Assembly: GCF_041103235.1 (NCBI RefSeq) | Contig: NZ_JBGCUN010000001.1 | Span: forward strand, 2,294,001-2,358,000 | From: Yoonia sp. R2331 | GTDB lineage: Bacteria > Pseudomonadota > Alphaproteobacteria > Rhodobacterales > Rhodobacteraceae | DNA: 64,000 nt | Direction of reading: 5' to 3' | Shown: piece by piece, positions 1-64,000 of the stretch | Numbering within the stretch: the stretch's first letter is position 1 | Layout: every line of letters begins with the position of its first letter | Program-made: the position numbers and the translations under genes | The notes under the pieces: model-generated | Databases searched by the model: none | What the model saw: only the letters and a program-made list of their open reading frames with translations | What the model was told of the DNA's origin: nothing

Positions 1-1010
1 CTTGCGACCATTGCGGCAACAGCCAGGCGATTGAAACCGACCGTGTGGCGGCGGGCGGCCTGCGCGAGCTGGATTTTCGCGCCGCGGTCAACAACACCCT
101 GTCTGAGGCCGAGATTGAAGAGACCCGTGTCGTCACCTGCCCCAATTGCAGTGCCACGACTGAATTTGACCCCGACACCCATGCCGCCGAATGCCCGTTT
201 TGTGCAACTCCCGTGGTCACCGATACCGGCACACACCGCCATATCAAACCGCGCGGTTTGCTTCCCTTTGCGCTGGACGAAGGTCAGGCGCGCGCGGCTC
301 TGACCGGCTGGCTTGGCAGCCTATGGTTTGCCCCGGGCGGGGTGCAGGATTATGCGCGCAAGGGCCGTGCGATGAACGGCATCTATGTGCCCTACTGGAC
401 CTTCGATGCAGACACCAAATCAAGCTACACCGGACAGCGCGGCGACGATTACTTTGAAACCAAGACCGTCACCCGCAACGGCAAGCGTAAACAGGTGCGC
501 GTGCGCAAGACCCGCTGGCGCGCCGCACGGGGCCGGGTTGCGCGGTTCTTTGATGATGTGCTCGTGCTTGCCTCGCAATCCTTGCCCAAGAAATACACCG
601 ACGGGTTGGAACCATGGGATTTGTCAGAGCTTGAACCCTACAACCCCGAATACCTGGCCGGGTTCCGGGCTGAGGGGTATCAGATCGAACTGGCCGACGG
701 ATTCACGCAGGCCCGCGCCTATATGGACCGGATGATCCTGCGCGACGTCAAATATGACATCGGCGGTGACCGGCAGCGGGTCAGCAATGTCAACACGCAG
801 ATCAGCGATGTGACGTTCAAGCACGTGCTGCTGCCCGTATGGCTCGCCGCCTACAAATACCGGGGCCGCACATTCCGCTTTGTCGTCAACGGGCGCACAG
901 GCCGGGTGCAGGGCGAACGGCCCTATTCGGCTTGGAAAATCACCTTTGCCGTCATACTCGGCCTGATCATCGCCTTGATTGCGGGCTTTGTTATCGCTAA
1001 CAGCCAATAA
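1..1010 (+). CDS. zinc-ribbon membrane protein, 5' end cut by window
   Basis: The frame is open from base 3, so the start lies outside the window. Visible residues begin with a CDHCG knuckle and continue with two further Cys pairs (CPNC about 45 codons in, CPFC about 20 later), which looks like a pair of zinc ribbons. The middle is soluble and rich in basic and aromatic residues; the last ~23 residues form one hydrophobic segment, so the protein is probably tail-anchored with the ribbons cytoplasmic. Proteins of this layout are often annotated as TFIIB-type zinc-finger or primosomal-protein-N'-like; I see no helicase motifs, so that name should not be taken literally. Function unknown. The PfkB kinase starts 19 bp downstream. 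Confidence 0.75.
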   Translation, partial: CDHCGNSQAIETDRVAAGGLRELDFRAAVNNTLSEAEIEETRVVTCPNCSATTEFDPDTHAAECPFCATPVVTDTGTHRHIKPRGLLPFALDEGQARAALTGWLGSLWFAPGGVQDYARKGRAMNGIYVPYWTFDADTKSSYTGQRGDDYFETKTVTRNGKRKQVRVRKTRWRAARGRVARFFDDVLVLASQSLPKKYTDGLEPWDLSELEPYNPEYLAGFRAEGYQIELADGFTQARAYMDRMILRDVKYDIGGDRQRVSNVNTQISDVTFKHVLLPVWLAAYKYRGRTFRFVVNGRTGRVQGERPYSAWKITFAVILGLIIALIAGFVIANSQ

Positions 1011-1029
1011 ACATCTGAGAGGTGCCGAC

Positions 1030-1935
1030 ATGATCCTGTGCTGTGGTGAAGCCCTGATTGATATGCTGCCGCGTCAAAGCACGGCGGATGAACCGGCCTT
1101 TGCGCCCCATGCGGGTGGTGCTGTGTTCAACACGGCAATTGCGCTGGGACGGCTGGGCGAGGATGCGCAGATGTTCACCGGTCTGTCGTCTGATCTGTTT
1201 GGCGATGTGCTGCGCGCGGGGCTGGCCGCCAGCGGTGTGGATGCCAGCCCCAGCCACGTGAGCGACCGACCCACCACGCTGGCCTTTGTCAAACTGACCG
1301 ACGGACATGCAGAGTACGCATTTTACGACGAAAACACCGCCGGACGGATGCTGACCGTGTCCGACCTGCCCGATGTCACGGCAGAGGCACTGTTTTTTGG
1401 CGGCATCTCTTTGGTGGTAGAACCCTGCGCCTCGGCCTATCAGGCGCTGATGCTGCGCGAAGCCCCCGGCAAGCTGACGATGATTGACCCCAACATCCGG
1501 CCCGGGTTCATCAAGGACGAAGCCGCGTATCGCGCTCGGCTGTCTGCGATGATGGCTGCCGCAGATGTCATCAAGACCAGTGACGAAGATCTGGATTGGC
1601 TGACCGGACAGCACGACATCCCGGCCTTGTTTGCGGCCACCGCCGCGCGGGTGATCCTGCTGACACGTGGGGCCGAAGGTGTCACGATCCACACCCGCGA
1701 CGGTCAGGCCCATGTGGCCGCGCAAAAGGCGCAGGTCGTCGATACCGTCGGCGCAGGCGATACCTTCAATGCGGGTTTTCTGGCCGGGTTGCGCCGGGCC
1801 GGCCTGCTAACCAAGCCCGCGCTTAAAACGGCGGCGATGGATGAACTTGTGAAGGCGGCAAAGCTTGGCGCTGCGGCTGCTGCGATCACTGTCAGCCGCG
1901 CAGGTGCCAACCCGCCCTGGCAGTCCGAACTGTGA
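1030..1935 (+). CDS. PfkB-family carbohydrate kinase (fructokinase-like)
   Basis: ATP-dependent sugar kinase of the ribokinase/PfkB family, 301 residues, cytoplasmic. The N-terminus [10 protein letters not shown], the first PfkB signature with GGAVFNTA near residue 40, and the second signature [13 protein letters not shown] near residue 245, carrying the catalytic Asp and anion hole, are all present. Start chosen at the ATG preceded by GAGAGGTG; an in-frame upstream start would run into the preceding gene. The stop overlaps the GTG start of dtd (GTGA), so the two are translationally coupled. Fructokinase is the usual label for this subgroup; the exact sugar cannot be read from sequence. Confidence 0.9.
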
Positions 1936-2375
1936 GAGCATTGCTGCAACGGGTCACCGCAGCTGCGGTGCGCGTCGATGGAAATGTGATCGGAGAGATT
2001 GGGCCGGGCCTTTTGATCCTTGTCTGCGCGATGCAGGACGATACCGATGCAGTGACCGCACCGCTGGCGTCCAAGATCAGCAAACTGCGTATCTTTGCCG
2101 ATGACGCGGGCAAGATGAACCAAAGCCTGATCCAGACGGGCGGGTCCGCCCTGATCGTCAGCCAGTTCACGCTGGCCGCCGACACCGCACGCGGCAATCG
2201 CCCCGGCTTTTCACGCGCGGCCCCGCCGGACGTGGGCCGCGCGCTTTATGAACGCTTTGTTGCGGATATGGCCGCCCTAGATGTGCCCACCGCAACCGGC
2301 ACATTTGGGGCCGATATGGCTGTGAGCCTGACCAATGACGGCCCGGTCACGGTCTGGCTGGACACCGCCGAATAG
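1932..2375 (+). CDS. dtd: D-aminoacyl-tRNA deacylase
   Basis: Removes D-amino acids (and glycine mischarged on tRNA-Ala) from tRNAs in the cytoplasm, acting as a translation quality control enzyme. At 147 residues it has the usual DTD length. Family motifs are visible: SQFTLAA near residue 77, GNRPGF about ten residues on (the Gly-cisPro type element), and the C-terminal GTFGADM...NDGPVT stretch. The GTG start overlaps the stop of the upstream sugar kinase by four bases. No second gene of this pathway is adjacent; the pairing with a sugar kinase looks like simple operon sharing. Confidence 0.95.
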
Positions 2376-2530
2376 GCCAACCAGCCGCCCATCACGACTG
2401 GCGACAATCAGCCGAAACATCACCTTAAACGGCAGGGAATTGCCGCGTCAGTGACCCCTGCGCGCCATCTGATTGCCGGAATTGTGCGCCACTTCTAAGG
2501 CCTGTTCTGCACCAGATGAAAGGCCGCCCC

Positions 2531-3007
2531 ATGTTTCTGCGCACCCTGATGATCGCCTGTGCCCTGTCCCTGACCGCCGGTGCGGCGGCTGCATCAAACG
2601 CCTGCGTCACCCCGCCCAACGTCAATGCCATGGCCAATGAGATCGCAGCAGGCGTTAACGCCAACCGCCGCGCTTATGGCCAGTCAAGCCTATCCTACAA
2701 CCGCCGCCTGTCTCAGGCCGCGATGAAACATGCCTGCGACATGGCCGTAAACGGGTTCTTCGGGCACCGCGGCACCGATGGTTCCAATAGCCAAGCGCGT
2801 GTGCGTCAGGCCGGGTACCGTGACTGTCTGGTGGCTGAAAACCTTGCCTGGGGCTATCCCACTTCACAGCAGATCATCTCTGGCTGGATGAATTCTGCCG
2901 GGCACCGCAGCAACATGCTGCACCCCCGCGCCGCCGAGTTCGGTGTGGCGATCACCCAAGGGCCAAAAGGGCCAAACTGGGTGCTGGTGGTCGCGCGCGG
3001 CTGCTAG
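2531..3007 (+). CDS. secreted CAP-domain (SCP/PR1) protein
   Basis: 158-residue protein with an N-terminal signal peptide (hydrophobic stretch ending AAAAS near residue 22) and one CAP domain. CAP hallmarks are seen: the NANR region of helix 1, MKHACDMAVNGFFGHRG, AENLAWGY and SGWMNSAGHRSNMLHP, with the His and Glu residues of the CAP cavity. Four Cys suggest disulphides in the periplasm or outside the cell. Bacterial CAP proteins have no settled function (lipid or peptide binding is proposed). Start taken at the ATG just before the signal peptide; an in-frame ATG 15 bases upstream is possible. It converges on the LacI gene. Confidence 0.88.
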   Translation: MFLRTLMIACALSLTAGAAAASNACVTPPNVNAMANEIAAGVNANRRAYGQSSLSYNRRLSQAAMKHACDMAVNGFFGHRGTDGSNSQARVRQAGYRDCLVAENLAWGYPTSQQIISGWMNSAGHRSNMLHPRAAEFGVAITQGPKGPNWVLVVARGC

Positions 3008-3104
3008 GCTGAATACACGTTCATCCGGCATCGACTGGTGCCCGCGAAACCACCGATGTGTCGCAGGTATTTCACCAGCGGCGCAGGGAAACGTTGTCCT
3101 GTGC

Positions 3105-4118
3105 CTAGTCCGGCAAGTTGTCACGGACGAAGATATTGATCGCGCAATGCACGTCTTCGGGGCTGCGGAGATCAAGAGCCACTTCAAGCGCCTGCTGCAT
3201 CACACGGTCCATGTCATGGGCCAATACGGCCTGAAAACGTCCTTCATTCAAGGCCTTGCGGGTATAGGGTGTTATCTCGTGCCCGATAATCTTTAGCGGT
3301 GCTGGACAGCCATCGGCAAAGGCATCAATCAGTGACGGCTGTCCCCCACCGGCCAGATAGACCCCGCGCAGTGCATCACCTCGCGCGGCAAGCTCTGCCA
3401 CGACCTGGCCGGTCATGGCCGGGTCACTGCCATAGGCTGCGGGCTGGATGACGGTCAGATCTGGGCGCGACAACCCCAGCGTTTGACGAAAACCTGACAT
3501 GCGGTCCAGCAGGTGCCGAAACTGCAGGTGCCCCAGCAAAAGTGCCACTTCGCCCGCGCCTTGGGGTATCATTGTCGCCAGCAGGCGTGCAGCGGTGCAC
3601 CCGGTGGCAAAATTATCCTGTCCGACATAAGCAAATCGCTGCGCGCGCGGGGCATCCGAGATGATGGTGATCACCCGCACGCCGCGCGCGCTCAGCCCGC
3701 TGAGCGCATCGGTCACATCATCATTGTCGACACCCACAATTACCAGCGCATCCGTCTCGGGTGGCAGCGATTGCAGCACCGGGATCACGCTGTCCGGTGC
3801 ATAGGTATCATAGCGGTGGCTGTGGAATGTATGCCCGACAAAAGCGTCAAGGCCCGAGATTTGGCCCGCGCTGCGAAAGACCACATCAAAAAACGGGTTG
3901 GTGCCTTCCGGCAGGACAAGTGCGACGTTCTTGTGGGCAACGACCTTGCGGGCCGACAGGGATGAAGGCGCATAGCCCAGAGACCGCATTGCTGCCTCAA
4001 CCCGCGCCACGGTTTCCGCGCGGACACCGGCCCGACCATTCAAAACCCGGTCGACCGTGGACCGCGAGAGGCCGCTTAATGCGGCGACATCACCCATGCG
4101 TGCCCGGTTGTTCGTCAT
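3105..4118 (-). CDS. LacI-family transcriptional regulator
   Basis: Sugar-responsive DNA-binding repressor type protein of about 337 residues. The N-terminal LacI helix-turn-helix is clear (MGDVAALSGLSRSTVDRVLNGR, with hinge helix LGYAPS), followed by a periplasmic-binding-protein-like effector domain of the Peripla_BP_4 sort. Start set at the second in-frame ATG, next to a purine-rich GGGGGGAG; the first ATG at 4136 lacks a ribosome site. No sugar transporter sits next to it, so the target is not evident; genes beyond 4119 are on the same strand and are catabolic for acyl-CoA, not sugar. The effector is unknown. Confidence 0.9.
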   Translation of the reverse strand: MTNNRARMGDVAALSGLSRSTVDRVLNGRAGVRAETVARVEAAMRSLGYAPSSLSARKVVAHKNVALVLPEGTNPFFDVVFRSAGQISGLDAFVGHTFHSHRYDTYAPDSVIPVLQSLPPETDALVIVGVDNDDVTDALSGLSARGVRVITIISDAPRAQRFAYVGQDNFATGCTAARLLATMIPQGAGEVALLLGHLQFRHLLDRMSGFRQTLGLSRPDLTVIQPAAYGSDPAMTGQVVAELAARGDALRGVYLAGGGQPSLIDAFADGCPAPLKIIGHEITPYTRKALNEGRFQAVLAHDMDRVMQQALEVALDLRSPEDVHCAINIFVRDNLPD

Positions 4119-4573
4119 TCTCCCCCCTTTTGCCATCAGTCAGACCGAACCCAGCGCAACTGATACGTTCCCTTCAAACATGGAACGCATAGGGGGTCGC
4201 GGGGAAATTTGAGACAAAAGCATCACGATTTAATCATATTGTCAGCGGGTTCCGCTGGAAACAGGATGAAATGCCGCAACCAATGCAGGTTTTTGCATGA
4301 CTAGCACGACCAATTTAGACTGGCGGGCAGAGATATCGTGATTGCATTGCGTCACAGTCTGACGTAATCACATCACTACTCACAGGTCCACACTCTGGAC
4401 ATCACGTGAATACAGCTTTGGCGGTGTCTGACACTCTCCACACACACCCCGTCAGACATCGTCAAAGCACCCTTCTTCTTAGACAATCTGTTAAGTCTGG
4501 GCATCGGCGGACACTCCCCCCGCGCTTTGGGCATTGACCAATTTGCATGAAGGTTGTGGGCCCCGCCGGACGC
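4119..4573. other. intergenic region with LacI upstream DNA and unexplained dyads
   Basis: About 455 bases without a convincing gene. A 6-bp dyad CAGCGG-N3-CCGCTG at 4243-4257 lies about 125 bases upstream of the LacI start and could be an operator. Further on, GTCCA-N5-TGGAC (4386-4400) and an 8-bp dyad TGTCTGAC/GTCAGACA (4425-4458) form potential hairpins. The only open frames overlap in ways that suggest chance. Confidence 0.4.
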
Positions 4574-4606
4574 AAAACGGCCGCCCATCACAAAGGATGA
4601 GCGGCC
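4574..4606 (-). terminator. rho-independent terminator of the acyl-CoA dehydrogenase gene
   Basis: Eleven-base arms (4579-4589 and 4596-4606, one mismatch) with a six-base loop; on the minus strand the stem is followed by GTTTTG. It lies about 30 bases after the acyl-CoA dehydrogenase stop. Confidence 0.75.
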
Positions 4607-4634
4607 GCAAAGTCGTTTCGCAAATGACTGCCGA

Positions 4635-5840
4635 TTACTCGGCGGCAACCGAGGCTGCGCCTTCCGCCGTCTCGCCAAACCCTTTGGGTACTGGCAGGTC
4701 TGGCAAGGTTGCTGCACGCTTTTGAAGGGCGCGCCCGATGACGACGCGGCTGATCTCTGTCGTGCCGTCGACGATCCGAAGCATCTGCGCAAGACGCGAC
4801 AGGCGATCCAAACCATAGGGCTGCAAAAGCCCCATCCCACCCAGAACTTGCGTGCAGGTATTGGCAGCTTTCACCGCTGCGTCCGGCACAAACCGCTTTG
4901 CATGGGCAGCCATCAAGGGACCTTCTGGGGTGCCAAGCGCCTCGGCGGCTTTGCGGTAGAGCAACTTCGACGCTTCCAGGTCAGTCGCCACTTCACCAAG
5001 CATCCACTGAATCCCATCGAGATCGAGGTTTTTCCCACCAAACATCTTCCGATTCTTTGAATAGGAAAGTGCGGCATCAAGGGCCGCTTGCATAAGACCA
5101 CAGCACCCTGACGCGATGGAAACCCGCGCAATATCAATTGCCATCAGCGATCCTTGCAGGCCCTGACCAACGGGAAGAATGATGTTGTCTTCGCTGACCA
5201 CAACATTGTCGAGGTACATCTCGGACAACGGCAGAAAGTTGTAGGACGCGGTATCATAGCGCGGGCCAAAGCTGACCCCCGGTGCATCTGCCGGAATGGC
5301 GATCATCGCCATGTCTTTGTGGCCCGGTGCGTCGCTGGTTTTGACGACGGTGAAGTAGATATCCGCCTCGGTCGCCAGACTGACCCAGGCCTTTGATCCA
5401 CTGATCGTCCACGTGCCATCGTCATTGATGTGCGCGCGCGTGTACATCTTCATTGGGTCAGAGCCGGATTGCGGCTCTGTCAACGCGAAGTTCGCCAGCT
5501 TGCGGCCCGAGGTCAGGTCACGCGCCCATTTTGCCTTGAACGCGTCGGTCCCGTATCCGCAGCCTGCGAAGGTGCAGATATTGTGCATCGACAGGGCAAA
5601 GGCATAAGCCCCGTCGCCCAGACCCAATTGTTCGTAAACCTGAATGCCTTCAGACAATGGCAAGCCCTGACCGCCCCATTCTTCAGGCGCATAAAGCCCG
5701 GTCAGACCGGCAGCACCTGCCTGATCCGATGCATCGCGTGGCCACGACTTCGCAGCGTTCCACGCGTCCACGTTTGGGGCGATGACATCCATCGCGTGCG
5801 CGTGCGCGGCCGCGAGAATGGTGTCCAGTTTATCTGACAT
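4635..5840 (-). CDS. acyl-CoA dehydrogenase family protein
   Basis: FAD-dependent acyl-CoA dehydrogenase, 401 residues, three-domain ACAD fold. FAD-binding signatures [11 protein letters not shown] and [11 protein letters not shown] lie in the middle domain, and [14 protein letters not shown] with the C-terminal GTTEI motif in the last domain. At the position where medium-chain enzymes carry the catalytic Glu, this protein has Asp358 (RIVDGTTEI); some ACAD subfamilies use Asp or place the base elsewhere, so activity is still plausible but the substrate is open. The start is the ATG after AAGGAA; a longer in-frame start exists but has no ribosome site. Transcribed alone and terminated by the hairpin at 4574-4606. 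Confidence 0.9.
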
Positions 5841-6008
5841 CGAGCTATTCCTTGTGAGAGACGCGCACTGTCGCATTTTGCCGTTTCCGCAATGCGGTAC
5901 AGTTGCAGGTCAATGAAGTTGAATTGACGTTTCTAGCAATGAATTAACAGTTTGAGACTTCTTTCGCCATCTCGCGAAATGACAGCCTATTGTCGAAAAG
6001 TGACAACC

Positions 6009-7037
6009 CTATGCATCGACGGATGGTTTACGCCGATACGAACTGGGTGTGTTGCCGGTCCATCTTTGAAATGCCTTGTGCAAATTGGCCGCCGATGAGA
6101 ACCCGACCTCATGTGCGATGGCCTCGATCGAGTAGAGCCCTGTTTGCAAATGGCGGATCGCGATATCGCGGCGCAAGGCGTCCTTGATCGCCTGAAACGT
6201 TGTGCCGTCGGCCTCTAACTTTCGGATCAGCGTGCGCGGCGTCATGTGCATGGCGTTCGCTGCCTCGGTCAGGTTTGCACTGTCCCATCCTGCCTGGCTC
6301 AGGTAGGTGCGGACGCGCAATGACTGCGTGTGTTCTTGGGATCGCGTAAAGATCCAGTCGCGCGGTGCTTTTTCCAGAAACCGGTCCAAATCAGCCGTAC
6401 TTCGCACCTGAACAGGCCCCAGGGCATCAAACGAAAACGAAAGCGATGTGACCGGTTGGCCAAATTGGACTTGCGAAGGAAAGATCACAGCATAGTCTTC
6501 TTCGAAGTCCGGGCGCGCAAAGGCAAAGCCCACGCCTTTGACAGCCACTTCATGCCGCGCTAGCCAGGACAGCAGACCGTGGGCAAGCTTTAGGATCAGC
6601 ATATGCCCAAACCGTTGGACTGCATGGTCCGCTTGCGGATTAAGCTTCAGCGTCAACGCATCCTCTGTTTCGATCAGTGCGCATTGATAGTCATCCAACA
6701 ACAGGTTCCAAAACGTTGAAAACCGGTACAGCGCAGAGGCCAGCGATGTCGCTTCGCGAACCGAGGTCAGAAGGTGTTGCAGGGCCCGCGGGCGAATAGG
6801 ACGTGACCAAAGCCCCATCATCTCATCACCCGTTTCAACGGCAGCCAACTGGTAAAGTCGGACGATCTGGTCAAGCGTCACCCGGCCATGGGGATTATGA
6901 TGGTCCGGTTGCAGATCTGCGCGATCCAAAAGTGAATGAAAGTGATCATCGGCACAAAGAGGACGCAGCGCATCTAGCCAATCGGCAACAAATTGACCTG
7001 AAACCGTCGATATCAGAGGCGATGTATCTTTGATCAT
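6009..7037 (-). CDS. AraC-family transcriptional regulator
   Basis: About 342 residues. The N-terminal ~200 residues resemble the arabinose-operon-regulator-type ligand domain (PF12625-like) found in catabolic AraC proteins, and the C-terminal ~100 residues carry two helix-turn-helices (TEAANAMHMTPRTLIRKL and IEAIAHEVGFSSAANLHKAF), ending in the usual WTGNTPSSYRR. It lies 168 bases upstream of and codirectional with the acyl-CoA dehydrogenase gene, which is a reasonable candidate target, though this is inference. The start is uncertain: ATG at 7037 was preferred over GTG at 7067; neither has a strong ribosome site. Confidence 0.88.
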   Translation of the reverse strand: MIKDTSPLISTVSGQFVADWLDALRPLCADDHFHSLLDRADLQPDHHNPHGRVTLDQIVRLYQLAAVETGDEMMGLWSRPIRPRALQHLLTSVREATSLASALYRFSTFWNLLLDDYQCALIETEDALTLKLNPQADHAVQRFGHMLILKLAHGLLSWLARHEVAVKGVGFAFARPDFEEDYAVIFPSQVQFGQPVTSLSFSFDALGPVQVRSTADLDRFLEKAPRDWIFTRSQEHTQSLRVRTYLSQAGWDSANLTEAANAMHMTPRTLIRKLEADGTTFQAIKDALRRDIAIRHLQTGLYSIEAIAHEVGFSSAANLHKAFQRWTGNTPSSYRRKPSVDA

Positions 7038-7295
7038 GCTGCGCCCGTGTTTATCATCGCGCGGCACAGTGCAAAACAGCTTAAGCGACTTGTTTTGAAC
7101 CGGTTTTGGGCGGCCCCGCCATGGGTTGGGGAAGGTTTGACTGACCCCTGCCTGCCGCTCGCTACGACCTGATATCCGCGGTCAGACCGTGGCTGCGTGG
7201 GCCAAAGAAGGGCCGATGGCGGTTGAAAAGTGTCGGGTCTGTCCGCAACGAGGACCGTTCACGCGCAGAAAATTAAACCATATCAGATTGTTAAG

Positions 7296-7370
7296 TGGTG
7301 CCCGGGGGCGGAATCGAACCACCGACACGAGGATTTTCAATCCACTGCTCTACCCCTGAGCTACCCGGGC
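7296..7370 (-). tRNA. tRNA-Phe (GAA), CCA encoded
   Basis: On the minus strand a 75-base cloverleaf is read: acceptor GCCCGGG/CCCGGGC, D-arm AGCTC...GAGC, anticodon loop TTGAAAA giving anticodon GAA, T-arm GGTGG-TTCGATT-CCGCC, discriminator A and encoded CCA. One mismatch (T-T) sits in the anticodon stem. Confidence 0.96.
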
Positions 7371-7534
7371 ACGGGGATGGCTAAGGCCATCGGGTAGCGG
7401 GGTTTTAGTGGGACATATCAGGGGTGTCCAGCGCCAAATGGATGAAATTTCCACCCGTGCGTCAGGAAACGGAATAGCACCGAACGGTGGATGCAGAACC
7501 GATGCACAAACCATACCCATTGCGGGCCGCAAAA

Positions 7535-7573
7535 GGTCTAAACAGGTGTTTACCGTGCGGTGCAACACCTGTT
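7535..7573 (-). terminator. hairpin downstream of creatinase
   Basis: Perfect 10-bp inverted repeat AACAGGTGTT/AACACCTGTT (7541-7550 and 7564-7573) with a nested ACCG-TG-CGGT stem in the loop. On the minus strand it is followed by TAGACCTTTT, fitting a terminator about 40 bases after the creatinase stop; the doubly palindromic loop is unusual. Confidence 0.55.
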
Positions 7574-7614
7574 CGCTTGACGCCACCACCAAAGGGCTAT
7601 GCGCCCTGCCCGGC

Positions 7615-8841
7615 CTAAGAACCGATCACGTTGGACTGCGGTCCAAAGGGGAAGCCAGTAATGTTCTGGTTACCATCTTCGGTGATGATCAGGATGTCAT
7701 GCTCGCGGTAGCCGCCGGCGCCCGGCTCGTCCACTGGGATGGTCAGCATCGGTTCCATTGAGATGACCATGCCCGGTTCCAACACGGTGTCGATATCTTC
7801 GCGCAGTTCCAACCCCGCTTCACGCCCGTAGTAGTGGCTGAGCACACCGAACGAATGGCCGTAGCCAAAGGTGCGATATTGCAGCAGATCGCGTTCAGCA
7901 AAAAACGCATTGATCTGGTTGGTGACCTCGGCGCAGGACGCGCCGGGTTTGAGCAGGCGCATGCCCAGTTCGTGGGCGGCAACGTTCGCTTCCCAAACCC
8001 GCAGCGACGCCGGATCCACGTCCCCGACAAACAGCGTGCGTTCCAGCGCCGTGTAGTAGCCAGAGATCATCGGAAAGGTATTGAGGCTGAGGATGTCGCC
8101 ACGTTCCAACCGGCGACTGGTCACCGGGTTATGCGCGCCATCGGAGTTGAGACCCGATTGGAACCAGACCCATGTGTCGCGGTATTCGGCATCTGGAAAC
8201 CGGCGGGCGATTTCAAGCTCCATCGCGTCGCGGCCCGCCATGGCGATGTCAATCTCGCGTGCGCCGACCTTGATCGCGTCACGGATGGCATAGCCGCCGA
8301 CGTCTGCGGTAGCGGCCCCTGCCCGGATCAGGTCTAGCTCTGCTGTGGATTTGTGCATCCGTTGGGTCATGGTGGCGGGCGCGATATCAACCGTGGCTGC
8401 GGGTGACAGGAAATCCTCCAAGAGAGCCATTTGCGCGACAGAGAGATGATCGCCCTCGAAACCGATGACTTTGCCCGGACCTGTCACGGACAGGATTGCG
8501 CGCCAGTAGTTGTTCCGTTGCCAGTCGGTATAGGTAATGTTGTCGCCGTAACACCGCCGCCACGGCTGGGCTGCATCAATGCCTGCGCTGAAAGTTACCG
8601 TATCGGTTGCCGTGACCACCTGCGCATAGGGCCGCCCGAAGGCGCAATAGAGAAAGCCGGAGTAGTAGGCGACGTTATGCATGGAGGTCAGCACGCAAGC
8701 CTCTACCCCCTTGTCGGCCATGATCGCGCGCAAGCCGGTCAGGCGTGCCTCATACTCGGTGTTGGCAAATGGCAGTGTCTTTTCGCCCTGGTGAAAGCGG
8801 TAGAACTCGGGGCGTGTTGTGCGGTTGGATGTTCCGTCCAT
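7615..8841 (-). CDS. creatinase (creatine amidinohydrolase)
   Basis: Hydrolyses creatine to sarcosine and urea; cytoplasmic homodimer with the pita-bread fold of M24 peptidases but no metal requirement. At 408 residues it matches the family length (about 400-410), and long stretches agree with Pseudomonas-type creatinase as I know it: NVAYYSGFLYCAFGRPYA, DGAHNPVT with the catalytic His near residue 228, TFGYGHSFGVLSHYYGREAG, EDIDTVLEPGMV and AGGYREHD. Start set at the ATG after AGGAG, which removes a 48-codon non-homologous extension. No sarcosine oxidase or urease gene is in the window, so the pathway partners are elsewhere. Followed by a hairpin at 7535-7573 and tRNA-Phe. Confidence 0.93.
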   Translation of the reverse strand: MDGTSNRTTRPEFYRFHQGEKTLPFANTEYEARLTGLRAIMADKGVEACVLTSMHNVAYYSGFLYCAFGRPYAQVVTATDTVTFSAGIDAAQPWRRCYGDNITYTDWQRNNYWRAILSVTGPGKVIGFEGDHLSVAQMALLEDFLSPAATVDIAPATMTQRMHKSTAELDLIRAGAATADVGGYAIRDAIKVGAREIDIAMAGRDAMELEIARRFPDAEYRDTWVWFQSGLNSDGAHNPVTSRRLERGDILSLNTFPMISGYYTALERTLFVGDVDPASLRVWEANVAAHELGMRLLKPGASCAEVTNQINAFFAERDLLQYRTFGYGHSFGVLSHYYGREAGLELREDIDTVLEPGMVISMEPMLTIPVDEPGAGGYREHDILIITEDGNQNITGFPFGPQSNVIGS

Positions 8842-9034
8842 CGGATGACTCCTGTTCAGGCCGCGCGCGGGGCAAAGACGGCGCGCATGTCGGCACCTTC
8901 CCCCACCGCGCAAACGGCAAAGCAAGATCCCGGCGTTCAGGATGGGAAATACGGGGGGACCACCAGAGGGTATCGGCGACGCCATCGCCTGCCCGCGCCC
9001 ATATTTTGCACGGGGTCAGCGGCGTTTTCAAGCG

Positions 9035-9217
9035 TTAGTGCGCAGTGTCGTCGGTCGGCGGCAGCGGCGGTGCATCGTCAGGGTCATCGCTGTCAGCCGC
9101 CGGGATTGCATAGCCACCAGTCAGCCATTTGGCGAGGTCCACATCCGCGCAGCGTTTGGAACAGAACGGGCGGTATTTGGCATCTGTGGGGCGGGCACAA
9201 ATCGGGCAATCGGCCAT
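9035..9217 (-). CDS. yacG: DNA gyrase inhibitor / zinc-binding protein YacG
   Basis: 60-residue zinc protein; Cys4, Cys7, Cys19 and Cys23 (CPIC...FCSKRC) form the YacG zinc site, with an acidic, Pro-rich tail. Family members bind GyrB and inhibit gyrase supercoiling. The ATG overlaps the TGA of the upstream RNase E/G gene by one base, which decides the start over the GTG one codon earlier. Last gene of the infA-maf-rng-yacG set. Confidence 0.92.
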   Translation of the reverse strand: MADCPICARPTDAKYRPFCSKRCADVDLAKWLTGGYAIPAADSDDPDDAPPLPPTDDTAH

Positions 9218-10239
9218 CACGCGATCCCTTTGAACGGGCGGCGTTCGCGCTTGCGCTGCAATTCAAAGCAGCCCATCGGGGTCCAGCCCACAAGCGAGGT
9301 TTCGATGCCATCAGCCTTGAACACGGCACGCAGCGATTGTTCCAACTGCTTGCGGTGGGCCTTGGACATCGGCGCGAAATCAACGGTGATCTGGCCGCCA
9401 AGCCCGCGTAGGCGCAAGGCACGCGGCAGGGCGCGGGCGGCGGCAAGGTTCGCCTTGAGCGCCGCGGCTGGCGAGGTATCGCCGCCGGTATTCACATCCA
9501 CCGCGACCAGCGCGCGGGTCGGTTCGACATACATGGTGCCATCGTCCAAAGGCACCATCGGATTGCTGAGCGCCTCGATCTGGTCGAGCACGCCAAGGTG
9601 GTCAAAACTGCCTGGCTCGGTCACCACATCGGCGGGTGCCACCCATTCGCGCCAAGCCACAAGATGCGGGCCATCGCCTTCGGTCAGTGCTTCGGGGTCG
9701 GTGCCGGTGGCATCGGCCAAGACGGCATCTGCGAGGGCCAGCATGGCGTTGATATCGTCGACGATTGCTTCTTCGTCGGCGCCAGCGCAAGACGACCGCA
9801 GGATCAGACCGTGTTCGGCATCATAGGTTTCATTGATCAACAGGCGCAGGCGGTCAATTTCATCATCATCAGCGATCTGGCGGCTGATATTGGCGCCGGG
9901 TTTGCCCGGCGTGACGATGGCATAGCGGCTTTTGAACAACACGCGATCGGTCACCGGCACGGCTTTGCCGCCTTCGGCGTAGCCAGTGACCTGCACCAGC
10001 AGTGGTTGGCCGGGGCGCAGCCCCTTGCCCTGCCGCAGGAACGCCGTGTCGCCATCGGGCAGGCGGAGCATCATGCCGCCCTGCCCCTTCAAGGGCCGGT
10101 CACAGATGCCGCGAAAGATCGCGCCGGGGCGCGGGGCGTCGGGCGCATCGACCAACAGGTCATCAAGCTTGCCGTCAAGAAGGCGGGCCGCAGCCTCGAC
10201 CCCGTTCAGATGGTCCAGAACAATTGTGCGGCCCTTCAT
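9217..10239 (-). CDS. RNase E/G family endoribonuclease, short form
   Basis: 340-residue RNase E/G-type protein. The diagnostic catalytic region is visible ([18 protein letters not shown], then [14 protein letters not shown]), carrying the Asp residues that bind the catalytic metal. It is much shorter than RNase E and lacks a clear zinc-link or C-terminal scaffold; the N-terminal half is reduced and no full S1 domain is obvious to me. Such short copies are usual next to maf in Rhodobacteraceae. Role: RNA processing, substrates not known. It overlaps maf by ATGA upstream and yacG by one base downstream, so the three are coupled. Confidence 0.88.
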
Positions 10240-10841
10240 GTGTCACCTTTGAAAAGCGGGAAGCCTGCGGCGGTCAAGAGCCCGGCGGTTTCGGGCAGCG
10301 GCAGGCCCATGACCGCGTGAAAAGACCCGTTGATCCACGGGATAAAGGCCGAGGCCGGCCCTTGGATGGCATAGCCGCCTGCCTTGCCCTGCCAGTCGCC
10401 GGTTGCGAGGTACCAGTCGATTTCCGCCGCAGACAGGCGTTTGACGGCGACAGTGGACTGCACGTCCTTTTGCCAGATGCGGTCGCCACGTTTGACAGCC
10501 ATGGCGGTGATCACCTTGTGGCGACGGCCCGAGAGCAGGGTCAGAAAGGCATGCGCCTCGTCCGCGTCGGCGGGTTTGCCCAAGATGCGGCGGCCAAGGG
10601 CCACGGTGGTATCGGCGCAGAGCACCAGTTCATCATCTGTGATGGCAACGGCAGCGGCCTTTTCAGCGGCGATCCGGTTGACGTAGTCGCGCGGCACTTC
10701 GCCTTTGGCCGGATCCTCGTCAATGTCGGGGGGGCGGATAGCGTGTGGGGTGACGCCGATCTGCGCCAGCAATTCCAGCCGCCGGGGCGAGCCAGAGCCG
10801 AGGATCAGTTTGAGGCTGGGATCGGGGGTGAGGGTTGTCAT
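10236..10841 (-). CDS. maf: Maf family nucleotide pyrophosphatase
   Basis: 201 residues. Maf proteins hydrolyse dTTP, UTP or modified nucleoside triphosphates to monophosphates, a house-cleaning activity. Seen here: N-terminal [14 protein letters not shown] (the Maf substrate-phosphate loop), [19 protein letters not shown] in the centre with the catalytic acid, the LLSGRRHKV segment, and GGYAIQGP near residue 155. Overlaps the downstream RNase E/G gene by ATGA. Position between infA and rng is the conserved arrangement in this family of bacteria. Confidence 0.94.
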
Positions 10842-10946
10842 CGGGGCGCGCCGCTCATCGGTCCTGCCGTCCCTCTTCGCGCGGGCACCCGCATTGCCAG
10901 CGGGTGACGGCCGCAGTTCGCCTTTGGCAAACCGCTTACCCGCACT

Positions 10947-10967
10947 GGGTCAAGCACGGCTTGACCC
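10947..10967. repeat. perfect 9-bp inverted repeat touching the infA stop
   Basis: GGGTCAAGC-ACG-GCTTGACCC abuts the infA stop codon. No T-run follows on the minus strand (AGTGCGGG), so it may stabilise the infA 3' end or be a copy of a dispersed palindrome rather than a classical terminator. A relaxed relative with the same arms is at about 29028-29073. Confidence 0.6.
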
Positions 10968-11185
10968 TACTTAAACCGATAGTTGATCCGACCTTTGGTC
11001 AAATCATAGGGGGTCATTTCGACCTGCACCTTGTCGCCAGCCAGAACCCGGATGCGGTTCTTGCGCATCTTGCCTGCCGTATGCGCGATGATCTCATGGC
11101 CGTTCTCAAGTTCGACCCGAAATGTCGCGTTCGGCAGAAGTTCCTTCACGACACCGGGGAATTCGAGAATATCTTCCTTGGCCAT
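10967..11185 (-). CDS. infA: translation initiation factor IF-1
   Basis: 72 residues, the full and exact length of IF-1; single OB fold. Seen: [49 protein letters not shown] and the C-terminal NYRFK. Binds the 30S A-site with IF-2 and IF-3 during initiation. First gene of the infA-maf-rng-yacG group, separated from maf by 125 bases and by the 9-bp inverted repeat at its stop. Confidence 0.98.
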
Positions 11186-11331
11186 GTGGTCTCCTGTTCA
11201 TGTTCCTGCGCCTGTTGCGCGCGGTCTAAATGCGCCTGACGCGCGAAAATATCAAGGGCAAAGGCAGCTTTGGGGTTTTTTTGCCCGGCCAAACGCCGCA
11301 GGGTAACGCAAAGGACGACGAGGGGCGGCGC

Positions 11332-12072
11332 ATGTGTTGGTCGATGGGGGCATCAGTTGGGATGTCGGCGGTAGGGATCGCCGCGACGGGGTACCTGATC
11401 GCCAAGGGCAAACCTGCGCCGATGTGGCTGCCGGTGGCCTATTTCACCGGCATGGAGATCTTGCAGGCCCTGTCCTATCCGGTGGTCGATCAGTGTAGCT
11501 TGCGGTCAAACCAATTAGTGACCCTGCTGGGCTATGTCCACATCGCGTTTCAGCCACTGTTCTTCAACATCCTATGCCTGTTTGCGTTGCCGGTGGCCTA
11601 TGCCCAGCGCATCCGCTGGCCGGTTTTTGCGCTGTGTCTGGTGTCGGCGGCAGGATCGCTTGCGATGCTCTATCCCCTTGAATCGGCAGGCTTATGTGAC
11701 GATGAGCGCATGATGTGCGCGCGCCGGATGTGCACCTATATGGGCGAATGGCATCTTGCCTGGGAGTTGCCGTTCAACGGCTGGGGCAACGGGTACCGGG
11801 ATCATTGGTTCCTGTGGATCGCAGAGGACGGGTTCATCGCCTATCAGGCTGCGTTCTTCTTTATGCCGATGATCTATGGGGCGTGGCGGCTGGCGCTCTA
11901 TTTCTACGTCACCGGGCCATTTCTGGTGCAATTCCTGACCGATAACCTCGACGAGCAGCCCGCGATCTGGTGCCTGCTGTCGATTGCCATGCTGATCATT
12001 CTGCTGACACCCAAGGTCTGGCCGTGGTTCACGGTCAAACGCGCGCCCATCTGGATGCGGTGGGCCGCGTGA
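11332..12072 (+). CDS. DUF5765-type polytopic membrane protein
   Basis: 246 residues, with seven or so hydrophobic segments. It begins CWSMGASVGMSAVGIAATG, which I recall as typical of DUF5765 proteins, and has conserved-looking Cys and aromatic residues in the central loop (CARRMCTYMGEWHLAWELP) and a short C-terminal tail ending in WMRWAA. Inner-membrane location is expected; function unknown. The start chosen follows GAGGGG; upstream in-frame codons give a non-homologous leader. It ends exactly where the convergent nitrilase-family gene stops (no intergenic bases). Confidence 0.78.
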   Translation: MCWSMGASVGMSAVGIAATGYLIAKGKPAPMWLPVAYFTGMEILQALSYPVVDQCSLRSNQLVTLLGYVHIAFQPLFFNILCLFALPVAYAQRIRWPVFALCLVSAAGSLAMLYPLESAGLCDDERMMCARRMCTYMGEWHLAWELPFNGWGNGYRDHWFLWIAEDGFIAYQAAFFFMPMIYGAWRLALYFYVTGPFLVQFLTDNLDEQPAIWCLLSIAMLIILLTPKVWPWFTVKRAPIWMRWAA

Positions 12073-12945
12073 TTACAATGGCGTGAGCGTGGCCGCGATG
12101 CCGTCTTGCAGCGGCCAATCGGCGAAATTGCCCACCTGCCCCGTCGTGCGTGCAGCCGCGATCTGGGCGGGGTCAACATCGGCAAAGGTCCATCCGGGGG
12201 CATCGGTTTCACCTTGGGCGATGATCCCGTCAGAGGGCAGGCCGTAATCCGGCGGGCAAAACACGCCCGCGCGCCCAGTGTTGGCGCTGACCACATCACA
12301 CCCCGGCACATCACCCACAAGCGGTGCTTGCACGATCAGGCATTGCCCCTCGATCGCGCGGGCGCGGGCGGATTGCCGCACGCGGGTCTGACCAGCGGGG
12401 AATTCGGTGCAGGACGGGACAAGGATCATATCCGCGCCTGCGGCGATCAGCGCGCGCGCCAGCATTGGGAATTCGCTGTCATAGCAGATCAAGATTCCGA
12501 TCCGGCCAAGGGGCGTGTCGAAGAGGGTCAATCCCCTGCCCCCGGTGACCTGCATTTCAATGCGCTCGTATGGCGTTGGGATGATCTTGGGCTGGGTGCC
12601 AATGGCCCCGCTGGGCAAGCAAAGGTGTGCAGCATTGACGACACCGCCGCCACTACCCTGCGCAATTGAGCCTGCCAGCAGCGTGATCTGGTGGCGTTGA
12701 GCCAACGCGCTGTTGAGTGCGACCCAATCGTCCGCCTTGGCCGCCATCGCATCGCGCCACGCCACCGGGCCGGGGTCCGCCCCCGGCGCGCCAATAAGCG
12801 CAACCTCTGCCCCGGCATATTCAGGAAAGACCGCCAGATCAGCGCCCTGCGCCGATGCCTCGGCAACCCATGCGTCCAGCTTGGCCGCAAGCGCGTCCCA
12901 CGCCAGGTGCCATTCGGGGGTGTAGGCTGCTACGGCAAGTTTCAT
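12073..12945 (-). CDS. carbon-nitrogen hydrolase (nitrilase superfamily)
   Basis: 290 residues with the complete nitrilase-superfamily triad: Glu42 (FPEY), Lys120 (QPKIIPTPYE) and Cys154 (LICYDSEFP). Cytoplasmic amidase-type enzyme; the substrate cannot be assigned, and it lacks the extra features of NIT1, CPA or NAD synthetase branches. The ATG follows directly on the stop of a 29-codon membrane-peptide ORF, which itself overlaps the GNAT gene, so it is the last gene of a GNAT/NTF2/LMW-phosphatase operon. It converges with the DUF5765 gene. Confidence 0.9.
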   Translation of the reverse strand: MKLAVAAYTPEWHLAWDALAAKLDAWVAEASAQGADLAVFPEYAGAEVALIGAPGADPGPVAWRDAMAAKADDWVALNSALAQRHQITLLAGSIAQGSGGGVVNAAHLCLPSGAIGTQPKIIPTPYERIEMQVTGGRGLTLFDTPLGRIGILICYDSEFPMLARALIAAGADMILVPSCTEFPAGQTRVRQSARARAIEGQCLIVQAPLVGDVPGCDVVSANTGRAGVFCPPDYGLPSDGIIAQGETDAPGWTFADVDPAQIAAARTTGQVGNFADWPLQDGIAATLTPL

Positions 12946-13035
12946 CTAAAGTGCTCCCATCCAGCCCAGTAGGGGCCAGCCCAACATGATCACAGCCAAC
13001 CCCAAAAGAACGGCCAGCAACACTGGCCGCTTCAC
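12946..13035 (-). CDS. 29-residue single-span membrane peptide (putative small protein)
   Basis: A GTG-started 29-codon frame exactly fills the gap between the GNAT and nitrilase-family genes. Its GTG overlaps the GNAT stop as GTGA, and its TAG ends directly before the nitrilase ATG. The product begins VKRPVLLAVLLGLAVI and continues as one hydrophobic span with two Gly-Trp pairs, charged only at the N-terminus. The precise coupling on both sides argues for translation; there is no homology evidence and the frame is short enough to be chance. Confidence 0.5.
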   Translation of the reverse strand: MKRPVLLAVLLGLAVIMLGWPLLGWMGAL

Positions 13036-13619
13036 GCCGTCAAATCCTTGAGCCAGACTTGCAAGGGCTTTGTCGTCTCTTCATCTGCGCCCACATCGTG
13101 CCACGCGAATTGCGCCACAGCCCCTTCTACAGGGGCATAGCCACGTCTGCGCCAGAATGCATCAAGTGGCACATAATCATCGGGGCGCGCGGGATGGTCA
13201 GCGGGCCGCATCACCGCGCAGAACATCGCATAACGCCGACCTGCGGCGCGCGCCTGTGCCTCGCGTTCTGCAAAGAAACGCAGCCCGGCCCCCTGCCCGC
13301 GATAAGGCAACAACAGCACGCTTTCCGCGCAATAGAAGACGTCCGCCGGGTCCACATCCGGCAGCGCCGCGCCAAAGTCATCTGCGTGATCTTCCAGCGC
13401 CATGCCCGACGCCGCACCGACAATCCTGCCTTCGTCGCGCGCCACGACGATCACGCCAGCGCGCGCGGTGGCATAACTTGCCAGATACCGCTCCTCGTTC
13501 TGCTGTGATCCGGCATAAAGATAGGGCCAGTCCCGAAATACAGCGATCCGAAGTGCTGCCAGATCTGGCACCAATGCGGCGATCCCCTCGCCAGTCACCG
13601 TCTGATAGGTCAGGGTCAT
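13032..13619 (-). CDS. GNAT family N-acetyltransferase
   Basis: About 195 residues. The GNAT acetyl-CoA site is visible near residue 105-115 (VLLLPYRGQGAGLRFFAERE, the R/Q-x-x-G-x-G/A loop), preceded by the beta-strand pair ARAGVIVVARDEGRIVGAASG. A C-terminal extension carries DDYVPLDAFWRRRGY. Small-molecule or protein acetyl acceptor unknown. Start at the ATG that overlaps the preceding gene's TGA (ATGA); a longer frame exists but would overlap further. Downstream it couples by GTGA to the 29-codon ORF. Confidence 0.85.
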   Translation of the reverse strand: MTLTYQTVTGEGIAALVPDLAALRIAVFRDWPYLYAGSQQNEERYLASYATARAGVIVVARDEGRIVGAASGMALEDHADDFGAALPDVDPADVFYCAESVLLLPYRGQGAGLRFFAEREAQARAAGRRYAMFCAVMRPADHPARPDDYVPLDAFWRRRGYAPVEGAVAQFAWHDVGADEETTKPLQVWLKDLTA

Positions 13620-14014
13620 GACACCTGTTTCAGCCAGTCCGCTAGGTTGTAATAGGTGGTGACCCGGCAAATCAGCCCGTCGCGCAGCGTCATCAGCGAG
13701 GCACCCGGCAGCCGGTAGGTCTGGCCGTGCGCGGGCGGCAGGCCGTCATCGGTTTCCAGATAGGTGCCGTTGACCATGAATTCTGCCGCACCGCGCGTGC
13801 CATCATCCGTCGAAAACAGCACCATCTCGGTCAGTTCTTCGCGGTAGCAGCGATTCATATGGATGCAGAACGCGGCAAATTGGTCCCGCCCGACGCGCAC
13901 AGCGCCTTCGTTCACGTGATGCGCCACATCGTCCGTCAGACAGGTCAGCATCCCATCCACATCGCCTGCGTTAAAGGCCGCAAAGTAGCGTTCCAAGGTT
14001 GATCTGGCGTCCAT
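13616..14014 (-). CDS. NTF2-like / SnoaL-type protein
   Basis: 132 residues with the cone-shaped NTF2-like fold pattern: N-terminal helix TLERYFAAFNAGDVDGMLTCL followed by DDVAHHVNEG, then alternating strands ending in GLICRVTTYYN. Ketosteroid-isomerase-related family; such proteins may be isomerases, hydrolases or binding domains. Acidic and polar residues typical of the pocket are present (Asp, His) but no mechanism can be assigned. Coupled downstream to the GNAT gene by ATGA and three bases after the LMW phosphatase gene, in the same operon. Confidence 0.8.
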   Translation of the reverse strand: MDARSTLERYFAAFNAGDVDGMLTCLTDDVAHHVNEGAVRVGRDQFAAFCIHMNRCYREELTEMVLFSTDDGTRGAAEFMVNGTYLETDDGLPPAHGQTYRLPGASLMTLRDGLICRVTTYYNLADWLKQVS

Positions 14015-14017
14015 CTG

Positions 14018-14491
14018 TCACTCCATTGCCGGGCCGAAACGGGCGATGAGCCGGTTGCGGATCTGGTCGCGGGCCTGCCGATAAAGAGCCAGCCGCGCGT
14101 CGCGGTTATCCCCCATGCCGGTGGGGTCAAGGATCGGCCAGTATTCCACCTCGAGGTGATAAAACTGCGTCAGATCAAGCGCACGGCGCTGACTGGCGGG
14201 CGAGAGTGCCAACACCAGATCAAAGGATGACAGGTCATCGCCCCAATCTTCCATCTCGTCAAAGCTGCGGCTGCGGTGGCGGGCCAGTTCGACGCCGATT
14301 TCCTGACAGACAGCGATGGCAAAGCCGTCGATTTCCAGATCGTTCTTGACGCCCACCGACTGAATATAGGACCGCATCCCATAAAGCTGCTTCATGATGC
14401 CTTCGGCCATTGGCGAGCGGACAGCATTGTGGTCGCAACAAAACAGCACCGACTGCGGCAGGGGCTGAATGGTTGCGGGCGTCTCTTTCAT
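14018..14491 (-). CDS. low-molecular-weight protein tyrosine phosphatase / arsenate reductase-like
   Basis: 157 residues. The phosphate-binding loop C-x5-R-S is clear: Cys19 to Arg25 (CDHNAVRS) after VLFC, and near the C-terminus PILDPTG supplies the general-acid Asp of the DPxG type. This is the LMW-PTP fold shared by tyrosine phosphatases and thioredoxin-linked arsenate reductases; no additional resolving Cys pair of ArsC type stands out, so a phosphatase is more likely. Located between UPF0262 and the accessory operon; in related genomes it usually precedes infA directly. Confidence 0.88.
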   Translation of the reverse strand: MKETPATIQPLPQSVLFCCDHNAVRSPMAEGIMKQLYGMRSYIQSVGVKNDLEIDGFAIAVCQEIGVELARHRSRSFDEMEDWGDDLSSFDLVLALSPASQRRALDLTQFYHLEVEYWPILDPTGMGDNRDARLALYRQARDQIRNRLIARFGPAME

Positions 14492-14493
14492 GC

Positions 14494-14973
14494 TTAGCCC
14501 CCGAAGTGCAGCACGCAGATCAACGTAAACAGGCGGCGGGCGGTGTCGATATCGACTTCTGCCTTGCCCTCTAGCCGTTCCTGAAGCACGCGCGCGCCTT
14601 CGTTGTGGATGCCGCGGCGGGCCATGTCGATCGTCTCAATCTGGCTGGGCGGCAGGGATTTGACCGCGTCAAAGTAGCTTTCGCAGATTTGAAAATAGTC
14701 TTTGACGACCTGCCGAAACGGACCAAGCGACAGATGAAAGGCGCCGTCGACGCCACTGTCCACATCGCGCAGATCGAACACCAGCCGCCGGTCACGGATT
14801 GACAGATCAAGGGTGTAGGGCCCCGGTGGGACTTCGCGCCCGTCCCGCGCGATCATAGCAAATGTGTTGTCTTCCAGCAGATCAAACATCGCCACGCGGC
14901 GTTCCTGTTCGATCTCTGGCGTGGGCACGGGCAGGCCCGCGTCATCAAGTTTGATCTCGGCAATCCGGCTCAT
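14494..14973 (-). CDS. UPF0262 family protein
   Basis: 159 residues, typical length. Family features: SRIAEIKLDDAGLPVPTPEIEQER, then EDNTFAMI, GPYTLDLSIRDRRLVFDLRD, PFRQVVKDYFQICESYFDA and ARRLFTLICVL. No characterised function; the gene is nearly always between hisD and the LMW phosphatase in Alphaproteobacteria, as here. The ATG overlaps the hisD stop by four bases. Confidence 0.92.
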   Translation of the reverse strand: MSRIAEIKLDDAGLPVPTPEIEQERRVAMFDLLEDNTFAMIARDGREVPPGPYTLDLSIRDRRLVFDLRDVDSGVDGAFHLSLGPFRQVVKDYFQICESYFDAVKSLPPSQIETIDMARRGIHNEGARVLQERLEGKAEVDIDTARRLFTLICVLHFGG

Positions 14974-16283
14974 GTCGACTGACCCTTGTTCAAGCGGTCC
15001 AGCCGCGCCTGCACCGACAACCCATGCGCCTGCAGGCTTTCAGAATTGGCCAAGCGCACCGCAGCAGGGCCGATGGCGGCCAGCGCCTCGGGCGTCATTT
15101 GCGACAGGGTGGTGCGTTTTACAAAATCCATCACTGACAAACCGCTGGAAAACCGCGCCGACCGGGCCGTGGGCAGCACGTGGTTGGGACCGCCAATGTA
15201 GTCACCGATTGCCTCGGGCGTAAAGCCGCCAATAAAGATGGCGCCTGCATGGGTGATCCGACCGGCCAGCGCTTCGGCGTCACCGGTGCAAAGCTCCAGA
15301 TGCTCAGGCGCGATCCGGTCTGACAGGGCCACCGCCTCGTCCATATCCGCCACCGTGATCACCGCGCCAAAGTCACGCCAACTGGCGCCCGCAATGGTGC
15401 GCCGGTCGAGCGTTTCCAGCCGCACATCGACCGCTGCGGCCACCGCCCGGCCAAAGCCTGCGTCATCGGTGATCAGGATGGACTGCGCGCTTTCGTCGTG
15501 CTCGGCCTGGCTCAGCAGATCAAGTGCGATCCAGTCAGGATCATTGTATCTGTCGGCAATCACCAGAATCTCTGACGGGCCGGCAATCATATCAATGCCG
15601 ACCTTGCCAAAGACCCGCCGCTTGGCAGCTGCCACATAGGCATTGCCGGGGCCTGTGATCTTGTCGACTGGTGGAATTGTCTGCGTACCATAGGCCAGCG
15701 CGGCCACCGCCTGCGCGCCGCCAATGCGGTAGATCTCGTCCACCCCGGAAATCCGAGCCGCCAGCAGCACCAGCGGGTTCACGACCCCATCCGGCGTTGG
15801 CACAACCATCGCCAACCGTCCAACGCCCGCCACCTTGGCCGGGATCGCATTCATCAGCACGGAGGACGGATAGGTGGCAAGCCCGCCCGGCACATAGAGC
15901 CCCGCCGCCGATACTGGCGTCCAACGCCAGCCAAGCCGCGCACCGGCTTCATCGTTCCACATGGCATCTTCGGGCATCTGACGGGCGTGATAGGCGCGGA
16001 TTCGGGCGGCCGCCATTTCCAGCGCCTCCCGATCGGCGGGGTCAACTGCCGCACTGGCCGCATCAACCTCTGCCGCTGAAAACCGCATGCCAGCGGCATT
16101 CATCTCAACCCGGTCGAACCGCGCCGTCAGGTCCAGCACGGCGGCATCCCCACGGGCGCGCACATCGGCAATGATTTCTGCCACAACCGCATCCACATCC
16201 GGGCTGTCCTCGCGCTTGGCGGCAAGCAATGCGCCAAACTGCGCCTCAAAATCGGCATCCCCGGTGGACAGAAACTGCGGCAT
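14970..16283 (-). CDS. hisD: histidinol dehydrogenase
   Basis: Last enzyme of histidine biosynthesis: NAD-dependent, zinc-dependent four-electron oxidation of L-histidinol to L-histidine. 437 residues, full length. Seen: YVPGGLATYPSSVLM, the signature from IDMIAGPSEILVIAD with DLLSQAEHDESAQ (Zn-ligand Gln/His region), and IAPEHLEL with catalytic Glu-His, then GPNHVLPT near residue 360. Strong ribosome site AAAGGAGAGGG before the ATG. It lies 198 bases after the DUF2948 gene, in the murA-hisD block, and is coupled to UPF0262. Confidence 0.97.
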   Translation of the reverse strand: MPQFLSTGDADFEAQFGALLAAKREDSPDVDAVVAEIIADVRARGDAAVLDLTARFDRVEMNAAGMRFSAAEVDAASAAVDPADREALEMAAARIRAYHARQMPEDAMWNDEAGARLGWRWTPVSAAGLYVPGGLATYPSSVLMNAIPAKVAGVGRLAMVVPTPDGVVNPLVLLAARISGVDEIYRIGGAQAVAALAYGTQTIPPVDKITGPGNAYVAAAKRRVFGKVGIDMIAGPSEILVIADRYNDPDWIALDLLSQAEHDESAQSILITDDAGFGRAVAAAVDVRLETLDRRTIAGASWRDFGAVITVADMDEAVALSDRIAPEHLELCTGDAEALAGRITHAGAIFIGGFTPEAIGDYIGGPNHVLPTARSARFSSGLSVMDFVKRTTLSQMTPEALAAIGPAAVRLANSESLQAHGLSVQARLDRLNKGQST

Positions 16284-16348
16284 GAACCCTCTCCTTTGAC
16301 CGCCTCATACAAGGCCCGCCGGGCTGCCGCAATGCGGGCCCGGTCCAT

Positions 16349-16386
16349 TCTTCTTCTGGCCAAAAATATCCCCGCCGGAGGCGCTG
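16349..16386. repeat. candidate dispersed Rhodobacteraceae intergenic motif
   Basis: In the 198-base gap between DUF2948 and hisD, the stretch TTCTTCTGGCCAAAAATATC followed by CCCGCCGGAGGCGC resembles a short motif I remember recurring between genes in Rhodobacteraceae. Only one copy was noticed in this window, so repeat status rests on recall. Confidence 0.35.
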
Positions 16387-16481
16387 CCCGTGACACCCAC
16401 ACCACCAACCGCCCCTTGCGCGCGACACCACCACCGGGCGCGCGCAAAAACATGTCGTGCGGCGCACGCCGCGCAATCAGG

Positions 16482-16955
16482 TCAATCGTGGTCAGGGGCG
16501 CGACGGGAGGGGGCGATATAGGGGCGGGTGACGTCTTTCAGCATCACCTCCAGCGCCTCAACCCGGGCCGAAATCACACCGTCACCGGCCAAGGTCAGCA
16601 CCACCTCACCCGCACCGTCTTCACCCGCCTCGAAATCAACCGACAAAAGGCTCAGTACCGTATCCGCGTCACCACGCGGCACACCCTGGCTGCGCACGCC
16701 CAGCACATCGCTAATCATCAGCACCGCCTGCACCCGCTCGTAATCGCGCCTGCGACGGGTCGCCCCTGCGGCATCTTCCCAGCGGAACCGGTTCAGCAGG
16801 ATCGCAAAGCGCCGCTCGCGCGCGACAAACTGCATCTCGGACCCTGGAAACACAGCGTCCTGCACAAGGGCAGAGACCACTTGCAGGTCATCGGCATCCC
16901 GCGCAATCAGACGCAGCGGGGCCTCGCCCCCGTCTTCAAACCGCGCGTCACTCAT
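16482..16955 (-). CDS. DUF2948 family protein
   Basis: 157 residues, conserved Rhodobacterales/Rhizobiales protein of unknown function with pattern [30 protein letters not shown], then [16 protein letters not shown], and a C-terminal [18 protein letters not shown]-like beta segment. No catalytic motif apparent; cytoplasmic. Coupled to murA by an ATGA overlap, the usual arrangement. Confidence 0.88.
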
Positions 16956-18220
16956 GATCCCGGCACCCGTTCAATCTGCGCGCCAACAGCGCCCAGTTTC
17001 TCTTCCACATGCTCATAACCACGATCAAGGTGATAGACCCGGTTCACTTGCGTCTCGCCTTCCGCAGCCAACCCCGCGAGGATCAACGACACCGAGGCAC
17101 GCAGATCGGTCGCCATCACCGGCGCGCCTTTCATGCGTTCCACCCCGGTAACAGTCGCTGTCCCACCCTGCACCTCAATTTCGGCTCCCATACGGATCAG
17201 CTCTGGCGCGTGCATGAAACGGTTCTCAAAGATTTTCTCTTCCAGCACTGATGTTCCCTCCGCCAGACACAGCATCGCCATCATCTGCGCCTGCAAATCG
17301 GTGGGAAAGCCGGGGAAAGGCTCTGTGGTGACATCAACCGCGCGCGGCCGGTCGCCGGTCCGTTTCACGGTCAGGCCCTCCGCCGTTTCCGTGACCGAGA
17401 CACCCGCCTGTTCCAGCTTGTCGACAAAGCTTTGCACCAGTGACAGCCGCCCGCCAAGGCAGGTGACCTCGCCCCCGGCAATCACCGGGGCCAGCATGTA
17501 GGTGCCCAATTCGATCCGGTCGGTCACCACCGGGTGCGTCGCCGCCCCCAGCCTGTCCACACCCTGCACCTCGATGGTCGATGTCCCGTCGCCGGAAATC
17601 TGCGCGCCCATGCTGCGCAAGCAGGTCGCCAGATCGACAATCTCGGGCTCGCGTGCCGCGTTTTCAATCACGGTCGTCCCTTTGGCCAGCGTCGCCGCCA
17701 TCAGCACGTTTTCCGTGGCCCCGACAGAAGCAAAACGCAGCGGCACTTTTGCACCTTTCAGCCCGCCTTTGGCTGTGGCGTGCAGGTAGCCGTCCTTCAG
17801 TTCAATCTCGGCACCCATCGCCTCGAGCGCGGTGACGTGAATATCCATCGGACGCGCGCCAATCGCGCAGCCCCCGGGCAGCGACACGGTTGCCGCATGG
17901 TGCCGCGCCAGAAGCGGGCCCAGCACAAGGTTGGACGCCCGCATTTTGCGCACAATCTCATAATCCGCAGTGGTCGAGGTCATTGCATGGCTCGACAACA
18001 CCTGCACCTTGCCGTCCTGCATCGAGGTCACCTCGACCCCCAGCGATTGCAAAAGTGCGGTCATCGTCTTGATGTCGGAGAGCCGTGGCGCATTGGTCAG
18101 CGTCAGCGGTTCCTCTGACAAAAGCGTCGCTGGCATCAGCGTCAGCGCTGCATTCTTGGCCCCCGCGATGCTGATTTTGCCGTTCAGCGGCTTGCCGCCC
18201 GTCACCCGTATCGAATCCAT
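16952..18220 (-). CDS. murA: UDP-N-acetylglucosamine 1-carboxyvinyltransferase
   Basis: First committed step of peptidoglycan synthesis: transfers enolpyruvate from PEP to UDP-GlcNAc. 422 residues, the standard length. Seen: the N-terminal substrate-binding ISGAKNAAL-like segment, the catalytic loop [10 protein letters not shown] with the fosfomycin-target Cys near residue 117, [13 protein letters not shown], and the C-terminal [17 protein letters not shown]. Two repeats of the inside-out alpha/beta barrel are expected. Preceded at five bases by a 58-residue conserved small protein and coupled downstream to DUF2948. Confidence 0.97.
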
Positions 18221-18225
18221 ACTGC

Positions 18226-18402
18226 CTACTCTTTCTGCTCTGTTCCGGCACCCTTTTGGGTGTCATTGTCTCTTGCCGCACCGGCCCGGGCGCGGGCCTG
18301 TGCCTTGCGCTTTGCCATATTCGCCTTGAGCGCCGCCTTAAGGCGATCTTCGCGGCTTTGCGGGGCCTTATCGCCGCCCTTTGGCTTTGGGTTCTGCGTC
18401 AT
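18226..18402 (-). CDS. small basic conserved protein upstream of murA
   Basis: 58 residues, strongly basic and helix-prone: [20 protein letters not shown] followed by an Ala/Arg stretch. No membrane segment. Similar small proteins with the ALKANxxKRKAQ core sit before murA in Rhodobacterales in my recollection; function unknown, RNA or ribosome association would fit the charge but is speculation. The start is the internal ATG before TQNPKPKGG; the longer frame has a leader without the family pattern. Confidence 0.75.
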
Positions 18403-18488
18403 CCCGACCCTGTTACCAGCACCACCAAAAACCGTCCAGAGAGGGCTTGCACACATCACCGGAAACGTCTAATTCCCCGCCCACGGAT

Positions 18489-18563
18489 GCTGTGGTAGCT
18501 CAGTGGCAGAGCACACCCTTGGTAAGGGTGAGGTCGAGAGTTCAATCCTCTCTCACAGCACCA
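18489..18563 (+). tRNA. tRNA-Thr (GGT), CCA encoded
   Basis: 75-base cloverleaf: acceptor GCTGTGG/TCACAGC with a terminal G-T pair, D-arm AGCTC...GAGC, anticodon stem ACCCT/AGGGT around loop TGGTA giving GGT, T-arm GAGAG-TTCAATC-CTCTC, discriminator A, encoded CCA. The last 29 bases are the first part of the tandem repeat that follows. Confidence 0.96.
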
Positions 18564-18795
18564 TCCGCCCCAATCCCCGAAACTCCGACGGCACCTAAGC
18601 CGACCCAGCGGTCTCGACGTACGGGCACGCCACGCACCCTGCGTGCGAGAGTTCAATCCTCTCTCACAGCACCATCCGCCCCAATCCCCGAAACTCCGAC
18701 GGTACCCAGACCGACCCAGCGGTCTCGACGTACGGGCACGCGACGCGCACCCTGCGTGCGAGAGTTCAATCCTCTCTCACAGCACCATCCGCCCC
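18535..18795 (+). repeat. tandem repeat of the tRNA-Thr 3' end plus ~82 bp spacer
   Basis: Two full units (18535-18645, 111 bp; 18646-18758, 113 bp) and a 37-bp partial third (18759-18795). Each unit begins with the same 29 bases found at the 3' end of the tRNA-Thr gene (T-arm, acceptor strand and CCA) and continues with a shared spacer that differs at about five substitutions plus a two-base insertion. Each spacer ends in a GCACGC...GCGTGC hairpin. The architecture recalls the rtT repeats after E. coli tyrT, where 178-bp units carry 19 bases of tRNA-Tyr. Confidence 0.92.
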
Positions 18796-19065
18796 GACCT
18801 CGAAGCCTCGTATTCAGTCCGTTTGGGCAGGTTCGATGTCCGGCCGCGCGTACTTTTCGGCAGATCAAAACGCGGGGGCTGGCGTTCCGGGTATCGAAAA
18901 AGTATCGTTTTACGACCAACGGGCTGGAAAAGTGGACATTTTGGCACATCTGTGGACGAAACTGTTTTGGGGCAATGCAGAGCGAAACCGATTGACGCAA
19001 GGAGAGGAAATTGGCACCTGCTTGCATGAAATTCACTGCCTGTCCCGCATGACCGAGGAGTTCGC

Positions 19066-21945
19066 GTGTCTCTTTTCCTGATTCTTGCCATCCCCTTTGT
19101 TGGTGCATTGCTGCCGGGGTTGATGATGTCGGCTGGCCGTGCGGCCTGTGCCGGTGTCACCTTTACCGTTAGCCTGCTGGCCTTTGTCGGCCTGCTATCA
19201 AACCTGCCTACGGTTCTGACCGGCGAGGTGCTGACGGCCCGGATCGACTGGATGCCAGTGCTGGGGCTGAACTTTACGCTGATGCTGGACGGCTTGGGCT
19301 TTTTCTTTGCGTTGCTGATCCTGGGCATTGGCCTGCTGATCATTGCTTATGCACGCCATTACCTCAGCCGCGACGACAATATGGGCGAATTCTTCACCTA
19401 TCTGCTGCTGTTTCAGGGCGCGATGGTGGGGATCGTTCTGTCCGATAACATCCTGCTTTTGCTGGTCTTCTGGGAGCTTACCTCGCTATCATCGTTCCTG
19501 CTGATCGGCTATTGGAAGCACCTGCCCGAGGGCCGTCAGGGCGCGCGCATGGCGCTGACCGTCACCGGCATGGGCGGGTTGGCGATGATTGGCGGGATGC
19601 TGATCCTCGGCCAGATCGTTGGCAGCTATGATCTGAGCGTCATCCTGCAAAACCGCGAGCTTATTCAGGCCGATCCGCTGTATCTGCCTGCGCTGATCCT
19701 GATCTTGCTGGGGTGCTTTACCAAATCCGCGCAGTTCCCGTTCCATTTCTGGTTGCCGCACGCGATGGCGGCCCCCACCCCGGTCAGCGCCTATTTGCAC
19801 TCTGCCACGATGGTCAAAGCGGGCATCTTCCTGATGGCGCGGATGTGGCCGGTGCTGTCGGGCACGCCGGAATGGTTTGTGATCGTGACCTCAGCGGGTC
19901 TGATAACCATGGTGCTGGGTGCGCTGATTGCGATCTTCAAGCATGACCTCAAGGCGTTGTTGGCCTTTTCGACCGTCAGTCATCTGGGGCTGATCACCAT
20001 GCTGCTTGGCACCGGCACGACCTTTGGGGCTTTTGCTGCGGTGTTCCACATCCTCAACCACGCGACGTTCAAGGCCGCGCTTTTCATGTCCGCAGGCATT
20101 GTCGATCACGAGGCGCATACACGCGACATTCGCCGCCTTGGCGGGCTGCGGCACCTGATGCCGGTGACCTTTGTGATTGTGACGCTGGCGGCCTTGTCGA
20201 TGGCGGGCATCCCGTTCCTGAACGGCTTTTTGTCCAAGGAAATGATGCTGGAAGAGACCACGCACACGACGCTCTTTGGCGTCTGGTGGCTGGTGCCGGC
20301 GCTGGCGACAGTCGGGTCGCTCTTTTCGGCTGCCTATTGCTTCCGTTTGATCGGGCATGTGTTCCTTGGGCCGGTGCGCGACGACTACCCCGCAACACCG
20401 CATGACCCCGGCCCCGGCTTGTGGCTGCCGCCTGCAATTCTGGTGGTGCTGGTTGTCGTGATCGGTGTGGCACCGTTCCTTGCGCAGGACTTCGTGATTT
20501 TTGTCGCCAAGGCCGTGATCGGCGGCGTTGATACGCTTGAAGTGAAGTACATCAAGATATGGCACGGGCTGGTGCCCGCCCTTTTCATGTCGATCGCAGC
20601 GGTCGTTGGAGGCCTGCTGCTGATGGCGATTTACAAGCCGTTGTTGCGCGCATGGGATGCCGCCCCCCGCCCTGAAGCCAAGACCATTTTTGAGGCCATC
20701 GTGGCCACTGCGGTATCGCTGGCCCAGCGCCTGATCCTGCCGCTGCACAATGGCGCCTTTTCGCGCTATGCGGCGATTGGTGCGGTGACGATTCTGGCAG
20801 CCGGGTTCCACGCCTGGAGCACCGGCACAATCAGCGCGCCGACCCGCACGCCACAGGCCGCAGGCCCCGTGCCGATTGCCGGGTGGCTGATGCTGGTCGC
20901 GGCCACCGTGGGGCTGGTATTCCTGCACCGCAACCGCCTGCTGTCGCTGATCTTTATCGGCATCGTGGGGCTGATGGTCTCGATCGGGTTTGTCTTCCTG
21001 AGCGCGCCTGATCTGGCAATGACCCAATTCACCGTAGAGGTGGTCACCATCATCCTGCTTCTGCTGGCGCTGAACTTTCTGCCCAAAGCAACGCCTGTCG
21101 AAAGCTCTGTCCTGCGGCGGGTCCGCGACGCGGGCGTGGCCGTTGCGGGCGGGCTTGCGACCTTTGCGCTGGCCTATCACTATCTGCTGCGCGACGCGGT
21201 AACCGCCCCGATTTCAGAATTCCATCTGGCGAATTCCTACAAAGGCGGCGGCGGCACCAATGTGGTCAACGTGATCCTTGTCGATTTCCGGGGCTTTGAC
21301 ACCTACGGCGAGATCATCGTGCTGGGGATCGCGGCGCTGCTGATCTATGCGCTGACCGAGACACTGCTGGATGGCCCCGTGCGGCGGCGGTTGCTAAACC
21401 GAGAGCCTGACCAAGAGCGCGCGGGCGATATGCATCCGATGATGATGGTCGTCCTGACCCGCGTGATCATGCCTGTGGTGCTGATGGTGGGCTTCTATAT
21501 CTTCCTGCGCGGCCACAATGAACCGGGCGGCGGGTTCATCGCCGGTCTGATCGTGTCGATCGCAGTGGTGATGCAATATATGGCCAGCGGCTTTGCCTGG
21601 GCCTCTGCCCGACAACGCTATCCCTATCACGGGATCATCGGTGCCGGCGTATTGATCGCAGGCTTTACCGGGATCGGGTCATGGTTTGTCGCCAAGCCCT
21701 TCCTGACCTCTGACTTTACCTATGTGCGCATCCCGCCCTTTGAAAAGTTCGAGCTTGCAACGGCTGCATTGTTCGACGTCGGCGTCTTCCTTGCTGTGGT
21801 GGGTGCGGTGATGTTGTCGCTGGAAAGCTTCTCTCGACTGGCGCGGCGCGCCAATGTGCAGGACCCTGATTACCCGATGGATATTAATCCCTCCAGACAA
21901 ACGGCGGCCCCTGTCGGCGGCTCTGACGCCGGACAGGAGGTGTAG
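19066..21945 (+). CDS. mrpA: Mrp-type Na+/H+ antiporter, fused subunits A and B
   Basis: 959 residues, about 25 membrane spans. The N-terminal two thirds are NuoL-like (LFWELTSLSSFLLIGYW, Lys/His-bearing helices such as HSATMVKAG and FHILNHATFKAALFMSAG), followed by a DUF4040-like segment and a C-terminal MnhB domain (GFYIFLRGHNEPGGGFIAGL), so A and B are one chain as in other Alphaproteobacteria. Forms the heteromeric multi-resistance and pH antiporter with C-G, exporting Na+ for H+. GTG start after GAGGAG. It begins the operon; mrpC follows two bases later. Confidence 0.95.
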   Translation: MSLFLILAIPFVGALLPGLMMSAGRAACAGVTFTVSLLAFVGLLSNLPTVLTGEVLTARIDWMPVLGLNFTLMLDGLGFFFALLILGIGLLIIAYARHYLSRDDNMGEFFTYLLLFQGAMVGIVLSDNILLLLVFWELTSLSSFLLIGYWKHLPEGRQGARMALTVTGMGGLAMIGGMLILGQIVGSYDLSVILQNRELIQADPLYLPALILILLGCFTKSAQFPFHFWLPHAMAAPTPVSAYLHSATMVKAGIFLMARMWPVLSGTPEWFVIVTSAGLITMVLGALIAIFKHDLKALLAFSTVSHLGLITMLLGTGTTFGAFAAVFHILNHATFKAALFMSAGIVDHEAHTRDIRRLGGLRHLMPVTFVIVTLAALSMAGIPFLNGFLSKEMMLEETTHTTLFGVWWLVPALATVGSLFSAAYCFRLIGHVFLGPVRDDYPATPHDPGPGLWLPPAILVVLVVVIGVAPFLAQDFVIFVAKAVIGGVDTLEVKYIKIWHGLVPALFMSIAAVVGGLLLMAIYKPLLRAWDAAPRPEAKTIFEAIVATAVSLAQRLILPLHNGAFSRYAAIGAVTILAAGFHAWSTGTISAPTRTPQAAGPVPIAGWLMLVAATVGLVFLHRNRLLSLIFIGIVGLMVSIGFVFLSAPDLAMTQFTVEVVTIILLLLALNFLPKATPVESSVLRRVRDAGVAVAGGLATFALAYHYLLRDAVTAPISEFHLANSYKGGGGTNVVNVILVDFRGFDTYGEIIVLGIAALLIYALTETLLDGPVRRRLLNREPDQERAGDMHPMMMVVLTRVIMPVVLMVGFYIFLRGHNEPGGGFIAGLIVSIAVVMQYMASGFAWASARQRYPYHGIIGAGVLIAGFTGIGSWFVAKPFLTSDFTYVRIPPFEKFELATAALFDVGVFLAVVGAVMLSLESFSRLARRANVQDPDYPMDINPSRQTAAPVGGSDAGQEV

Positions 21946-21947
21946 CA

Positions 21948-22304
21948 ATGGAACTGCTTGTTGCCTCTGCCATTGGTGTGATGACCGCAGGTGGTCTTTA
22001 CCTGGTGCTTCGCCTGAGGACTTTCCCGGTGATCTTGGGAATGTCGCTGCTGACCTATGCGGTCAACGTATTCCTGTTCGCTTCTGGCCGCCTGACCATT
22101 GGTGCGGCCCCTGTGCTGCGCGATGACGTGACCGCCTATGCCGACCCGTTGCCGCAGGCGCTGGTGCTGACGGCCATCGTGATCTCATTCGGGATGACGG
22201 CGGTGGTTGTGATGATCGCGCTCGGTGCCTTTCTGGGGTCTGACGATGATCACGTGGATGATCAGCCTGACGCGCCCAAGACAGATGCGGAGGATGCGGT
22301 ATGA
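21948..22304 (+). CDS. mrpC: Mrp antiporter subunit C
   Basis: 118 residues, three membrane helices, NuoK-like. Recognisable by GVMTAGGLYLVLRLRTFPVI, NVFLFASG and the Pro-rich DPLPQALVLTAIVISF segment with C-terminal acidic tail. Partner of subunits A and D in the Mrp complex. Starts two bases after mrpAB and overlaps mrpD by ATGA. Confidence 0.95.
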   Translation: MELLVASAIGVMTAGGLYLVLRLRTFPVILGMSLLTYAVNVFLFASGRLTIGAAPVLRDDVTAYADPLPQALVLTAIVISFGMTAVVVMIALGAFLGSDDDHVDDQPDAPKTDAEDAV

Positions 22305-23851
22305 CCCATTGGATCATCACCCCCGTCATCCTGCCCGCTTTGCTGGCGCCATTCATTGTGCTGGCCGCGCGCTATCACATTGGCATTCAGCGGGCGTTTT
22401 CCGTGGCCGGTGTGACCGCACTGATCGCCATTGCAGCGAGCCTTGCCTGGCAGACCGCTGACGGCACGGTGCTGCTGTACCAACTGGGCGATTGGGCCGC
22501 GCCCTTTGGTATTGTGGTCGTAGGCGACCGTCTGTCGACGATGATGGTGTTGCTGACGGCGGTGCTGGCGTTCTTCGTGTTGCTTTTTGCCATCGGGTCC
22601 GATTGGGACCAACGCGGGCGGCATTTCCATGCACTGTTCCAGTTCCAGCTGATGGGTATCATGGGCGCGTTCCTGACCGGTGACCTTTTCAACCTTTTTG
22701 TGTTCTTCGAGGTTCTGCTGATCGCAAGCTATGGCTTGATGATCCACGCAGGTGGCAATGCGCGGCTGCGCGCGGGCGTGCAATACGTGCTGTTCAACCT
22801 GATCGGCTCTACGTTGTTTCTGTTCGCGCTTGGCTCGATCTATGCCGAGACCGGCACGCTGAACATGGCTGATCTGGCCAATCGCGTTGACCTTATCGGG
22901 CCAGAGGCAACGGTAGGCATTCGCGTGGCGGCAGTGTTGCTGCTGCTGGTCTTTGCAATCAAGGCCGCCGTTGTGCCGCTGCACTTTTGGTTGCCTGCCA
23001 GCTATGCAGAGGCCCCTGCCCCGGTCGCAGCCCTGTTTGCGATCATGACCAAGGTCGGAGCCTATGCGATCATCCGGGTCTATACGTTGGTCTTTCCACC
23101 CGATGTGGACGCAACCGCAGGGTTGCACGACGTTTGGCTGCTGCCTGCGGCGCTGATCTCGCTTGCGATTGGCATGATCGGGGTGCTGGCGGCCAAGCGG
23201 CTGGACCGGCTGGTGGCCTTTTCGGTGATTGGGTCGATGGGCATGGTGATGGTGGCAACGGCGCTGTTTACCCCAACCGGGATCGCGGCGGCGCTTTACT
23301 ATATCGTGCATTCGACGCTGGCCGGGGCCACGCTGTTCCTGATCGTAGATCTGGTGCGCGCAGGCCGGGGCAGTCTGGTGCTGACGCCGCAACATGCGAT
23401 GGCAGGCACGGCGCTGACGGCGGGGATGTTCTTTTTGGGCGCGATCGCGATGGCAGGCTTGCCGCCGCTGTCGGGGTTTTTGGGAAAACTTCTGGTGCTG
23501 GATGCCGCCTTTAACGACGACCTGATGCCCTGGATCTGGGCGATTGTGCTGGGGTCCAGCCTGATCAGCATTCTGGGCTTTGCCCGCGCGGGCAGCATCC
23601 TGTTCTGGAAGGCTCACAGCATCGACCCGCCCGAGACCGACCCGGAGCTTGCCCCACCCGCAGCCCCCGCGATCCTGTCCTATGTGGCCGTGGGTGGCAT
23701 GGTGACCATGTTGGTCGGACATACCGTCTTTGCCGGTCAGGTCCACGGCTATACCACGACCATTGCCGCGCAATTGTTCGCACCAGAGCCCTATGTTTCA
23801 ACCGTGCTGGACACCCCCGGCAAGCTGAGCACCCCGAAAGAGGATCACTGA
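22301..23851 (+). CDS. mrpD: Mrp antiporter subunit D
   Basis: 516 residues, about 14 helices, NuoM/N-like proton-channel subunit. Seen: GDLFNLFVFFEVLLIASYGL (Glu in the conserved helix), ALFAIMTKVGAYAIIRVYTL with the conserved Lys, and YIVHSTLAGATLFLIVDL, then GLPPLSGFLGKLLVL. Overlaps mrpC by four bases and is one base from mrpE. Full length, no lesions. Confidence 0.95.
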   Translation: MTHWIITPVILPALLAPFIVLAARYHIGIQRAFSVAGVTALIAIAASLAWQTADGTVLLYQLGDWAAPFGIVVVGDRLSTMMVLLTAVLAFFVLLFAIGSDWDQRGRHFHALFQFQLMGIMGAFLTGDLFNLFVFFEVLLIASYGLMIHAGGNARLRAGVQYVLFNLIGSTLFLFALGSIYAETGTLNMADLANRVDLIGPEATVGIRVAAVLLLLVFAIKAAVVPLHFWLPASYAEAPAPVAALFAIMTKVGAYAIIRVYTLVFPPDVDATAGLHDVWLLPAALISLAIGMIGVLAAKRLDRLVAFSVIGSMGMVMVATALFTPTGIAAALYYIVHSTLAGATLFLIVDLVRAGRGSLVLTPQHAMAGTALTAGMFFLGAIAMAGLPPLSGFLGKLLVLDAAFNDDLMPWIWAIVLGSSLISILGFARAGSILFWKAHSIDPPETDPELAPPAAPAILSYVAVGGMVTMLVGHTVFAGQVHGYTTTIAAQLFAPEPYVSTVLDTPGKLSTPKEDH

Positions 23852-23852
23852 C

Positions 23853-24353
23853 ATGACCCGCGCGCTCAACTGGCTGTTGCCGCATCCATTTCTGACGCTG
23901 CTTCTGGCGGTGGTCTGGGTGCTTTTGCAGAATCAGGTGTCCGCCGGGATGGTGGTTTTTGGCCTGATCCTGGGTGTGATCATCCCGCGCGCTACGGCAA
24001 ACTGGTGGCCTGACAGACCCACCGGGTTCCGGCTGGGCCGGATGTTCAGCTATGCGCTGGTGGTGATCTGGGACATCATTGTCGCCAACGTGCAGGTCGC
24101 ATGGATCGTGCTGACCGTGCCGAACGACAAGCTAAAGCCTGCGTGGATCGCGATCCCGCTTGATCTGGTTCAACCCGAGGCGATCACCGTGCTAGCTGGC
24201 ACCATTACCCTGACGCCTGGCACCGTCTCGGCTGATTTGTCGGACGAAGGCCACAGCCTGCTGGTGCATGTGCTGCACACCGATGACCCCGATGCGGTGC
24301 GCGATGACATCAAGACCCGCTATGAAAGCCGCCTGAAGGAGATCTTTGTATGA
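23853..24353 (+). CDS. mrpE: Mrp antiporter subunit E
   Basis: 166 residues with two N-terminal spans and a soluble C-terminal part. Typical features: LLPHPFLTLLLAVVWVLL, IWDIIVANVQVAWIVL and TLTPGTVSADLSDEGHSLLVHVL. Needed for assembly of the Mrp complex in studied bacteria. ATGA overlap with mrpF. Confidence 0.93.
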   Translation: MTRALNWLLPHPFLTLLLAVVWVLLQNQVSAGMVVFGLILGVIIPRATANWWPDRPTGFRLGRMFSYALVVIWDIIVANVQVAWIVLTVPNDKLKPAWIAIPLDLVQPEAITVLAGTITLTPGTVSADLSDEGHSLLVHVLHTDDPDAVRDDIKTRYESRLKEIFV

Positions 24354-24634
24354 GCGCCGCAGGATTGTTTGACCTCGCCCTGATCGTGGCCTTTTGCGTA
24401 CTGGCCCTTGGGCAAATCTTGTCGATGGTGCGGCTGGTGCTTGGGCCAACGGTCGGTGACCGCATTCTGGCGCTGGACACCATGGTGATCAACGCGCTGG
24501 GGCTGGTGATCCTGCTGGGCATCCATCAGGGGGTCGAGATCTACTTTGAGGTCGCGATGCTGATCGCCATGCTGGGCTTTGTGTCGACCGTGGCGCTGGC
24601 GCGGTTTATTCTGCGGGGGGACATCATCGAATGA
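24350..24634 (+). CDS. mrpF: Mrp antiporter subunit F
   Basis: 94 residues, three membrane helices. Family pattern RLVLGPTVGDRILALDTM followed by the third helix with the Glu of GVEIYFEVAM. Small subunit of the Mrp antiporter; coupled by ATGA both to mrpE and to mrpG. Confidence 0.93.
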   Translation: MSAAGLFDLALIVAFCVLALGQILSMVRLVLGPTVGDRILALDTMVINALGLVILLGIHQGVEIYFEVAMLIAMLGFVSTVALARFILRGDIIE

Positions 24635-25005
24635 TACTTGAAACGATTGGTCTGATTGTCGCGGCACTGTTCCTGTTTGTGGGTTCCGGCTTTGTGCTGG
24701 TGGGCGTGATTGGCCTGCTGAAGTTCAACGACCCAATGACCCGCCTGCACGCGCCAACCAAGGTTGGCACGATGGGGATTGGCATGCTGTTGCTGGCCGC
24801 AATGTTGCACGCCTTTATCATGAGGGACGGGTCGTTTCACGAGCTGCTGATCATGGCGTTCCTATTTGTGACCGCACCGATTTCGGCAAATTTCATTGCC
24901 AAAGTGAACATTCACAAGCGGACCTGCGACACGCCACCTGCCCCACCCCGGGATGCTACGTGGTCGACGCTTACCTCGCCCGACGCGCCGCAGGACAACG
25001 CCTAA
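24631..25005 (+). CDS. mrpG: Mrp antiporter subunit G
   Basis: 124 residues with three spans and a hydrophilic tail. Family pattern GVIGLLKFNDPMTRLHAPTK with TVG/GTMGIGML region, then FVTAPISANFIAK. Last gene of the mrpAB-C-D-E-F-G operon, which is complete. Ends 10 bases before the convergent stop of the lipoprotein gene. Confidence 0.93.
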   Translation: MILETIGLIVAALFLFVGSGFVLVGVIGLLKFNDPMTRLHAPTKVGTMGIGMLLLAAMLHAFIMRDGSFHELLIMAFLFVTAPISANFIAKVNIHKRTCDTPPAPPRDATWSTLTSPDAPQDNA

Positions 25006-25015
25006 GCCCACGCAG

Positions 25016-25459
25016 TCAGTTCCGGGGCGGTTCACACAGCTTGGCGCGCGGATCGAGGCGGATGAATTCCTGCGCGGAAATCCGGTGGATTTCTGTCGGC
25101 GGAATGAACTGCCATTCCTGCAGATACTTACGCTTGATCCCGCCGCGCATGTAGCGCGCCATCTGCTGGTTGCCGATGGGACCGACATTCACGTTCGAGC
25201 CGTGGAACCCGATCTGCGTGTAAGGCCCCAGACAGGCATTGGGTAAAGAGATGAAGATCACGCAGGCGGAGTGGCAGTAGTTGCGGATTTCGACACGCCC
25301 ACCCCAGGCCAGCAGCATGGCGCGGTCCGCTTCGGCGCTGATCAACTGACCACCGCCATCGCGGCGGATTACGTAAGGTTCCGTGGTGGGAGGCGGCCTG
25401 CGGTCCGTACAGGCCCCCAAGGTGCACGCCAGTGCAAACCAGGCAAACATACGCATCAT
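25016..25459 (-). CDS. putative lipoprotein with ClpP-like domain
   Basis: 147 residues. Lipobox TLGAC places the modified Cys at position 17, so it should be membrane-attached in the periplasm. The remainder (GGRVEIRNYCHSACVIFIS, then TQIGFHG) resembles the ClpP/SDH-like serine-hydrolase fold of COG3904-type periplasmic proteins, with the Ser of HSAC and a His as candidate catalytic residues; a third residue cannot be assigned by eye. Extra Cys residues may form disulphides. Coupled by ATGA to the saccharopine-dehydrogenase-like gene; last gene of the reverse-transcriptase operon. Confidence 0.7.
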   Translation of the reverse strand: MMRMFAWFALACTLGACTDRRPPPTTEPYVIRRDGGGQLISAEADRAMLLAWGGRVEIRNYCHSACVIFISLPNACLGPYTQIGFHGSNVNVGPIGNQQMARYMRGGIKRKYLQEWQFIPPTEIHRISAQEFIRLDPRAKLCEPPRN

Positions 25460-27057
25460 ACCCTTTCCGTTGCGGCCCTGGCCAGATGCCCCCGATACCG
25501 CACAATCAACTGCCCCGTCAGCGGCGCATAAAGTGCCACGTCAAACCGGAACTGGCCGTCCTGCGCGGTCTCGACCGCCACGCTTTTCGGCAGCACCCAA
25601 CTGGGCATCGGCATACCAAGAAAGCGCCCTGCCGACACGGGGAAATGCAGCCCGTCGGCAGCAACCCGCAAGGCGAGATCGAAGGTCAGCGGCCCGAACT
25701 TTTCGGTCATGTGCCCTTGCCGCGCCGCCATAACAGAGCGAAAGACGCGCCCACCGAAGTCGCGCTGCCAGACCTCTTTGCCAGCAACGGGTGATTTGGT
25801 CACTGTCACAGGGATCGCGTCGCTGGCGGGCGGAAACCCCACCACGGCGGCGATCAGCCGGGGCCAGAGCCCTTTGCCGCGATCCACGCGCGCCTGTCCG
25901 ATCAGGCGGCGTGGCGCATGGGTCTGGTGGCTGTCTTGCACCACTTGCGGAAGTGTTGCGAATGCTTCGCCCAGCACGCGTTGGAACAGCGGTGCGGGCG
26001 GTGATGAGGCAACTTCTGTCACTGCGGCCAGATCGGACAGCGCGTCGGTGATCGCATCACGCGATACCTCTGCCAAGGCGGGCCGCGCGCCGGAACGGAT
26101 GCTGTCAGGTGCGCGCAGCACGGCGCGTGCGGCGATGCCGGGGACAAATGGCCCCTCGCCCTTGCGCACCAGCAGCCGCCAGTCGTGGCGGGTGCCGTCA
26201 TCCGTCACCACGCGCACCGCCATGCCGCCAACATCAGTGCCAAAGGGCCCCAGCAGCTTGGCCGCGTGATAGATCGCGGCCACAGGCATCGGAAAGGTCA
26301 GGTGATGGCGCATCCACGACAGCACCGCCAGCCCCCGGTTCATCAGCCCGAGTTCCAGACCGGCATGGAACGTCACGGTGCGGGCGCCAAAGAACGCCGG
26401 GAACAGCGTCTGATCCGGGACACGGATCGCATAGCCTGCGCGCCGCACCCCCTGCCCCAGATGAAACATGCGGCGCTGAGTCCACGACCGGAGCGTCACC
26501 TGCGCGCCATCAATCTGGTGCTGCATGGGTGTGCCTGCCTGATGCAGAATGCTTTCGACCACCGCGCGTCCACGTGGCGCGCGGTTGCCGGGTAGAATGG
26601 CGGTGTGGATCGCGTCAATCGGCGTATCGGCTGCCAGATCAGCCACGATAGCCGAAGACAGCGCAGGCACCGATGAGACACCCGAAAGCGCAAAGACGCC
26701 CGCCGCGGCGGCCGCGTCATTCAGTGCTGAAATGCCTGCGCAGAAATCGGCATCATCAGCTAGGTCGAGGTAGTTCACACCCTTGCCAATGGCCGCACGG
26801 GCCAGCGCGTAGGGGTCCTTGCCATAGGCGTGAAACGGGCCAGCGGCATCGACCACCACATCTGGTTTCAGCGCCCAGAGGGGCGACAGATCGCCGGTGC
26901 GATCAAGGCACAGGTGGGTGCCGCCGATCCGCGCGGTCAAGGCCTGCAAAGGGGCTGCGCGCCGTCCTGCGACGACCACCACGTGACCGTCGCGCAGCAA
27001 TAGTTCTGCCAGTCGTGCGCCAAAGACCCCGGCGCCGCCGATCACCACCACCTTCAT
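25456..27057 (-). CDS. saccharopine dehydrogenase-like protein with C-terminal DUF4166
   Basis: 533 residues. N-terminal Rossmann motif VVVIGGAGVFGARLAELLLRD (residues 3-23; Gly-rich loop GxGxxG-like), and DVVVDAAGPF, mark a saccharopine-dehydrogenase NADP-binding domain. The C-terminal ~180 residues, with WQRDFGGRVFRSVM, look like DUF4166. Cytoplasmic; real substrate unknown and not necessarily saccharopine. Overlaps the DCC gene upstream and the lipoprotein gene downstream (ATGA both), so the three are tightly coupled. Confidence 0.85.
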   Translation of the reverse strand: MKVVVIGGAGVFGARLAELLLRDGHVVVVAGRRAAPLQALTARIGGTHLCLDRTGDLSPLWALKPDVVVDAAGPFHAYGKDPYALARAAIGKGVNYLDLADDADFCAGISALNDAAAAAGVFALSGVSSVPALSSAIVADLAADTPIDAIHTAILPGNRAPRGRAVVESILHQAGTPMQHQIDGAQVTLRSWTQRRMFHLGQGVRRAGYAIRVPDQTLFPAFFGARTVTFHAGLELGLMNRGLAVLSWMRHHLTFPMPVAAIYHAAKLLGPFGTDVGGMAVRVVTDDGTRHDWRLLVRKGEGPFVPGIAARAVLRAPDSIRSGARPALAEVSRDAITDALSDLAAVTEVASSPPAPLFQRVLGEAFATLPQVVQDSHQTHAPRRLIGQARVDRGKGLWPRLIAAVVGFPPASDAIPVTVTKSPVAGKEVWQRDFGGRVFRSVMAARQGHMTEKFGPLTFDLALRVAADGLHFPVSAGRFLGMPMPSWVLPKSVAVETAQDGQFRFDVALYAPLTGQLIVRYRGHLARAATERV

Positions 27058-27458
27058 CCGATCAACCTTGCGCGCAGGGCCGGATCAGGGATCGCGCACA
27101 TGTCGCCGCGCCCGAACAGTGCATAGCGATTGCGCGCGATCCGGGCATAGAGCCAGCCGCGCGGCCGGGCCGGGATCAACCGCAGCAGCGACAAGGCGCG
27201 CCCCCAGCCGCCTGAACGCTCGCCCACGCGGATCAGCGCATCAAAGTCGCGCCAGACGGTCCCGTTCTCGATGAAAAGCCAACTGTCGGGGTCAATTGGG
27301 TCAAGTCCGTTGGCAGCCAGTAGCTGCCGGCCCATCTCGGTCTGGATCGGGCAGATACGGATGCTTTGGCTACGGTCCAGACGATGGATCATCCGCGCGC
27401 CGAAACTGCAAAGCGCGCAGGTGCTGTCCATCACGGCAACGGGAGCTTGGGGGTGCAT
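27054..27458 (-). CDS. DCC-family thiol-disulfide oxidoreductase (DUF393)
   Basis: 134 residues from the ATG after AAGGGAA; a TTG five codons upstream is less likely. The N-terminal DSTCALCSFGARM contains the CxxC of the DCC family (Asp-x-x-Cys-x-x-Cys), with thioredoxin-like fold; the C-terminal LYARIARNRYALFGR is typical. A thiol-disulphide role is assumed for the family but not proven. Starts 18 bases after the reverse-transcriptase stop and overlaps the next gene by ATGA, so it appears cotranscribed with both. Confidence 0.85.
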   Translation of the reverse strand: MHPQAPVAVMDSTCALCSFGARMIHRLDRSQSIRICPIQTEMGRQLLAANGLDPIDPDSWLFIENGTVWRDFDALIRVGERSGGWGRALSLLRLIPARPRGWLYARIARNRYALFGRGDMCAIPDPALRARLIG

Positions 27459-27476
27459 GTCGTTTCCCTTCAAGCC

Positions 27477-28796
27477 CTAGATATTCACTGTGGCCGACGC
27501 TTCAATGCGGCGTTCCAGCGCAAGGTTCAAGAGCCGGTCGAGTTTCGCCCCGCGTTGCGGATTGACCGATCGCACCCAGCCGATCTGCCCCGCAAGCGTT
27601 GCACAAAAGGCGGGATCGCGTAGCCGGGGATCAGCAGGGTTGCCGCAGGCGTGGATCACCGCCTTGAGCTGGTCAAAGTCACGGCGTGCGACGTTGCAAT
27701 GTTGATTGACGACGATTCCAGTCACGCTTTGCCGGGTCTGGGCTGGCATGGCGCGGGTCTTGGCAGGGTTCAGCGCAAAGCCCGCATCGCGCACGATGTC
27801 CGGCACCGCATTCAGAACTGGGGCGAGGATCGTGGTGGCACCTGAGAAGGTCAGATCATCGGCATACCGCGTGTAACGTGCACCCAGCGTCCGGGCGAGC
27901 CCTGCCAACCGGATGTCCAACCCGAAGGTCAGCACGTTGGCCAGCATCGGTGAGGTTGGCGCGCCCTGCGGCAGATGGGCGACGCGCAGGTCATCGCGCG
28001 CCGCAAGCGGCATCCGGTCGCGCACACGCGGCGGGGTGCATGTGGTGCAAAGGCCCGACAGCAGGCGGGCAACTGGCGCGGGATATCCCAGACGACGATA
28101 GAGCCCAAAGACGCGGCCCCAGCCGAGCCGCGCAAAGTAATCCGCCAAGTCAAAAGAGATCACCATGTCTTCGCCTGCATGGCGCTGTGCCGCATCCCGA
28201 CAGGACCGCCCGGCGACAAAGCCAAAACTGGCATCATGGACAGGAACCCTGCTGAGAAGCCCGTCCAAAAGCATGCGTTGCAGCGCCTTGAGCCGGGCCT
28301 TTGGTGCCTCGATCAGCCGCGCGCCGCCCCGCCGTTTGGGGACGACACGCGCGTGGTAGTGGTTCACGGCCATATCGCCGTGACGTTCGTGGCGTCCTTC
28401 GGGGTCGGCCAGATAATCAAGCTGCGCGGGATCAACCAGCAGCCAATCGGCCAGCGCCTGCGGTGTGGTCAGCGCAGGCAGCGCGCAGGCGGTAAAGGCC
28501 GGGATTGGGGCCATGTGCGGCGGCGACAGATCGGGCGCGGGCCAGACATCGTGTTTCGCGCAATGGGTCGCCACCTTGCGAAAGCCCGGCGTCGCCACAA
28601 GTGCGGCAGCAACATGCCGGGGCTGCGGGGCATAGGGGCCCGGCATTGCCGCGATCAGGTCATCCGCGATGGGCGTGGCGAGGTTGCGTATCGCGACGGG
28701 AAGCCGCTGTTGCAGCCGGTCCCGCACTGTCGCCCGATCCCACGCACCACGGGTCAGAGAGACAGCCAAAATGCCTGCTAACGCCTTATGGTTCAT
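27477..28796 (-). CDS. retron-like reverse transcriptase
   Basis: 439 residues, RNA-directed DNA polymerase. RT motifs in order: GFVAGRSCRDAA (RT2 region), FDLADYF at 215-221 with the first catalytic Asp, LPQGAPTSP at 275-283, YADD at 311-314 with the catalytic Asp pair, LNPAKTR, then VTG at 358-360. The VTG triplet is a retron hallmark. At the site of the retron NAxxH motif the protein has AAQRH (202-206), so the Asn is replaced by Ala. No maturase or endonuclease domain, which argues against a group II intron; the N-terminal ~110 residues match nothing I know. First gene of a four-gene operon, with a 320-base structured leader upstream. Confidence 0.9.
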   Translation of the reverse strand: MNHKALAGILAVSLTRGAWDRATVRDRLQQRLPVAIRNLATPIADDLIAAMPGPYAPQPRHVAAALVATPGFRKVATHCAKHDVWPAPDLSPPHMAPIPAFTACALPALTTPQALADWLLVDPAQLDYLADPEGRHERHGDMAVNHYHARVVPKRRGGARLIEAPKARLKALQRMLLDGLLSRVPVHDASFGFVAGRSCRDAAQRHAGEDMVISFDLADYFARLGWGRVFGLYRRLGYPAPVARLLSGLCTTCTPPRVRDRMPLAARDDLRVAHLPQGAPTSPMLANVLTFGLDIRLAGLARTLGARYTRYADDLTFSGATTILAPVLNAVPDIVRDAGFALNPAKTRAMPAQTRQSVTGIVVNQHCNVARRDFDQLKAVIHACGNPADPRLRDPAFCATLAGQIGWVRSVNPQRGAKLDRLLNLALERRIEASATVNI

Positions 28797-29118
28797 CTGT
28801 CATCAGGTGGTGCAACGCACGGTTCCTGCCAATCGTGTCCTGCCGCACCGGCCTTGGGTGCAACCCAACGACGGTGAGGCCGTGTAGTCACAAGTCAGTT
28901 CGTCAGACGGGGATACCCCGCCCCACAGGATGGCGTGCACCCTGCATCCAGAAACCGCCGTTGCGCCTGTCAGAATGCCCCGGGGAGGGTGATGAGACAA
29001 GGCCGCCTTTGGGCCCGCCCGTGATCTGGGGTCAAGCGTCGCAGGCCGCGAGGTATCCGCAACAGGCTTGATCCAGCGCAATGTCCGTCCGGCAAGAATG
29101 TCTAAGGTCAGAGGCACC
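28797..29118 (-). other. structured GC-rich leader upstream of the reverse transcriptase
   Basis: About 320 bases without a gene, where a retron's msr-msd RNA would lie. Dyads seen: CACCG...CGGTG enclosing TTGGGT-GCA-ACCCAA (28846-28876), CGGGG-ATA-CCCCG (28908-28920), GTGC-AAC-GCAC (28810-28820), CCCCGGGG near 28980, and GGGTCAAGC...GCTTGATCC (about 29028-29073). I could not identify a branching G or the a1/a2 pair, so this is a candidate ncRNA only. Confidence 0.3.
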
Positions 29119-29140
29119 AGCGATTTGAGGACCCAATCAC

Positions 29141-29635
29141 ATGCCTGCGACAGACAAGTCAGGACTGATGAAAATCACCGAAAAGGAGTTTGCGAAACTC
29201 AGCGCCCTGATCGGCGGGATCGACGCCGCCACCGCTGAGATGAAGCGCGACGACGACACTTCGATCAAGGATGTGGTCGCCCATCGTGCCCATTGGATCA
29301 ACTTGTTTCTTGGCTGGTATGCCGACGGTCAGGCGGGCAAGACCGTCCATTTCCCGGCCCCGGGATACAAATGGAATGACCTGAAGCGATACAATGCTGA
29401 CCTGCGGGCGCGGCAGGCCGATCTTGACTGGGCGGCGGCCCGGTCGCTGCTGCAAAAGAACCACGACCGGTTGATGTCGTTCCTGCAAACGCAGGACAAT
29501 GCCGCCCTTTTTGGCGGACCGATGAAAGGTGCGCGTAATGCATGGACACCGGGCCGTTGGGCCGAGGCGGCCGGCCCCAGCCATTACCGATCCGCAGGAA
29601 AATACATCCGCATGACGCTGAAGACGGCAGATTGA
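29141..29635 (+). CDS. ClbS/DfsB family protein
   Basis: 164 residues, predicted four-helix bundle of the ClbS/DfsB (DUF1706) type. Seen: KDVVAHRAHWINLFLGWY with the His of helix two, and FPAPGYKWNDLKRYN, both typical. ClbS, a member, protects against the genotoxin colibactin by hydrolysis; most other members are uncharacterised, so only the family should be assumed. No toxin cluster is nearby. A second in-frame ATG nine codons in is an alternative start. Shares a terminator region with the convergent acyl-CoA synthetase. Confidence 0.82.
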   Translation: MPATDKSGLMKITEKEFAKLSALIGGIDAATAEMKRDDDTSIKDVVAHRAHWINLFLGWYADGQAGKTVHFPAPGYKWNDLKRYNADLRARQADLDWAAARSLLQKNHDRLMSFLQTQDNAALFGGPMKGARNAWTPGRWAEAAGPSHYRSAGKYIRMTLKTAD

Positions 29636-29670
29636 TCCCGATGCGGCCCCGCCGCCGCTTTATACTGTCA

Positions 29671-29699
29671 ATCAGCCGCGCCGCAGGGGTGCGGCTGAT
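29671..29699. terminator. hairpin between convergent genes
   Basis: Perfect 9-bp stem ATCAGCCGC/GCGGCTGAT with an 11-base loop, midway between the ClbS-like and acyl-CoA synthetase stops. Without a T-run on either side, termination could be rho-assisted. Confidence 0.5.
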
Positions 29700-29711
29700 C
29701 ACGTATGCGCC

Positions 29712-31610
29712 TTAGTCGGCCATGTCCCAGGCGTTGGCGTAGTTCGACAAGACCTTCTTGACGTCCTCTTCGCCTGCGTCACCGGCGATATGGGCAACAA
29801 GACCGCGCTTTTTGTCCTCTGTCACGCTTGTCACATGGGCTGCGACGCCAGCCTTGTCCAAGGCTTCATTGAAGACCCGCGTGATTGCGGATTTGCGCAG
29901 GTCGGGTTTGAACACCTTGCCGACAGCGGTCTTGGGCAATTCATCCAGAATTTCCAGATGCTTGGGGTGTGCTGCGCGTTCGTGGATCTTGTCTTTGGCG
30001 TATGTCATCAGTTCGTCCACGGAAATATCCGCGCCGTCGACCAATTCAACAAAAGCGCATGGGATTTCACCCGCGTGGGCATCGGGCTGACCAATGGCCC
30101 CGGCAAAGGCGACGGCAGGGTGTCCGGCCAGCGCCTCTTCGATCTCGGCGGGGTCGATGTTGTGACCACCCCGGATGATCAGATCCTTGGCGCGCCCGGT
30201 GATCCAAAGATAGCCGTCTTCGTCGATGCGCCCCAGATCGCCGGTGCGCAGGAACTGGCGATTGGCTTGCAGCGGGCTGTCCTCACCGGGATAGAACAGG
30301 TCCTTGTTCTTGGCAGCCTCAGTATAGGTCTGCCCGTCATAGACCCCCGGAGAGCTGACGCAAATCTCGCCAATTGCATTTGGTTCGACATCAACTTGCG
30401 TGGCCACATCCACAATCCGCACCTGCGTATAGGGGAACGGTATACCGATCGAGCCGACCTTCTTTTCACCGTCAGGCGGGTTGATCGACACCAGACATGT
30501 CGCCTCTGTCAGGCCGTAGCCTTCGCAGATGTTCACGCCTGCGGCCTCTTCAAAGCGGCGGTAAAGTTCCAGCGGCAGCGGGGCAGAGCCACAGAACGCC
30601 AGCTTGAGGGACGAGATATCGGCATCGACCTTGCGCTGCATCAGGGCCGACATGGCCGTGGGCACGGTGATCATGAACGTCACCTTGTGACGCTCGATCA
30701 GCTTCCAGAAATTGTCAAAGACGCCATCCCCGCGGTAGCCCTGCGGTGTCGGAAAGACGATCTGCGCACCAGAGCCGAGCGATGCGCCCAGCGACACGAT
30801 GGCCGCAAAGACATGGAACATCGGCAGCGGGCAGATTTGCACGTCCTCTTCGGTGAACAAAAGCCGCGCGCCCAGCCAGGCGTTATAGACGATGCCGGAA
30901 TAGCGGTGCTGTGCCACCTTGGGCATGCCCGTGGTTCCGCCGGTGTGGAAATAGGCCGCCACCCGGTCCACGCCGCTGTCGGCAAAAGCCAGCGTCTTGG
31001 GCTGCTTTTCCATCTCGGTGCGGAAATTCAGCACCTTGGCGGAATGCGTGACCGGATTCTTGGGCCGGATCAGCGGGACGATCAGCTTCTTGATGCCGGT
31101 CAGATAGCGGTGCAGGTCCACCTCAAGCACGGTTTCCACATTCGGCGCGAGTTTGACCGCCTCGCCTGCCTTTTGCGCAAGATCGGTCTTGGGAAAGCTA
31201 CGCAGGGTGACCAGCACCTTGGCATTGGTTTCGCGCAGAATGGCGCCGATCTGTTCGGGTTCCAGCAGCGGGTTGATCGGGTTGACGATGCCTGCAATCT
31301 GGCCACCCAGATAGGTCAGCACACTTTCATTGGCGTTGGGCATCATATAGGCCACAACGTCGTTTTCGCCGATGCCAAGCTGGCGGAACATATTGGCGAC
31401 CTGCGTCGCCTGATCGCGCAGCTCGTTCCAGGTCAGCGTCTCGCAAGGGTCCGTTGGCCCCGACTGCAGCTGAAACGACAACGCCTTGCGCGACCCGTGT
31501 GCATCTGCGGTCCGGCTGAGCAATTCAAATGTGGTTGTGGGCAGATCACGCGCGTCCCACGCGGTTTCAGCCTCGATTGCATTCCGGTCAGCCATATTGG
31601 CATAGGTCAT
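29712..31610 (-). CDS. acyl-CoA synthetase (AMP-forming)
   Basis: 632 residues, ANL superfamily: activates a carboxylate with ATP and CoA. Motifs: HTGGTTGMPKVAQ (P-loop-like A3), EGYGLTEATC (A5), RTGDLGRIDEDGYLWITGRAKD (A7-A8) with GHNIDPAEIEEAL, and the C-terminal catalytic Lys region TAVGKVFKPDL. A further ~50 residues follow the normal C-terminus. Chain length of the substrate cannot be inferred. Start at the ATG after GGGAGG; a dyad at 31641-31659 lies about 30 bases upstream. Confidence 0.92.
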   Translation of the reverse strand: MTYANMADRNAIEAETAWDARDLPTTTFELLSRTADAHGSRKALSFQLQSGPTDPCETLTWNELRDQATQVANMFRQLGIGENDVVAYMMPNANESVLTYLGGQIAGIVNPINPLLEPEQIGAILRETNAKVLVTLRSFPKTDLAQKAGEAVKLAPNVETVLEVDLHRYLTGIKKLIVPLIRPKNPVTHSAKVLNFRTEMEKQPKTLAFADSGVDRVAAYFHTGGTTGMPKVAQHRYSGIVYNAWLGARLLFTEEDVQICPLPMFHVFAAIVSLGASLGSGAQIVFPTPQGYRGDGVFDNFWKLIERHKVTFMITVPTAMSALMQRKVDADISSLKLAFCGSAPLPLELYRRFEEAAGVNICEGYGLTEATCLVSINPPDGEKKVGSIGIPFPYTQVRIVDVATQVDVEPNAIGEICVSSPGVYDGQTYTEAAKNKDLFYPGEDSPLQANRQFLRTGDLGRIDEDGYLWITGRAKDLIIRGGHNIDPAEIEEALAGHPAVAFAGAIGQPDAHAGEIPCAFVELVDGADISVDELMTYAKDKIHERAAHPKHLEILDELPKTAVGKVFKPDLRKSAITRVFNEALDKAGVAAHVTSVTEDKKRGLVAHIAGDAGEEDVKKVLSNYANAWDMAD

Positions 31611-31640
31611 GCGGTTCCTCCCATAAACTCTTCTTTTTTC

Positions 31641-31659
31641 GGATCACGCAAGGTGATCC
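31641..31659. promoter_or_regulatory. 19-bp dyad in the acyl-CoA synthetase leader
   Basis: GGATCAC-GCAAG-GTGATCC, perfect 7-bp arms, 31 bases before the start codon. On the minus strand it is followed by A-rich, not T-rich, DNA, so it is not a terminator; an operator for a dimeric regulator is the simplest reading. Confidence 0.45.
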
Positions 31660-31733
31660 GTCTCTCCCTTGGTGCCCACGATGGGAAAAAAGGGTCTATC
31701 GCGCAAGGGCGATGCGTTTCAAACGACCAAACG

Positions 31734-32450
31734 TCATAAGGCCCAATGCGCCTGTAACGCAGCGGAAATTGGGGCCGGATGGCTGTAGACCGCCCAATGA
31801 CCCCCGGGCAGCACCTTCAGCGGGACATCGGCACTTTCCGCCAGCCGCTCGCAAACCCGCACCGGTACAAAAGGGTCACTTTCTGCGGCGATCACCATGC
31901 CCTGCGCGGGTAGCCCTCCCAGATCGTCGCCCCAGTCCGCGCCGATGTCCGTGGCCGACCGGTAGAGCCGCAGGATGCTGCGCTTCATGTGGCTGTTGAT
32001 CAGCGGCAGCTCTGTCCGCAGCAGCGCAGGCGGCATGCCCGCACGCCCCAACAGCTTTTCCGCCCGCCTGCCCCGCATCAGCATCATGGCAAGTTCACCC
32101 TTCCAAGGGGTCTGCCACAGCCGCGCCAGCCGGTGCCATTTCAGCCCCGGATAAAGTGATGCGTTCAGCACGCTCCATGATGCAAAAAGGTCTGGCCGCA
32201 GATGGGCCACGCGCAAGGTCAGCAGACCGCCCCAGTCGTGCCCCACGATGTGCACAGGCCCGCCCACTTGCGTGACCTGATCAATCAGCCATTCAGCATA
32301 GCTGTCCATATGGCTGTCAAAGCCCGGCGGCGGCGCAGTGCCAAACCCCGGCAGCGACAAGACACGCCAGTCGCCCGTTCCAAGTTCCGCGATCAGCGGG
32401 TCCCAAAGTCGGTGGGTGTCAGGCACCCCATGCACAAAGAAGGTGGTCAT
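31734..32450 (-). CDS. alpha/beta hydrolase with Asp nucleophile motif
   Basis: 238 residues, alpha/beta-hydrolase fold. Oxyanion motif HGVPD near residue 7, nucleophile elbow GHDWGG with Asp72 as expected for haloalkane dehalogenases and epoxide hydrolases rather than Ser esterases, a late acid around SDPFVP, and the base His in GGHW near residue 218. Substrate unknown. Codirectional with the acyl-CoA synthetase downstream (123-base gap) and 20 bases from the ABC exporter, so possibly one unit. Confidence 0.85.
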   Translation of the reverse strand: MTTFFVHGVPDTHRLWDPLIAELGTGDWRVLSLPGFGTAPPPGFDSHMDSYAEWLIDQVTQVGGPVHIVGHDWGGLLTLRVAHLRPDLFASWSVLNASLYPGLKWHRLARLWQTPWKGELAMMLMRGRRAEKLLGRAGMPPALLRTELPLINSHMKRSILRLYRSATDIGADWGDDLGGLPAQGMVIAAESDPFVPVRVCERLAESADVPLKVLPGGHWAVYSHPAPISAALQAHWAL

Positions 32451-32470
32451 AGCCTACTATGGGCCAAGGA

Positions 32471-34264
32471 TCACTCTGCCGCCAGTCCGGCAGTGAACTG
32501 CAATCGCGCCAGCCGTGCATAAAGCCCGCCTTGGGCGACCAGTTCGTCATGGGTGCCGGTGGCAACGATCTTGCCCGCCTCAAAGACGATGATGCGGTCG
32601 GCCTTTTTCACCGTCGCAAGGCGGTGGGCGACGATCAGGGTGGTGCGGTCCTCTGCCAAAGCCTCGACCGCCTGTTGCACGGCGGCTTCGGATTCTGCGT
32701 CCAGCGCGCTGGTCGCTTCATCCAGCAACAACACTGGCGCGTCACGCAGGATCGCACGTGCAATGGCGATGCGTTGCTTTTGCCCGCCTGACAGCATCAT
32801 GCCGCGTTCGCCCACATCGCTGTCATAGCCATCCGGCAGTGCGGTCAGAAAGTCATGCGCGGCGGCTGCACGGGCCGCCGCCTCGACCTCTGCGTCGGAG
32901 GCATCGGGGCGACCAAAGCGGATATTTTCACGCGCGGTGTCCGCAAAGATGACCGGGTCCTGCGGCACCAAGGCGATGTGGTGGCGGAACGCGGCGCGGT
33001 CAAGCTTTGTCAGGTCCTGCCCGTCAAGGCGGATGACCCCGGACTGCGGATCATAGAACCGCAGCAGAAGCTGGATGATCGTGGTCTTGCCCGCACCTGA
33101 CGGGCCGACAAGGGCGACCGTCTCACCCGGTTTCACCGACAGTGAGACCCCATCAAGGGCCGCAATCGATGGTCGTGCGGGGTAGGAAAACTTGACGTTC
33201 TCGAACGAAATCTCGCCCGCAACCTTGGCCGGCAGGTGATCTGCCTTGACGGGGTCTTGGACGCTGTCCTTTGCGTTCAACAGCTCGACCAGACGTTCGG
33301 TGGCGCCCGCGGCGCGCTGCAACTCGCCCCAGATTTCGGTCAGCGCAGCCACAGCGCCTGCGACCATCACCGTGTAGATCAGGAATTGCACCAATTCGCC
33401 CACGGTGATCGCACCAGAGCGTACGTCATTGGCCCCCATCCACAAGAACCCGACCACGCCGGAGAAGGCGATGAAGATGACAATTGCGGTCAACACCGCG
33501 CGGGTCGCGATCCGGCGGCGCGCAGCGATAAAGGAGTGTTCGGTCACATCAGCGAATTTTTGGCGGCTCAGCCCTTCGTGGGTGAAGGCCTGCACGGTTT
33601 GCGCTGACAACAATTGTTCTGATGCATCGCCAGAGGATGCCGCGATCCAGTCCTGATTTTCCTTGGACAACTGCCGCACCCGGCGGCCCAGCACGATGAT
33701 CGGCAACAGGATCACCGGGATCGGCCAGAGTACCAGCAGCGACATTTTCACGCTGGTGAACAGCATCAGCCCGATCCCGCCCACCAGGATCAGACAGTTG
33801 CGCAGCGCCACAGAGACGGACGAGCCGATGACCGACAGGATCAACGTGGTGTCGGTGGTGATCCGGCTCAGCACCTCGCCGGTCATGATTTTCTCGTAGA
33901 ACGCGGGGCTCATCCCGATCATCCGGTCAAAGACTGCCACCCGGATGTCGGCCACAACCCGTTCGCCCAGCCGCGTCACAAGGTAATAGCGCATGGCCGT
34001 GCCAGCGGCCAAAAGCGCCGCAATGCCGATGGCTGCGGCAAAATAGCTTTGCAACAGGTCCAGCTGATCGGAGTTGAAGTTGTCGATGACCCGACGCACC
34101 GCCAGCGGCAGCACAAGGCTGACCAAGGCGGTGAGGATCAGCGCAAACCCGGCCAGCGCCAGCATCAGCTTGTAGGGTGCCACAAACGGCCAAAGCGCTT
34201 GCAGCGCCCCGATATCCTTGGACCCGGCGCGCTCTGCCTCTTGTGCTTTTGGGGTGTCGGCCAT
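32471..34264 (-). CDS. ABC exporter, fused permease and ATPase
   Basis: 597 residues. Six-helix ABC_membrane domain (residues ~30-310) followed by the nucleotide-binding domain: Walker A GPSGAGKTT, Q-loop ALVPQDPVIF, signature LSGGQKQR, Walker B VLLLDEATSALD and H-loop AHRLAT. Half-transporter of the MsbA/lipid-drug exporter class that works as a homodimer in the inner membrane. The exported compound cannot be predicted. Good ribosome site AGGGA before the ATG; tRNA-Gly lies upstream. Confidence 0.93.
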   Translation of the reverse strand: MADTPKAQEAERAGSKDIGALQALWPFVAPYKLMLALAGFALILTALVSLVLPLAVRRVIDNFNSDQLDLLQSYFAAAIGIAALLAAGTAMRYYLVTRLGERVVADIRVAVFDRMIGMSPAFYEKIMTGEVLSRITTDTTLILSVIGSSVSVALRNCLILVGGIGLMLFTSVKMSLLVLWPIPVILLPIIVLGRRVRQLSKENQDWIAASSGDASEQLLSAQTVQAFTHEGLSRQKFADVTEHSFIAARRRIATRAVLTAIVIFIAFSGVVGFLWMGANDVRSGAITVGELVQFLIYTVMVAGAVAALTEIWGELQRAAGATERLVELLNAKDSVQDPVKADHLPAKVAGEISFENVKFSYPARPSIAALDGVSLSVKPGETVALVGPSGAGKTTIIQLLLRFYDPQSGVIRLDGQDLTKLDRAAFRHHIALVPQDPVIFADTARENIRFGRPDASDAEVEAAARAAAAHDFLTALPDGYDSDVGERGMMLSGGQKQRIAIARAILRDAPVLLLDEATSALDAESEAAVQQAVEALAEDRTTLIVAHRLATVKKADRIIVFEAGKIVATGTHDELVAQGGLYARLARLQFTAGLAAE

Positions 34265-34364
34265 GTTGGGTCCCTTTTCGGTGTTACCGGGTCACATAAA
34301 TCCGGTCATCCCAAGGAACAAGGGTGCGGGCCTGCGTTCTTGCATCAGCGTTTCTGGAAAAGCT

Positions 34365-34438
34365 TGGAGCGGGCGACGGGAATCGAACCCGTATCATCAG
34401 CTTGGAAGGCTGAGGTCTTACCATTACACAACGCCCGC
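34365..34438 (-). tRNA. tRNA-Gly (TCC), CCA encoded
   Basis: 74 bases on the minus strand: acceptor GCGGGCG/CGCCCGC, anticodon loop with TCC between CAGC/GCTG stems, T-arm ACGGG-TTCGATT-CCCGT, discriminator T and encoded CCA. IS debris begins about 230 bases upstream of its 5' end. Confidence 0.95.
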
Positions 34439-34669
34439 GCTCGATCTGGTGCTTAGGCCAAGCAATAAAAATGGTCAAGAAGTGAAGACTAGATCTGCCT
34501 GTCAGATGGCACAACAGAAGCCTCAGCTGCACTGGATGAGAAGATCGGCGTATTCTGTTGAGGAACTCGAGGCAAATGACTGCGAAATCGTTCTGGAAGC
34601 GACTGCGCGTCCTCCTTGCTCTGAATTCTGTTCCCGGCATCGCCCAATTGGTCGATATGATCGAAAAGA

Positions 34670-34868
34670 TCATGCCATGCCCTCCGTTTGGACAACCTTG
34701 GGCCTGAGCTTGGCGCGTTTTCTGAGGTTCTGAGCGATGGCGGCTAGCAGGTACTTGTCCTTGGCCCCGTTGGATATTCGTTATTGCAACCCGGACAGGT
34801 TCAGGATCCGTTTCAAATGCACAAGATACATCTCAACTTTCTTCAGTTTGCGCCAACGTCCGCATCGA
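34670..34868 (-). pseudogene. C-terminal remnant of an IS transposase
   Basis: Read on the minus strand, one frame gives WRKLKKVEMYLVHLKRILNL, then SGLQ, a TAA stop, then RISNGAKDKYLLAAIAQNLR and a basic end before TGA. This is the ending I recognise from DDE transposases of the IS5/IS1182 kind in Rhodobacteraceae. The internal stop, missing N-terminal domain and lack of terminal repeats show a dead fragment. The 230 bases on toward the tRNA hold no convincing gene. Confidence 0.75.
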
Positions 34869-34966
34869 ACCGAAAAGTGTAAGATGCAGCGCCCTGCGCA
34901 AACGTCTGCGGTCGTCAAGAGGCTTTGATTTCTAAATCAAGCACGACCCATGTGGTCGACAAGCAA

Positions 34967-35329
34967 TCAAAGCCAAAAGACGGCAAGAGCCAGCAGGAAC
35001 ATGACTGTGGTGATCGGTGCCCACAGCTTGCGTTCATCTTTCGATGGCGTGATCCAATTGAGCATCATACTCAATCCATTCACGCCAAGAGCACCCCACA
35101 TCGTCCAAGAAGGCCAGCGCGGCCAACTGCCGTCTGCGGAAAGAACCGCAAACGCCATGCCAAGCAACAGGAGAATAGAGGCTGCCGCGATCAATCGACC
35201 GGATGTTGGTAGTGGACCTTGCGTCTGTCCGCCCTGCGTCAGCCTGCCCCAAGGTGCGCCGAAAATCAGCGCAACCTGAAAGCCGATAACCCCAAAAATT
35301 ATCAAGCAATAAAGGACCGATAAGCTCAT
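34967..35329 (-). CDS. four-span membrane protein, hypothetical
   Basis: 120 residues with four hydrophobic segments: LSVLYCLIIFGVIGFQVALIF, then after a loop (GRLTQGGQTQGPLP) LIAAASILLLLGMAF, MWGALGVNGLSMMLNW and PITTVMFLLALAVFWL. The middle loops hold PWGRLTQGG, a pattern I have seen in uncharacterised small membrane proteins. Alone between IS debris and a low-information region. Function not recognised. Confidence 0.65.
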   Translation of the reverse strand: MSLSVLYCLIIFGVIGFQVALIFGAPWGRLTQGGQTQGPLPTSGRLIAAASILLLLGMAFAVLSADGSWPRWPSWTMWGALGVNGLSMMLNWITPSKDERKLWAPITTVMFLLALAVFWL

Positions 35330-35672
35330 TCTGCACCTCTAATCGCGAGTAAATCTACGCTGGAGACAAGGACCATTGAGGAAAACCACGTAAGCACCCA
35401 AGGACGTGCAACGTGCGAATAACCGTCGCACAAACCCTGTTTTGGTTCACCCAAAGAAGTAATCCTTGGCGACGAGTACTGCCACTACGATACCAATCCA
35501 CACTCCGCCTTACGTTTGAGCAGCACGTCACCATTTCCATGCAAATGGTGGTGACGGAACGCGCACGCAAGGTTGGACCTGGGGGAAGACAGGCAAAAAT
35601 TGGCTGTTTTTGCGAAACGCGCCTTAGCGCGAACAAGACAGCCTGAGGAAAATTGGATCGCAGTTTGACCAG
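35330..35672. other. intergenic stretch without a recognisable gene
   Basis: About 340 bases. Overlapping open frames exist on both strands, but their translations show no domain, no good ribosome site and Cys/Arg/Trp-heavy composition typical of noncoding GC-rich DNA. Next to IS debris, it is probably decayed accessory sequence. Confidence 0.5.
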
Positions 35673-35697
35673 AAAAAAAGGCCCTCGAAAGGGCCTT
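35673..35697 (-). terminator. terminator of the taurine-type ABC operon
   Basis: Perfect 8-bp stem AAGGCCCT-CGAA-AGGGCCTT; on the minus strand it is followed by a seven-base T-run. It ends 28 bases after the permease stop. Confidence 0.9.
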
Positions 35698-35724
35698 GAT
35701 TTCATGATTGGGAATTTCACGCGA

Positions 35725-37035
35725 CTAGACTTTGCCTTTCCATGGGATGAGCCAGCTTTCCAGTTTGCGCATGCCTACTTCGATCGCAAAACCGATGATG
35801 CCGATCACGATGATACCGACGATAATGATATCTGTGAGCTGGAATTTCGATGCGGTCACGATCATCTTGCCAAGCCCGACGTTCGCGGCAACAAGCTCCG
35901 CCGCAACAACGGTTCCCCAACAGACACCCATTGCAACCCGCGCCCCTGTAAAGATGTCTGGTAACGAGTTTGGAACAATCACCTTGCTCAGGATTTGCCA
36001 CTTAGACGCGCCCAGCGAGTAGGCAGCGTGAACCTTGGAAATCGCCACACCCGACACACCTGACCGGGCCGCGATAATCATGATCCATAGGGCAGCCAAG
36101 AAGAGCAGAACCACCTTTCCAAGCTCGCCGATGCCAAACCAGATGATGATCAACGGGATCAACGCAAGAGGTGGGATTGGGCGCATGAACTCAACGATGG
36201 GATCGAACCAGCCGCGCGCCCATCCGGTCAGGCCCATGGCGTAACCGATTGGCACACCGATCAGCGCACCGATGAAGAAGCCCAGCAACACCCGCTGCAA
36301 AGAGTAGCGTGTGTGCTCCCACAGGGTATAGCCCTGATAGCCCTCGACGTTCAGCCGGATGAAGCGATTGAACACAACCTCAGGTGCGGGCAGATAAAGA
36401 CGTGCCATCCGCAATCCTGTTGCCGGCGCAAATGTGGGGGTGCCCTTGTCTGTCAGACCAACCTCGCCTTCGGGCACAGAGAACTTTTGCCCCGGCTCAA
36501 CGGGCTGCCCGTTGATCGCAACAATGGTGGAGCCATCGCTCTTGGACACCTCATCGTTTTGCCAGACGTTGATAACCTTGAAGCCATAGCGCGCAACCGT
36601 GAGGCTATCGTTCTTGGCAAATCCTTCACCGGGCTCAATTTCGACAGCTGGAGGTTCGCGGCCGGGATTGCCCTCTGCATCCAAGGTTTGCTGAATGTCT
36701 TCGCGGTAGACCCGCATTGTGACCGTCGCGTCATCCGTGGTGCCGTCTTCCAGCTGCGCCGTGTAGGTGAACGTCATGTCACCTGAAAACGGACCGGGAA
36801 ACTTAGGGAGCGGAATGGCCGAGTTGGTGAAGGCCACCCAAAGCCAAAACACGGTGATCACCGAGACAACAGACGCGACACGGTTCGCTGTGATCGCGCT
36901 CTCATCGCCGAACGTCACGGTCTTCAGCTTGTTGAAGCCCTTCTTCTCGAAGGCGCTTTTGAACAGGCGTTTCGCAATCACAAATGAGCCGAAAAAGGCG
37001 CCCAAATAGAGGGCAAGTACGAGAATACCGGTCAT
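35725..37035 (-). CDS. ABC transporter permease, taurine/nitrate type, with periplasmic insert
   Basis: 436 residues, long for the TauC/SsuC group (about 250-280). The C-terminal ~230 residues are a standard BPD_transp_1 permease with EAA-loop AAYSLGASKWQILSKVIVPN. N-terminal additions: two membrane spans and, between roughly residues 80 and 205, a hydrophilic segment (DMTFTYTAQLEDGT...YREDIQQTL) that should lie in the periplasm. Overlaps the ATPase gene by ATGA. Substrate inferred from the binding protein; taurine is the likely class. Confidence 0.88.
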   Translation of the reverse strand: MTGILVLALYLGAFFGSFVIAKRLFKSAFEKKGFNKLKTVTFGDESAITANRVASVVSVITVFWLWVAFTNSAIPLPKFPGPFSGDMTFTYTAQLEDGTTDDATVTMRVYREDIQQTLDAEGNPGREPPAVEIEPGEGFAKNDSLTVARYGFKVINVWQNDEVSKSDGSTIVAINGQPVEPGQKFSVPEGEVGLTDKGTPTFAPATGLRMARLYLPAPEVVFNRFIRLNVEGYQGYTLWEHTRYSLQRVLLGFFIGALIGVPIGYAMGLTGWARGWFDPIVEFMRPIPPLALIPLIIIWFGIGELGKVVLLFLAALWIMIIAARSGVSGVAISKVHAAYSLGASKWQILSKVIVPNSLPDIFTGARVAMGVCWGTVVAAELVAANVGLGKMIVTASKFQLTDIIIVGIIVIGIIGFAIEVGMRKLESWLIPWKGKV

Positions 37036-37838
37036 GCGCTTTCCTCCGTCCGGCCCATGATTTCTTCTTCCATGTTCCAGATCATTTCGAGAATTTCTTC
37101 GCGGGTCGATGAGTAGTCTTTGTGCTTTTTGACTTCGCGCAGATCAGCGCCAACCCCGAGGTCCGCGAACGGCAAACGATACTCTTTGTGGACGCGACCT
37201 GGGCGGGGCGCCATGACAAGCAAGCGTTCGCCCAACAACAAAGCCTCTTCCACCGAGTGGGTAATCAGGATGATCGTTTTGCCGGTTTCTTTCCACAGAT
37301 CCAGCACAAGGCTTTGCATCTTTTCCCGTGTCAGCGCGTCCAAGGCACCCAGCGGCTCGTCCATCAAGATCACGTCCGGGTCATTGGCAAGGCAGCGGGC
37401 CAAGGCCACACGCTGCTGCATGCCGCCAGACAGCTCATAGATCGCTTTCTCCTTGAAGTCCTGAAGGCCGACGACCTCGAGAAGATGTTCGACCTTCTCT
37501 TTGCTTTCGGCCCGGCTCACGCCCTTCATATCAGGGCCAAAAGAGACGTTGTCGCGGACGTTCATCCACTCAAAAAGCGCGCCTTGCTGAAACACCATCC
37601 CGCGTTCGGGGCTGGGGCCGTCGACGACCTGATCATTCAGAATGATCCGGCCTTCGGTGGGGGCCAGAAAACCAGCGACAATATTGAGGAGCGTTGTCTT
37701 ACCGCAGCCCGAGGGACCAAGAACGCTCATGAGTTCACCGGATTTGATATCCAGCGTCACGTTCTGCAAAGCCTGAACATGCCCGCCATTGGGCAGGTCA
37801 AACCGCATCGAAATGTCATCTATAAGAAGCCCGGACAC
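37032..37838 (-). CDS. ABC transporter ATP-binding protein, taurine/nitrate type
   Basis: 268 residues. Walker A GPSGCGKTT, Q-loop MVFQQGALFEW, signature LSGGMQQR, Walker B VILMDEPLGALD and H-loop ITHSVEEA, as in TauB/SsuB/NrtD. Cytoplasmic motor of the importer with the permease (ATGA-coupled downstream). The binding-protein gene lies upstream across a 92-base gap containing an attenuator-like terminator. Confidence 0.93.
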   Translation of the reverse strand: MSGLLIDDISMRFDLPNGGHVQALQNVTLDIKSGELMSVLGPSGCGKTTLLNIVAGFLAPTEGRIILNDQVVDGPSPERGMVFQQGALFEWMNVRDNVSFGPDMKGVSRAESKEKVEHLLEVVGLQDFKEKAIYELSGGMQQRVALARCLANDPDVILMDEPLGALDALTREKMQSLVLDLWKETGKTIILITHSVEEALLLGERLLVMAPRPGRVHKEYRLPFADLGVGADLREVKKHKDYSSTREEILEMIWNMEEEIMGRTEESA

Positions 37839-37883
37839 TTGGTTCCCCCTCTTGTCTGGGTGCGCGCCTGCTGGCTGGCAGGC

Positions 37884-37917
37884 GAAAAAGAGAACGGGCC
37901 ACCTGCAGGCGGCCCGT
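37884..37917 (-). terminator. attenuator between binding-protein and ATPase genes
   Basis: ACGGGCC/GGCCCGT stem (37894-37900, 37911-37917) with CCTGCAGG in the loop; on the minus strand TCTCTTTTTC follows. A second perfect 6-bp dyad GCCTGC-N6-GCAGGC is at 37866-37883. Partial termination here would give more binding protein than transporter. Confidence 0.75.
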
Positions 37918-37930
37918 CCTTTTACGTGAC

Positions 37931-38920
37931 TTAGTTGGACAGAGGTCCGGTGTTCACGTTGTCCTCATAAGAGGCTTTGGCTGCGTCGATGGAACCGGCT
38001 GCCACGAAGACGTCTGCAACGCCTTTCATGAATTCTGCCGCGTTGCCGCCCATCCATGCTTCGGACAGCTGCTCTTCCACTGTCGGGAACACGAATGTGG
38101 ACAGTGTGGAGGCTGCGTCTTCTTCAGACATACCCGCGTCCTGCGCGATCACTGGCAGCATTTTCGCGTGGTTGGATTCATCCGCCCACATCGCGTTTGC
38201 GTTCGCTGTCACTTCGAGGAACTTTGCAACCATGTCGCTGTTCTCGGCCACGAAGGCTGTCGGCGCTGTTGTTGCGTCGAACACCAGGATGCCCAGCTCG
38301 GTCTTTTCTGCACCTGTCAGGAGCACGTTACCGGAATCGAGCATACGGCGCAGAGCACCTCCCCAACCGCAAGCCATGTCCACAGCGCCTTGGCTCAGAG
38401 CAGCTTCGCCCTCGGCAGGTGCCATGTCGACTACTTCCAGGCTGCCGACGTCAACACCGAAGTGGTCCATCTGCTTGAGGAAGCCGTAGTGCGCAGCAGT
38501 TCCGAGTGGAACAGCAACTTTCTTGCCTGCCAACTCAGCTGCGCTGTCTTTGTCAATCTCGAGGTCTGCACGCACAACGCAGTTGTCGTTGTCAGCATAG
38601 GACACAGCAACGTCAACAACCTGAAGGTCCTGACCTGCGGAGGTTGCAACAACGAAGGGCGGAATACCCTGAGAGACTGACAGCTGAACGTCACCAGAGG
38701 CCATCGCTGCGGACATCGCTGTTCCTGTGTCGAAGCTGACCCAGTTGATTTTTGTGCCCATTGCTTCTTCGTACATGCCGGTTTCTTTGGCAAACTGGAA
38801 CGGCATCGGCCACTCCAAGAAGTAGGCAACAGTGATTTCGCCGTGGCCGTCTGCCATGGCGGAGGTTGTGGACAGTGCTGCGGCAACGCCGAGGACCGTT
38901 CCCAGGATAGTAGATTTCAT
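37931..38920 (-). CDS. periplasmic substrate-binding protein, taurine type
   Basis: 329 residues with a Sec signal peptide (ILGTVLGVAAALSTTSAMA, cleavage before DGHGE). The mature protein is a cluster-E NMT1/TauA-like binding protein: ITVAYFLEWPMPFQFAKETG, WVSFDTGTAM, DVQLSVSQGIPPFVVA, KKVAVPLGTAAHYGFLKQM and ACGWGGALRRM. Roseobacter taurine-binding proteins I recall share the EWPMP start. Tpa, Xsc and TauR genes of taurine use are not in the window. Start at the ATG after GGGAGA. Confidence 0.85.
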   Translation of the reverse strand: MKSTILGTVLGVAAALSTTSAMADGHGEITVAYFLEWPMPFQFAKETGMYEEAMGTKINWVSFDTGTAMSAAMASGDVQLSVSQGIPPFVVATSAGQDLQVVDVAVSYADNDNCVVRADLEIDKDSAAELAGKKVAVPLGTAAHYGFLKQMDHFGVDVGSLEVVDMAPAEGEAALSQGAVDMACGWGGALRRMLDSGNVLLTGAEKTELGILVFDATTAPTAFVAENSDMVAKFLEVTANANAMWADESNHAKMLPVIAQDAGMSEEDAASTLSTFVFPTVEEQLSEAWMGGNAAEFMKGVADVFVAAGSIDAAKASYEDNVNTGPLSN

Positions 38921-39330
38921 TGTGTTCTCCCTAGTAGTTAAGTCACGCCTGCATGGAGTTGAAACTCCACATGGCGAAACTCTTTTTTTATCACGTAACA
39001 AGAGTGGATAAGTCGGCTTGTTCGTCAATTGTTTTCTTCGCAGTAAGCCTCATACATCCGAACGATACGTTCAAGCGCGCTCCGCTCATGCGATGTGCGT
39101 GAACTCCTGCTGTCATACACCTTTAGCCCCCCGAATCGATCAGTCCAGTTTGAGCTTGTGATCAGTCCACTTTGGCCGTGGGTTGATTTGGGTGGTGTGC
39201 GTCGAAGCTGAAAGGCACAAAATCGCTGACACCACACGCCGTTGCCTATTGCTTTCAGACTTCGGTGTTTGTCCACCGATAGAAGGGCACGCATCAACGT
39301 CGTTCATCGAACACGCGATTACCCCTCTTG
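38921..39330. other. upstream region of the binding-protein gene and unassigned DNA
   Basis: About 410 bases. The first 100, next to the binding protein, should hold its promoter. The rest has a 90-codon minus frame ending SALERIVRMYEAYCEENN that lacks a ribosome site and recognisable domain; possibly the tail of a decayed gene. No regulator of the taurine operon is here. Confidence 0.4.
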
Positions 39331-40155
39331 CTATCGCTTCGTCGCCTCTACGACCAATTGATCTATTGCGCTCGGTCCGCCCTTTGTTGCGAGTACGACC
39401 TCGCGACATGGCGCGTCATCAATCTGCGTCGCCTGCAGGCCAGCAATATCTTCCAGTGCCCGCCACTTCGGCAGTACCGCGCGGCCGAGGCCAGATGCGG
39501 CAAGGACGGCGATGCTTTGTGGGTCATCCATTTCGCAGACGATCTTCACATTAGGTATCGCGTTGGCGATCCACTTCCAAGCCAACCGTCCACAACATGT
39601 CGACCGGTCATAGAGGATCAGGCCTTCCGGACTATCAGCCTGATCTGACGCGACCATGACGAAGGGTTGAGCAGCGATGGGTGTCATCTGGATTGACTTG
39701 GGGCCGCCACTAGGCGGACGAACGACGATCGCCGCGTCGGTCTCATCGGCTTCCAGACTGCGAAGTAGCGACCGCGAGTCGCCCGGTGTGATGGTGAGCG
39801 CACATTCAGGCGCCCGATCCGCCAAGTGGCTTACGATGTTGGTTGCGTGGTCGGCCAGCGCCGTCGCGATCGAACTTAGCCGGTAGGGTCCGCTTAGGCC
39901 CGAGGCATCCAAGTCCGAGGTAAGCCGCCGCGTGTCCTCAACAATCCGCTGTAGACGCGGCACCATCCTCTGTGCCGCGGCAGTCGGTCTGACCGTTTGT
40001 CCCACCCGCTCGATAAGGCGGGTTCCAAACATGCGTTCCAGCGCTTGCATCCTCTGCGCAAGGGCCGCCGCGGTGAGGCCCTGTCGGCGCGCCGCAGCGG
40101 CAAGCGACCCCTCCTCGATCACGGTAAGGAGGCTTTGCGCAAAACGGGTATCCAT
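39331..40155 (-). CDS. LysR-family transcriptional regulator
   Basis: 274 residues, slightly short for the family (about 300). N-terminal winged helix: FAQSLLTVIEEGSLAAAARRQGLTAAALAQRMQALERMFG. The C-terminal effector domain reads DETDAAIVVRPP, ILYDRSTCCGR and VLAASGLGRAVLPKW. Divergent from the dehydrogenase/aminotransferase/RidA genes with a 93-base gap, the classical arrangement for a LysR protein controlling its neighbours. Good AAAGGAAAG ribosome site. Confidence 0.9.
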   Translation of the reverse strand: MDTRFAQSLLTVIEEGSLAAAARRQGLTAAALAQRMQALERMFGTRLIERVGQTVRPTAAAQRMVPRLQRIVEDTRRLTSDLDASGLSGPYRLSSIATALADHATNIVSHLADRAPECALTITPGDSRSLLRSLEADETDAAIVVRPPSGGPKSIQMTPIAAQPFVMVASDQADSPEGLILYDRSTCCGRLAWKWIANAIPNVKIVCEMDDPQSIAVLAASGLGRAVLPKWRALEDIAGLQATQIDDAPCREVVLATKGGPSAIDQLVVEATKR

Positions 40156-40248
40156 GACAAAAGCTTTCCTTTGGTTTGAAGCTGTCGGAACTTGTTATTC
40201 CAATTGTCCTTGCAATGGTAGCTGTGTGGCATCGAAAAGGAGTATCGC
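40156..40248. promoter_or_regulatory. divergent promoter region of LysR and its target operon
   Basis: 93 bases between divergent starts. An imperfect dyad CCAATTG-TCCTTG-CAATGG (around 40200-40218) is a candidate LysR box; I cannot place -35/-10 elements securely. Confidence 0.4.
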
Positions 40249-41220
40249 ATGTCGCTGTCGACGAACCACGCTTCCAAACAAGCACTCGTCATACCCTTCC
40301 TGACCAGAGCAGGCGCGGTGGAACGCGATCTTTGGATCGCCGCTTTGACGCCCTTGATGCAACCGCATGTGGTCAAGCCGTTGGCAGACCTGACGCCGCA
40401 GGAGCGGCGGGTTGCCCGAGTGGCGATCGTCGCCAATCCCGATCCAGCCGAGGTGGCGGAGCTTACGAACCTTGAATGGATCCAGAGTCTTTGGGCCGGG
40501 GTCGAGCGCCTCGTTGTCAGCCTTCCCACCGAAGTAGGCATCGCCCGCCTGGTCGATCCGGATCTCGCACGGACCATGGCAGAGGCGGTGTTGGCTTGGA
40601 CGCTTTACCTCCATCGCGATATGCCCGCCTATCGCAGGCAGCAAACCAAGGGCCTTTGGAACCAGCGCGACTATCGGCCTGCTCGAGACATTGGCGTGGG
40701 TGTTCTGGGTCTTGGCGCACTCGGCCGCGAGGCCACCGCAATCCTTTCCCGGCACGGCTATCGGACGATGGGCTGGGCTCGGAGCGCGCGCGACATACCC
40801 GGGGTGGAGACGTTCCATGGCGATGTCGGGCTAAATGCAATGCTTGCCCAGACCGATATCGCGGTGGTCCTCCTGCCGCTGACCGACCAGACGCGGGGTT
40901 TATTGAACAAAACACGGCTGGGCCGGATGCGGCCGCAGGCTGAGGTCATCAACTTTGGGCGTGGGTCCGTGATCCCGGTCGATGACCTGATCGAAACCTT
41001 GGACGAAGGTCACATTTCCCATGCCGTTCTGGACGTCTTCGAGCGGGAGCCGCTGCCTTCGGACGATCCGCTTTGGACCCGTTCCGATATCACGATCCTG
41101 CCCCATATCTCCGCGCCCACAGGACGCGGGAGCGCCGCCGCCATCGCAGCCACCGCTATCCACGATTTCTACCGAACAGGGTCAACGCCTGACCTGATTG
41201 ACCGCGCGCGTGGCTACTGA
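40249..41220 (+). CDS. D-2-hydroxyacid dehydrogenase (glyoxylate/hydroxypyruvate reductase A-like)
   Basis: 323 residues. NAD(P)-binding VGVLGLGALGREATAIL around residues 147-163, then catalytic Arg (NFGRGSVIP), Glu (VFEREPLP) and His (LPHISAPTGRG) in the usual spacing. Closest in feel to the GhrA subgroup, which reduces glyoxylate or hydroxypyruvate and related 2-ketoacids. The 2-ketoacid could be the product of the aminotransferase next door. Strong AAAGGAG ribosome site; followed 19 bases later by the aminotransferase gene. Confidence 0.9.
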   Translation: MSLSTNHASKQALVIPFLTRAGAVERDLWIAALTPLMQPHVVKPLADLTPQERRVARVAIVANPDPAEVAELTNLEWIQSLWAGVERLVVSLPTEVGIARLVDPDLARTMAEAVLAWTLYLHRDMPAYRRQQTKGLWNQRDYRPARDIGVGVLGLGALGREATAILSRHGYRTMGWARSARDIPGVETFHGDVGLNAMLAQTDIAVVLLPLTDQTRGLLNKTRLGRMRPQAEVINFGRGSVIPVDDLIETLDEGHISHAVLDVFEREPLPSDDPLWTRSDITILPHISAPTGRGSAAAIAATAIHDFYRTGSTPDLIDRARGY

Positions 41221-41239
41221 CACCTCAAAGGATTACAGC

Positions 41240-42460
41240 ATGACTATTCACGACACTTTCGCCGCCATGCAGAGTGGTGCAGCACCGGGTCAGGAGATCC
41301 GTGCAGGAACGGAGATGCCTATCGAGGCAATCGGCGAGGCGCTAACCGGCACACCTGTCGACTTCTCCCACGGAGATGTGGACGCCCACCAACCGATCCC
41401 TGGCGCGAGAGATGCGTGGCTTGAAGGCTTCGCGGCAGGGGGGCGGCAAGCCTATACCGAATATCGCGGTGATGTGGACTTGCGGCAGAAGCTAGCTTTG
41501 CATCTGGCCGCTTTCACCGGAGCGCCCGTTGATGGGGTGAACGGCCTTATTCTGACCCCCGGCACCCAAGGGGCGCTGTTTCTTGCGATGGGGGCCTGCG
41601 TCACGCGCGGCACGAAGATCGCTGTGCTGGAGCCCGACTACTTCGCCAACCGGAAGATAGCCGTCTTTCTCGGCGGCGAGGTTGTGTCGGTCCCGTTCTT
41701 ATACGGTTCTAGTGCCAAAAGTGCGGGGCAAGGGAACGGCCCCGACCTTGTAGCCCTGGAATCCGCCTTTGAGGCTGGAACCAAGGTGTTGATCTATTCG
41801 ACGCCCAACAATCCAACAGGTGCCATCACTGGCGGGGACGTGACCCAGCAAATTGGTGTTCTTGCGGCGCGCCATGGGGTCACAGTGATCGTCGACCAAC
41901 TCTATTCCCGAATGCTGTATCCTGGCGAGACAATCCCTCATCTGCGGGCGATGAGCACAAGGCCCAAGCAGATGATGACGGTGATGGGGCCCTCCAAGAC
42001 AGAGTCCCTCAGCGGGTTTCGCCTTGGGGCGGCCTTCGGATCTGCCGAACTGATCGACCGCATGGAGAAATTGCAAGCCATCGTATCGCTGCGTGCGGCG
42101 GGCTACAGTCAAGCCGCACTCTCGACGTGGTTCGAGGAGCCCAAAGGCTGGATGGCCAAAAGGATCGAGGCGCACCGAGCTATTCGCGACGATCTGTTGC
42201 GGACCTTTCGCGAGGCCCAGTGGGAAGTAACGACACCGCAGGCGGGCAGCTATCTCTATCCCCGTCTCCCGAAGCTGTCAGTCGGTCTGAGCACATTCGT
42301 CCGGCTCTTGCGACTTCAAGCCAACGTCATTGTCACCCCAGGGACCGAGTTTGCACCCGGCGACACCGACCGCATCCGCTTGAACTTCTCGCAAGATCAC
42401 GCGGCGGCCGTAGCAGCGGCCGATCGGATCGTTGCACTTGCGCGGAGGTACGCCGAATGA
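41240..42460 (+). CDS. PLP-dependent class I/II aminotransferase
   Basis: 406 residues. Fold-type I features: LTPGTQGALFLAMGACV, YSTPNNPTGAI (the Asn that contacts PLP), VIVDQLYSRMLYPG with the cofactor Asp, GPSKTESLSGFRLG with the Schiff-base Lys, and RIRLNFS near the C-terminus carrying the substrate carboxylate Arg. Substrate open. Start at the ATG after AAAGGA; an earlier frame overlaps the dehydrogenase. Its stop overlaps the RidA start (ATGA). Confidence 0.9.
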   Translation: MTIHDTFAAMQSGAAPGQEIRAGTEMPIEAIGEALTGTPVDFSHGDVDAHQPIPGARDAWLEGFAAGGRQAYTEYRGDVDLRQKLALHLAAFTGAPVDGVNGLILTPGTQGALFLAMGACVTRGTKIAVLEPDYFANRKIAVFLGGEVVSVPFLYGSSAKSAGQGNGPDLVALESAFEAGTKVLIYSTPNNPTGAITGGDVTQQIGVLAARHGVTVIVDQLYSRMLYPGETIPHLRAMSTRPKQMMTVMGPSKTESLSGFRLGAAFGSAELIDRMEKLQAIVSLRAAGYSQAALSTWFEEPKGWMAKRIEAHRAIRDDLLRTFREAQWEVTTPQAGSYLYPRLPKLSVGLSTFVRLLRLQANVIVTPGTEFAPGDTDRIRLNFSQDHAAAVAAADRIVALARRYAE

Positions 42461-42888
42461 GGCGCGATCCCCGCCCACAGGGGCTCTACCGTGCGGCCAA
42501 ACGGCATCAAAACCTGATCTGGACCGCGGGCATGACGCCGCGTGAAGGTGACGCGTTGATATTCCACGGAGCGATCGGCGCGGCAGACGATCCCGGGATG
42601 CACCGCGCGGCAGTCGAGCTTGCTGCCAGCAACGCGATCGCTGCAGCCGAGGGTCAGCTTGCGCCGAATGAGCTGCTGACCTGCATTCTTTCGATGACCG
42701 TCTTCATGGCTGCGGAACCTGGCTTCAAAGCCCACGCGGCCGTTGCTGATCACGCTTCACGCTTTATCGAAGACCGGCTCGGACCCGACGCAATCGGCAC
42801 TCGCGCCGCTGTTGGCGTTGCGTCTCTTCCTGGCGATGCAGCGATTGAGATCTGCTTGGTGGCCAGCGCTGGCAACAAGATTGGATGA
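42457..42888 (+). CDS. RidA family protein (enamine/imine deaminase-like)
   Basis: 143 residues. YjgF/RidA/UK114 fold: begins GLYRAAKRHQNLIWTAGMTP, then ELLTCILSMTVFMAAEPGF and RAAVGVASLPGDAAIEICLVA, with the Arg of TRAAVGV at the position that binds the substrate carboxylate. RidA proteins hydrolyse reactive enamines/imines released by PLP enzymes, which fits the coupled aminotransferase. Start set by the ATGA overlap, because the longer frame runs inside the aminotransferase gene. Confidence 0.88.
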   Translation: MRRDPRPQGLYRAAKRHQNLIWTAGMTPREGDALIFHGAIGAADDPGMHRAAVELAASNAIAAAEGQLAPNELLTCILSMTVFMAAEPGFKAHAAVADHASRFIEDRLGPDAIGTRAAVGVASLPGDAAIEICLVASAGNKIG

Positions 42889-43205
42889 GGCTAGAAACCT
42901 TCGCGCCAATCGCGCACGAAACCACGTAAGCCCCCCCCCTGTCCCAAGGCCGATTGCAAGGCGCGACACCCTCAGCGCGACCGGAAACGCGAATGACGAC
43001 GCGGTCAGTTGCGGCGTGCCCATTTGGCACACATTGTCCGTGTTGATCTACGAGACAGAGATCACAGCGATTATCCCAAAGATCATCGGACCCGCTAGCT
43101 GATGTAATTCCTGCTAGATTGGCCCTGATGTCAGATTACTCTTGTCGGCCACGTCCATCCCCTTTTGAGAACTCAAGCAAAATGCTTGGTAGGCGCCAAG
43201 ATCAT
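42889..43205. other. intergenic stretch without a recognisable gene
   Basis: 317 bases between the RidA and topoisomerase stops (convergent). Contains a run of nine C at about 42932-42940 and no clear terminator hairpin. Overlapping short frames show no family signature; probably a boundary of the LysR cassette. Confidence 0.4.
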
Positions 43206-44171
43206 TCAGTTTTCGAGAAGTCCCAGAAGACGTTGTTCGGTCAATCGCAGGCCAGACCGTTCCCGAGGCGCGATATCAGGCGCGGGTGCCCCTGCAAGCG
43301 CGATGACGTCCGGATGGACGTAGCTGTTGCGTGCGATTGTAGGTGTATTGCGCAAAACCTTTGCGGCCGCATCGGCCATATCCTTGATCGTCGCCTCGCC
43401 AGTAAGCGCCACCTCTAGCGCGGCGCATGACCCAGCCCAGGTGCGAAAGGTCTTGGCGGTGATCCCCGCGTCCAGCCCGCCTGCTTCGCTGATATAGCTG
43501 TTGAGCGCCTCAGAGCTTAGAGTTTGAGCGATACCATCGTCATCGACCCACGACAAAAGGGTCGCCCCCGGCAGGTCATTGATTTTGCCCAAGACGCGCG
43601 CAAGCTTTGCATCGCTCAGCTTGCGTCGCACCTGCTGCCCGCCTTTCGCGCGATAGCGCAAGTCAATCGCATTCTTCGCCAACGAGACGTGCTTGTTGCG
43701 CAGCGTCAACGCGCCATATGTCCCGTTTTCCGCGGCATATTGCGGGCTACCGACACGCAGACCGGTCCGGTCAATCAACGTGACTGCGGCAGCCAGCGCG
43801 AACACCTTTTCGCCAACGGTTGCATCAAGGTCCTTTTGAACACGGCGTCTGATCCGTGGCAAAGCGGCCCCGAACCCAGCCAGTTGTTCAAATTTCACCT
43901 CTGCCTGTGCGCGCGTCCAGTCGGGGTGATACAGGTATTGTTTTCGGCCCTTGGCATCGCGCCCTGTTGCACGCAGATGACCATTTTCGATCGGTGACAT
44001 CCATACGTCGACATAAGCCGGCGGCACGGCCAGTTGCGCAAGGCGGTCCCGTTCTAACTGGTCCGTGATCAATTGCCCATCTGGATCGAAATAGGAAAAG
44101 CCCCTGCCCCTTGGTTTTCGCAAGATGCCGGGTTCACTGTCGGGGTAATATGTCAGCCCAGGCGCATTCAC
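43206..44171 (-). CDS. DNA topoisomerase IB (poxvirus/bacterial type)
   Basis: 321 residues. Relaxes supercoils through a 3'-phosphotyrosine. Catalytic residues in family context: Arg in RTGLRVGS, Lys in RYRAKGGQ, Arg in TAKTFRTWAGS and Tyr in ARNSYVHP, about 35 residues from the end. N-terminal domain with PPAYVDVWMSPIENGHLRATG, typical of bacterial TopIB. ATGA-coupled to the upstream DUF2945 gene, under an EcfG-type promoter at 44414-44438. Confidence 0.93.
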   Translation of the reverse strand: MNAPGLTYYPDSEPGILRKPRGRGFSYFDPDGQLITDQLERDRLAQLAVPPAYVDVWMSPIENGHLRATGRDAKGRKQYLYHPDWTRAQAEVKFEQLAGFGAALPRIRRRVQKDLDATVGEKVFALAAAVTLIDRTGLRVGSPQYAAENGTYGALTLRNKHVSLAKNAIDLRYRAKGGQQVRRKLSDAKLARVLGKINDLPGATLLSWVDDDGIAQTLSSEALNSYISEAGGLDAGITAKTFRTWAGSCAALEVALTGEATIKDMADAAAKVLRNTPTIARNSYVHPDVIALAGAPAPDIAPRERSGLRLTEQRLLGLLEN

Positions 44172-44380
44172 GCCTTGCTCACTTCTGACGCGAGTTTGAG
44201 GACCAATGTGCCGTCTTCTTGTTTGATCTCAAGGGCGGGATCATCATCAGAGCCATTGCGCGTCACCTCTGATCCTTTGATCGTGCGCGTGACCGATGTT
44301 GTGTTGATCTTTTCAACCTCACCCCCGGCGGTGCCGTTGCCCCACGCCCATTCAACTTTGTCGCCAGACTGAATGCTCAT
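44168..44380 (-). CDS. DUF2945 (HVA1/TUDOR-like) protein
   Basis: 70 residues. Pattern SGDKVEWAWGNGTAGGEVEKI then RTIKGSEVTRNGSDDDPALEI, typical of the hypervirulence-associated/TUDOR-like small domain (DUF2945). Cytoplasmic, function unknown. It precedes and is coupled to topoisomerase IB. The EcfG-type promoter ends 34 bases before the ATG. Confidence 0.88.
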   Translation of the reverse strand: MSIQSGDKVEWAWGNGTAGGEVEKINTTSVTRTIKGSEVTRNGSDDDPALEIKQEDGTLVLKLASEVSKA

Positions 44381-44413
44381 CGCCTCTCTCCACTTGATCT
44401 ATTTGGCAGGCGC

Positions 44414-44438
44414 AACGCTTGGGGCGCAGAAGTGTTCC
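44414..44438 (-). promoter_or_regulatory. EcfG-type promoter for DUF2945-topoisomerase IB
   Basis: Minus strand GGAAC-N17-GTT: GGAAC at 44438-44434, GTT at 44416-44414, 34 bases from the start codon. Confidence 0.8.
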
Positions 44439-44545
44439 CACGCGTCGCGCCGCAGCCAGTGCATTTTCCAAGATCACAGCAGGCGGGAACGAACAGCGCC
44501 GCGCGCGGGTCGGTCCGGCGATTTCAACTCAAACAAGAGAACCCC

Positions 44546-44673
44546 ATGAACAGCCTCAAACACGTCTACTTTGATCAATGGCAAGACGTATGGAGTGGCA
44601 GAGCTCTACGCCGAATTGGAAGCACAGACGCGTGACGCGGAAAGGGCAGACAACTTGAAAGCCGCGCAAACCT
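44546..44673 (+). pseudogene. possible broken small gene
   Basis: Two frames look protein-like in sequence: MNSLKHVYFDQWQDV from 44546, then in the neighbouring frame YGVAELYAELEAQTRDAER and DNLKAAQT before a stop at about 44673. A one-base shift near 44588 would join them into a ~43-residue protein. Either a recent frameshift or coincidence. An upstream GGAAC with only a partial -10 is at about 44480. Confidence 0.35.
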
Positions 44674-44703
44674 GAAGTGGGACGTTGAGCGTCATTGACA
44701 CAT

Positions 44704-44743
44704 AAAGAAGCCCGATCCAGGCAAACTGGTCCGGGCCTCTTTA
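44704..44743. terminator. bidirectional terminator before mscS stop
   Basis: GCCCGATCCAG/CTGGTCCGGGC stem (two internal mismatches) with GCAAA loop; flanked by AAAGAA on the left and TCTTTAG on the right, so both strands have short T-runs. Serves the mechanosensitive channel gene on the minus strand. Confidence 0.7.
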
Positions 44744-44758
44744 GTCAATGTTGAGCAC

Positions 44759-45676
44759 TTACTCTGCCGCGTATTGCATATTGCTTTCGTCGCTTTCGAC
44801 CACTCGCAGTTCCGGGTTTTGGTGAACGAGTGTTCGCGTCGGGAACGGAATATTGATATCCGCCTCATCAAGCGCCTCTTTTACACGGCGCTTCATATCG
44901 GCCTGATACGCGAAATATTCCTCGGTATCGCACCACACGCGCACAAGAAAATCGACGCTACTGTTGCCCAGATTGTTCACCTGAATGAACGGTGCGGGAT
45001 CGGCATGAGAGCGTTCGTCAGCCATAATTGTATCTTGGATCACTTGCTCTGCCTTAGCGAGATTGACACCGTAACCCACACCAAACGTCCACTCTGCCCG
45101 ACGAGTCGGATATTCAGAGTAGTTTTTGATCTTGTTTCCCCAGACTTCAGAGTTTGGCACGATCACTTTGACATTCCCGATATTCGCGATCTCGGTATAG
45201 TTCAGCGTGATTTCCTTTACCGTACCCATCGTGCCGTCGACCTCGACGAAATCACCGATCTTGAGGGGTCTGAACAGGATGATCATGATCCCGGCCGCGA
45301 CATTTGACAGTGTCCCTTGCAAGGCAAGGCCAACGGCCAGACCTGCCGCACCAATGACGGCCACGATTGACGTCGTTTCGACCCCGAAAGTGTTGAGGAT
45401 AAACAGACAGGTAAATGCCAGCACGACATAACGCGCAATGTTGCCCAGAAAGCTGAACAGGGTGTTGTCCAGCGATGCGTGATTATCACCGATCTTGTGG
45501 ATTTGCCGCCGCAAGAAACCAGCGACAGCAAAGCCCACGATCAGAATAAGTATGGCGGCGACGGTGTTGCCGAACAACGCGATCAACGTATCGAGTGTCA
45601 GATAGTCAGCCAGCGACTGCCCGCCATAGATCTCGGTCGTAAAAAGGCTTTCGCCCCAGTTCATGAGGTTTTCCAT
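44759..45676 (-). CDS. small-conductance mechanosensitive channel (MscS family)
   Basis: 305 residues. Three N-terminal membrane helices; the pore helix is read as VIGAAGLAVGLALQGTLSNVAAG with the Gly/Ala packing of MscS TM3, followed by the beta domain (RPLKIGDFVEVDGTMGTVKEI) and PNSEVWGNKIKNYS. Opens under hypo-osmotic tension to release solutes. Downstream of a 69-residue gene sharing an EcfG-type promoter at 45973-45997; separated by 29 bases. Confidence 0.93.
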   Translation of the reverse strand: MENLMNWGESLFTTEIYGGQSLADYLTLDTLIALFGNTVAAILILIVGFAVAGFLRRQIHKIGDNHASLDNTLFSFLGNIARYVVLAFTCLFILNTFGVETTSIVAVIGAAGLAVGLALQGTLSNVAAGIMIILFRPLKIGDFVEVDGTMGTVKEITLNYTEIANIGNVKVIVPNSEVWGNKIKNYSEYPTRRAEWTFGVGYGVNLAKAEQVIQDTIMADERSHADPAPFIQVNNLGNSSVDFLVRVWCDTEEYFAYQADMKRRVKEALDEADINIPFPTRTLVHQNPELRVVESDESNMQYAAE

Positions 45677-45705
45677 GCGAAAATCCGTATTGCTATTTCA
45701 GTCAG

Positions 45706-45915
45706 TCAGAAGCGTGAGAAGACGTCGGGCGGCGTGTCAGACATCGACCGCGCTTGCGCCTTCATTTTCTGACGCACCTCTGCGGGCGACATACTGACCG
45801 GTCCTTCCACCGTGCATGGATAGCGGAATGATGTATTCCCGCGCTGGATGTCGATGCGGCCTTCAAATGCCTCGGCGGCAGGGTTGTAGCGCAGGTTTCT
45901 GATCTGAACGCTCAT
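45706..45915 (-). CDS. small conserved hypothetical protein upstream of mscS
   Basis: 69 residues. Starts SVQIRNLRYNPAAEAFEGRI and has DIQRGNTSFRYPCTVEG, looking like a single small beta-rich domain, then MSPAEVRQKMKAQARSMS. No signal or membrane segment. Start at the ATG preceded by GGAGAG; the longer frame is disfavoured. Position between an EcfG-type promoter and mscS suggests a stress role; the function is not recognised. Confidence 0.7.
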   Translation of the reverse strand: MSVQIRNLRYNPAAEAFEGRIDIQRGNTSFRYPCTVEGPVSMSPAEVRQKMKAQARSMSDTPPDVFSRF

Positions 45916-45972
45916 GTTTCTCTCCTTCAAAGCTCGGGCCGCAGCGCGTGGCGCGACCAATTTGACAAGAAG

Positions 45973-45997
45973 AACGGCGCTTGGCGCAAATGGTTCC
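45973..45997 (-). promoter_or_regulatory. EcfG-type promoter for the 69-residue gene and mscS
   Basis: Minus strand GGAAC (45997-45993), N17, GTT (45975-45973), 58 bases before the start codon. Confidence 0.78.
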
Positions 45998-46087
45998 CCG
46001 TAAGCGGCAAACCAATATTTGGAGCAACTGGGATTTTCCGAATGTGTGAAAAGCGCGTCCGTGACGGGTGATTTGACAGAGGCCCGG

Positions 46088-47323
46088 CTAGCCCTTCAGC
46101 GCCTCGCGCATATCCGCAACGGCACCTTTGTCAGTGTCGCGCACCGTTTCATGCAATTCATCCAAGAGCGCCTGAGCGTGCTGAAGCGTCAGCGGATCGT
46201 CAAGGACGTAAGGCCTGCACTTGCCGAATGTCACCTCAAGCAAACGCGCGAACGTCAGGTGATGGAACGTTACGCGTGCGACAGAGGGCGGGCGCAAACC
46301 GTCGCGGTATGTCCCTGCAATCGTCAGTGCGGCTGCCATCCGGTTAAGGCAGTCAATCGCAGTGTAGGGATCGTTCAAACCGGGCGACAACGCGCGGGCA
46401 ACCATCTCTACCAGCTGTTCCGCAAGAAAACTTGGATTCTGGTTTTCTGTGCGTCCGGACCCGACGGCAAAACACCCCAAGATGTGGCGGTGGTCGTCAT
46501 CACTGAGGTCTTTGCCCCAAACGGAAATTACCGGCGTCTTTGATGTGACGAACCCCCCAAGTGGCACGTTCAACGCGACATGCCAGTCAGATGCCATTGC
46601 CAATTCGCTCAACTGGTCGAAATTTACTGTCTGGACGTAACCCGAGACGGCAGACGTGATGACCGTATCAGGGTCACGGTTAGGATGCCGGGTCCCGTTA
46701 TCGGAATCGTTGTCCCGTTCGATCAGGTCAAGAATTTGCTTTTCCAACGCGGCGCCAATCCCCGCAGAAATGCGCGAAACATTGATCGTCTCTGGCACGT
46801 GATGGATGAAATAGATCAGCGTGAACACGCATAGCAATGTCAGGATCAAGGCCATGATCAAAGAGTATTGCGGCACGTATTCTGCGACGCCGCCATCTAT
46901 TCCATCTTGCACCGAACGCAACACAACAAGGGCGTAGACAAAGGTGGAGATAAGGATGCCGAGGCTCCATTGATTGCCGCGGTCGCGCATGAAATTGCCG
47001 ATCAATCTTGGACCAAAGTTGCCTGACGCAAACGAGACCGCAACCAGCGTCATTGAAAACATTACGCCAGTGACACCAATGATCGATTGGGCAATCACAG
47101 CAAGGGTGGATCGCGCGCCATCGGCCTGCGTATCCAAGAGCGTTTCAGGAAGCGGGAATGGCAGTCGCGTGCCACGCGCATCAATCCAGCCCATGAAAAA
47201 TGCAAGCGTAAGCCCGACGAAGACAAGGATTGAAGGTAGAAACCAATAGCTTGCGCGAACGTCCTGAACCAGTTTGAGCAGGTAGGCACGCTTACCTGCA
47301 GGCAGTTGCGTCGGTCTGTTCAT
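46088..47323 (-). CDS. DUF2254 family membrane protein
   Basis: About 411 residues. Four N-terminal membrane helices (FLPSILVFVGLTLAFFMGW; a second in LAVIAQSIIGVTGVMFSMTL; two more around LGILISTFVYALVVL and ALILTLLCVFTLIYF) and a large cytoplasmic part with the family pattern SGYVQTVNFDQL and VEMVARALSPGLNDPYTAIDCL. No biochemical function known. The start is uncertain between ATG 47323 and GTG 47329. Divergent from the FNT transporter with a shared GGAAC palindrome between them. Confidence 0.88.
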   Translation of the reverse strand: MNRPTQLPAGKRAYLLKLVQDVRASYWFLPSILVFVGLTLAFFMGWIDARGTRLPFPLPETLLDTQADGARSTLAVIAQSIIGVTGVMFSMTLVAVSFASGNFGPRLIGNFMRDRGNQWSLGILISTFVYALVVLRSVQDGIDGGVAEYVPQYSLIMALILTLLCVFTLIYFIHHVPETINVSRISAGIGAALEKQILDLIERDNDSDNGTRHPNRDPDTVITSAVSGYVQTVNFDQLSELAMASDWHVALNVPLGGFVTSKTPVISVWGKDLSDDDHRHILGCFAVGSGRTENQNPSFLAEQLVEMVARALSPGLNDPYTAIDCLNRMAAALTIAGTYRDGLRPPSVARVTFHHLTFARLLEVTFGKCRPYVLDDPLTLQHAQALLDELHETVRDTDKGAVADMREALKG

Positions 47324-47362
47324 CTGCACGTATCAAAAGCCTTCACGTTTGTTGCAAGCACA

Positions 47363-47396
47363 ATGCGCGGGAACGGAATGCGTTCCGGAGCATTAA
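47363..47396. promoter_or_regulatory. symmetric EcfG-like site between DUF2254 and FNT genes
   Basis: A near-perfect palindrome: AATGC at the left and GCATT at the right, with GGAAC on the plus strand at 47370-47374 and its mirror GTTCC at 47382-47386. On both strands GGAAC is followed after 17 bases by ATT instead of GTT, so the -35 fits EcfG and the -10 is a variant. Confidence 0.45.
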
Positions 47397-47423
47397 GGGA
47401 TGATTGCACATAACGGAGCAAAC

Positions 47424-48236
47424 ATGACAAATTTCAACACGCAGAACGCCAACCACGATCCTGTAGATGAAGCAGAAAAGCTATCGTCGAAGGAAATATT
47501 CGAGGTGATCCGCCGTGACGGTCATGAAGAACTTGCGCGGCCTTATGCATCGCTCTTTTGGTCTGGTATCGCAGCTGGTCTCATGATTTCGCTGTCCGTG
47601 TTGGGTGAGGCGATTTTCAGAACCTATCTGCCGGATGCGCCTTGGCGCTATTTGGTCGAGAACCTTGGATACAGCCTTGGTTTTCTTGTGGTCATTCTGG
47701 GCCGGATGCAGCTTTTTACCGAAAATACCATCACCACCGTTTTGCCGGTGATGCATGATCCGGTTTGGCCCATGTTCCGCCGAATGCTTTCACTTTGGAT
47801 GATCGTATTGGGCGCCAATGTGATCGGTGCCATTCTGGCGGCGGCCGCTTTCGCATTTGGCAATTTCATCCCCGACGCGATGATCGCCGCCATTGCCCAA
47901 CTTTCGGCCCATGCGACAGGTTTTGATCCCGAAGTCGCGTTCCAGCGTGCGATTCCCGCCGGTATTCTTGTCGCAGCGATTGTCTGGATGTTGCCGGGGT
48001 CAGATGGGTTTGGCTTTTTCGTCATTTTGACCTTCACTTGGCTTATAGCCGCGGGTGATTTCACACATATCGTCGCGGGCAGCGTTGAAATGGCATTCAT
48101 GTTGCTCACCGGCGAACTAAGCATTGTGTCCGCGCTGACAGATTTCTTCTTGCCCGTGCTCGCAGGGAACGTTCTTGGTGGCACAGCGATCTTTGCCTTG
48201 TTGGCCTTCGGGCAGGTCCGAAAAGAGCTGAACTGA
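47424..48236 (+). CDS. formate/nitrite transporter (FNT) family protein
   Basis: 270 residues, six helices. FNT features: SLFWSGIAAGLMISLSVLGE, LVVILGRMQLFTENTITTV (the conserved first broken-helix region), and GDFTHIVAGSVEMAF with the central His of FNT channels. The hydrophilic N-terminus (DPVDEAEKLSSKEIFEV) is as in YfdC-type members, whose substrate is unsettled; formate, nitrite, lactate or hydrosulphide are possible. Start after CGGAGC. Divergent from DUF2254. Confidence 0.85.
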   Translation: MTNFNTQNANHDPVDEAEKLSSKEIFEVIRRDGHEELARPYASLFWSGIAAGLMISLSVLGEAIFRTYLPDAPWRYLVENLGYSLGFLVVILGRMQLFTENTITTVLPVMHDPVWPMFRRMLSLWMIVLGANVIGAILAAAAFAFGNFIPDAMIAAIAQLSAHATGFDPEVAFQRAIPAGILVAAIVWMLPGSDGFGFFVILTFTWLIAAGDFTHIVAGSVEMAFMLLTGELSIVSALTDFFLPVLAGNVLGGTAIFALLAFGQVRKELN

Positions 48237-48254
48237 CAAAAGCCGGGATTTATG

Positions 48255-48280
48255 GGAACGAATTCACATTGATCCGTGTT
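48255..48280 (+). promoter_or_regulatory. EcfG-type promoter for the PLDc_N gene
   Basis: GGAAC (48255-48259), N18, GTT (48278-48280), ending 38 bases before the start codon; a spacing one base longer than most in this region. Confidence 0.65.
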
Positions 48281-48317
48281 GGGCCCGTAACGAAACGATG
48301 AAATGGAGGTTTCAGTT

Positions 48318-48506
48318 ATGGAATATGCTGGTTTTGGCGGTCTGATTATCCTCGCCCTGAATGTTTGGGCCATAGTGTCCATTATCGGGTCTGGTGCGTC
48401 GACGGGCAGCAAAGTGTTGTGGACCCTTCTGGTCCTCGTACTGCCGATCCTTGGCTTCATTGCCTGGCTTGTGGCCGGCCCGCGGTCTGCCACCGTCTCT
48501 GCCTAG
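48318..48506 (+). CDS. small membrane protein with PLDc_N domain
   Basis: 62 residues: two hydrophobic helices (FGGLIILALNVWAIVSIIG and LWTLLVLVLPILGFIAWLVAG) with a short loop, the pattern of the phospholipase D nuclease N-terminal (PLDc_N) module, here standing alone. Inner membrane, role unknown. TGGAGG ribosome site eight bases before the ATG. Followed by a strong terminator and then DUF202. Confidence 0.85.
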   Translation: MEYAGFGGLIILALNVWAIVSIIGSGASTGSKVLWTLLVLVLPILGFIAWLVAGPRSATVSA

Positions 48507-48520
48507 GGATCGAAACGATG

Positions 48521-48554
48521 AAAGGGCGCACCTGAAAAGCTGCGCCCTTTTTTT
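48521..48554 (+). terminator. terminator after PLDc_N gene
   Basis: AAAGGGCGCA/TGCGCCCTTT stem, 10-base loop, T-run of eight; the next gene's ribosome site starts immediately after. Confidence 0.92.
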
Positions 48555-48568
48555 ATGGAGACATCAAG

Positions 48569-48931
48569 ATGAAGAATTTCGACACTGAAAAGGATCACCG
48601 AACCAACTGGGCAGAGGACCGGACATTGCTGGCGAATGAACGCACGTTCGCCGCATGGATGCGGACAGGAATGGCTTGCGTTGCAATAGCGATTGGTTTG
48701 AAGGCCATTTTTGGTGCGACTGAACCAACCTGGATGGCCAAACTTGTAGCGGAATTTTTCATTGTCATTGCAATCGTCATTTTCTGCACGGCTGCTGCGC
48801 GGTCCCAGAAAGCGCAACGCCGCATCGAAGAGCATGATGCAACCGCCCAATCCCACGGCGCAATGATTGCGACGTCGGTCATGCTGGTAATCGGCACGGC
48901 ATCGGCTGGTATCCTGCTTTGGATTTTATGA
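48569..48931 (+). CDS. DUF202 (YidH) membrane protein
   Basis: 120 residues. Family signature NWAEDRTLLANERTFAAWMR followed by three membrane helices (TGMACVAIAIGLKAIF, LVAEFFIVIAIVIFCTAA, MIATSVMLVIGTASAGILL). Inner membrane, function unknown; often stress-associated. Starts 15 bases after the terminator of the previous gene with ATGGAG as ribosome site; I see no separate promoter, so terminator read-through may supply transcription. Confidence 0.92.
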   Translation: MKNFDTEKDHRTNWAEDRTLLANERTFAAWMRTGMACVAIAIGLKAIFGATEPTWMAKLVAEFFIVIAIVIFCTAAARSQKAQRRIEEHDATAQSHGAMIATSVMLVIGTASAGILLWIL

Positions 48932-48936
48932 CAAAA

Positions 48937-48968
48937 AAAGGCGCCACAAGGGCGCCTTTCTTTTGTTC
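48937..48968. terminator. bidirectional terminator between DUF202 and the 58-residue gene
   Basis: AAAGGCGCC-ACAAG-GGCGCCTTT with T-run to the right (CTTTTGTT) and A-run to the left, so it works for both converging genes; it touches the stop of the small minus-strand gene. Confidence 0.9.
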
Positions 48969-49143
48969 AGTCACTCAGGACTTCCGCCGGACTTTCAGCC
49001 GCTGGGTTCGCAGGCTGATATGCAGTCCAGATCAAAAACCCACTGAAAAGCACGGCGACCCAGACAAGGGCGATGGTTATTCCAAAAAGTGGACCTTTGT
49101 GGCGACGCTTCTGGGCGTCGACATTTGTATTAGATGCGGACAT
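48967..49143 (-). CDS. 58-residue single-span membrane protein
   Basis: Found by reading the gap directly. Begins MSASNTNVDAQKRRHKGPLF, then one hydrophobic helix GITIALVWVAVLFSGFLIW, then an acidic, Pro/Ala-rich tail. AAAGGAGA lies six bases before the ATG, and a GGAAC-N17-GTT promoter ends 32 bases before it, so expression in stress is well supported. Topology: N-terminus in the cytoplasm by the positive-inside rule. Not a family I know. Confidence 0.75.
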   Translation of the reverse strand: MSASNTNVDAQKRRHKGPLFGITIALVWVAVLFSGFLIWTAYQPANPAAESPAEVLSD

Positions 49144-49174
49144 TTCTGTCTCCTTTCATTCTATTTGTTCGCCC

Positions 49175-49199
49175 AACGCGCTCGCGCAGATTTCGTTCC
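49175..49199 (-). promoter_or_regulatory. EcfG-type promoter for the 58-residue gene
   Basis: Minus strand GGAAC (49199-49195), N17, GTT (49177-49175). Confidence 0.82.
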
Positions 49200-49207
49200 T
49201 TCATCCG

Positions 49208-49232
49208 GGAACGTTCAACCAGCCAGCGCGTT
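49208..49232 (+). promoter_or_regulatory. EcfG-type promoter for the AI-2E transporter gene
   Basis: Plus strand GGAAC (49208-49212), N17, GTT (49230-49232). Back-to-back with the opposite promoter at 49175-49199, eight bases apart. The start codon is only 20 bases downstream, implying a very short leader. Confidence 0.82.
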
Positions 49233-49252
49233 AGATGCGGAGGGAGTTCGGA

Positions 49253-50275
49253 ATGCGCACATCGGTAAACCAAGGCTGTCTAGTCATCGTGGCGATTGCG
49301 GCGGGCATTCTGCTTCTGCAGCAGACCAGCTATATTCTGGTCCCTGTTGTCGCCGCTTTGACACTTGGTATCGTGATGACGCCCGTATCGGACCTGTGGG
49401 ACAGGTTACGCATTCCAAATGCCCCCGCTGCTTTCCTGACGATGCTCTTTGCTGTTGCAATCATCTTTGCGGTCATCCTGTTGATCGAGCCCTACGTGAC
49501 ATTGGCGATAGAACAGGCACCGATCATACGCGCGGAACTGCGCGATACCGTATTTGAAGCGCGACGTCTTTTGCGCGGGCTGGAAGCGATATCGGAAGAC
49601 ATGGCAACCGCGATCGAACCTGGCGCGGGTGCCGCAGGTGACGAAGACACAGTGACTGTTCCATCGTTGACCGACGCGCTATTCTACGCACCCCAATTCA
49701 TGGCGCGCCTTTTGATCTTTGTTGGCACGCTCTACTTCTTTCTGCTGGTCCGGACGGACATCTACGATGGCCTGAGCCGGAACATCAAACCGCTCGCCAA
49801 ATCCGACCTTAGGTTGGCCGCAAAACAAGTATCGCGATATGTTCTGACGATTGCGGCGATTAACGCAAGCTTTGGCGTCGTAATTGCTTTGGCCATGCAG
49901 ATAATCGGGATGCCGACGCCTGTGATCTGGGGGATTTTGGCATGTCTGTTGAACTTCATGCTTTATCTGGGACCAGCAACACTCGCTGTCGCGTTGACGA
50001 TCGCCGGGATCGTCGCATTCGATGGCGCTGCAAGCTTCTTGCCGGTGGCCATCTATGTCACATTGAATGCCATTGAGGCGCAATTTGTTACGCCCGCTCT
50101 TGTCGGGCGTAACCTGTCCGTGAACCCGTTGTTGGTGTTCCTGTCGCTTGTTTTCTGGCTTTGGATCTGGGGGCCGGTTGGTGGCATCATAGCAATCCCG
50201 ATCCTGATCTGGACAATGACCGTCCTGCGCGGTGCTGCTGGTCAGACCATTTCGGCCGGGGCGCCCGGCAAATAG
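49253..50275 (+). CDS. AI-2E family transporter
   Basis: 340 residues. Pattern of the TqsA/PerM/YdiK family: about eight helices with the conserved C-terminal segments NFMLYLGPATLAVALT, IEAQFVTPALVGRNLSVNPL and LWIWGPVGGIIAIPIL. Members export AI-2, drive Na+/H+ exchange, or have unknown substrates. Start after GGAGGGA; the six preceding in-frame codons are excluded. The last 34 bases overlap the end of the convergent phospholipase D gene. Confidence 0.88.
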   Translation: MRTSVNQGCLVIVAIAAGILLLQQTSYILVPVVAALTLGIVMTPVSDLWDRLRIPNAPAAFLTMLFAVAIIFAVILLIEPYVTLAIEQAPIIRAELRDTVFEARRLLRGLEAISEDMATAIEPGAGAAGDEDTVTVPSLTDALFYAPQFMARLLIFVGTLYFFLLVRTDIYDGLSRNIKPLAKSDLRLAAKQVSRYVLTIAAINASFGVVIALAMQIIGMPTPVIWGILACLLNFMLYLGPATLAVALTIAGIVAFDGAASFLPVAIYVTLNAIEAQFVTPALVGRNLSVNPLLVFLSLVFWLWIWGPVGGIIAIPILIWTMTVLRGAAGQTISAGAPGK

Positions 50276-51774
50276 CGCGCGTCTTTCTGGCCAGCTTCGG
50301 CATCAAATGGAACAACAAAACCCTGGCGCTGTTCAGGATCGCAGGCAGAATTATTTGCCGCCAAGCCTGCCCATCCAGCGCGCGCGGTCCGCATAGCATA
50401 AAGCGCCTGATCTTCTGCGTGATTAAGCCAATGGTCAAAGCAGCGGGCCTTCAGCTTTGCCACTTCGGCCGGGGTTTGGGTCTGCACCCCGGTTTCTGTG
50501 TCCCAGTTCAGACTGCGACCGTTGATATTGGCCGACGAAACTATGCCTAACTTGGCATCAAAAATTGATACCTTCGCATGCAGGTAAATGATCGGAGAGC
50601 CGAACAGCGTCCCCCGATCATCCGTTTCCTTTGCACGGACAGGCCGAACAGGCGACCCCACGAACAGCCGCTCTCCAAAGGCCTGCTGAACGATGTCGAT
50701 GCATTTTGCCTGCAAATGCTCGCCGAAACCGGTGTCGGATCCCCATGTGTCATTGAATGCGATCTCCTCCGGGGCCGCTGGCAAAAGCATAATCATATCA
50801 AGAGATGATTGTTCTTTTGCCCTCACCGCAAGTTGCTGGGCGAGCTCTTCGTCCCTGAAAAATTGGCTTTCAAAGTAGATCAGCTCTTCGGACTGGCGGA
50901 TTGCATCGTGGTGTGCGGTCGCGATTTCACGAAAGATCGTTTTCGGCGACATCCGAAAAAGTGAAAAGCCGCGCCGCGCCGAAATGGTACGCAAAAGCTT
51001 TCTCGGGTGCGGCACATCACGCCCCAGCAGCGCATCCGTTAGCGTCAGCAGATGATCGCGCGCTTCTTTCGCGATGCTCCCATCAACGATCACTTGCACA
51101 TCATGCCAAGTGCGAACAGCGCCCCGGTCGTGCTCTGGGGTGTCAAAGCGCCGGGCATTCAGGTCAAGTCCGCCGACATAAAGCCGCGCATCATCAAAAA
51201 CGGCCATCTTCTGATGGTGCGACACAGGGAAAAGCGGTGGCGGTGGAAATTTGCGCGCTACAAGCTTGCCGCGCGTTTTTCTGACCAAGGGCGGGGCACA
51301 TTCAAGCAGGCTCGCGTCGTCAATGCCTTCATCGTGCAGTTGGGAGATCTGCTTCCCAATCTCGTTGATGGTACGTGGCCATAAACCGACACGCGGCAAC
51401 CACCCAACCCGGGCGGGATGCATCAGTGCAGTCACATTCAGGTTCTCAGGGTGGTCAGATGCTTCACCAGCCGCCAAAAGCGCCTTGATGCTTCGCCACG
51501 TCCCCAGATGCAGCCCAGTGCGGACGACAGGATCAAAGTCTGACAGGATCAGCCTTAGCCGGACGCCGCGATTCAACGTCGCCACAATAAGGTCAAACCA
51601 CGTGTCACCATGTGTCTTTGCGCGGGTCGAATACAACGACGTCCAAGGATCAAATATCCGAAAACCCGCGACGATGTCGCATTTGGCATCTAGAAATTCT
51701 TCTTCAAGCCGTGGAAAGGCCTCAGCCGCAGTCACCAGGACGTCGAACCGCCGCGACTTGGACTTTTCGGTCAA
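50242..51774 (-). CDS. phospholipase D family protein
   Basis: 510 residues. Two HKD motifs make one active site: HHQKMAVFDDARLYVGGLD near residue 190 and LHAKVSIFDAKLGIVSSAN near residue 405, each H-x-K-x4-D. No signal peptide; cytoplasmic or peripheral. Could hydrolyse or transfer phosphatidyl groups. Its ATG overlaps the stop of the HisKA_2 histidine kinase gene, making it the fourth member of the nepR-ecfG-kinase operon. Confidence 0.9.
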   Translation of the reverse strand: MTEKSKSRRFDVLVTAAEAFPRLEEEFLDAKCDIVAGFRIFDPWTSLYSTRAKTHGDTWFDLIVATLNRGVRLRLILSDFDPVVRTGLHLGTWRSIKALLAAGEASDHPENLNVTALMHPARVGWLPRVGLWPRTINEIGKQISQLHDEGIDDASLLECAPPLVRKTRGKLVARKFPPPPLFPVSHHQKMAVFDDARLYVGGLDLNARRFDTPEHDRGAVRTWHDVQVIVDGSIAKEARDHLLTLTDALLGRDVPHPRKLLRTISARRGFSLFRMSPKTIFREIATAHHDAIRQSEELIYFESQFFRDEELAQQLAVRAKEQSSLDMIMLLPAAPEEIAFNDTWGSDTGFGEHLQAKCIDIVQQAFGERLFVGSPVRPVRAKETDDRGTLFGSPIIYLHAKVSIFDAKLGIVSSANINGRSLNWDTETGVQTQTPAEVAKLKARCFDHWLNHAEDQALYAMRTARAGWAGLAANNSACDPEQRQGFVVPFDAEAGQKDARYLPGAPAEMV

Positions 51775-53480
51775 TAGTCCCGCGCCTCCGGCTCGAACTG
51801 CATGATCTCGAAATCCACTTGCAAGGTATATTGGCTGTCGGATTTTTCGGTCGTGATCTGCCCGCCCAATCGCAGGGCGAAAGACTTCATCAGTTCCTGC
51901 CCCATGCCTGAACTAGCGGCGTTGGGGGTTGGCCCAACGCTGTTTGTCATTTTGAACTGACAGTGTTGGCCATCTTGTTTCAGACTGACGGAAACTTCCG
52001 GTTCACCACCCTGCAAGGCACCTACATACTTCATGGCGTTGGTCATTGCCTCGGCCACCAAAAGTGAAAGCGGGACAGCCTGATCCGGGAACAACAACAC
52101 GCGATCAACATCGGCGCTAATTTCAAGGTCAAGTTCTTCCACTTCGACCATCTCAGAGGAGTTATCGATGATCTCTCGGACGAGGGCGCCACTGTCGACC
52201 CTGCCCCCGACCGGTGATTGGTAAAGATCACGGTGGATGGTGGCGAGGCTGATCACCCGGTCTTGCAGACGTGACAGCACGGTGCGCGTTTCTTCGTGAT
52301 CTGCGTTGCGGATTTGAATGTTCATGATCGAAGAGATCAATTGCAAGTTGTTCTTAACCCGATGATGTATCTCCTTGACCAGTACGCCTTGCTGTCGCAA
52401 CGCGTCCTCCAATTCAGCCTCATCGCGCAAGAGCTGCTCGCTCATTTCTTGAAAACCATTTTCAAGTCGCTCGATCTCAATCGGCATCGTCACCGCATCA
52501 TGGCTGAAATCAAAAACTGTTCGATCTTCAGCAAATCTTTCCATCCTGCGCCGCAGACTTGAAAGGTGCCGCAGGACAAGGGTGCGGATTGCAAGCATTG
52601 CGACACCCAGACTAGCGATCCACATCAACACCGGGAAAAGCGAAGGCGCGACAAGCGATCGCGTATCGGCAATCGAACGCCCGTCAACATCCCAGATCGC
52701 CATGACGGCAGCGGGGCTACCCTCGATCGTGACAATGCTGTACTTGCGTGTCTGGCCCGCGCCGTTCTGATCGCGAAAGACCTGAGCACGCCTTGTCGAA
52801 AGATCCTCCAAGGCGCGGCTTTCAGGCAATTCCATAGCAACCAAATCAATGCCTTGCCGTGATGTCAGGACCGCGCCATTTTCGTTGAAGGTTATCAGGT
52901 CAATAAGCCCCAACTCCTCCAGATGTTCCTCTGGATCGGGAAGCGTTCTGTGCGGGATCGAGACAGAAACAAAGCCGCCAAACTGGCCCGCATCAAAAAA
53001 GGGTTCAGATACGACGAAAACTGACTCTCTGCTTGCCGGTGCACTTTCATTTACGATGATCGTAGGCTGCTGCGCCGACATCGTTTCTTCAAATCTTTCA
53101 GTTTGGGACAGATCAAGCGGTGCATCCGCCGACGAACACGTAACAAGACCCGACAACGGCAAGACGCCGACAAAACTGAACTCTGAATTGCCGTTCACAA
53201 AATTCGACAGCACGCTAAAGCAGCGCGCGCTGTCGTTTTGCAATTCGGGCGCGATGGTGCCCATCAACCGCGCCGCCCCGACCGCGCGTTCGATCAGCAC
53301 ACGTTCCGCCGTCGCTGCGCGTTCCGTCAGACCCAGAAGCGCAAGACCCGCGCTACGATCCGCTTCTTGTGCAACCCTGTTGGTCTGCGCAATTGCAATC
53401 AGCCCCAAAGGAAGGATGGCAAGCGTCAACAGCACCAAAAGCTGGACGCTAAGCCGTTGATGCCACTTTTCTTTTGTCAC
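51771..53480 (-). CDS. HisKA_2-type sensor histidine kinase of the general stress response
   Basis: 569 residues. Membrane helix at ~12-30, periplasmic sensor domain of ~245 residues (Cache-like, with FVGVLPLSGLVTC and SEPFFDAGQFGGFVSVSIP), second helix at ~280-300, HAMP-like linker, then HisKA_2 KEIHHRVKNNLQLI with phospho-acceptor His372/373 and a HATPase domain (LLVAEAMTNAMKYV, SGMGQELMKSFALRLGG). Kinases of this class phosphorylate PhyR. ATGA overlaps on both sides join it to ecfG and the phospholipase D gene. Confidence 0.92.
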   Translation of the reverse strand: MTKEKWHQRLSVQLLVLLTLAILPLGLIAIAQTNRVAQEADRSAGLALLGLTERAATAERVLIERAVGAARLMGTIAPELQNDSARCFSVLSNFVNGNSEFSFVGVLPLSGLVTCSSADAPLDLSQTERFEETMSAQQPTIIVNESAPASRESVFVVSEPFFDAGQFGGFVSVSIPHRTLPDPEEHLEELGLIDLITFNENGAVLTSRQGIDLVAMELPESRALEDLSTRRAQVFRDQNGAGQTRKYSIVTIEGSPAAVMAIWDVDGRSIADTRSLVAPSLFPVLMWIASLGVAMLAIRTLVLRHLSSLRRRMERFAEDRTVFDFSHDAVTMPIEIERLENGFQEMSEQLLRDEAELEDALRQQGVLVKEIHHRVKNNLQLISSIMNIQIRNADHEETRTVLSRLQDRVISLATIHRDLYQSPVGGRVDSGALVREIIDNSSEMVEVEELDLEISADVDRVLLFPDQAVPLSLLVAEAMTNAMKYVGALQGGEPEVSVSLKQDGQHCQFKMTNSVGPTPNAASSGMGQELMKSFALRLGGQITTEKSDSQYTLQVDFEIMQFEPEARDY

Positions 53481-54031
53481 GATGGAAGGTTCGGACTTTC
53501 AACCACTGCCATTGTGGCCGTATCGGTCATTTCCAAAGCATCATCGTCTTCAAGTTGCAGCATTTCAGTCAATTTGGCCCGCGCTCTATTTACGCGGCTT
53601 TTCATCGTGCCCGGTGCGACCCCACACATCACGGCCGCGTCGTCGTAAGTGAAGCCGTTAGCGCCCACAAGGATAAGCGCCTCTCGGTGTTCGTCTGCCA
53701 ATTCTTCGAAGGCGCTTTTGAAATCCCTCATTTGAAGACGGCCGTCATGGTCAGGTTTGACCGACATCGCGTCCGAAAAGACATTGTCGACGTCAGCAAC
53801 CTCTCGCTTCAGCTTCCGCCGTGACGAATAGAAGTTGTTGCGCAAAATGGTGAACAACCAAGCGCGCATGTTTGTCCCACGCTCAAATTTGTCCATGTTG
53901 GTCCAGGCCTTGAGAACCGTATCCTGCAGCATGTCGTCAGCGGTCGCGTTGTTGCGCGTCAAACTCAGTGCGAACGCGCGCAACGCCGGCAGGTGCGTCA
54001 GCAATTCATCCTTGGGATCAACGTCACTCAT
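53477..54031 (-). CDS. ecfG: RNA polymerase sigma factor EcfG
   Basis: 184 residues, ECF15-type sigma factor of the alphaproteobacterial general stress response. Sigma2: LPALRAFALSLTRNNATADDMLQDTVLKAW; sigma4: LADEHREALILVGANGFTYDDAAVMCGVAPGTMKSRVNRAR. Held by NepR until PhyR-P titrates NepR. Translationally coupled to nepR (ATGA) and to the kinase (ATGA). Its recognition sequence GGAAC-N17-GTT occurs in front of its own operon and many neighbours. Confidence 0.95.
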   Translation of the reverse strand: MSDVDPKDELLTHLPALRAFALSLTRNNATADDMLQDTVLKAWTNMDKFERGTNMRAWLFTILRNNFYSSRRKLKREVADVDNVFSDAMSVKPDHDGRLQMRDFKSAFEELADEHREALILVGANGFTYDDAAVMCGVAPGTMKSRVNRARAKLTEMLQLEDDDALEMTDTATMAVVESPNLPS

Positions 54032-54192
54032 TTCTCGTCCTTCATCTCTTCGTCCTGCGCGCGCAGGACAGCCAAAAGGTCCAGAACTTCGTTCGGCATC
54101 TCGTTTTCTTGGTAGTCCGAAAAGACTTTCTTCAAGTTAAGCTCGAAGTACTTGTCGATCTTTTCTTGCTTAGGGCTATTCGACTTGGTCAT
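54028..54192 (-). CDS. nepR: anti-sigma factor NepR
   Basis: 54 residues. Short helical NepR pattern: EKIDKYFELNLKKVFSDYQ then EMPNEVLDLLAVL, the two helices that clasp EcfG or the sigma-like domain of PhyR. Start at MTKSN; a longer frame would reach across the promoter. It precedes ecfG with ATGA overlap and diverges from phyR. Confidence 0.9.
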   Translation of the reverse strand: MTKSNSPKQEKIDKYFELNLKKVFSDYQENEMPNEVLDLLAVLRAQDEEMKDEK

Positions 54193-54233
54193 GGGGCGAA
54201 CCTTGTATTTTCCAAAAAAACACCATCTTGAAC

Positions 54234-54258
54234 GGAACCAACTTAGGTTGAACGTGTT
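54234..54258 (+). promoter_or_regulatory. EcfG-type promoter of phyR
   Basis: GGAAC (54234-54238), N17, GTT (54256-54258) ending 34 bases before the phyR ATG at 54293. Confidence 0.8.
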
Positions 54259-54265
54259 TCGTTCC
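54240..54265 (-). promoter_or_regulatory. EcfG-type promoter of nepR-ecfG-kinase-pld, overlapping the phyR promoter
   Basis: Minus strand GGAAC (54265-54261), N18, GTT (54242-54240). It lies almost entirely within the phyR promoter, so polymerases on the two must compete. Confidence 0.7.
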
Positions 54266-54292
54266 ATGAAAAAATCAAATGAGGGTCAAAAA

Positions 54293-55102
54293 ATGACTGA
54301 CACGCAAGCGGAGGTGACGTTCACCGACTTGTTGACTGCGGAACTTCCCTACCTAAGACGGTACGCACGCGCGCTGACAGGATCACAAACTCGCGGTGAC
54401 AAGTACACAGTCGCCACGTTAGAGGCGATCCTCAAAGACCGAAGCGATTTTGAGAATGAAGACCCGATTAAAGTAAATCTTTTCAAATGCTTTCACGCAA
54501 TTTGGGCATCATCTGGTCAGATTCTGGTAGAGCCGGATGACAGTTTACTGGCCAGGGCTCATGGGCTTCTTGCCCAACTGACTGCAAACTCGCGAGAAGC
54601 GCTCTTGTTGCGCACGATTGAGGAATTCAGCACAGCGAATATCGCAAAGATTATGCAAATCGAGCGTGACGATGTCGTCGATCTTATCAAGGCTGCGAAC
54701 AAGGAACTGGCCCAAAACATCAAGGGCCGGGTGATGATTATTGAAGATGAACCAGTCATCGCGACTGATCTGACAGGGATCGTATCATCATTGGGCCACG
54801 ACGTCACAGGTGTCGCGCGTACCCATACCGAGGCACTGGAATTGGGGCGCGAGCAACGGCCCGACCTGATCCTTGCCGATATTCAGCTTGCCGACAATTC
54901 GTCCGGGATTGATGCCGTGAATGACTTGCTGGAAACGATGGATGTGCCAGTCATCTTCATCACTGCATTTCCAGAGCGGCTGTTAACCGGCGACCGCCCT
55001 GAACCTGCATTTTTGATCTCCAAACCCTTCAAAGAGGCGCAGGTTCTGTCTGCAGTCAGTCAGGCCATGTTCTTTGCTTCTACGGCAACGCTAAGGGGCT
55101 AA
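54293..55102 (+). CDS. phyR: PhyR: sigma-factor mimic with receiver domain
   Basis: 269 residues. N-terminal sigma-like domain (~10-140) without DNA-contacting regions, then a receiver of the FAT GUY group: acidic pair Glu151/Asp152 (MIIEDEP), phospho-Asp196 (LILADIQLAD), Thr224 and KPF-motif Lys244 (FITAFPERLLTG and LISKPF). When phosphorylated, it binds NepR and frees EcfG. GAGGGT precedes the ATG; an upstream in-frame ATG at 54266 lies beyond the promoter -10 and is unlikely. ExoD-like gene follows 7 bases later. Confidence 0.95.
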   Translation: MTDTQAEVTFTDLLTAELPYLRRYARALTGSQTRGDKYTVATLEAILKDRSDFENEDPIKVNLFKCFHAIWASSGQILVEPDDSLLARAHGLLAQLTANSREALLLRTIEEFSTANIAKIMQIERDDVVDLIKAANKELAQNIKGRVMIIEDEPVIATDLTGIVSSLGHDVTGVARTHTEALELGREQRPDLILADIQLADNSSGIDAVNDLLETMDVPVIFITAFPERLLTGDRPEPAFLISKPFKEAQVLSAVSQAMFFASTATLRG

Positions 55103-55109
55103 GGCAGCA

Positions 55110-55736
55110 TTGAATACGACTACAATCGTCGCCTGCGGCAAAGCAGCCACAAAGCAGCGGCCACAAAAGCGGGCGTTGCGGCCCCTTGTCGACCGGGTTG
55201 TGGACAGCGCTGAAGGCGAAACGGTGAACCTTCGCACAATTCTGCAATCTGTTGGTGACGACAGTTTTGCGCCTGTGCTGCTGCTTCCAGCCTTGGCGGT
55301 GGCGACGCCGCTCAGCGGGGTGCCGCTTTTCTCTGCGCTGATGGGCGCGACGATCTTTTTGATCTCGCTACAGATGATACTGCGCAGGGAAAGCCTTTGG
55401 TTGCCTCGCTGGCTGCTGGATCGTGCGGCCAAGGCTTCAGTCGTCAGATCTGCATTTTCAAAGCTGCGATCGCTGGCAGATTGGATTGATCGCAGAACCC
55501 AATCGCGGTTCAATCTTCTGTTTCATCGCCCACTGATCTTAATCCCGCAGCTTTTGTGCCTGATGTCCGGGGCTGTGATGCCGCTGTTGGAGTTTGTGCC
55601 GTTCTCTTCGTCCATCATAGGTGCGGGAGTCGCACTTCTTGCTTTTGGCCTGACAAGCCGGGACGGCCTTTTCCTGCTGCTCGGGCTCTTTCCCTATGCC
55701 GCAGTAGGCTTGATGATTTTCGCGGGCTCAGGTTGA
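55110..55736 (+). CDS. ExoD family membrane protein
   Basis: 208 residues with TTG start; no ATG is available until a membrane segment, so TTG is assumed. ExoD pattern: VNLRTILQSVGDDSFAPVLLLPAL, TPLSGVPLFSALMGATIFLIS, and RFNLLFHRPLILIPQL; four or five helices. Members are linked to exopolysaccharide production or alkaline tolerance in rhizobia, mechanism unknown. Directly downstream of phyR, probably cotranscribed, with a terminator after it. Confidence 0.85.
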   Translation: MNTTTIVACGKAATKQRPQKRALRPLVDRVVDSAEGETVNLRTILQSVGDDSFAPVLLLPALAVATPLSGVPLFSALMGATIFLISLQMILRRESLWLPRWLLDRAAKASVVRSAFSKLRSLADWIDRRTQSRFNLLFHRPLILIPQLLCLMSGAVMPLLEFVPFSSSIIGAGVALLAFGLTSRDGLFLLLGLFPYAAVGLMIFAGSG

Positions 55737-55747
55737 TCGAAAAGAAA

Positions 55748-55775
55748 ATCCCCGCACCAGACGTTGCGGGGATTC
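55748..55775. terminator. bidirectional terminator between exoD-like gene and dps
   Basis: AATCCCCGCA/TGCGGGGATT perfect 10-bp stem with an 8-base loop; T-run on the minus side (TTTTCTTTT), CTTCGTT on the plus side. Ends just before the dps stop. Confidence 0.88.
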
Positions 55776-55779
55776 TTCG

Positions 55780-56277
55780 TTATTTGGCGATCAGCGCGCG
55801 CAACATCCATGCGGCCTGCTCGTGAAACGCTGACCTTGCAGTCGCAAGATCCTCTGTGACCGGATCGTTTTGGTCCCCGGCCAGTTTGACCAAGGCATGC
55901 AGACGGTGCGCGATACGTTCATGATCATCGGCCAACGTCTGGCACATTTCGCCCGCTGAGGGCGCGGCCTTGCTGTCTTCGACAACAGCGCGATTGCGGA
56001 TATCCGACATGGACATAGGGGCCATCTGACCGACCGCACGGATACGCTCGGCGATCTTATCAGCAGCAGCGAACATATCCTCATACTGACCTTCGGTCAG
56101 GTTGTGGATCGAGTAGAACAAAGGGCCCTCGACATTCCAGTGATAGGCATGCGTCTTGTAGGTCAGCATGTAGGTATCAGCCAGAACATCGGCGAGACCG
56201 CTCGCGATGGTTTCGGGTTCATGGACACCAGTCGCAATATCTTGCGGTTCGGCGACGACATTCAGTGCATGTGACAT
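55780..56277 (-). CDS. dps: Dps family DNA-protection/ferritin-like protein
   Basis: 165 residues. Dps signature TYKTHAYHWNVEGPLFYSIH with ferroxidase His residues, then EGQYEDMFAAADKIAERIRA with Asp/Glu. Forms a dodecameric cage storing iron and removing peroxide; here, part of the stress cluster. Start at MSHAL after AAAGGAGA. Follows the DUF1328 gene at a 37-base gap, and both share an EcfG-type promoter. Confidence 0.93.
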   Translation of the reverse strand: MSHALNVVAEPQDIATGVHEPETIASGLADVLADTYMLTYKTHAYHWNVEGPLFYSIHNLTEGQYEDMFAAADKIAERIRAVGQMAPMSMSDIRNRAVVEDSKAAPSAGEMCQTLADDHERIAHRLHALVKLAGDQNDPVTEDLATARSAFHEQAAWMLRALIAK

Positions 56278-56314
56278 GTTATCTCCTTTCATCAGTGTTG
56301 GATTGAACGGCTTG

Positions 56315-56476
56315 TCAGCCACGCACGAAGTTGATGATCAGCGACACGACAAACAGCAGCAGGAAGATAACGAAAAGCACCTGCGCGATGCCGGCAGAGG
56401 CGGATGCAATGCCACCAAAGCCAAAAACGGCGGCGACAAGTGCAACCAGGAAAAAGACGAGTGCATAGTGTAGCAT
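56315..56476 (-). CDS. DUF1328 small membrane protein
   Basis: 53 residues: two helices ([20 protein letters not shown] and [21 protein letters not shown]), the DUF1328/YtjA pattern with [11 protein letters not shown] between. Inner membrane, function unknown, common among EcfG targets. Start after AAGGAG. First gene of the unit with dps; the EcfG-type promoter is 57 bases upstream. Confidence 0.93.
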
Positions 56477-56532
56477 GGGTTGCTCCTTTGACTTGTTTTG
56501 CGCGACCTTTTTGGCCGCGCGCTCTGCAAAAC

Positions 56533-56557
56533 AACAAGGAGCGCCGCAATTCGTTCC
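56533..56557 (-). promoter_or_regulatory. EcfG-type promoter for DUF1328-dps
   Basis: Minus strand GGAAC (56557-56553), N17, GTT (56535-56533). Confidence 0.85.
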
Positions 56558-56683
56558 GGATTTTTCTATGCAACGATCTTTAGGCTCATGCGTTCGACGC
56601 GCATGGACGGGTTTATACACACAGCGACCACCAACGGGCTGTCACAAGTGACGCGCCATTCAACCGAAGGCCGGTGTCGACCT

Positions 56684-57049
56684 TTATGGATCGCCTTTAT
56701 GTACGGCCTCAAACGACGGGTCGATAGCCGCGACAAGCATGTCATTGGTGAATGGCAGATCGACAAAGACCGCCGGAAAAGACGTCTTCTGCTCCGCGCC
56801 GATCAGGACGATATGACTGCCCCGCGTCGCTGCAGCCATAACCGCATCGTGCAAGTCGTTATCGCTGGCCACAAGTGTGGCACGCGCAAACACGGTCGTG
56901 CGCGGGCCACACATCTGGAATGCTTTGGCGACGTCGGCGAACGTGCCACCGGATACCTTTACGGCGTCAGGATATCGCGACGAAAGCAACCCGTTGAGGT
57001 CCAGCGCCACCACCGGATCCGGTTCGATCAAGATGAACTGATTTGGCAT
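56684..57049 (-). CDS. receiver-like protein lacking phosphorylation residues
   Basis: 121 residues. N-terminus FILIEPDPVVALDLNGLLSS mirrors the start of response-regulator receivers (compare PhyR MIIEDEPVIATDLTGIVSS), and the overall length fits one receiver domain. The phospho-Asp strand reads RTTVFARATL without Asp, and the KPF motif is DLPF, so Lys is missing. A pseudo-receiver, not able to take phosphate. Divergent from the Crp/Fnr gene. Start at MPNQF. Confidence 0.65.
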   Translation of the reverse strand: MPNQFILIEPDPVVALDLNGLLSSRYPDAVKVSGGTFADVAKAFQMCGPRTTVFARATLVASDNDLHDAVMAAATRGSHIVLIGAEQKTSFPAVFVDLPFTNDMLVAAIDPSFEAVHKGDP

Positions 57050-57132
57050 GAGAACCCCACGTTGTGCCGACATGCGGTAGCACACTGTAAAAATCGCCCG
57101 CATTAATCTATGACATAGCAAGGAGAGAATTT

Positions 57133-57861
57133 TTGGCCACAAAATGTGAAAACTGCCCGCTCCGTGGACGTGACCTGTTTATCCAAATGTCTGCTGATGA
57201 TGTGACGACCATGCAGTCATTCAAAGTCGGCGAACTGGTCGTTGACGCAAAGACGCCGATCCTGCTGGAAGGTTCTAACAGTCCCCAACTTTACACAGTG
57301 CTGCAAGGCATGGGCCTGCGCTACAAGTTCCTGGTTGATGGGCAACGGCAGGTTGTGAATTTGGTGATGCCCGGCGATTTCGTCGGCCTGCAAGCCGGTG
57401 TGATGGGCGAGATGGGGCATTCCGTTGAAGCCACAACAAAAATGGTCCTCTGCGTATTTGATCGCAGGGCCTTTTGGCAGTTCTTCCGTGAAAACCCCGA
57501 AAGAGCCTTTTCGCTCACGTGGTTGGCCGCCGTAGAAGAACATTTTCTGGGCGATGCTTTGGCCACAATTGGTCAGCGCACGGCCTTGCAAGCAGTGTCC
57601 TGGGCACTTTGCAAAGTGTTTGTGCGTGGCCAAAAATTGGGTCTTGTGAACAACGGTGCCATGCCTTTGCCATACCGACAGCAGGACATTGCAGATGCGC
57701 TAGGTCTGTCTCTGGTTCATACCAACAAGATGCTGGCAAAGCTGAAATCCCGGCAACTTGCGCATTGGTCCGATGGCACGCTTCGGGTCAGTGATATCGC
57801 CCAACTCGCGCAGGTCGCGCGCCTCCCCGATTATGATATCCCGGCCCGTCCGCTTTTCTAA
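57133..57861 (+). CDS. Crp/Fnr family transcriptional regulator
   Basis: 242 residues, TTG start after AAGGAGAG. cAMP-binding-like beta roll (~25-140: LYTVLQGMGLRYKFL, MPGDFVGLQAG), long dimer helix and winged helix with PLPYRQQDIADALGLSLVHTNKMLAKLKSRQL. N-terminal KCENCPLRGRDLF carries two Cys but not the full four-Cys FNR cluster. Ligand unknown. Divergent from the pseudo-receiver gene; followed by an EcfG-type promoter. Confidence 0.9.
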   Translation: MATKCENCPLRGRDLFIQMSADDVTTMQSFKVGELVVDAKTPILLEGSNSPQLYTVLQGMGLRYKFLVDGQRQVVNLVMPGDFVGLQAGVMGEMGHSVEATTKMVLCVFDRRAFWQFFRENPERAFSLTWLAAVEEHFLGDALATIGQRTALQAVSWALCKVFVRGQKLGLVNNGAMPLPYRQQDIADALGLSLVHTNKMLAKLKSRQLAHWSDGTLRVSDIAQLAQVARLPDYDIPARPLF

Positions 57862-57876
57862 AACCTGAAAAAAAGC

Positions 57877-57901
57877 GGAACGATCCCGGCCCTATCGTGT
57901 T
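57877..57901 (+). promoter_or_regulatory. EcfG-type promoter for the 82-residue gene
   Basis: GGAAC (57877-57881), N17, GTT (57899-57901), 32 bases before the start codon. Confidence 0.85.
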
Positions 57902-57933
57902 GTTTGAGCAGAACCACAAGATGGGAGAAAACG

Positions 57934-58182
57934 ATGAAAACCATTTCCGTAATCACAGCCGTTTTGGCCGTCGTCGCAGTTGGTTTGGGTATCTATCTCG
58001 TTGATATCGAACAGACCGAAGAAGCGGCTTTGCCGGACGTTGATGTATCGGTCGAAGGTGGCAACCTGCCGGCATTCGATGCAGAGGTCGGCGACGTTGA
58101 TGTCGGCACCGAAGAAATCACCTTGGACGTGCCAACAATCGACCTGCAAAGCCCCGAAGAACAGGCGTCTGAAGACAGCTAA
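57934..58182 (+). CDS. membrane-anchored or exported acidic protein, hypothetical
   Basis: 82 residues. N-terminal helix MKTISVITAVLAVVAVGLGI, then a very acidic tail (LPDVDVSVEGG, VGDVDVGTEEI, SPEEQASEDS) with hardly any positive charge. No clear signal-peptidase site, so membrane-anchored with the tail in the periplasm is the likely layout. GGGAGA before the ATG. Good EcfG-type promoter. I do not recognise the family; a hairpin separates it from the next gene. Confidence 0.75.
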   Translation: MKTISVITAVLAVVAVGLGIYLVDIEQTEEAALPDVDVSVEGGNLPAFDAEVGDVDVGTEEITLDVPTIDLQSPEEQASEDS

Positions 58183-58196
58183 TCCGTAATGCAATG

Positions 58197-58219
58197 ACCC
58201 GCCACATTTTGTGGTGGGT
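58197..58219 (+). terminator. attenuator-like hairpin between two stress genes
   Basis: ACCCGCCACA/TGTGGTGGGT (one G-T pair) closely spaced, without a T-run, between the 82-residue gene and the DUF883-like gene. Could lower or protect the downstream message. Confidence 0.4.
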
Positions 58220-58241
58220 CAAAACCACGAAAGGAAACGCA

Positions 58242-58505
58242 ATGACAAAGACCGCAGAAACCGCAAAACAAAACGGAAAATCTGATAGTGCCGCCGCATT
58301 TGCAGCCCAAGCAAATGAAGCGGTGGAAAAAGGTGTGGCTGCCGCACACGACACCGCAACGCAGGTTGCCGAACACGCCAGCGATGAATTGCGCAAGGTC
58401 ACGGATGCCAGCACGAAATTTGTTCGTGAGAATCCCGGAACAGCTATTGCCGGGGCTGTGGGCATTGGTGTCTTGCTGGGCCTCGCGTTGCGTGGCCGCG
58501 ACTGA
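58242..58505 (+). CDS. DUF883/ElaB-like membrane-anchored protein
   Basis: 87 residues. Long Ala-rich amphipathic helix (SAAAFAAQANEAVEKGVAAA; AEHASDELRKVTDASTKFV) followed by a C-terminal helix FVRENPGTAIAGAVGIGVLLG ending in LRGRD, the YqjD/ElaB arrangement. E. coli YqjD and ElaB tether ribosomes to the inner membrane in stationary phase; whether that holds here is unknown. Start after GAAAGGAA. Presumably transcribed from the promoter at 57877. Confidence 0.85.
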   Translation: MTKTAETAKQNGKSDSAAAFAAQANEAVEKGVAAAHDTATQVAEHASDELRKVTDASTKFVRENPGTAIAGAVGIGVLLGLALRGRD

Positions 58506-58529
58506 ACATTTCCAATCGACCACGGAAAT

Positions 58530-58564
58530 GGCCGCTGCGATGCAAATCGCGCGGCCTTTTTCTT
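58530..58564 (+). terminator. terminator after the DUF883-like gene
   Basis: GGCCGCTGCGAT/ATCGCGCGGCC stem with one bulge, GCAA tetraloop, then TTTTTCTT. Confidence 0.88.
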
Positions 58565-58581
58565 GTCTCTGCCCGGCGAAA

Positions 58582-59196
58582 CTAGGGTGAGGCGGACGCC
58601 GTTGCGGTCAGATCGTATTGGGCGTTGCGCGTGATTGTCAGCTCGGCATTTGATACCGCCGGCGCTGTGTCGTCTGCACCGCCGCAAACGATTTGGCGTA
58701 CGCCTGATCCATGCCCTTCCAGCAAGACGTCGGTGATCCGCGCGACCCGGCTGACGTGACAATCAACTGGCAGATCGGACAACTCTGAAAACCAAACAGC
58801 AGCCGGGTCGCCGTTGGGCAGCGCCGTCAAATCGCGGCCCTGCCGCCGATTGAAAAGTGCGGCCATCATGCTCGGTGAGATCGCGTTGCCAAATGGCCCG
58901 ACAACGACGTTCGGCAAAGTCGTCAGATCAATGAGCGGTGCGGTGCGCGCCACTATATCCTGCAGCTTTTGACGCATCTCATCTGGGTCACCGCGAAGTT
59001 TAATCGCACCTTCGGCAAGATCGACAGAATCGGCGGTGACCAAAAGCGGTGCAGAGCCCTCTTTGCCCATCATTTCAATCAAGAACATTTGCACCTGCGT
59101 GACCGGAAGGTCGAACATGACATCCTTGATCTCACCTTTCAGTGCGGGATCATGGGCATGACCGACCGGTTGATCAATCAATTCGGAAACTTTCAT
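58582..59196 (-). CDS. PRC-barrel-like stress protein
   Basis: 204 residues. Start MKVSELIDQPVGHAHDPALKGEIKDVMFD suggests a PRC-barrel-type beta domain at the N-terminus, followed by a helical middle (DEMRQKLQDIVARTAP) and a C-terminal barrel-like repeat (VDCHVSRVARITDVLLE). The assignment is by pattern only. Last gene of the CsbD-GSP26 group, beyond a terminator. Start at the ATG after GGAGAACATCC; the 61-codon upstream extension is not protein-like. Confidence 0.55.
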   Translation of the reverse strand: MKVSELIDQPVGHAHDPALKGEIKDVMFDLPVTQVQMFLIEMMGKEGSAPLLVTADSVDLAEGAIKLRGDPDEMRQKLQDIVARTAPLIDLTTLPNVVVGPFGNAISPSMMAALFNRRQGRDLTALPNGDPAAVWFSELSDLPVDCHVSRVARITDVLLEGHGSGVRQIVCGGADDTAPAVSNAELTITRNAQYDLTATASASP

Positions 59197-59216
59197 GGAT
59201 GTTCTCCAGTTCAACG

Positions 59217-59249
59217 AAAAAGGGCCAGCACGCGGCTGGCCCCTTTTGA
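59217..59249 (-). terminator. terminator of the PNPOx-type gene
   Basis: GGGGCCAGC-CGCGT-GCTGGCCC stem followed on the minus strand by TTTTTCGTT; lies between the two stress genes. Confidence 0.85.
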
Positions 59250-59255
59250 TTTCGT

Positions 59256-59771
59256 TTAAGCGGCGTCTTGGAAGCGGAAAACATGATGCACGCCGACATC
59301 GGGCGCAGCACCCCCTTCTGTCATGTTGGCCCGCAACAGTTTCAATCCAAGCAGGATCGCATTCGTTTCGGACGCCCAAACAGCGGCTTCACTTGGAACG
59401 AACTTCAATAGCCGAATTTTCGGATCCTGACGGCCGTTTTCAAACCAGGCACCGGCCAACGGGGTCCATATCTCATCCAGCTTGTCCGGATCGGTTTCAA
59501 AGCTGAGCCTTCCTTTCAGACTGGCCTGATAGTCCTCGCTGCTCGTCGCGAGCGTCAACATGCCATCTGCACCTGCACCTACGGCCATCGCAAGGTCAGT
59601 GTCCGCAGAGGTGATGAACCAGATCGCACCATCCTTGCGGTGGGCAAAATGGCTCATCGGTTGGGGATGTTGCCCGCTGTCAGGCACTGACAACATCACG
59701 ATCCTTGACTGTTCAAGTTGCCGCCAAAGCTGATCAATTGCGTCGTCTTTTGTTTCGGTCTGACGGGCCAT
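59256..59771 (-). CDS. pyridoxamine 5'-phosphate oxidase-like (GSP26) protein
   Basis: 171 residues, split-barrel flavin-binding fold of the general stress protein 26 group: SRIVMLSVPD near 22, PQPMSHFAHRKDGAIWFITS, TDLAMAV, YQASLKGRLSFETDPDKLDEIW and AWFENGRQDPKIRLLKFVP. B. subtilis GSP26 binds FMN/FAD; no activity is established. Starts three bases after csbD, same strand, so cotranscribed. Confidence 0.88.
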   Translation of the reverse strand: MARQTETKDDAIDQLWRQLEQSRIVMLSVPDSGQHPQPMSHFAHRKDGAIWFITSADTDLAMAVGAGADGMLTLATSSEDYQASLKGRLSFETDPDKLDEIWTPLAGAWFENGRQDPKIRLLKFVPSEAAVWASETNAILLGLKLLRANMTEGGAAPDVGVHHVFRFQDAA

Positions 59772-59774
59772 CGC

Positions 59775-59972
59775 TCAGCTCCCGTTGAACATGGCATCAA
59801 GTTCCTTTTCGACTTCCAGCTTGGCCTTGCCATACTTGCTGGTAATCAGTCCGACGAGCTGATCACGCTCACCTTTTGCTTCTTCCATTTCGTCATCGGT
59901 CAACTCGCCATAGCGTTCGCGCAGTTGGCCTTTGGCCTGTGTCCAATTGCCTTTGATTTGCTCCCAATTCAT
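59775..59972 (-). CDS. CsbD family stress protein
   Basis: 65 residues. MNWEQIKGNWTQAKGQLRER and YGELTDDEMEEAKGERDQLVG are the CsbD signature; small, highly charged and helical. CsbD is a sigma-B target in Bacillus and an EcfG target in many Alphaproteobacteria. The second of two adjacent ATGs was chosen because it gives a seven-base spacing to AGGAG. Followed by the GSP26-like gene. Confidence 0.92.
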   Translation of the reverse strand: MNWEQIKGNWTQAKGQLRERYGELTDDEMEEAKGERDQLVGLITSKYGKAKLEVEKELDAMFNGS

Positions 59973-60066
59973 CATGTTCTCCTGTTCTGGTTGCGGTGTC
60001 GTTGGAAAAGCGCCGTAATTGGGGATGACACCGTTTCAATCCCCGTCAGCGTACAGCGCGGTGTCT

Positions 60067-60276
60067 TCAGACCGATGGTGCGCCCATCGGTAAAGTGTCG
60101 AGGCGCGAAACCTCGCGGCTCAGAATATCAACGTTCTTGCGATGGCTTTTGAACGCCACATCAAAGACATCGCCGACGATGGGAATGGTGCCAATCGCCA
60201 GATCACAAGCCGTATTCAACGCCATGCGGGCGAGCGCGTTCGCCCACTTTTCATATGTCGCAAGATCTGCGGGCAT
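60067..60276 (-). CDS. DUF4112 protein, half-length form
   Basis: 69 residues: ALARMALNTACDLAIGTIPI then VGDVFDVAFKSHRKNVDIL, which matches the second half of DUF4112 as I know it; the N-terminal half (a first IP-x-GD membrane hairpin) is absent. It starts two bases after the YqaE stop (TAG-A-ATG), so it is coupled and likely made. Probably one membrane hairpin. Either a natural short paralogue or a truncated survivor. Confidence 0.7.
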   Translation of the reverse strand: MPADLATYEKWANALARMALNTACDLAIGTIPIVGDVFDVAFKSHRKNVDILSREVSRLDTLPMGAPSV

Positions 60277-60277
60277 T

Positions 60278-60436
60278 CTACTTGCGGGCGATGACATAGA
60301 CGGCGTGAACAATGCCCGGAACATAACCGAGCAAAGTCAGCAAGATGTTGATCCAAAAGTGTTTTGTCAGCCCCACCTCTAGAAATACGCCAAGCGGCGG
60401 AAGAATAACGGCGATGATGATGCGCAGCAGGTCCAT
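60278..60436 (-). CDS. YqaE/Pmp3 family small membrane protein
   Basis: 52 residues: MDLLRIIIAVILPPLGVFLE and VGLTKHFWINILLTLLGYVP, then GIVHAVYVIARK, the UPF0057/Pmp3 signature with two helices. Related plant and yeast proteins affect membrane potential in salt or cold stress. Begins after GAGGAT. EcfG-type promoter 34 bases upstream. First gene of yqaE-DUF4112-(csbD-GSP26). Confidence 0.95.
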   Translation of the reverse strand: MDLLRIIIAVILPPLGVFLEVGLTKHFWINILLTLLGYVPGIVHAVYVIARK

Positions 60437-60469
60437 TTGGGGATCCTCTTTGTTCCAGGTTGCCGCACC

Positions 60470-60494
60470 AACCCCCGATGGCTGTGATCGTTCC
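60470..60494 (-). promoter_or_regulatory. EcfG-type promoter for yqaE unit
   Basis: Minus strand GGAAC (60494-60490), N17, GTT (60472-60470), 34 bases before the start codon. Confidence 0.85.
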
Positions 60495-60528
60495 CAAAAA
60501 TAAGACCGCAGCAATCTTTGCGCCGTTG

Positions 60529-60553
60529 GGAACGAACTGGCGAAACCTGCGTT
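60529..60553 (+). promoter_or_regulatory. EcfG-type promoter for the DUF883-like/holin/DUF3618 operon
   Basis: GGAAC (60529-60533), N17, GTT (60551-60553), 32 bases before the start codon; back-to-back with the yqaE promoter. Confidence 0.85.
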
Positions 60554-60585
60554 AGATCACCGAACTTGAAAAACAGGAGATGCTC

Positions 60586-61062
60586 ATGTCCAAGACATCC
60601 GATCTCAATAAATCCGTTTCGGACCATGCGTCCGATCTGGCCAAACAAGCGCAGGCCACGGCCAAGGCCGAAGCCACTGCCCGCGCTGCTGGCGTTAAGG
60701 ATGCAGCCGCAGAAAATGTGCAGACTGCCGCTGATGCCGCACATGCCGCAGCGCAGGAATTCGACCCCAATGCGCCGCAAGCACAAGCCATCGGTCAGGT
60801 AGCAGATCACGTACAAGACATTGCCGATCGCATCCGCACCGCGGATCTGCAGCAGCTTGCGATGCAGGCCACAGATTTCGCCCGCCGCAACCCGCTGATG
60901 TTCATTGGTGGTGCAACATTGGCCGGCTTTGCCGCGGCGCGTTTCCTGAAGGCGCGTGACCCCAACCGAACGCCGGGCACTCTTGCCCGCGATCCTTGGG
61001 GACAAGGCCACGGTCACGACGCTGTCGCGGCACATATGAACGGAGGCCGTACCGATGGCTAA
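60586..61062 (+). CDS. Ala-rich membrane-anchored stress protein
   Basis: 158 residues. Long Ala/Asp/Gln helical region (DHASDLAKQAQATAKAEATA; QTAADAAHAAAQEF) with coiled-coil character, a short membrane helix near residue 108-128 (NPLMFIGGATLAGFAAARF) and a cytoplasmic tail GTLARDPWGQGHGHD. Distantly DUF883-like; I know similar genes as nutrient-deprivation-induced proteins. The second ATG gives the better distance to AGGAG. Overlaps the next gene by eight bases. Confidence 0.8.
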   Translation: MSKTSDLNKSVSDHASDLAKQAQATAKAEATARAAGVKDAAAENVQTAADAAHAAAQEFDPNAPQAQAIGQVADHVQDIADRIRTADLQQLAMQATDFARRNPLMFIGGATLAGFAAARFLKARDPNRTPGTLARDPWGQGHGHDAVAAHMNGGRTDG

Positions 61063-61450
61063 ACATCCGTTGCAAGACACACCGTCACTTTTGGTTGAAA
61101 GCTTCCGTCAGTTTTCGTCGCTCGTTCAGGGTGAATTGAAACTGGCGCGCGCTGAGATGTCGCACATCGTCAGCCGTGCCGGCGTCGGCTTATTTTTGAT
61201 TGCCTTGGCGATGCTGCTGGCACTGGTCGCGCTGAACGTTCTGGCAACAGCTGCGGTCGCACAGGTCGCGGCACTTGGTTTGTCGGTTGGACTGGCCGCC
61301 CTGTCCGTCGGGGCATTGCTGCTGTTCGCAGCTGTCGGTTTTGCGCTTGCTGGCCGGTCACGTCTGAGCGCAAGCGCGCTGACGCCTGATGTGACGGCTG
61401 AAAGCGTGCGCAAGGATATCCAAAAAATTCGGGAGGCTTCCCATGTCTAA
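61055..61450 (+). CDS. phage-holin-like (Phage_holin_3_6/DUF1469) membrane protein
   Basis: 131 residues. Amphipathic N-terminal helix (SLLVESFRQFSSLVQGELKLARAEM) and two membrane helices (AGVGLFLIALAMLLALVALNVL and LSVGALLLFAAVGFALAG). This family is chromosomal in most bacteria and is not a phage marker here. Sits between the Ala-rich protein and DUF3618, overlapping both (8 bases each), as in other EcfG-regulated clusters. Confidence 0.9.
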   Translation: MAKHPLQDTPSLLVESFRQFSSLVQGELKLARAEMSHIVSRAGVGLFLIALAMLLALVALNVLATAAVAQVAALGLSVGLAALSVGALLLFAAVGFALAGRSRLSASALTPDVTAESVRKDIQKIREASHV

Positions 61451-62201
61451 TCTGAAATCAATTTCCGAAGAGGTCGAAGCGTCACGCGACCGACTGACCC
61501 AAACACTCGGCGATCTGTCCGACACCGTCGACCCACAGGCTGTGTCTCAGGGCATGATGCAAACGGCAAACACGGTCAGCACCGACCTAGCCGAAAAAGG
61601 GTGGAACTTGCTGCGTGAAAATCCGGCGGGCGGTCTGCTGGCTGCAATCGGCGTCGCCTTGATGGCATCCGGTCCACGCCCACGTCCGGCAATTTCCCCG
61701 GAACCGGTTTTGCAACCGGCAGAGGAGGCGATGCAAGGTTTCGACGACCGCGTTGCAGCCGCGGATGCCGAACTGAAGGCTGACATGACCGGTCGTTATC
61801 AGGATATGCCGTCCGCCTCGCGGTTGCGCAAAACCTTGGATGCTGGCCTTGACCAATTGCCAAAACCGGCCAAGCGTCGCGTCGTTGCCGCCCGCAAATC
61901 CGCCCTTGCCGCTCAGGAAGCGGTCGAAAAGCGGGCCAAGCGGGTTGCGCGCCAGACAAGCGGGTTCATCCACGAGCAGCCATTGACTGCAGGTGCAATC
62001 GCCCTTGGCTTTGGGGTTTTGGCCGGCACGCTGTTGCCTCGAACGCGCCGCGAAGACGCAGCCTTGGGCGCACAACGCGATGCGTTGATGGCGGATGCGC
62101 GCGATGTCCTTGAAGAAGAACTCTTGAAGGCCAAGGCACGCGGCGAAGAACTGCTGTCGGCCAACCGGTCGCAGCCCGAAAACGCGGCCCTTCACAGTTG
62201 A
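61443..62201 (+). CDS. DUF3618 domain protein
   Basis: 252 residues. N-terminal DUF3618 motif EVEASRDRLTQTLGDLSDTV, membrane helix near 60-75 (NPAGGLLAAIGVALMASG), long charged helical middle, and a second membrane helix near 180-198 (LTAGAIALGFGVLAGTLLP) followed by a helical tail (ALMADARDVLEEELLKAKAR). Function unknown; membrane-anchored on the cytoplasmic side. Part of the operon from 60586. Confidence 0.88.
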   Translation: MSNLKSISEEVEASRDRLTQTLGDLSDTVDPQAVSQGMMQTANTVSTDLAEKGWNLLRENPAGGLLAAIGVALMASGPRPRPAISPEPVLQPAEEAMQGFDDRVAAADAELKADMTGRYQDMPSASRLRKTLDAGLDQLPKPAKRRVVAARKSALAAQEAVEKRAKRVARQTSGFIHEQPLTAGAIALGFGVLAGTLLPRTRREDAALGAQRDALMADARDVLEEELLKAKARGEELLSANRSQPENAALHS

Positions 62202-62220
62202 TCAGAAAAGGAGAACCAAA

Positions 62221-62391
62221 ATGGACGGCGGAACTATCGTAATTTTGTTGGCAATCTTTACCTTGTTGGCGGTGGCTCCATTGGCCTTTATCAACATGCG
62301 CAAGACCAAAGAGCGCATGGATGATCCGACATCGACCAAATCAACGTTGGCTGCGGACAAGTCATCCACCGGCAAACCGGCCGACGTTTAG
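62221..62391 (+). CDS. 56-residue single-span membrane protein
   Basis: Read directly: MDGGTIVILLAIFTLLAVAP is followed by LAFINMRKTKERMDD and a polar Ser/Thr/Lys tail. One helix with the N-terminus outside. AAAAGGAG lies seven bases before the ATG, and the gene is 19 bases after DUF3618, so it closes the operon that begins at 60586. Not recognised as a family. Confidence 0.75.
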   Translation: MDGGTIVILLAIFTLLAVAPLAFINMRKTKERMDDPTSTKSTLAADKSSTGKPADV

Positions 62392-62655
62392 GGCCTCGCA
62401 GTCTTGGCGCTAGCAAAGCCGCTTTTGGGCCTTATCGCGCAACGCATAGAAAAGGGCCTCTAACAGAACAAACGTGGCCCCGCGCGGGATCATCCGATCA
62501 GCGATTGCATCAGGTGGCAGATCACGCCTGTTGCAATCATTCCGCACGATTGGGCGCTGCCACGTCAGAAACCCTTTCGCTTGCTCGCACTTCGCAACTC
62601 TGTCTGCCCCGCGGTCCAAAGGCGAAGCCACTCGGATGGTCGGTAAGTCGCAATG

Positions 62656-63537
62656 TTAGCCGTAGCGCCAAGTGAAAAGGCCGCCCAGCACGATCAACGC
62701 CGCACCAATCAGGACCGATGGCGAGGGAACGTCTGCAAAGACCGCCATGCCCGCGAGCGTCAGATAGATCACAAAGCTATAGCCAAAGGGGGCAAGCGCG
62801 CTTGCAGTCGCAAAGGCATGGGCGCGGGTCAAAGCCTCGTGCCCGGCCCAGGCAAAGGCTCCGATAGCGACCAAAAGCCCCCAAGCCATTGGTGTTGGCG
62901 GAGCAACCCATGCAAATGCGGCAAAGGGTGCCAGCGCCAGCGTGCCCAAAGCGCCGGTGTAGAATTGCAGCACGCCCGGTGTCACAACACCGGTTAGCTT
63001 GCGCGACAACACCTGATAAAGCGCGATGCCCATTGCGGGATAAAGCATCAGCACCGCGTACCAGTTGATTGGCACGCCAAAGGGCCAAAGGATCAGCAAT
63101 GCGCCCGCCATGCCCAGCGCAATTGACACCAGATGTGCGCGCTTGATCTCTTCACCCAGCACCAGCCGCGCGAAAATGCAGATGAAGATGGGCGACAGAT
63201 AGAGCAGCGCCGAAGTGACCGACAACGACAGCTGCCCCAGCGCCACGAAATTCGCCAAAGTTGCGGAAACCAGACAGAATGATCGCAACAAAACCAGACC
63301 TACGGTCGACGCATGCAGGCGGGTGGCCGGTTTGCCACGGATCATCCGCTCTGCCCCGGTGATCACAAAGTGTACAGCGTACCGCATGAACGCCAGCTGG
63401 AACACCACCAACCCGGCCCCGATCAGCCATTTGGTCGTGGTATCGACAAAGGAAAACAGCAGGTTCGCCAAGAGGACCAGCATGATCCCCCGGCCGTAGT
63501 TGAGGACCGGCGCAGGAGCGGCGGCGGCCTTAGCCAC
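62656..63537 (-). CDS. EamA-family (DMT) transporter
   Basis: 293 residues, ten helices in two EamA repeats: RGIMLVLLANLLFSFVDTTTKW begins repeat one; SALLYLSPIFICIFARLVLGE and GVLQFYTGALGTLALAPF lie in the middle; LAGMAVFADVPSPSVLIGAALIVLGG ends repeat two. Drug/metabolite transporter of unknown substrate. Overlaps the hydroxyisobutyrate dehydrogenase-like gene upstream by eight bases, so the two may serve one pathway. No terminator noticed after it. Confidence 0.9.
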   Translation of the reverse strand: MAKAAAAPAPVLNYGRGIMLVLLANLLFSFVDTTTKWLIGAGLVVFQLAFMRYAVHFVITGAERMIRGKPATRLHASTVGLVLLRSFCLVSATLANFVALGQLSLSVTSALLYLSPIFICIFARLVLGEEIKRAHLVSIALGMAGALLILWPFGVPINWYAVLMLYPAMGIALYQVLSRKLTGVVTPGVLQFYTGALGTLALAPFAAFAWVAPPTPMAWGLLVAIGAFAWAGHEALTRAHAFATASALAPFGYSFVIYLTLAGMAVFADVPSPSVLIGAALIVLGGLFTWRYG

Positions 63538-64000
63538 GTCCGTAATGTTTCAAGTAATGCTCCAGCAATTCCGGCACCAGCTTGTTACCCATCCCATCAG
63601 CAACCGCCTGGCGCATCATGGCAAGCGGCGCCTGCGCCATGACCGATGGGGCGCCCGCATCTTCGGCCATCTTTGCGTAATATCCGACATCCTTGCTCGC
63701 ATTGGCGATGGAGAACGCCAGTTTTGAGGCGTCACCATCAAGCGCATAGGCCGACATGAATTCCATGAAAGGCGAACCGACAGGTCCAGCGCCGACCACA
63801 TCCACCACCTTTTTGCGGTCGATCCCCACGATGTCGGCCATGGCAAAAGCCTCGGCCAGCAAGTTGGCGGTGGACTGGGCAAGAAAGTTGTTAATCAACT
63901 TGGTCGTGTGACCGCTGCCCAAAGCACCAAGATGAAAGACATTCTCGCCCAGGTCATCCAGCACAGGTTTCACGCGGGCAAATGCGGTTTCATCTCCGGC
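63530..64000 (-). CDS. 3-hydroxyisobutyrate dehydrogenase family protein, 5' end cut by window
   Basis: Only the C-terminal 156 codons are in the window; the N-terminal Rossmann domain lies outside. Seen: GSGHTTKLINNFL with the family's catalytic Lys, then LAEAFAMADIVGIDRKKVVDVV and FSIANASKDVGYYAKMAEDAG. Beta-hydroxyacid dehydrogenases of this type oxidise 3-hydroxyisobutyrate, tartronate semialdehyde or related acids; the substrate cannot be chosen without the N-terminal signature. Overlaps the EamA transporter gene. Confidence 0.9.
   Translation of the reverse strand, partial: AGDETAFARVKPVLDDLGENVFHLGALGSGHTTKLINNFLAQSTANLLAEAFAMADIVGIDRKKVVDVVGAGPVGSPFMEFMSAYALDGDASKLAFSIANASKDVGYYAKMAEDAGAPSVMAQAPLAMMRQAVADGMGNKLVPELLEHYLKHYGRG

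Follow-up and report, generated by a model that had tools for sequence, protein, structure and literature searches.

The regulon of a global stress sigma factor is generally pictured as dispersed over the chromosome. The locus described here raises the question of how a sigma factor of this kind comes to have its predicted promoters packed around its own gene. For this stretch of 64,000 nucleotides (the window), the first-pass annotation had listed eleven sites of the form GGAAC-N17/18-GTT, all of which a sequence scan recovers in place. We consider that positions 43.2 to 62.2 kb probably form a compact EcfG stress unit with a palindromic switch promoter, of a kind that Rhodobacteraceae would tend to keep as a block and hand on, in part with plasmids. 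The genes of the switch, and the element between its two arms, are as follows.

54293 to 55102, plus strand: PhyR, an anti-anti-sigma response regulator with sigma-like and receiver domains (NF006623, 349 bits, cutoff 240; PF22029, PF22233, PF00072; PDB matches include an entry named anti-anti-sigma factor PhyR)
54234 to 54265, both strands: 32-bp palindrome formed by two fully overlapping EcfG-type sites
54028 to 54192, minus strand: NepR-like anti-sigma factor of 54 amino acids (position, size, similarity)
53477 to 54031, minus strand: ECF sigma factor, EcfG by context (NF009198, 306 bits, cutoff 270; PF04542, PF08281; follows nepR in the operon)
51771 to 53480, minus strand: sensor histidine kinase of the HisKA_2/HWE type, PhyK-like (196 bits, below the cutoff of 750)
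50242 to 51774, minus strand: phospholipase D family protein (PLD), overlapping the end of the kinase gene (Pfam, coordinates)
55110 to 55736, plus strand: ExoD-family protein, starting 7 bases past phyR (Pfam, coordinates)

Three features that mark the general stress response are present, namely a PhyR with sigma-like and receiver domains (NF006623, Pfam), an adjoining ECF sigma factor that scores above the NF009198 cutoff, and an EcfG-type motif ahead of both phyR and nepR. The title of the NF009198 model is merely "RNA polymerase sigma factor", and we take this model and class ECF15 to correspond to EcfG. The NepR-like protein matches no Pfam or NCBIfam model and has no convincing PDB match, which counts against our leading reading. 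Its tblastn matches of about 40% coincide with genes annotated as NepR on two plasmid loci (L103 and L104), and it is 35% identical over 37 amino acids to the paralogue on contig C3 of the same genome.

The other sites head target units and are listed with the number of relatives' loci in which the site is found. They are followed by features of the block that lack an exact site.

44414 to 44438, minus strand: EcfG-type site, unit Hva1_TUDOR (44380-44168) and topoisomerase IB (44171-43206); site in 11/14 loci
45973 to 45997, minus strand: EcfG-type site, unit 69-aa protein (45915-45706) and MscS (45676-44759); 4/4 loci
48255 to 48280, plus strand: EcfG-type site, unit PLDc_N (48318-48506) and DUF202 (48569-48931); 32/33 loci
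49175 to 49199, minus strand: EcfG-type site, 58-aa protein (49143-48967); 16/16 loci
49208 to 49232, plus strand: EcfG-type site, AI-2E family transporter (49253-50275); 28/41 loci
56533 to 56557, minus strand: EcfG-type site, unit DUF1328 (56476-56315) and Dps (56277-55780); 46/47 loci
57877 to 57901, plus strand: EcfG-type site, unit 82-aa protein (57934-58182) and DUF883-like protein (58242-58505); 9/9 loci
60470 to 60494, minus strand: EcfG-type site, unit Pmp3, DUF4112, CsbD, PNPOx-like and PRC-like (60436-58582); 9/11 loci for Pmp3
60529 to 60553, plus strand: EcfG-type site, unit 158-aa DUF883-like protein (our own label, no Pfam match), holin-X and DUF3618-like (60586-62201); 10/12 loci
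47362 to 47394, both strands: a pair of interleaved degenerate sites (GGAAC-N17-ATT on each strand) lying between DUF2254 (47323, minus strand) and FNT (47424, plus strand)
56684 to 57049, minus strand: 121-aa receiver-like protein (our own reading, no Pfam match), no EcfG site; 0/24 loci
57133 to 57861, plus strand: Crp/Fnr family regulator (Pfam), no EcfG site; 0/28 loci

All eleven sites lie 20 to 57 bases ahead of the chosen start codon, counted from the last base of GTT; 32 to 58 bases had first been given for most of them. Judged by this spacing, the sites appear to head eleven units that comprise 26 of the 30 block genes. The proposal of a single regulated island of about 16 kb stands as far as the packing of EcfG-type sites around phyR, nepR and ecfG is concerned, but it does not extend to four genes without an exact site (Crp/Fnr, the receiver-like gene, FNT and DUF2254). 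Among relatives, an exact site is located ahead of FNT in 14/18 loci and ahead of DUF2254 in 10/21.

The first-pass annotation had also proposed that motif density be compared with the genomic background, and in that scan the block is far denser. The pattern GGAACN{16,18}GTT occurs 19 times in the window, whereas 100 shuffles gave 4.7 matches on average and always fewer than 19. There are 184 matches to GGAAC-N17/18-GTT in the genome (114 with N17 and 70 with N18), and 12 of these fall between 44414 and 60553, a span of 16,140 bases in which 0.69 would be expected (Poisson P 1e-11); the richest 16.1-kb stretch elsewhere holds at most five. Outside the block the count took in exact GGAAC/GTT sites with N17/18 alone, and thus weaker scattered targets may be missed. 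The block was chosen for its apparent richness in sites, and the independent checks are a scoring matrix and recurrence in relatives.

The matrix was trained on the sites of relatives with this genome left out, though the sites are homologous. It places seven of the eleven sites among the top 16 of the 184 matches and the remaining four between ranks 21 and 46, and the eleven as a group outscore the 172 matches located outside the block (Mann-Whitney P 5e-7). The twelfth exact match (50309-50333, plus strand) is rejected as background because it lies antisense inside the PLD gene and ranks 165th of 184 (score -7.45). We also inspected 15 other high-ranking sites, 13 elsewhere in the genome and two in the window. 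Ten are inside long ORFs by a mechanical ORF call, three stand ahead of a start codon (C1:2485927, C3:8007 and C3:72043) and two are ambiguous. A high score outside the block is insufficient alone to mark a site.

In the loci of relatives, sites recur ahead of the leader genes, as can be read directly from the sequences for nepR (38/38), DUF1328 (46/47), PLDc_N (32/33) and the 58-aa gene (16/16). They are rare ahead of most inner genes, including those for topoisomerase IB (0/12), Dps (0/23), PLD (1/28) and ExoD (1/20). Against this pattern, some non-leader genes have a site within 220 bases, namely CsbD (10/19) and EcfG (42/53), the latter because the 220-base span reaches across the short nepR gene.

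The contrast first drawn between scattered EcfG targets in general and clustered ones here is partly borne out. Ten of the genome's 21 strict sites are no more than about 10 kb away from phyR, and the strict sites are more concentrated than in five genomes, three of Sphingomonas and two of Rhizobium, to which an identical count was applied. However, clustering is not unique to this genome. Across 36 Rhodobacteraceae genomes, this distance of about 10 kb around phyR takes in 1 to 12 strict sites, or 3-34% of all those in the genome concerned. Low values such as 1/34 (L034) and 3/34 (L004) count against our reading, and Denitrobaculum, from outside the family, has 8/54. Clustering is a graded trait in Rhodobacteraceae and not peculiar to this genome.

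This gradation would suit an ordinary EcfG locus, in which the sites are EcfG promoters, the clustering stems from inherited gene order and local gain of stress genes, nothing is mobile and the palindrome has no special role. In the class, phyR is described as normally divergent from nepR-ecfG, with an EcfG promoter for each (PMC4814048). There is no integrase or conjugation gene among the 30 block genes as judged by Pfam, and a tRNA scan finds no tRNA within 43-63 kb that would indicate an insertion point. Plasmid typing assigns 20/23 plasmid records as non-mobilizable, nine of ten plasmid loci inspected have just 3-10 of the 30 genes in common with the block, and on pRLO149_94 both strict sites are more than 20 kb from phyR.

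Nevertheless, we regard an ordinary locus as unlikely. PhyR is patchily present (66/149 Rhodobacteraceae genomes), phyR modules are visible on 15 Rhodobacterales plasmid records from 10 species, and one plasmid, from S2214, carries homologues of 16/30 block genes. The G+C content of the block is 55.1%, compared with 58.8-62.4% elsewhere in the window. Two right-hand neighbour genes are found only beside the near-identical locus L003, save that one of them has 27-31% matches in L032, L035 and L036. Sulfitobacter needs at least four changes on the PhyR tree, which is a quick tree on which paralogues can mimic transfer. In addition, the palindrome keeps a length of 31-33 bp while its centre varies. 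On balance, these sequence comparisons lead us to lean slightly towards a portable block, wherein transfer may have been the cause of the clustering.

The palindrome itself had been counted as two separate sites, 54234 on the plus strand and 54265 on the minus strand. It is instead a single dyad in which the plus site (54234-54258, N17) points to phyR-exoD and the minus site (54265-54240, N18) to nepR-ecfG-HK-PLD, and it is thus the predicted shared promoter of both arms of the switch in opposite directions. Contig C3 carries a second module with further sites and its own palindrome, and the dyad at C3:69521/69528 belongs to phyR2/nepR2. Overlapping opposed elements on shared DNA, as in a bidirectional promoter, are evident. 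A further mark of such promoters is divergent start sites 7-25 bp apart, and those of the palindrome would presumably lie some 28-36 bp apart, given the -10-to-start spacing that we assume. The reciprocal -10 overlap described in PMC10268837 is absent, the -10 elements (54256-54258 and 54240-54242) being separate. An RNA hairpin is rejected as the role of the dyad, since each transcript is expected to begin near its far end and the dyad would hardly be part of the RNA.

The dyad is closely associated with phyR. In the draw of Rhodobacteraceae genomes it occurs in 40/66 that carry PhyR and in 0/83 that do not, immediately before phyR in 40/41 cases, and in other families it occurs in 1/380 genomes. 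Similarly, an overlapping site pair is present in 51/56 Rhodobacteraceae-type loci versus 0/24 other loci. Against this association, 26/66 PhyR-bearing genomes of the family lack the dyad by the pattern used; four of these were inspected, of which three have no dyad at all and the fourth has a 31-bp version. Outside the family, the dyad adjoins receiver-only genes rather than phyR in two genomes, and thus it is not tied to phyR alone.

A near-perfect inverted repeat in so many genomes could also be an operator that merely resembles two EcfG sites and is bound by a dimeric regulator such as the block's own Crp/Fnr protein. A Crp/Fnr homologue does lie inside 29/54 loci, and in the S2214 plasmid dyad GTA replaces GTT on both sides, which would suit a symmetric operator and speaks against rejecting coupled arms. 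However, each half of the dyad is the -35 and mirrored -10 of the same motif that heads single units. An operator with strictly coupled arms is rejected by 31 of the 41 dyads, those with two-base gaps on both sides, in which eight arm positions outside the core exhibit no mirrored variation beyond the consensus, except one at a nominal P of 0.047. The dyad is also unlike what we take to be the Crp/Fnr box, and we judge an operator very improbable. That the eleven sites are mostly chance matches has next to no probability and is rejected, for although the genome holds 277 loose-motif matches, the shuffles, local density, matrix ranks, placement of all eleven ahead of start codons and recurrence in relatives argue against it.

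If the locus is a compact EcfG unit, then stress would be answered by the PhyK-like kinase and PhyR, and PhyR would titrate NepR to free EcfG. The freed sigma factor would guide RNA polymerase to the eleven promoters that surround ecfG, and the units behind them would encode Dps, MscS, topoisomerase IB, CsbD, Pmp3 and small membrane or DUF proteins. Perhaps one EcfG-polymerase sits on the palindrome in either orientation, yielding the phyR-exoD or the nepR-ecfG-HK-PLD RNA but never both simultaneously. Such exclusive occupancy would make the anti-anti-sigma and the anti-sigma/sigma outputs draw on a common input. In Rhodobacteraceae, the unit would tend to stay in one block and be passed on, partly with plasmids.

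A regulon packed beside its own switch, with plasmid kin, could be acquired in one step, and this would help to explain its presence in some Rhodobacteraceae and absence in others. More tentatively, and with some doubt, the general stress response of this family might be a portable, self-contained cassette that unites many targets with their sensor, switch and sigma factor, sometimes travels on plasmids and can be stacked, as the two modules here would illustrate. Such a cassette could function in a new host because its own promoters come along and the palindrome would hard-wire the PhyR : NepR-EcfG ratio whatever the EcfG level. The palindrome also poses a testable question, namely whether opposing stoichiometric regulators are kept proportionate via transcripts that compete for one polymerase site. 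A search of the open-licence PMC literature, to the extent of its available text, found no account of an EcfG block that is portable or of a phyR/nepR promoter that is palindromic.

Among known systems, the alphaproteobacterial PhyR-NepR-EcfG response has the same proteins, with phyR and nepR-ecfG divergent as they are here (PMC4814048), and the motif is of the same kind as that given for S. melonis, GGAAC-N17-20-GTT (PMC6599016). Rhodobacter sphaeroides RSP_1271-1274 have the same order of kinase, sigma factor, NepR-like gene and phyR on the opposite strand, with Crp/Fnr downstream (PMC5830050). Unlike the present locus, no target island or palindrome is mentioned there in the available portion of that paper, which also reports that PhyR has no major role in general stress and acts mainly in membrane stress, and this counts against our reading. 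The sigma70 bidirectional promoters of E. coli and Salmonella are alike in that a symmetrical sequence takes polymerase both ways and one binding blocks the other (PMC12825309). They share a -10 region, with starts most often 18 bp apart (PMC10268837), whereas the two -10 elements here are apart and each adjoins the other's -35. Basal transcription at five such E. coli promoters was too low for competition (PMC12825309), which counts against exclusion at the palindrome.

The 153-kb plasmid or chromid pDSHI02 of Dinoroseobacter shibae is alike in carrying phyR, nepR, ecfG, kinase, Dps, DUF1328, PLDc_N, DUF2945, PLD and Crp/Fnr genes. It differs in being extrachromosomal, in a dyad with one mismatch to the pattern and in nine strict sites spread over 37-147 kb. 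Three genes of the D. shibae 153-kb chromid, Dshi_3834-3836, for a kinase, a sigma factor and a hypothetical protein, are reported as upregulated in light/dark starvation (PMC4373377), and from the product order these would be genes of our locus L101. The present locus differs from known PhyR-NepR-EcfG systems in that about half of the genome's strict sites lie in one block beside the switch, the divergent promoters are fused in one palindrome, and there are two modules in this one genome and relatives with plasmid modules.

There are eleven GGAAC-N17/18-GTT sites between 44414 and 60553 of the window, and they well support the assignment of this region as an EcfG-type regulon cluster. All eleven were located correctly by the first-pass annotation, which had most of them at 32-58 bases before a start codon; in fact every one precedes a start codon, at 20-57 bases. 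The dense clustering that it proposed is borne out by a scan of the whole genome (4,027,224 bases, 8 contigs), wherein 12 of 184 matches (114 with N17 and 70 with N18) fall within 16,140 bases, versus 0.69 expected, and no other stretch of that length in the genome has more than five. A scoring matrix was trained on 180 distinct sites that precede 12 leader genes at 53 loci of relatives, leaving out the Yoonia sp. R2331 genome and its near-copy L003. By this matrix, seven of the eleven sites rank among the best 16 of the 184 matches, the remaining four come 21st, 24th, 32nd and 46th, and the twelfth island match, which lies within the PLD gene, ranks 165. The eleven sites are very probably EcfG promoters. 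The genome's top score belongs to a site outside the island (G000:C1:2485927), about 25 bases before an ATG. Among 15 high-ranking sites examined outside the island, 10 lie in long ORFs, three precede a start codon and two are ambiguous.

PhyR and an ECF sigma factor are identified by family models, and a 54-amino-acid NepR-like gene sits between phyR and the sigma factor gene. The island's histidine kinase (HK) is PhyK-like, with a score under the PhyK model's cutoff. Gene spacing suggests eleven units that comprise 26 of the 30 called genes.

Predicted transcription units of the island, from gene spacing
nepR-ecfG-HK-PLD (site 54265-54240, minus strand)
phyR-exoD (site 54234-54258, plus strand)
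DUF1328-Dps
69-aa gene-MscS
Hva1_TUDOR-topoisomerase IB
PLDc_N-DUF202
58-aa gene, alone
AI-2E transporter, alone
82-aa gene-DUF883-like
Pmp3-DUF4112-CsbD-PNPOx-PRC
DUF883-like-holin-DUF3618

The earlier view of about 16 kb as one regulated island fits these predicted units; four of the 30 genes, namely those for Crp/Fnr, a receiver-like protein, a formate/nitrite transporter (FNT) and DUF2254, lack an exact site. Between DUF2254 and FNT (47362-47394) there are interleaved, symmetrical degenerate sites, GGAAC-N17-ATT in both directions; relatives carry exact sites before FNT in 14/18 cases and before DUF2254 in 10/21. Homologues of the Crp/Fnr gene (57133-57861), whose product could be another regulator of the block, occur at 29 of the 54 loci in relatives.

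To assess recurrence, the 30 proteins were searched by tblastn against 80 PhyR loci, the top match per locus (E up to 1e-4) was kept for each protein, and the 220 bases upstream of that match were checked for an exact site; the counts cover the 54 loci classed as Rhodobacteraceae, including L003. Sites almost always precede the leader genes NepR (38/38), DUF1328 (46/47), PLDc_N (32/33), the 58-aa (16/16), 82-aa (9/9) and 69-aa (4/4) genes, and are common before Hva1_TUDOR (11/14), Pmp3 (9/11), the DUF883-like leader (10/12) and AI-2E (28/41). Inner genes have none (topoisomerase IB 0/12, DUF202 0/12, Dps 0/23, holin 0/13, DUF3618 0/13, PRC 0/8, PNPOx 0/4) or few (PLD 1/28, ExoD 1/20, DUF4112 1/11, HK 2/52, DUF883 2/11). 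The exceptions are MscS (4/17), CsbD (10/19) and EcfG (42/53), the last because the 220-base span crosses the short nepR and reaches the shared promoter region.

In that region, the sites at 54234(+), facing phyR, and 54265(-), facing nepR, overlap completely within GGAACCAACTTAGGTTGAACGTGTTTCGTTCC. As a structural finding, this putative two-way promoter is sound. An overlapping pair occurs in 51 of the 56 loci L003-L058 (not found in L030, L051, L052, L054 and L056) and in 0/24 of L059-L082. PhyR is matched at 1e-25 in 66 of 149 genomes of the family, Yoonia sp. R2331 included, and the dyad pattern GGAACN{1,2}AACN{11,14}GTTNNGTTCC in 40 of these 66 versus none of the 83 lacking such a match (Fisher P 5e-19, relatedness ignored); the backwards pattern matches one of the 149. 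Of 41 dyads, 29 are 32 bp and 12 are 33 bp long, and 40 lie directly before phyR, the other being on a different contig from that genome's partial PhyR. The pattern is blind to 31-bp forms, and four of the 26 pattern-negative PhyR genomes, when examined, gave one such form and three without a dyad. A class-wide draw of 385 genomes yielded four with a dyad: 3/5 from the same family and 1/380 others, the 380 being taken irrespective of phyR. The same 32-bp dyad also lies beside receiver-only response regulator genes, not phyR, in Bauldia (L110 5138-5169), where the opposite side resembles a histidine kinase, and in a genome of another family (L111 6087-6118).

A comparison of 31 dyads shows conserved outer arms and a variable centre, and eight positions have no mirrored variation beyond the consensus save one nominal P of 0.047, as expected for two promoters that are each constrained to their own consensus. 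Against two independent promoters counts the dyad of the S2214 plasmid (L100 11872-11974), wherein GTA stands in place of GTT in each of the two -10 elements, the changes mirroring one another. Because each -35 element would adjoin the -10 of the other promoter, a polymerase in one orientation would have to cover the opposite promoter. From the -10-to-start spacing that we assume, the phyR RNA should start near the dyad's right end and the nepR RNA near its left. PhyR and NepR bind each other, and therefore a shared promoter could set their ratio, a role that we propose tentatively as somewhat short of probable. In E. coli, bidirectional promoters are described as competing solely under strong activation of one direction, and this competition as reducing noise (PMC12825309).

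The concentration of sites near phyR is the highest among 46 genomes, as judged with a strict motif (GGAACBWWN{14,15}GTT) selected partly on the Yoonia sp. R2331 genome itself: 10 of its 21 strict sites fall within about 10 kb of phyR, or 0.5% of the genome. There are 1-12 of 15-45 sites (3-34%) at the phyR locus in 36 Rhodobacteraceae genomes, 1/17, 1/9 and 1/19 in three of Sphingomonas, 3/92 and 3/81 in two of Rhizobium, 3/46 in Ciceribacter, 1/27 in Bauldia, 4/33 in Maritalea and 8/54 in Denitrobaculum.

A second module (phyR2, nepR2, ecfG2, HK2) is located on contig C3 of the same genome (L083 8678-12002), with 57% (PhyR), 63% (EcfG) and 29% (HK) identity to the window's proteins. It has its own dyad, GGAACTTAACGCCTATCTTGGCGTTTAGTTCC, which with the window's is the only one that the search pattern finds in the genome, and an additional site precedes a 45-aa ORF.

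Sequence comparisons lean modestly towards a portable block, and we infer that it was transferred. The distribution of PhyR in the family is patchy (66/149), block G+C is 55.1% versus 58.8-62.4% in the remainder of the window, and a quick PhyR tree, using submitters' names, requires at least four changes for Sulfitobacter and at least three for Yoonia. Of two neighbour genes, one occurs in L003 only and the other in L003 and, as 27-31% matches, in L032, L035 and L036, a comparison that covers the block's right side, its left-hand neighbours lying outside the span of the relatives' loci. No integrase or tRNA was found marking the window's block.

There are 23 plasmid records encoding a PhyR relative at 1e-40, of which 15 are from Rhodobacterales (10 species) and 20 are typed non-mobilizable. 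With one record per Rhodobacterales species, the ten loci have 3-10 sites per 20.7-24.8 kb versus 0.6-1.5 for control motifs, and contain 16, 9, 3, 7, 10, 3, 6, 6, 7 and 8 of the window's 30 genes. The dyad is exact in six, has one or two changes in three, and is absent from pRLO149_94. The 78-kb S2214 plasmid has the 16 homologues (PLDc_N 81%, Dps 69%, PhyR 65%, EcfG 63%, Crp 63% identity), and its five strict sites all lie at 40.9-46.3 kb, adjoining the module, four before start codons and one within ecfG. The spread is looser on pDSHI02, with nine strict sites across 37-147 kb, and both strict sites of pRLO149_94 are >20 kb from phyR. The latter is a 94-kb module-bearing plasmid of Roseobacter litoralis (L102) that presumably also carries photosynthesis genes. 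On pSC52_2 (L106 2421-6675), two more genes annotated as response regulators lie near the stress module.

The 153-kb chromid of Dinoroseobacter shibae has kinase, sigma factor and hypothetical genes described as upregulated in light/dark starvation (PMC4373377), and is reportedly indispensable during salt shock (PMC9426580). In Sphingomonas melonis, EcfG-type sites are described as spread across the whole genome (PMC6599016). The divergent, EcfG-driven arrangement of phyR and nepR-ecfG is already reported class-wide (PMC4814048). The phyR locus of Rhodobacter sphaeroides, whose system is described as responding chiefly to membrane stress, resembles the window's locus in gene order, with nepR-ecfG starting opposite phyR and a Crp/Fnr gene downstream of phyR (PMC5830050).
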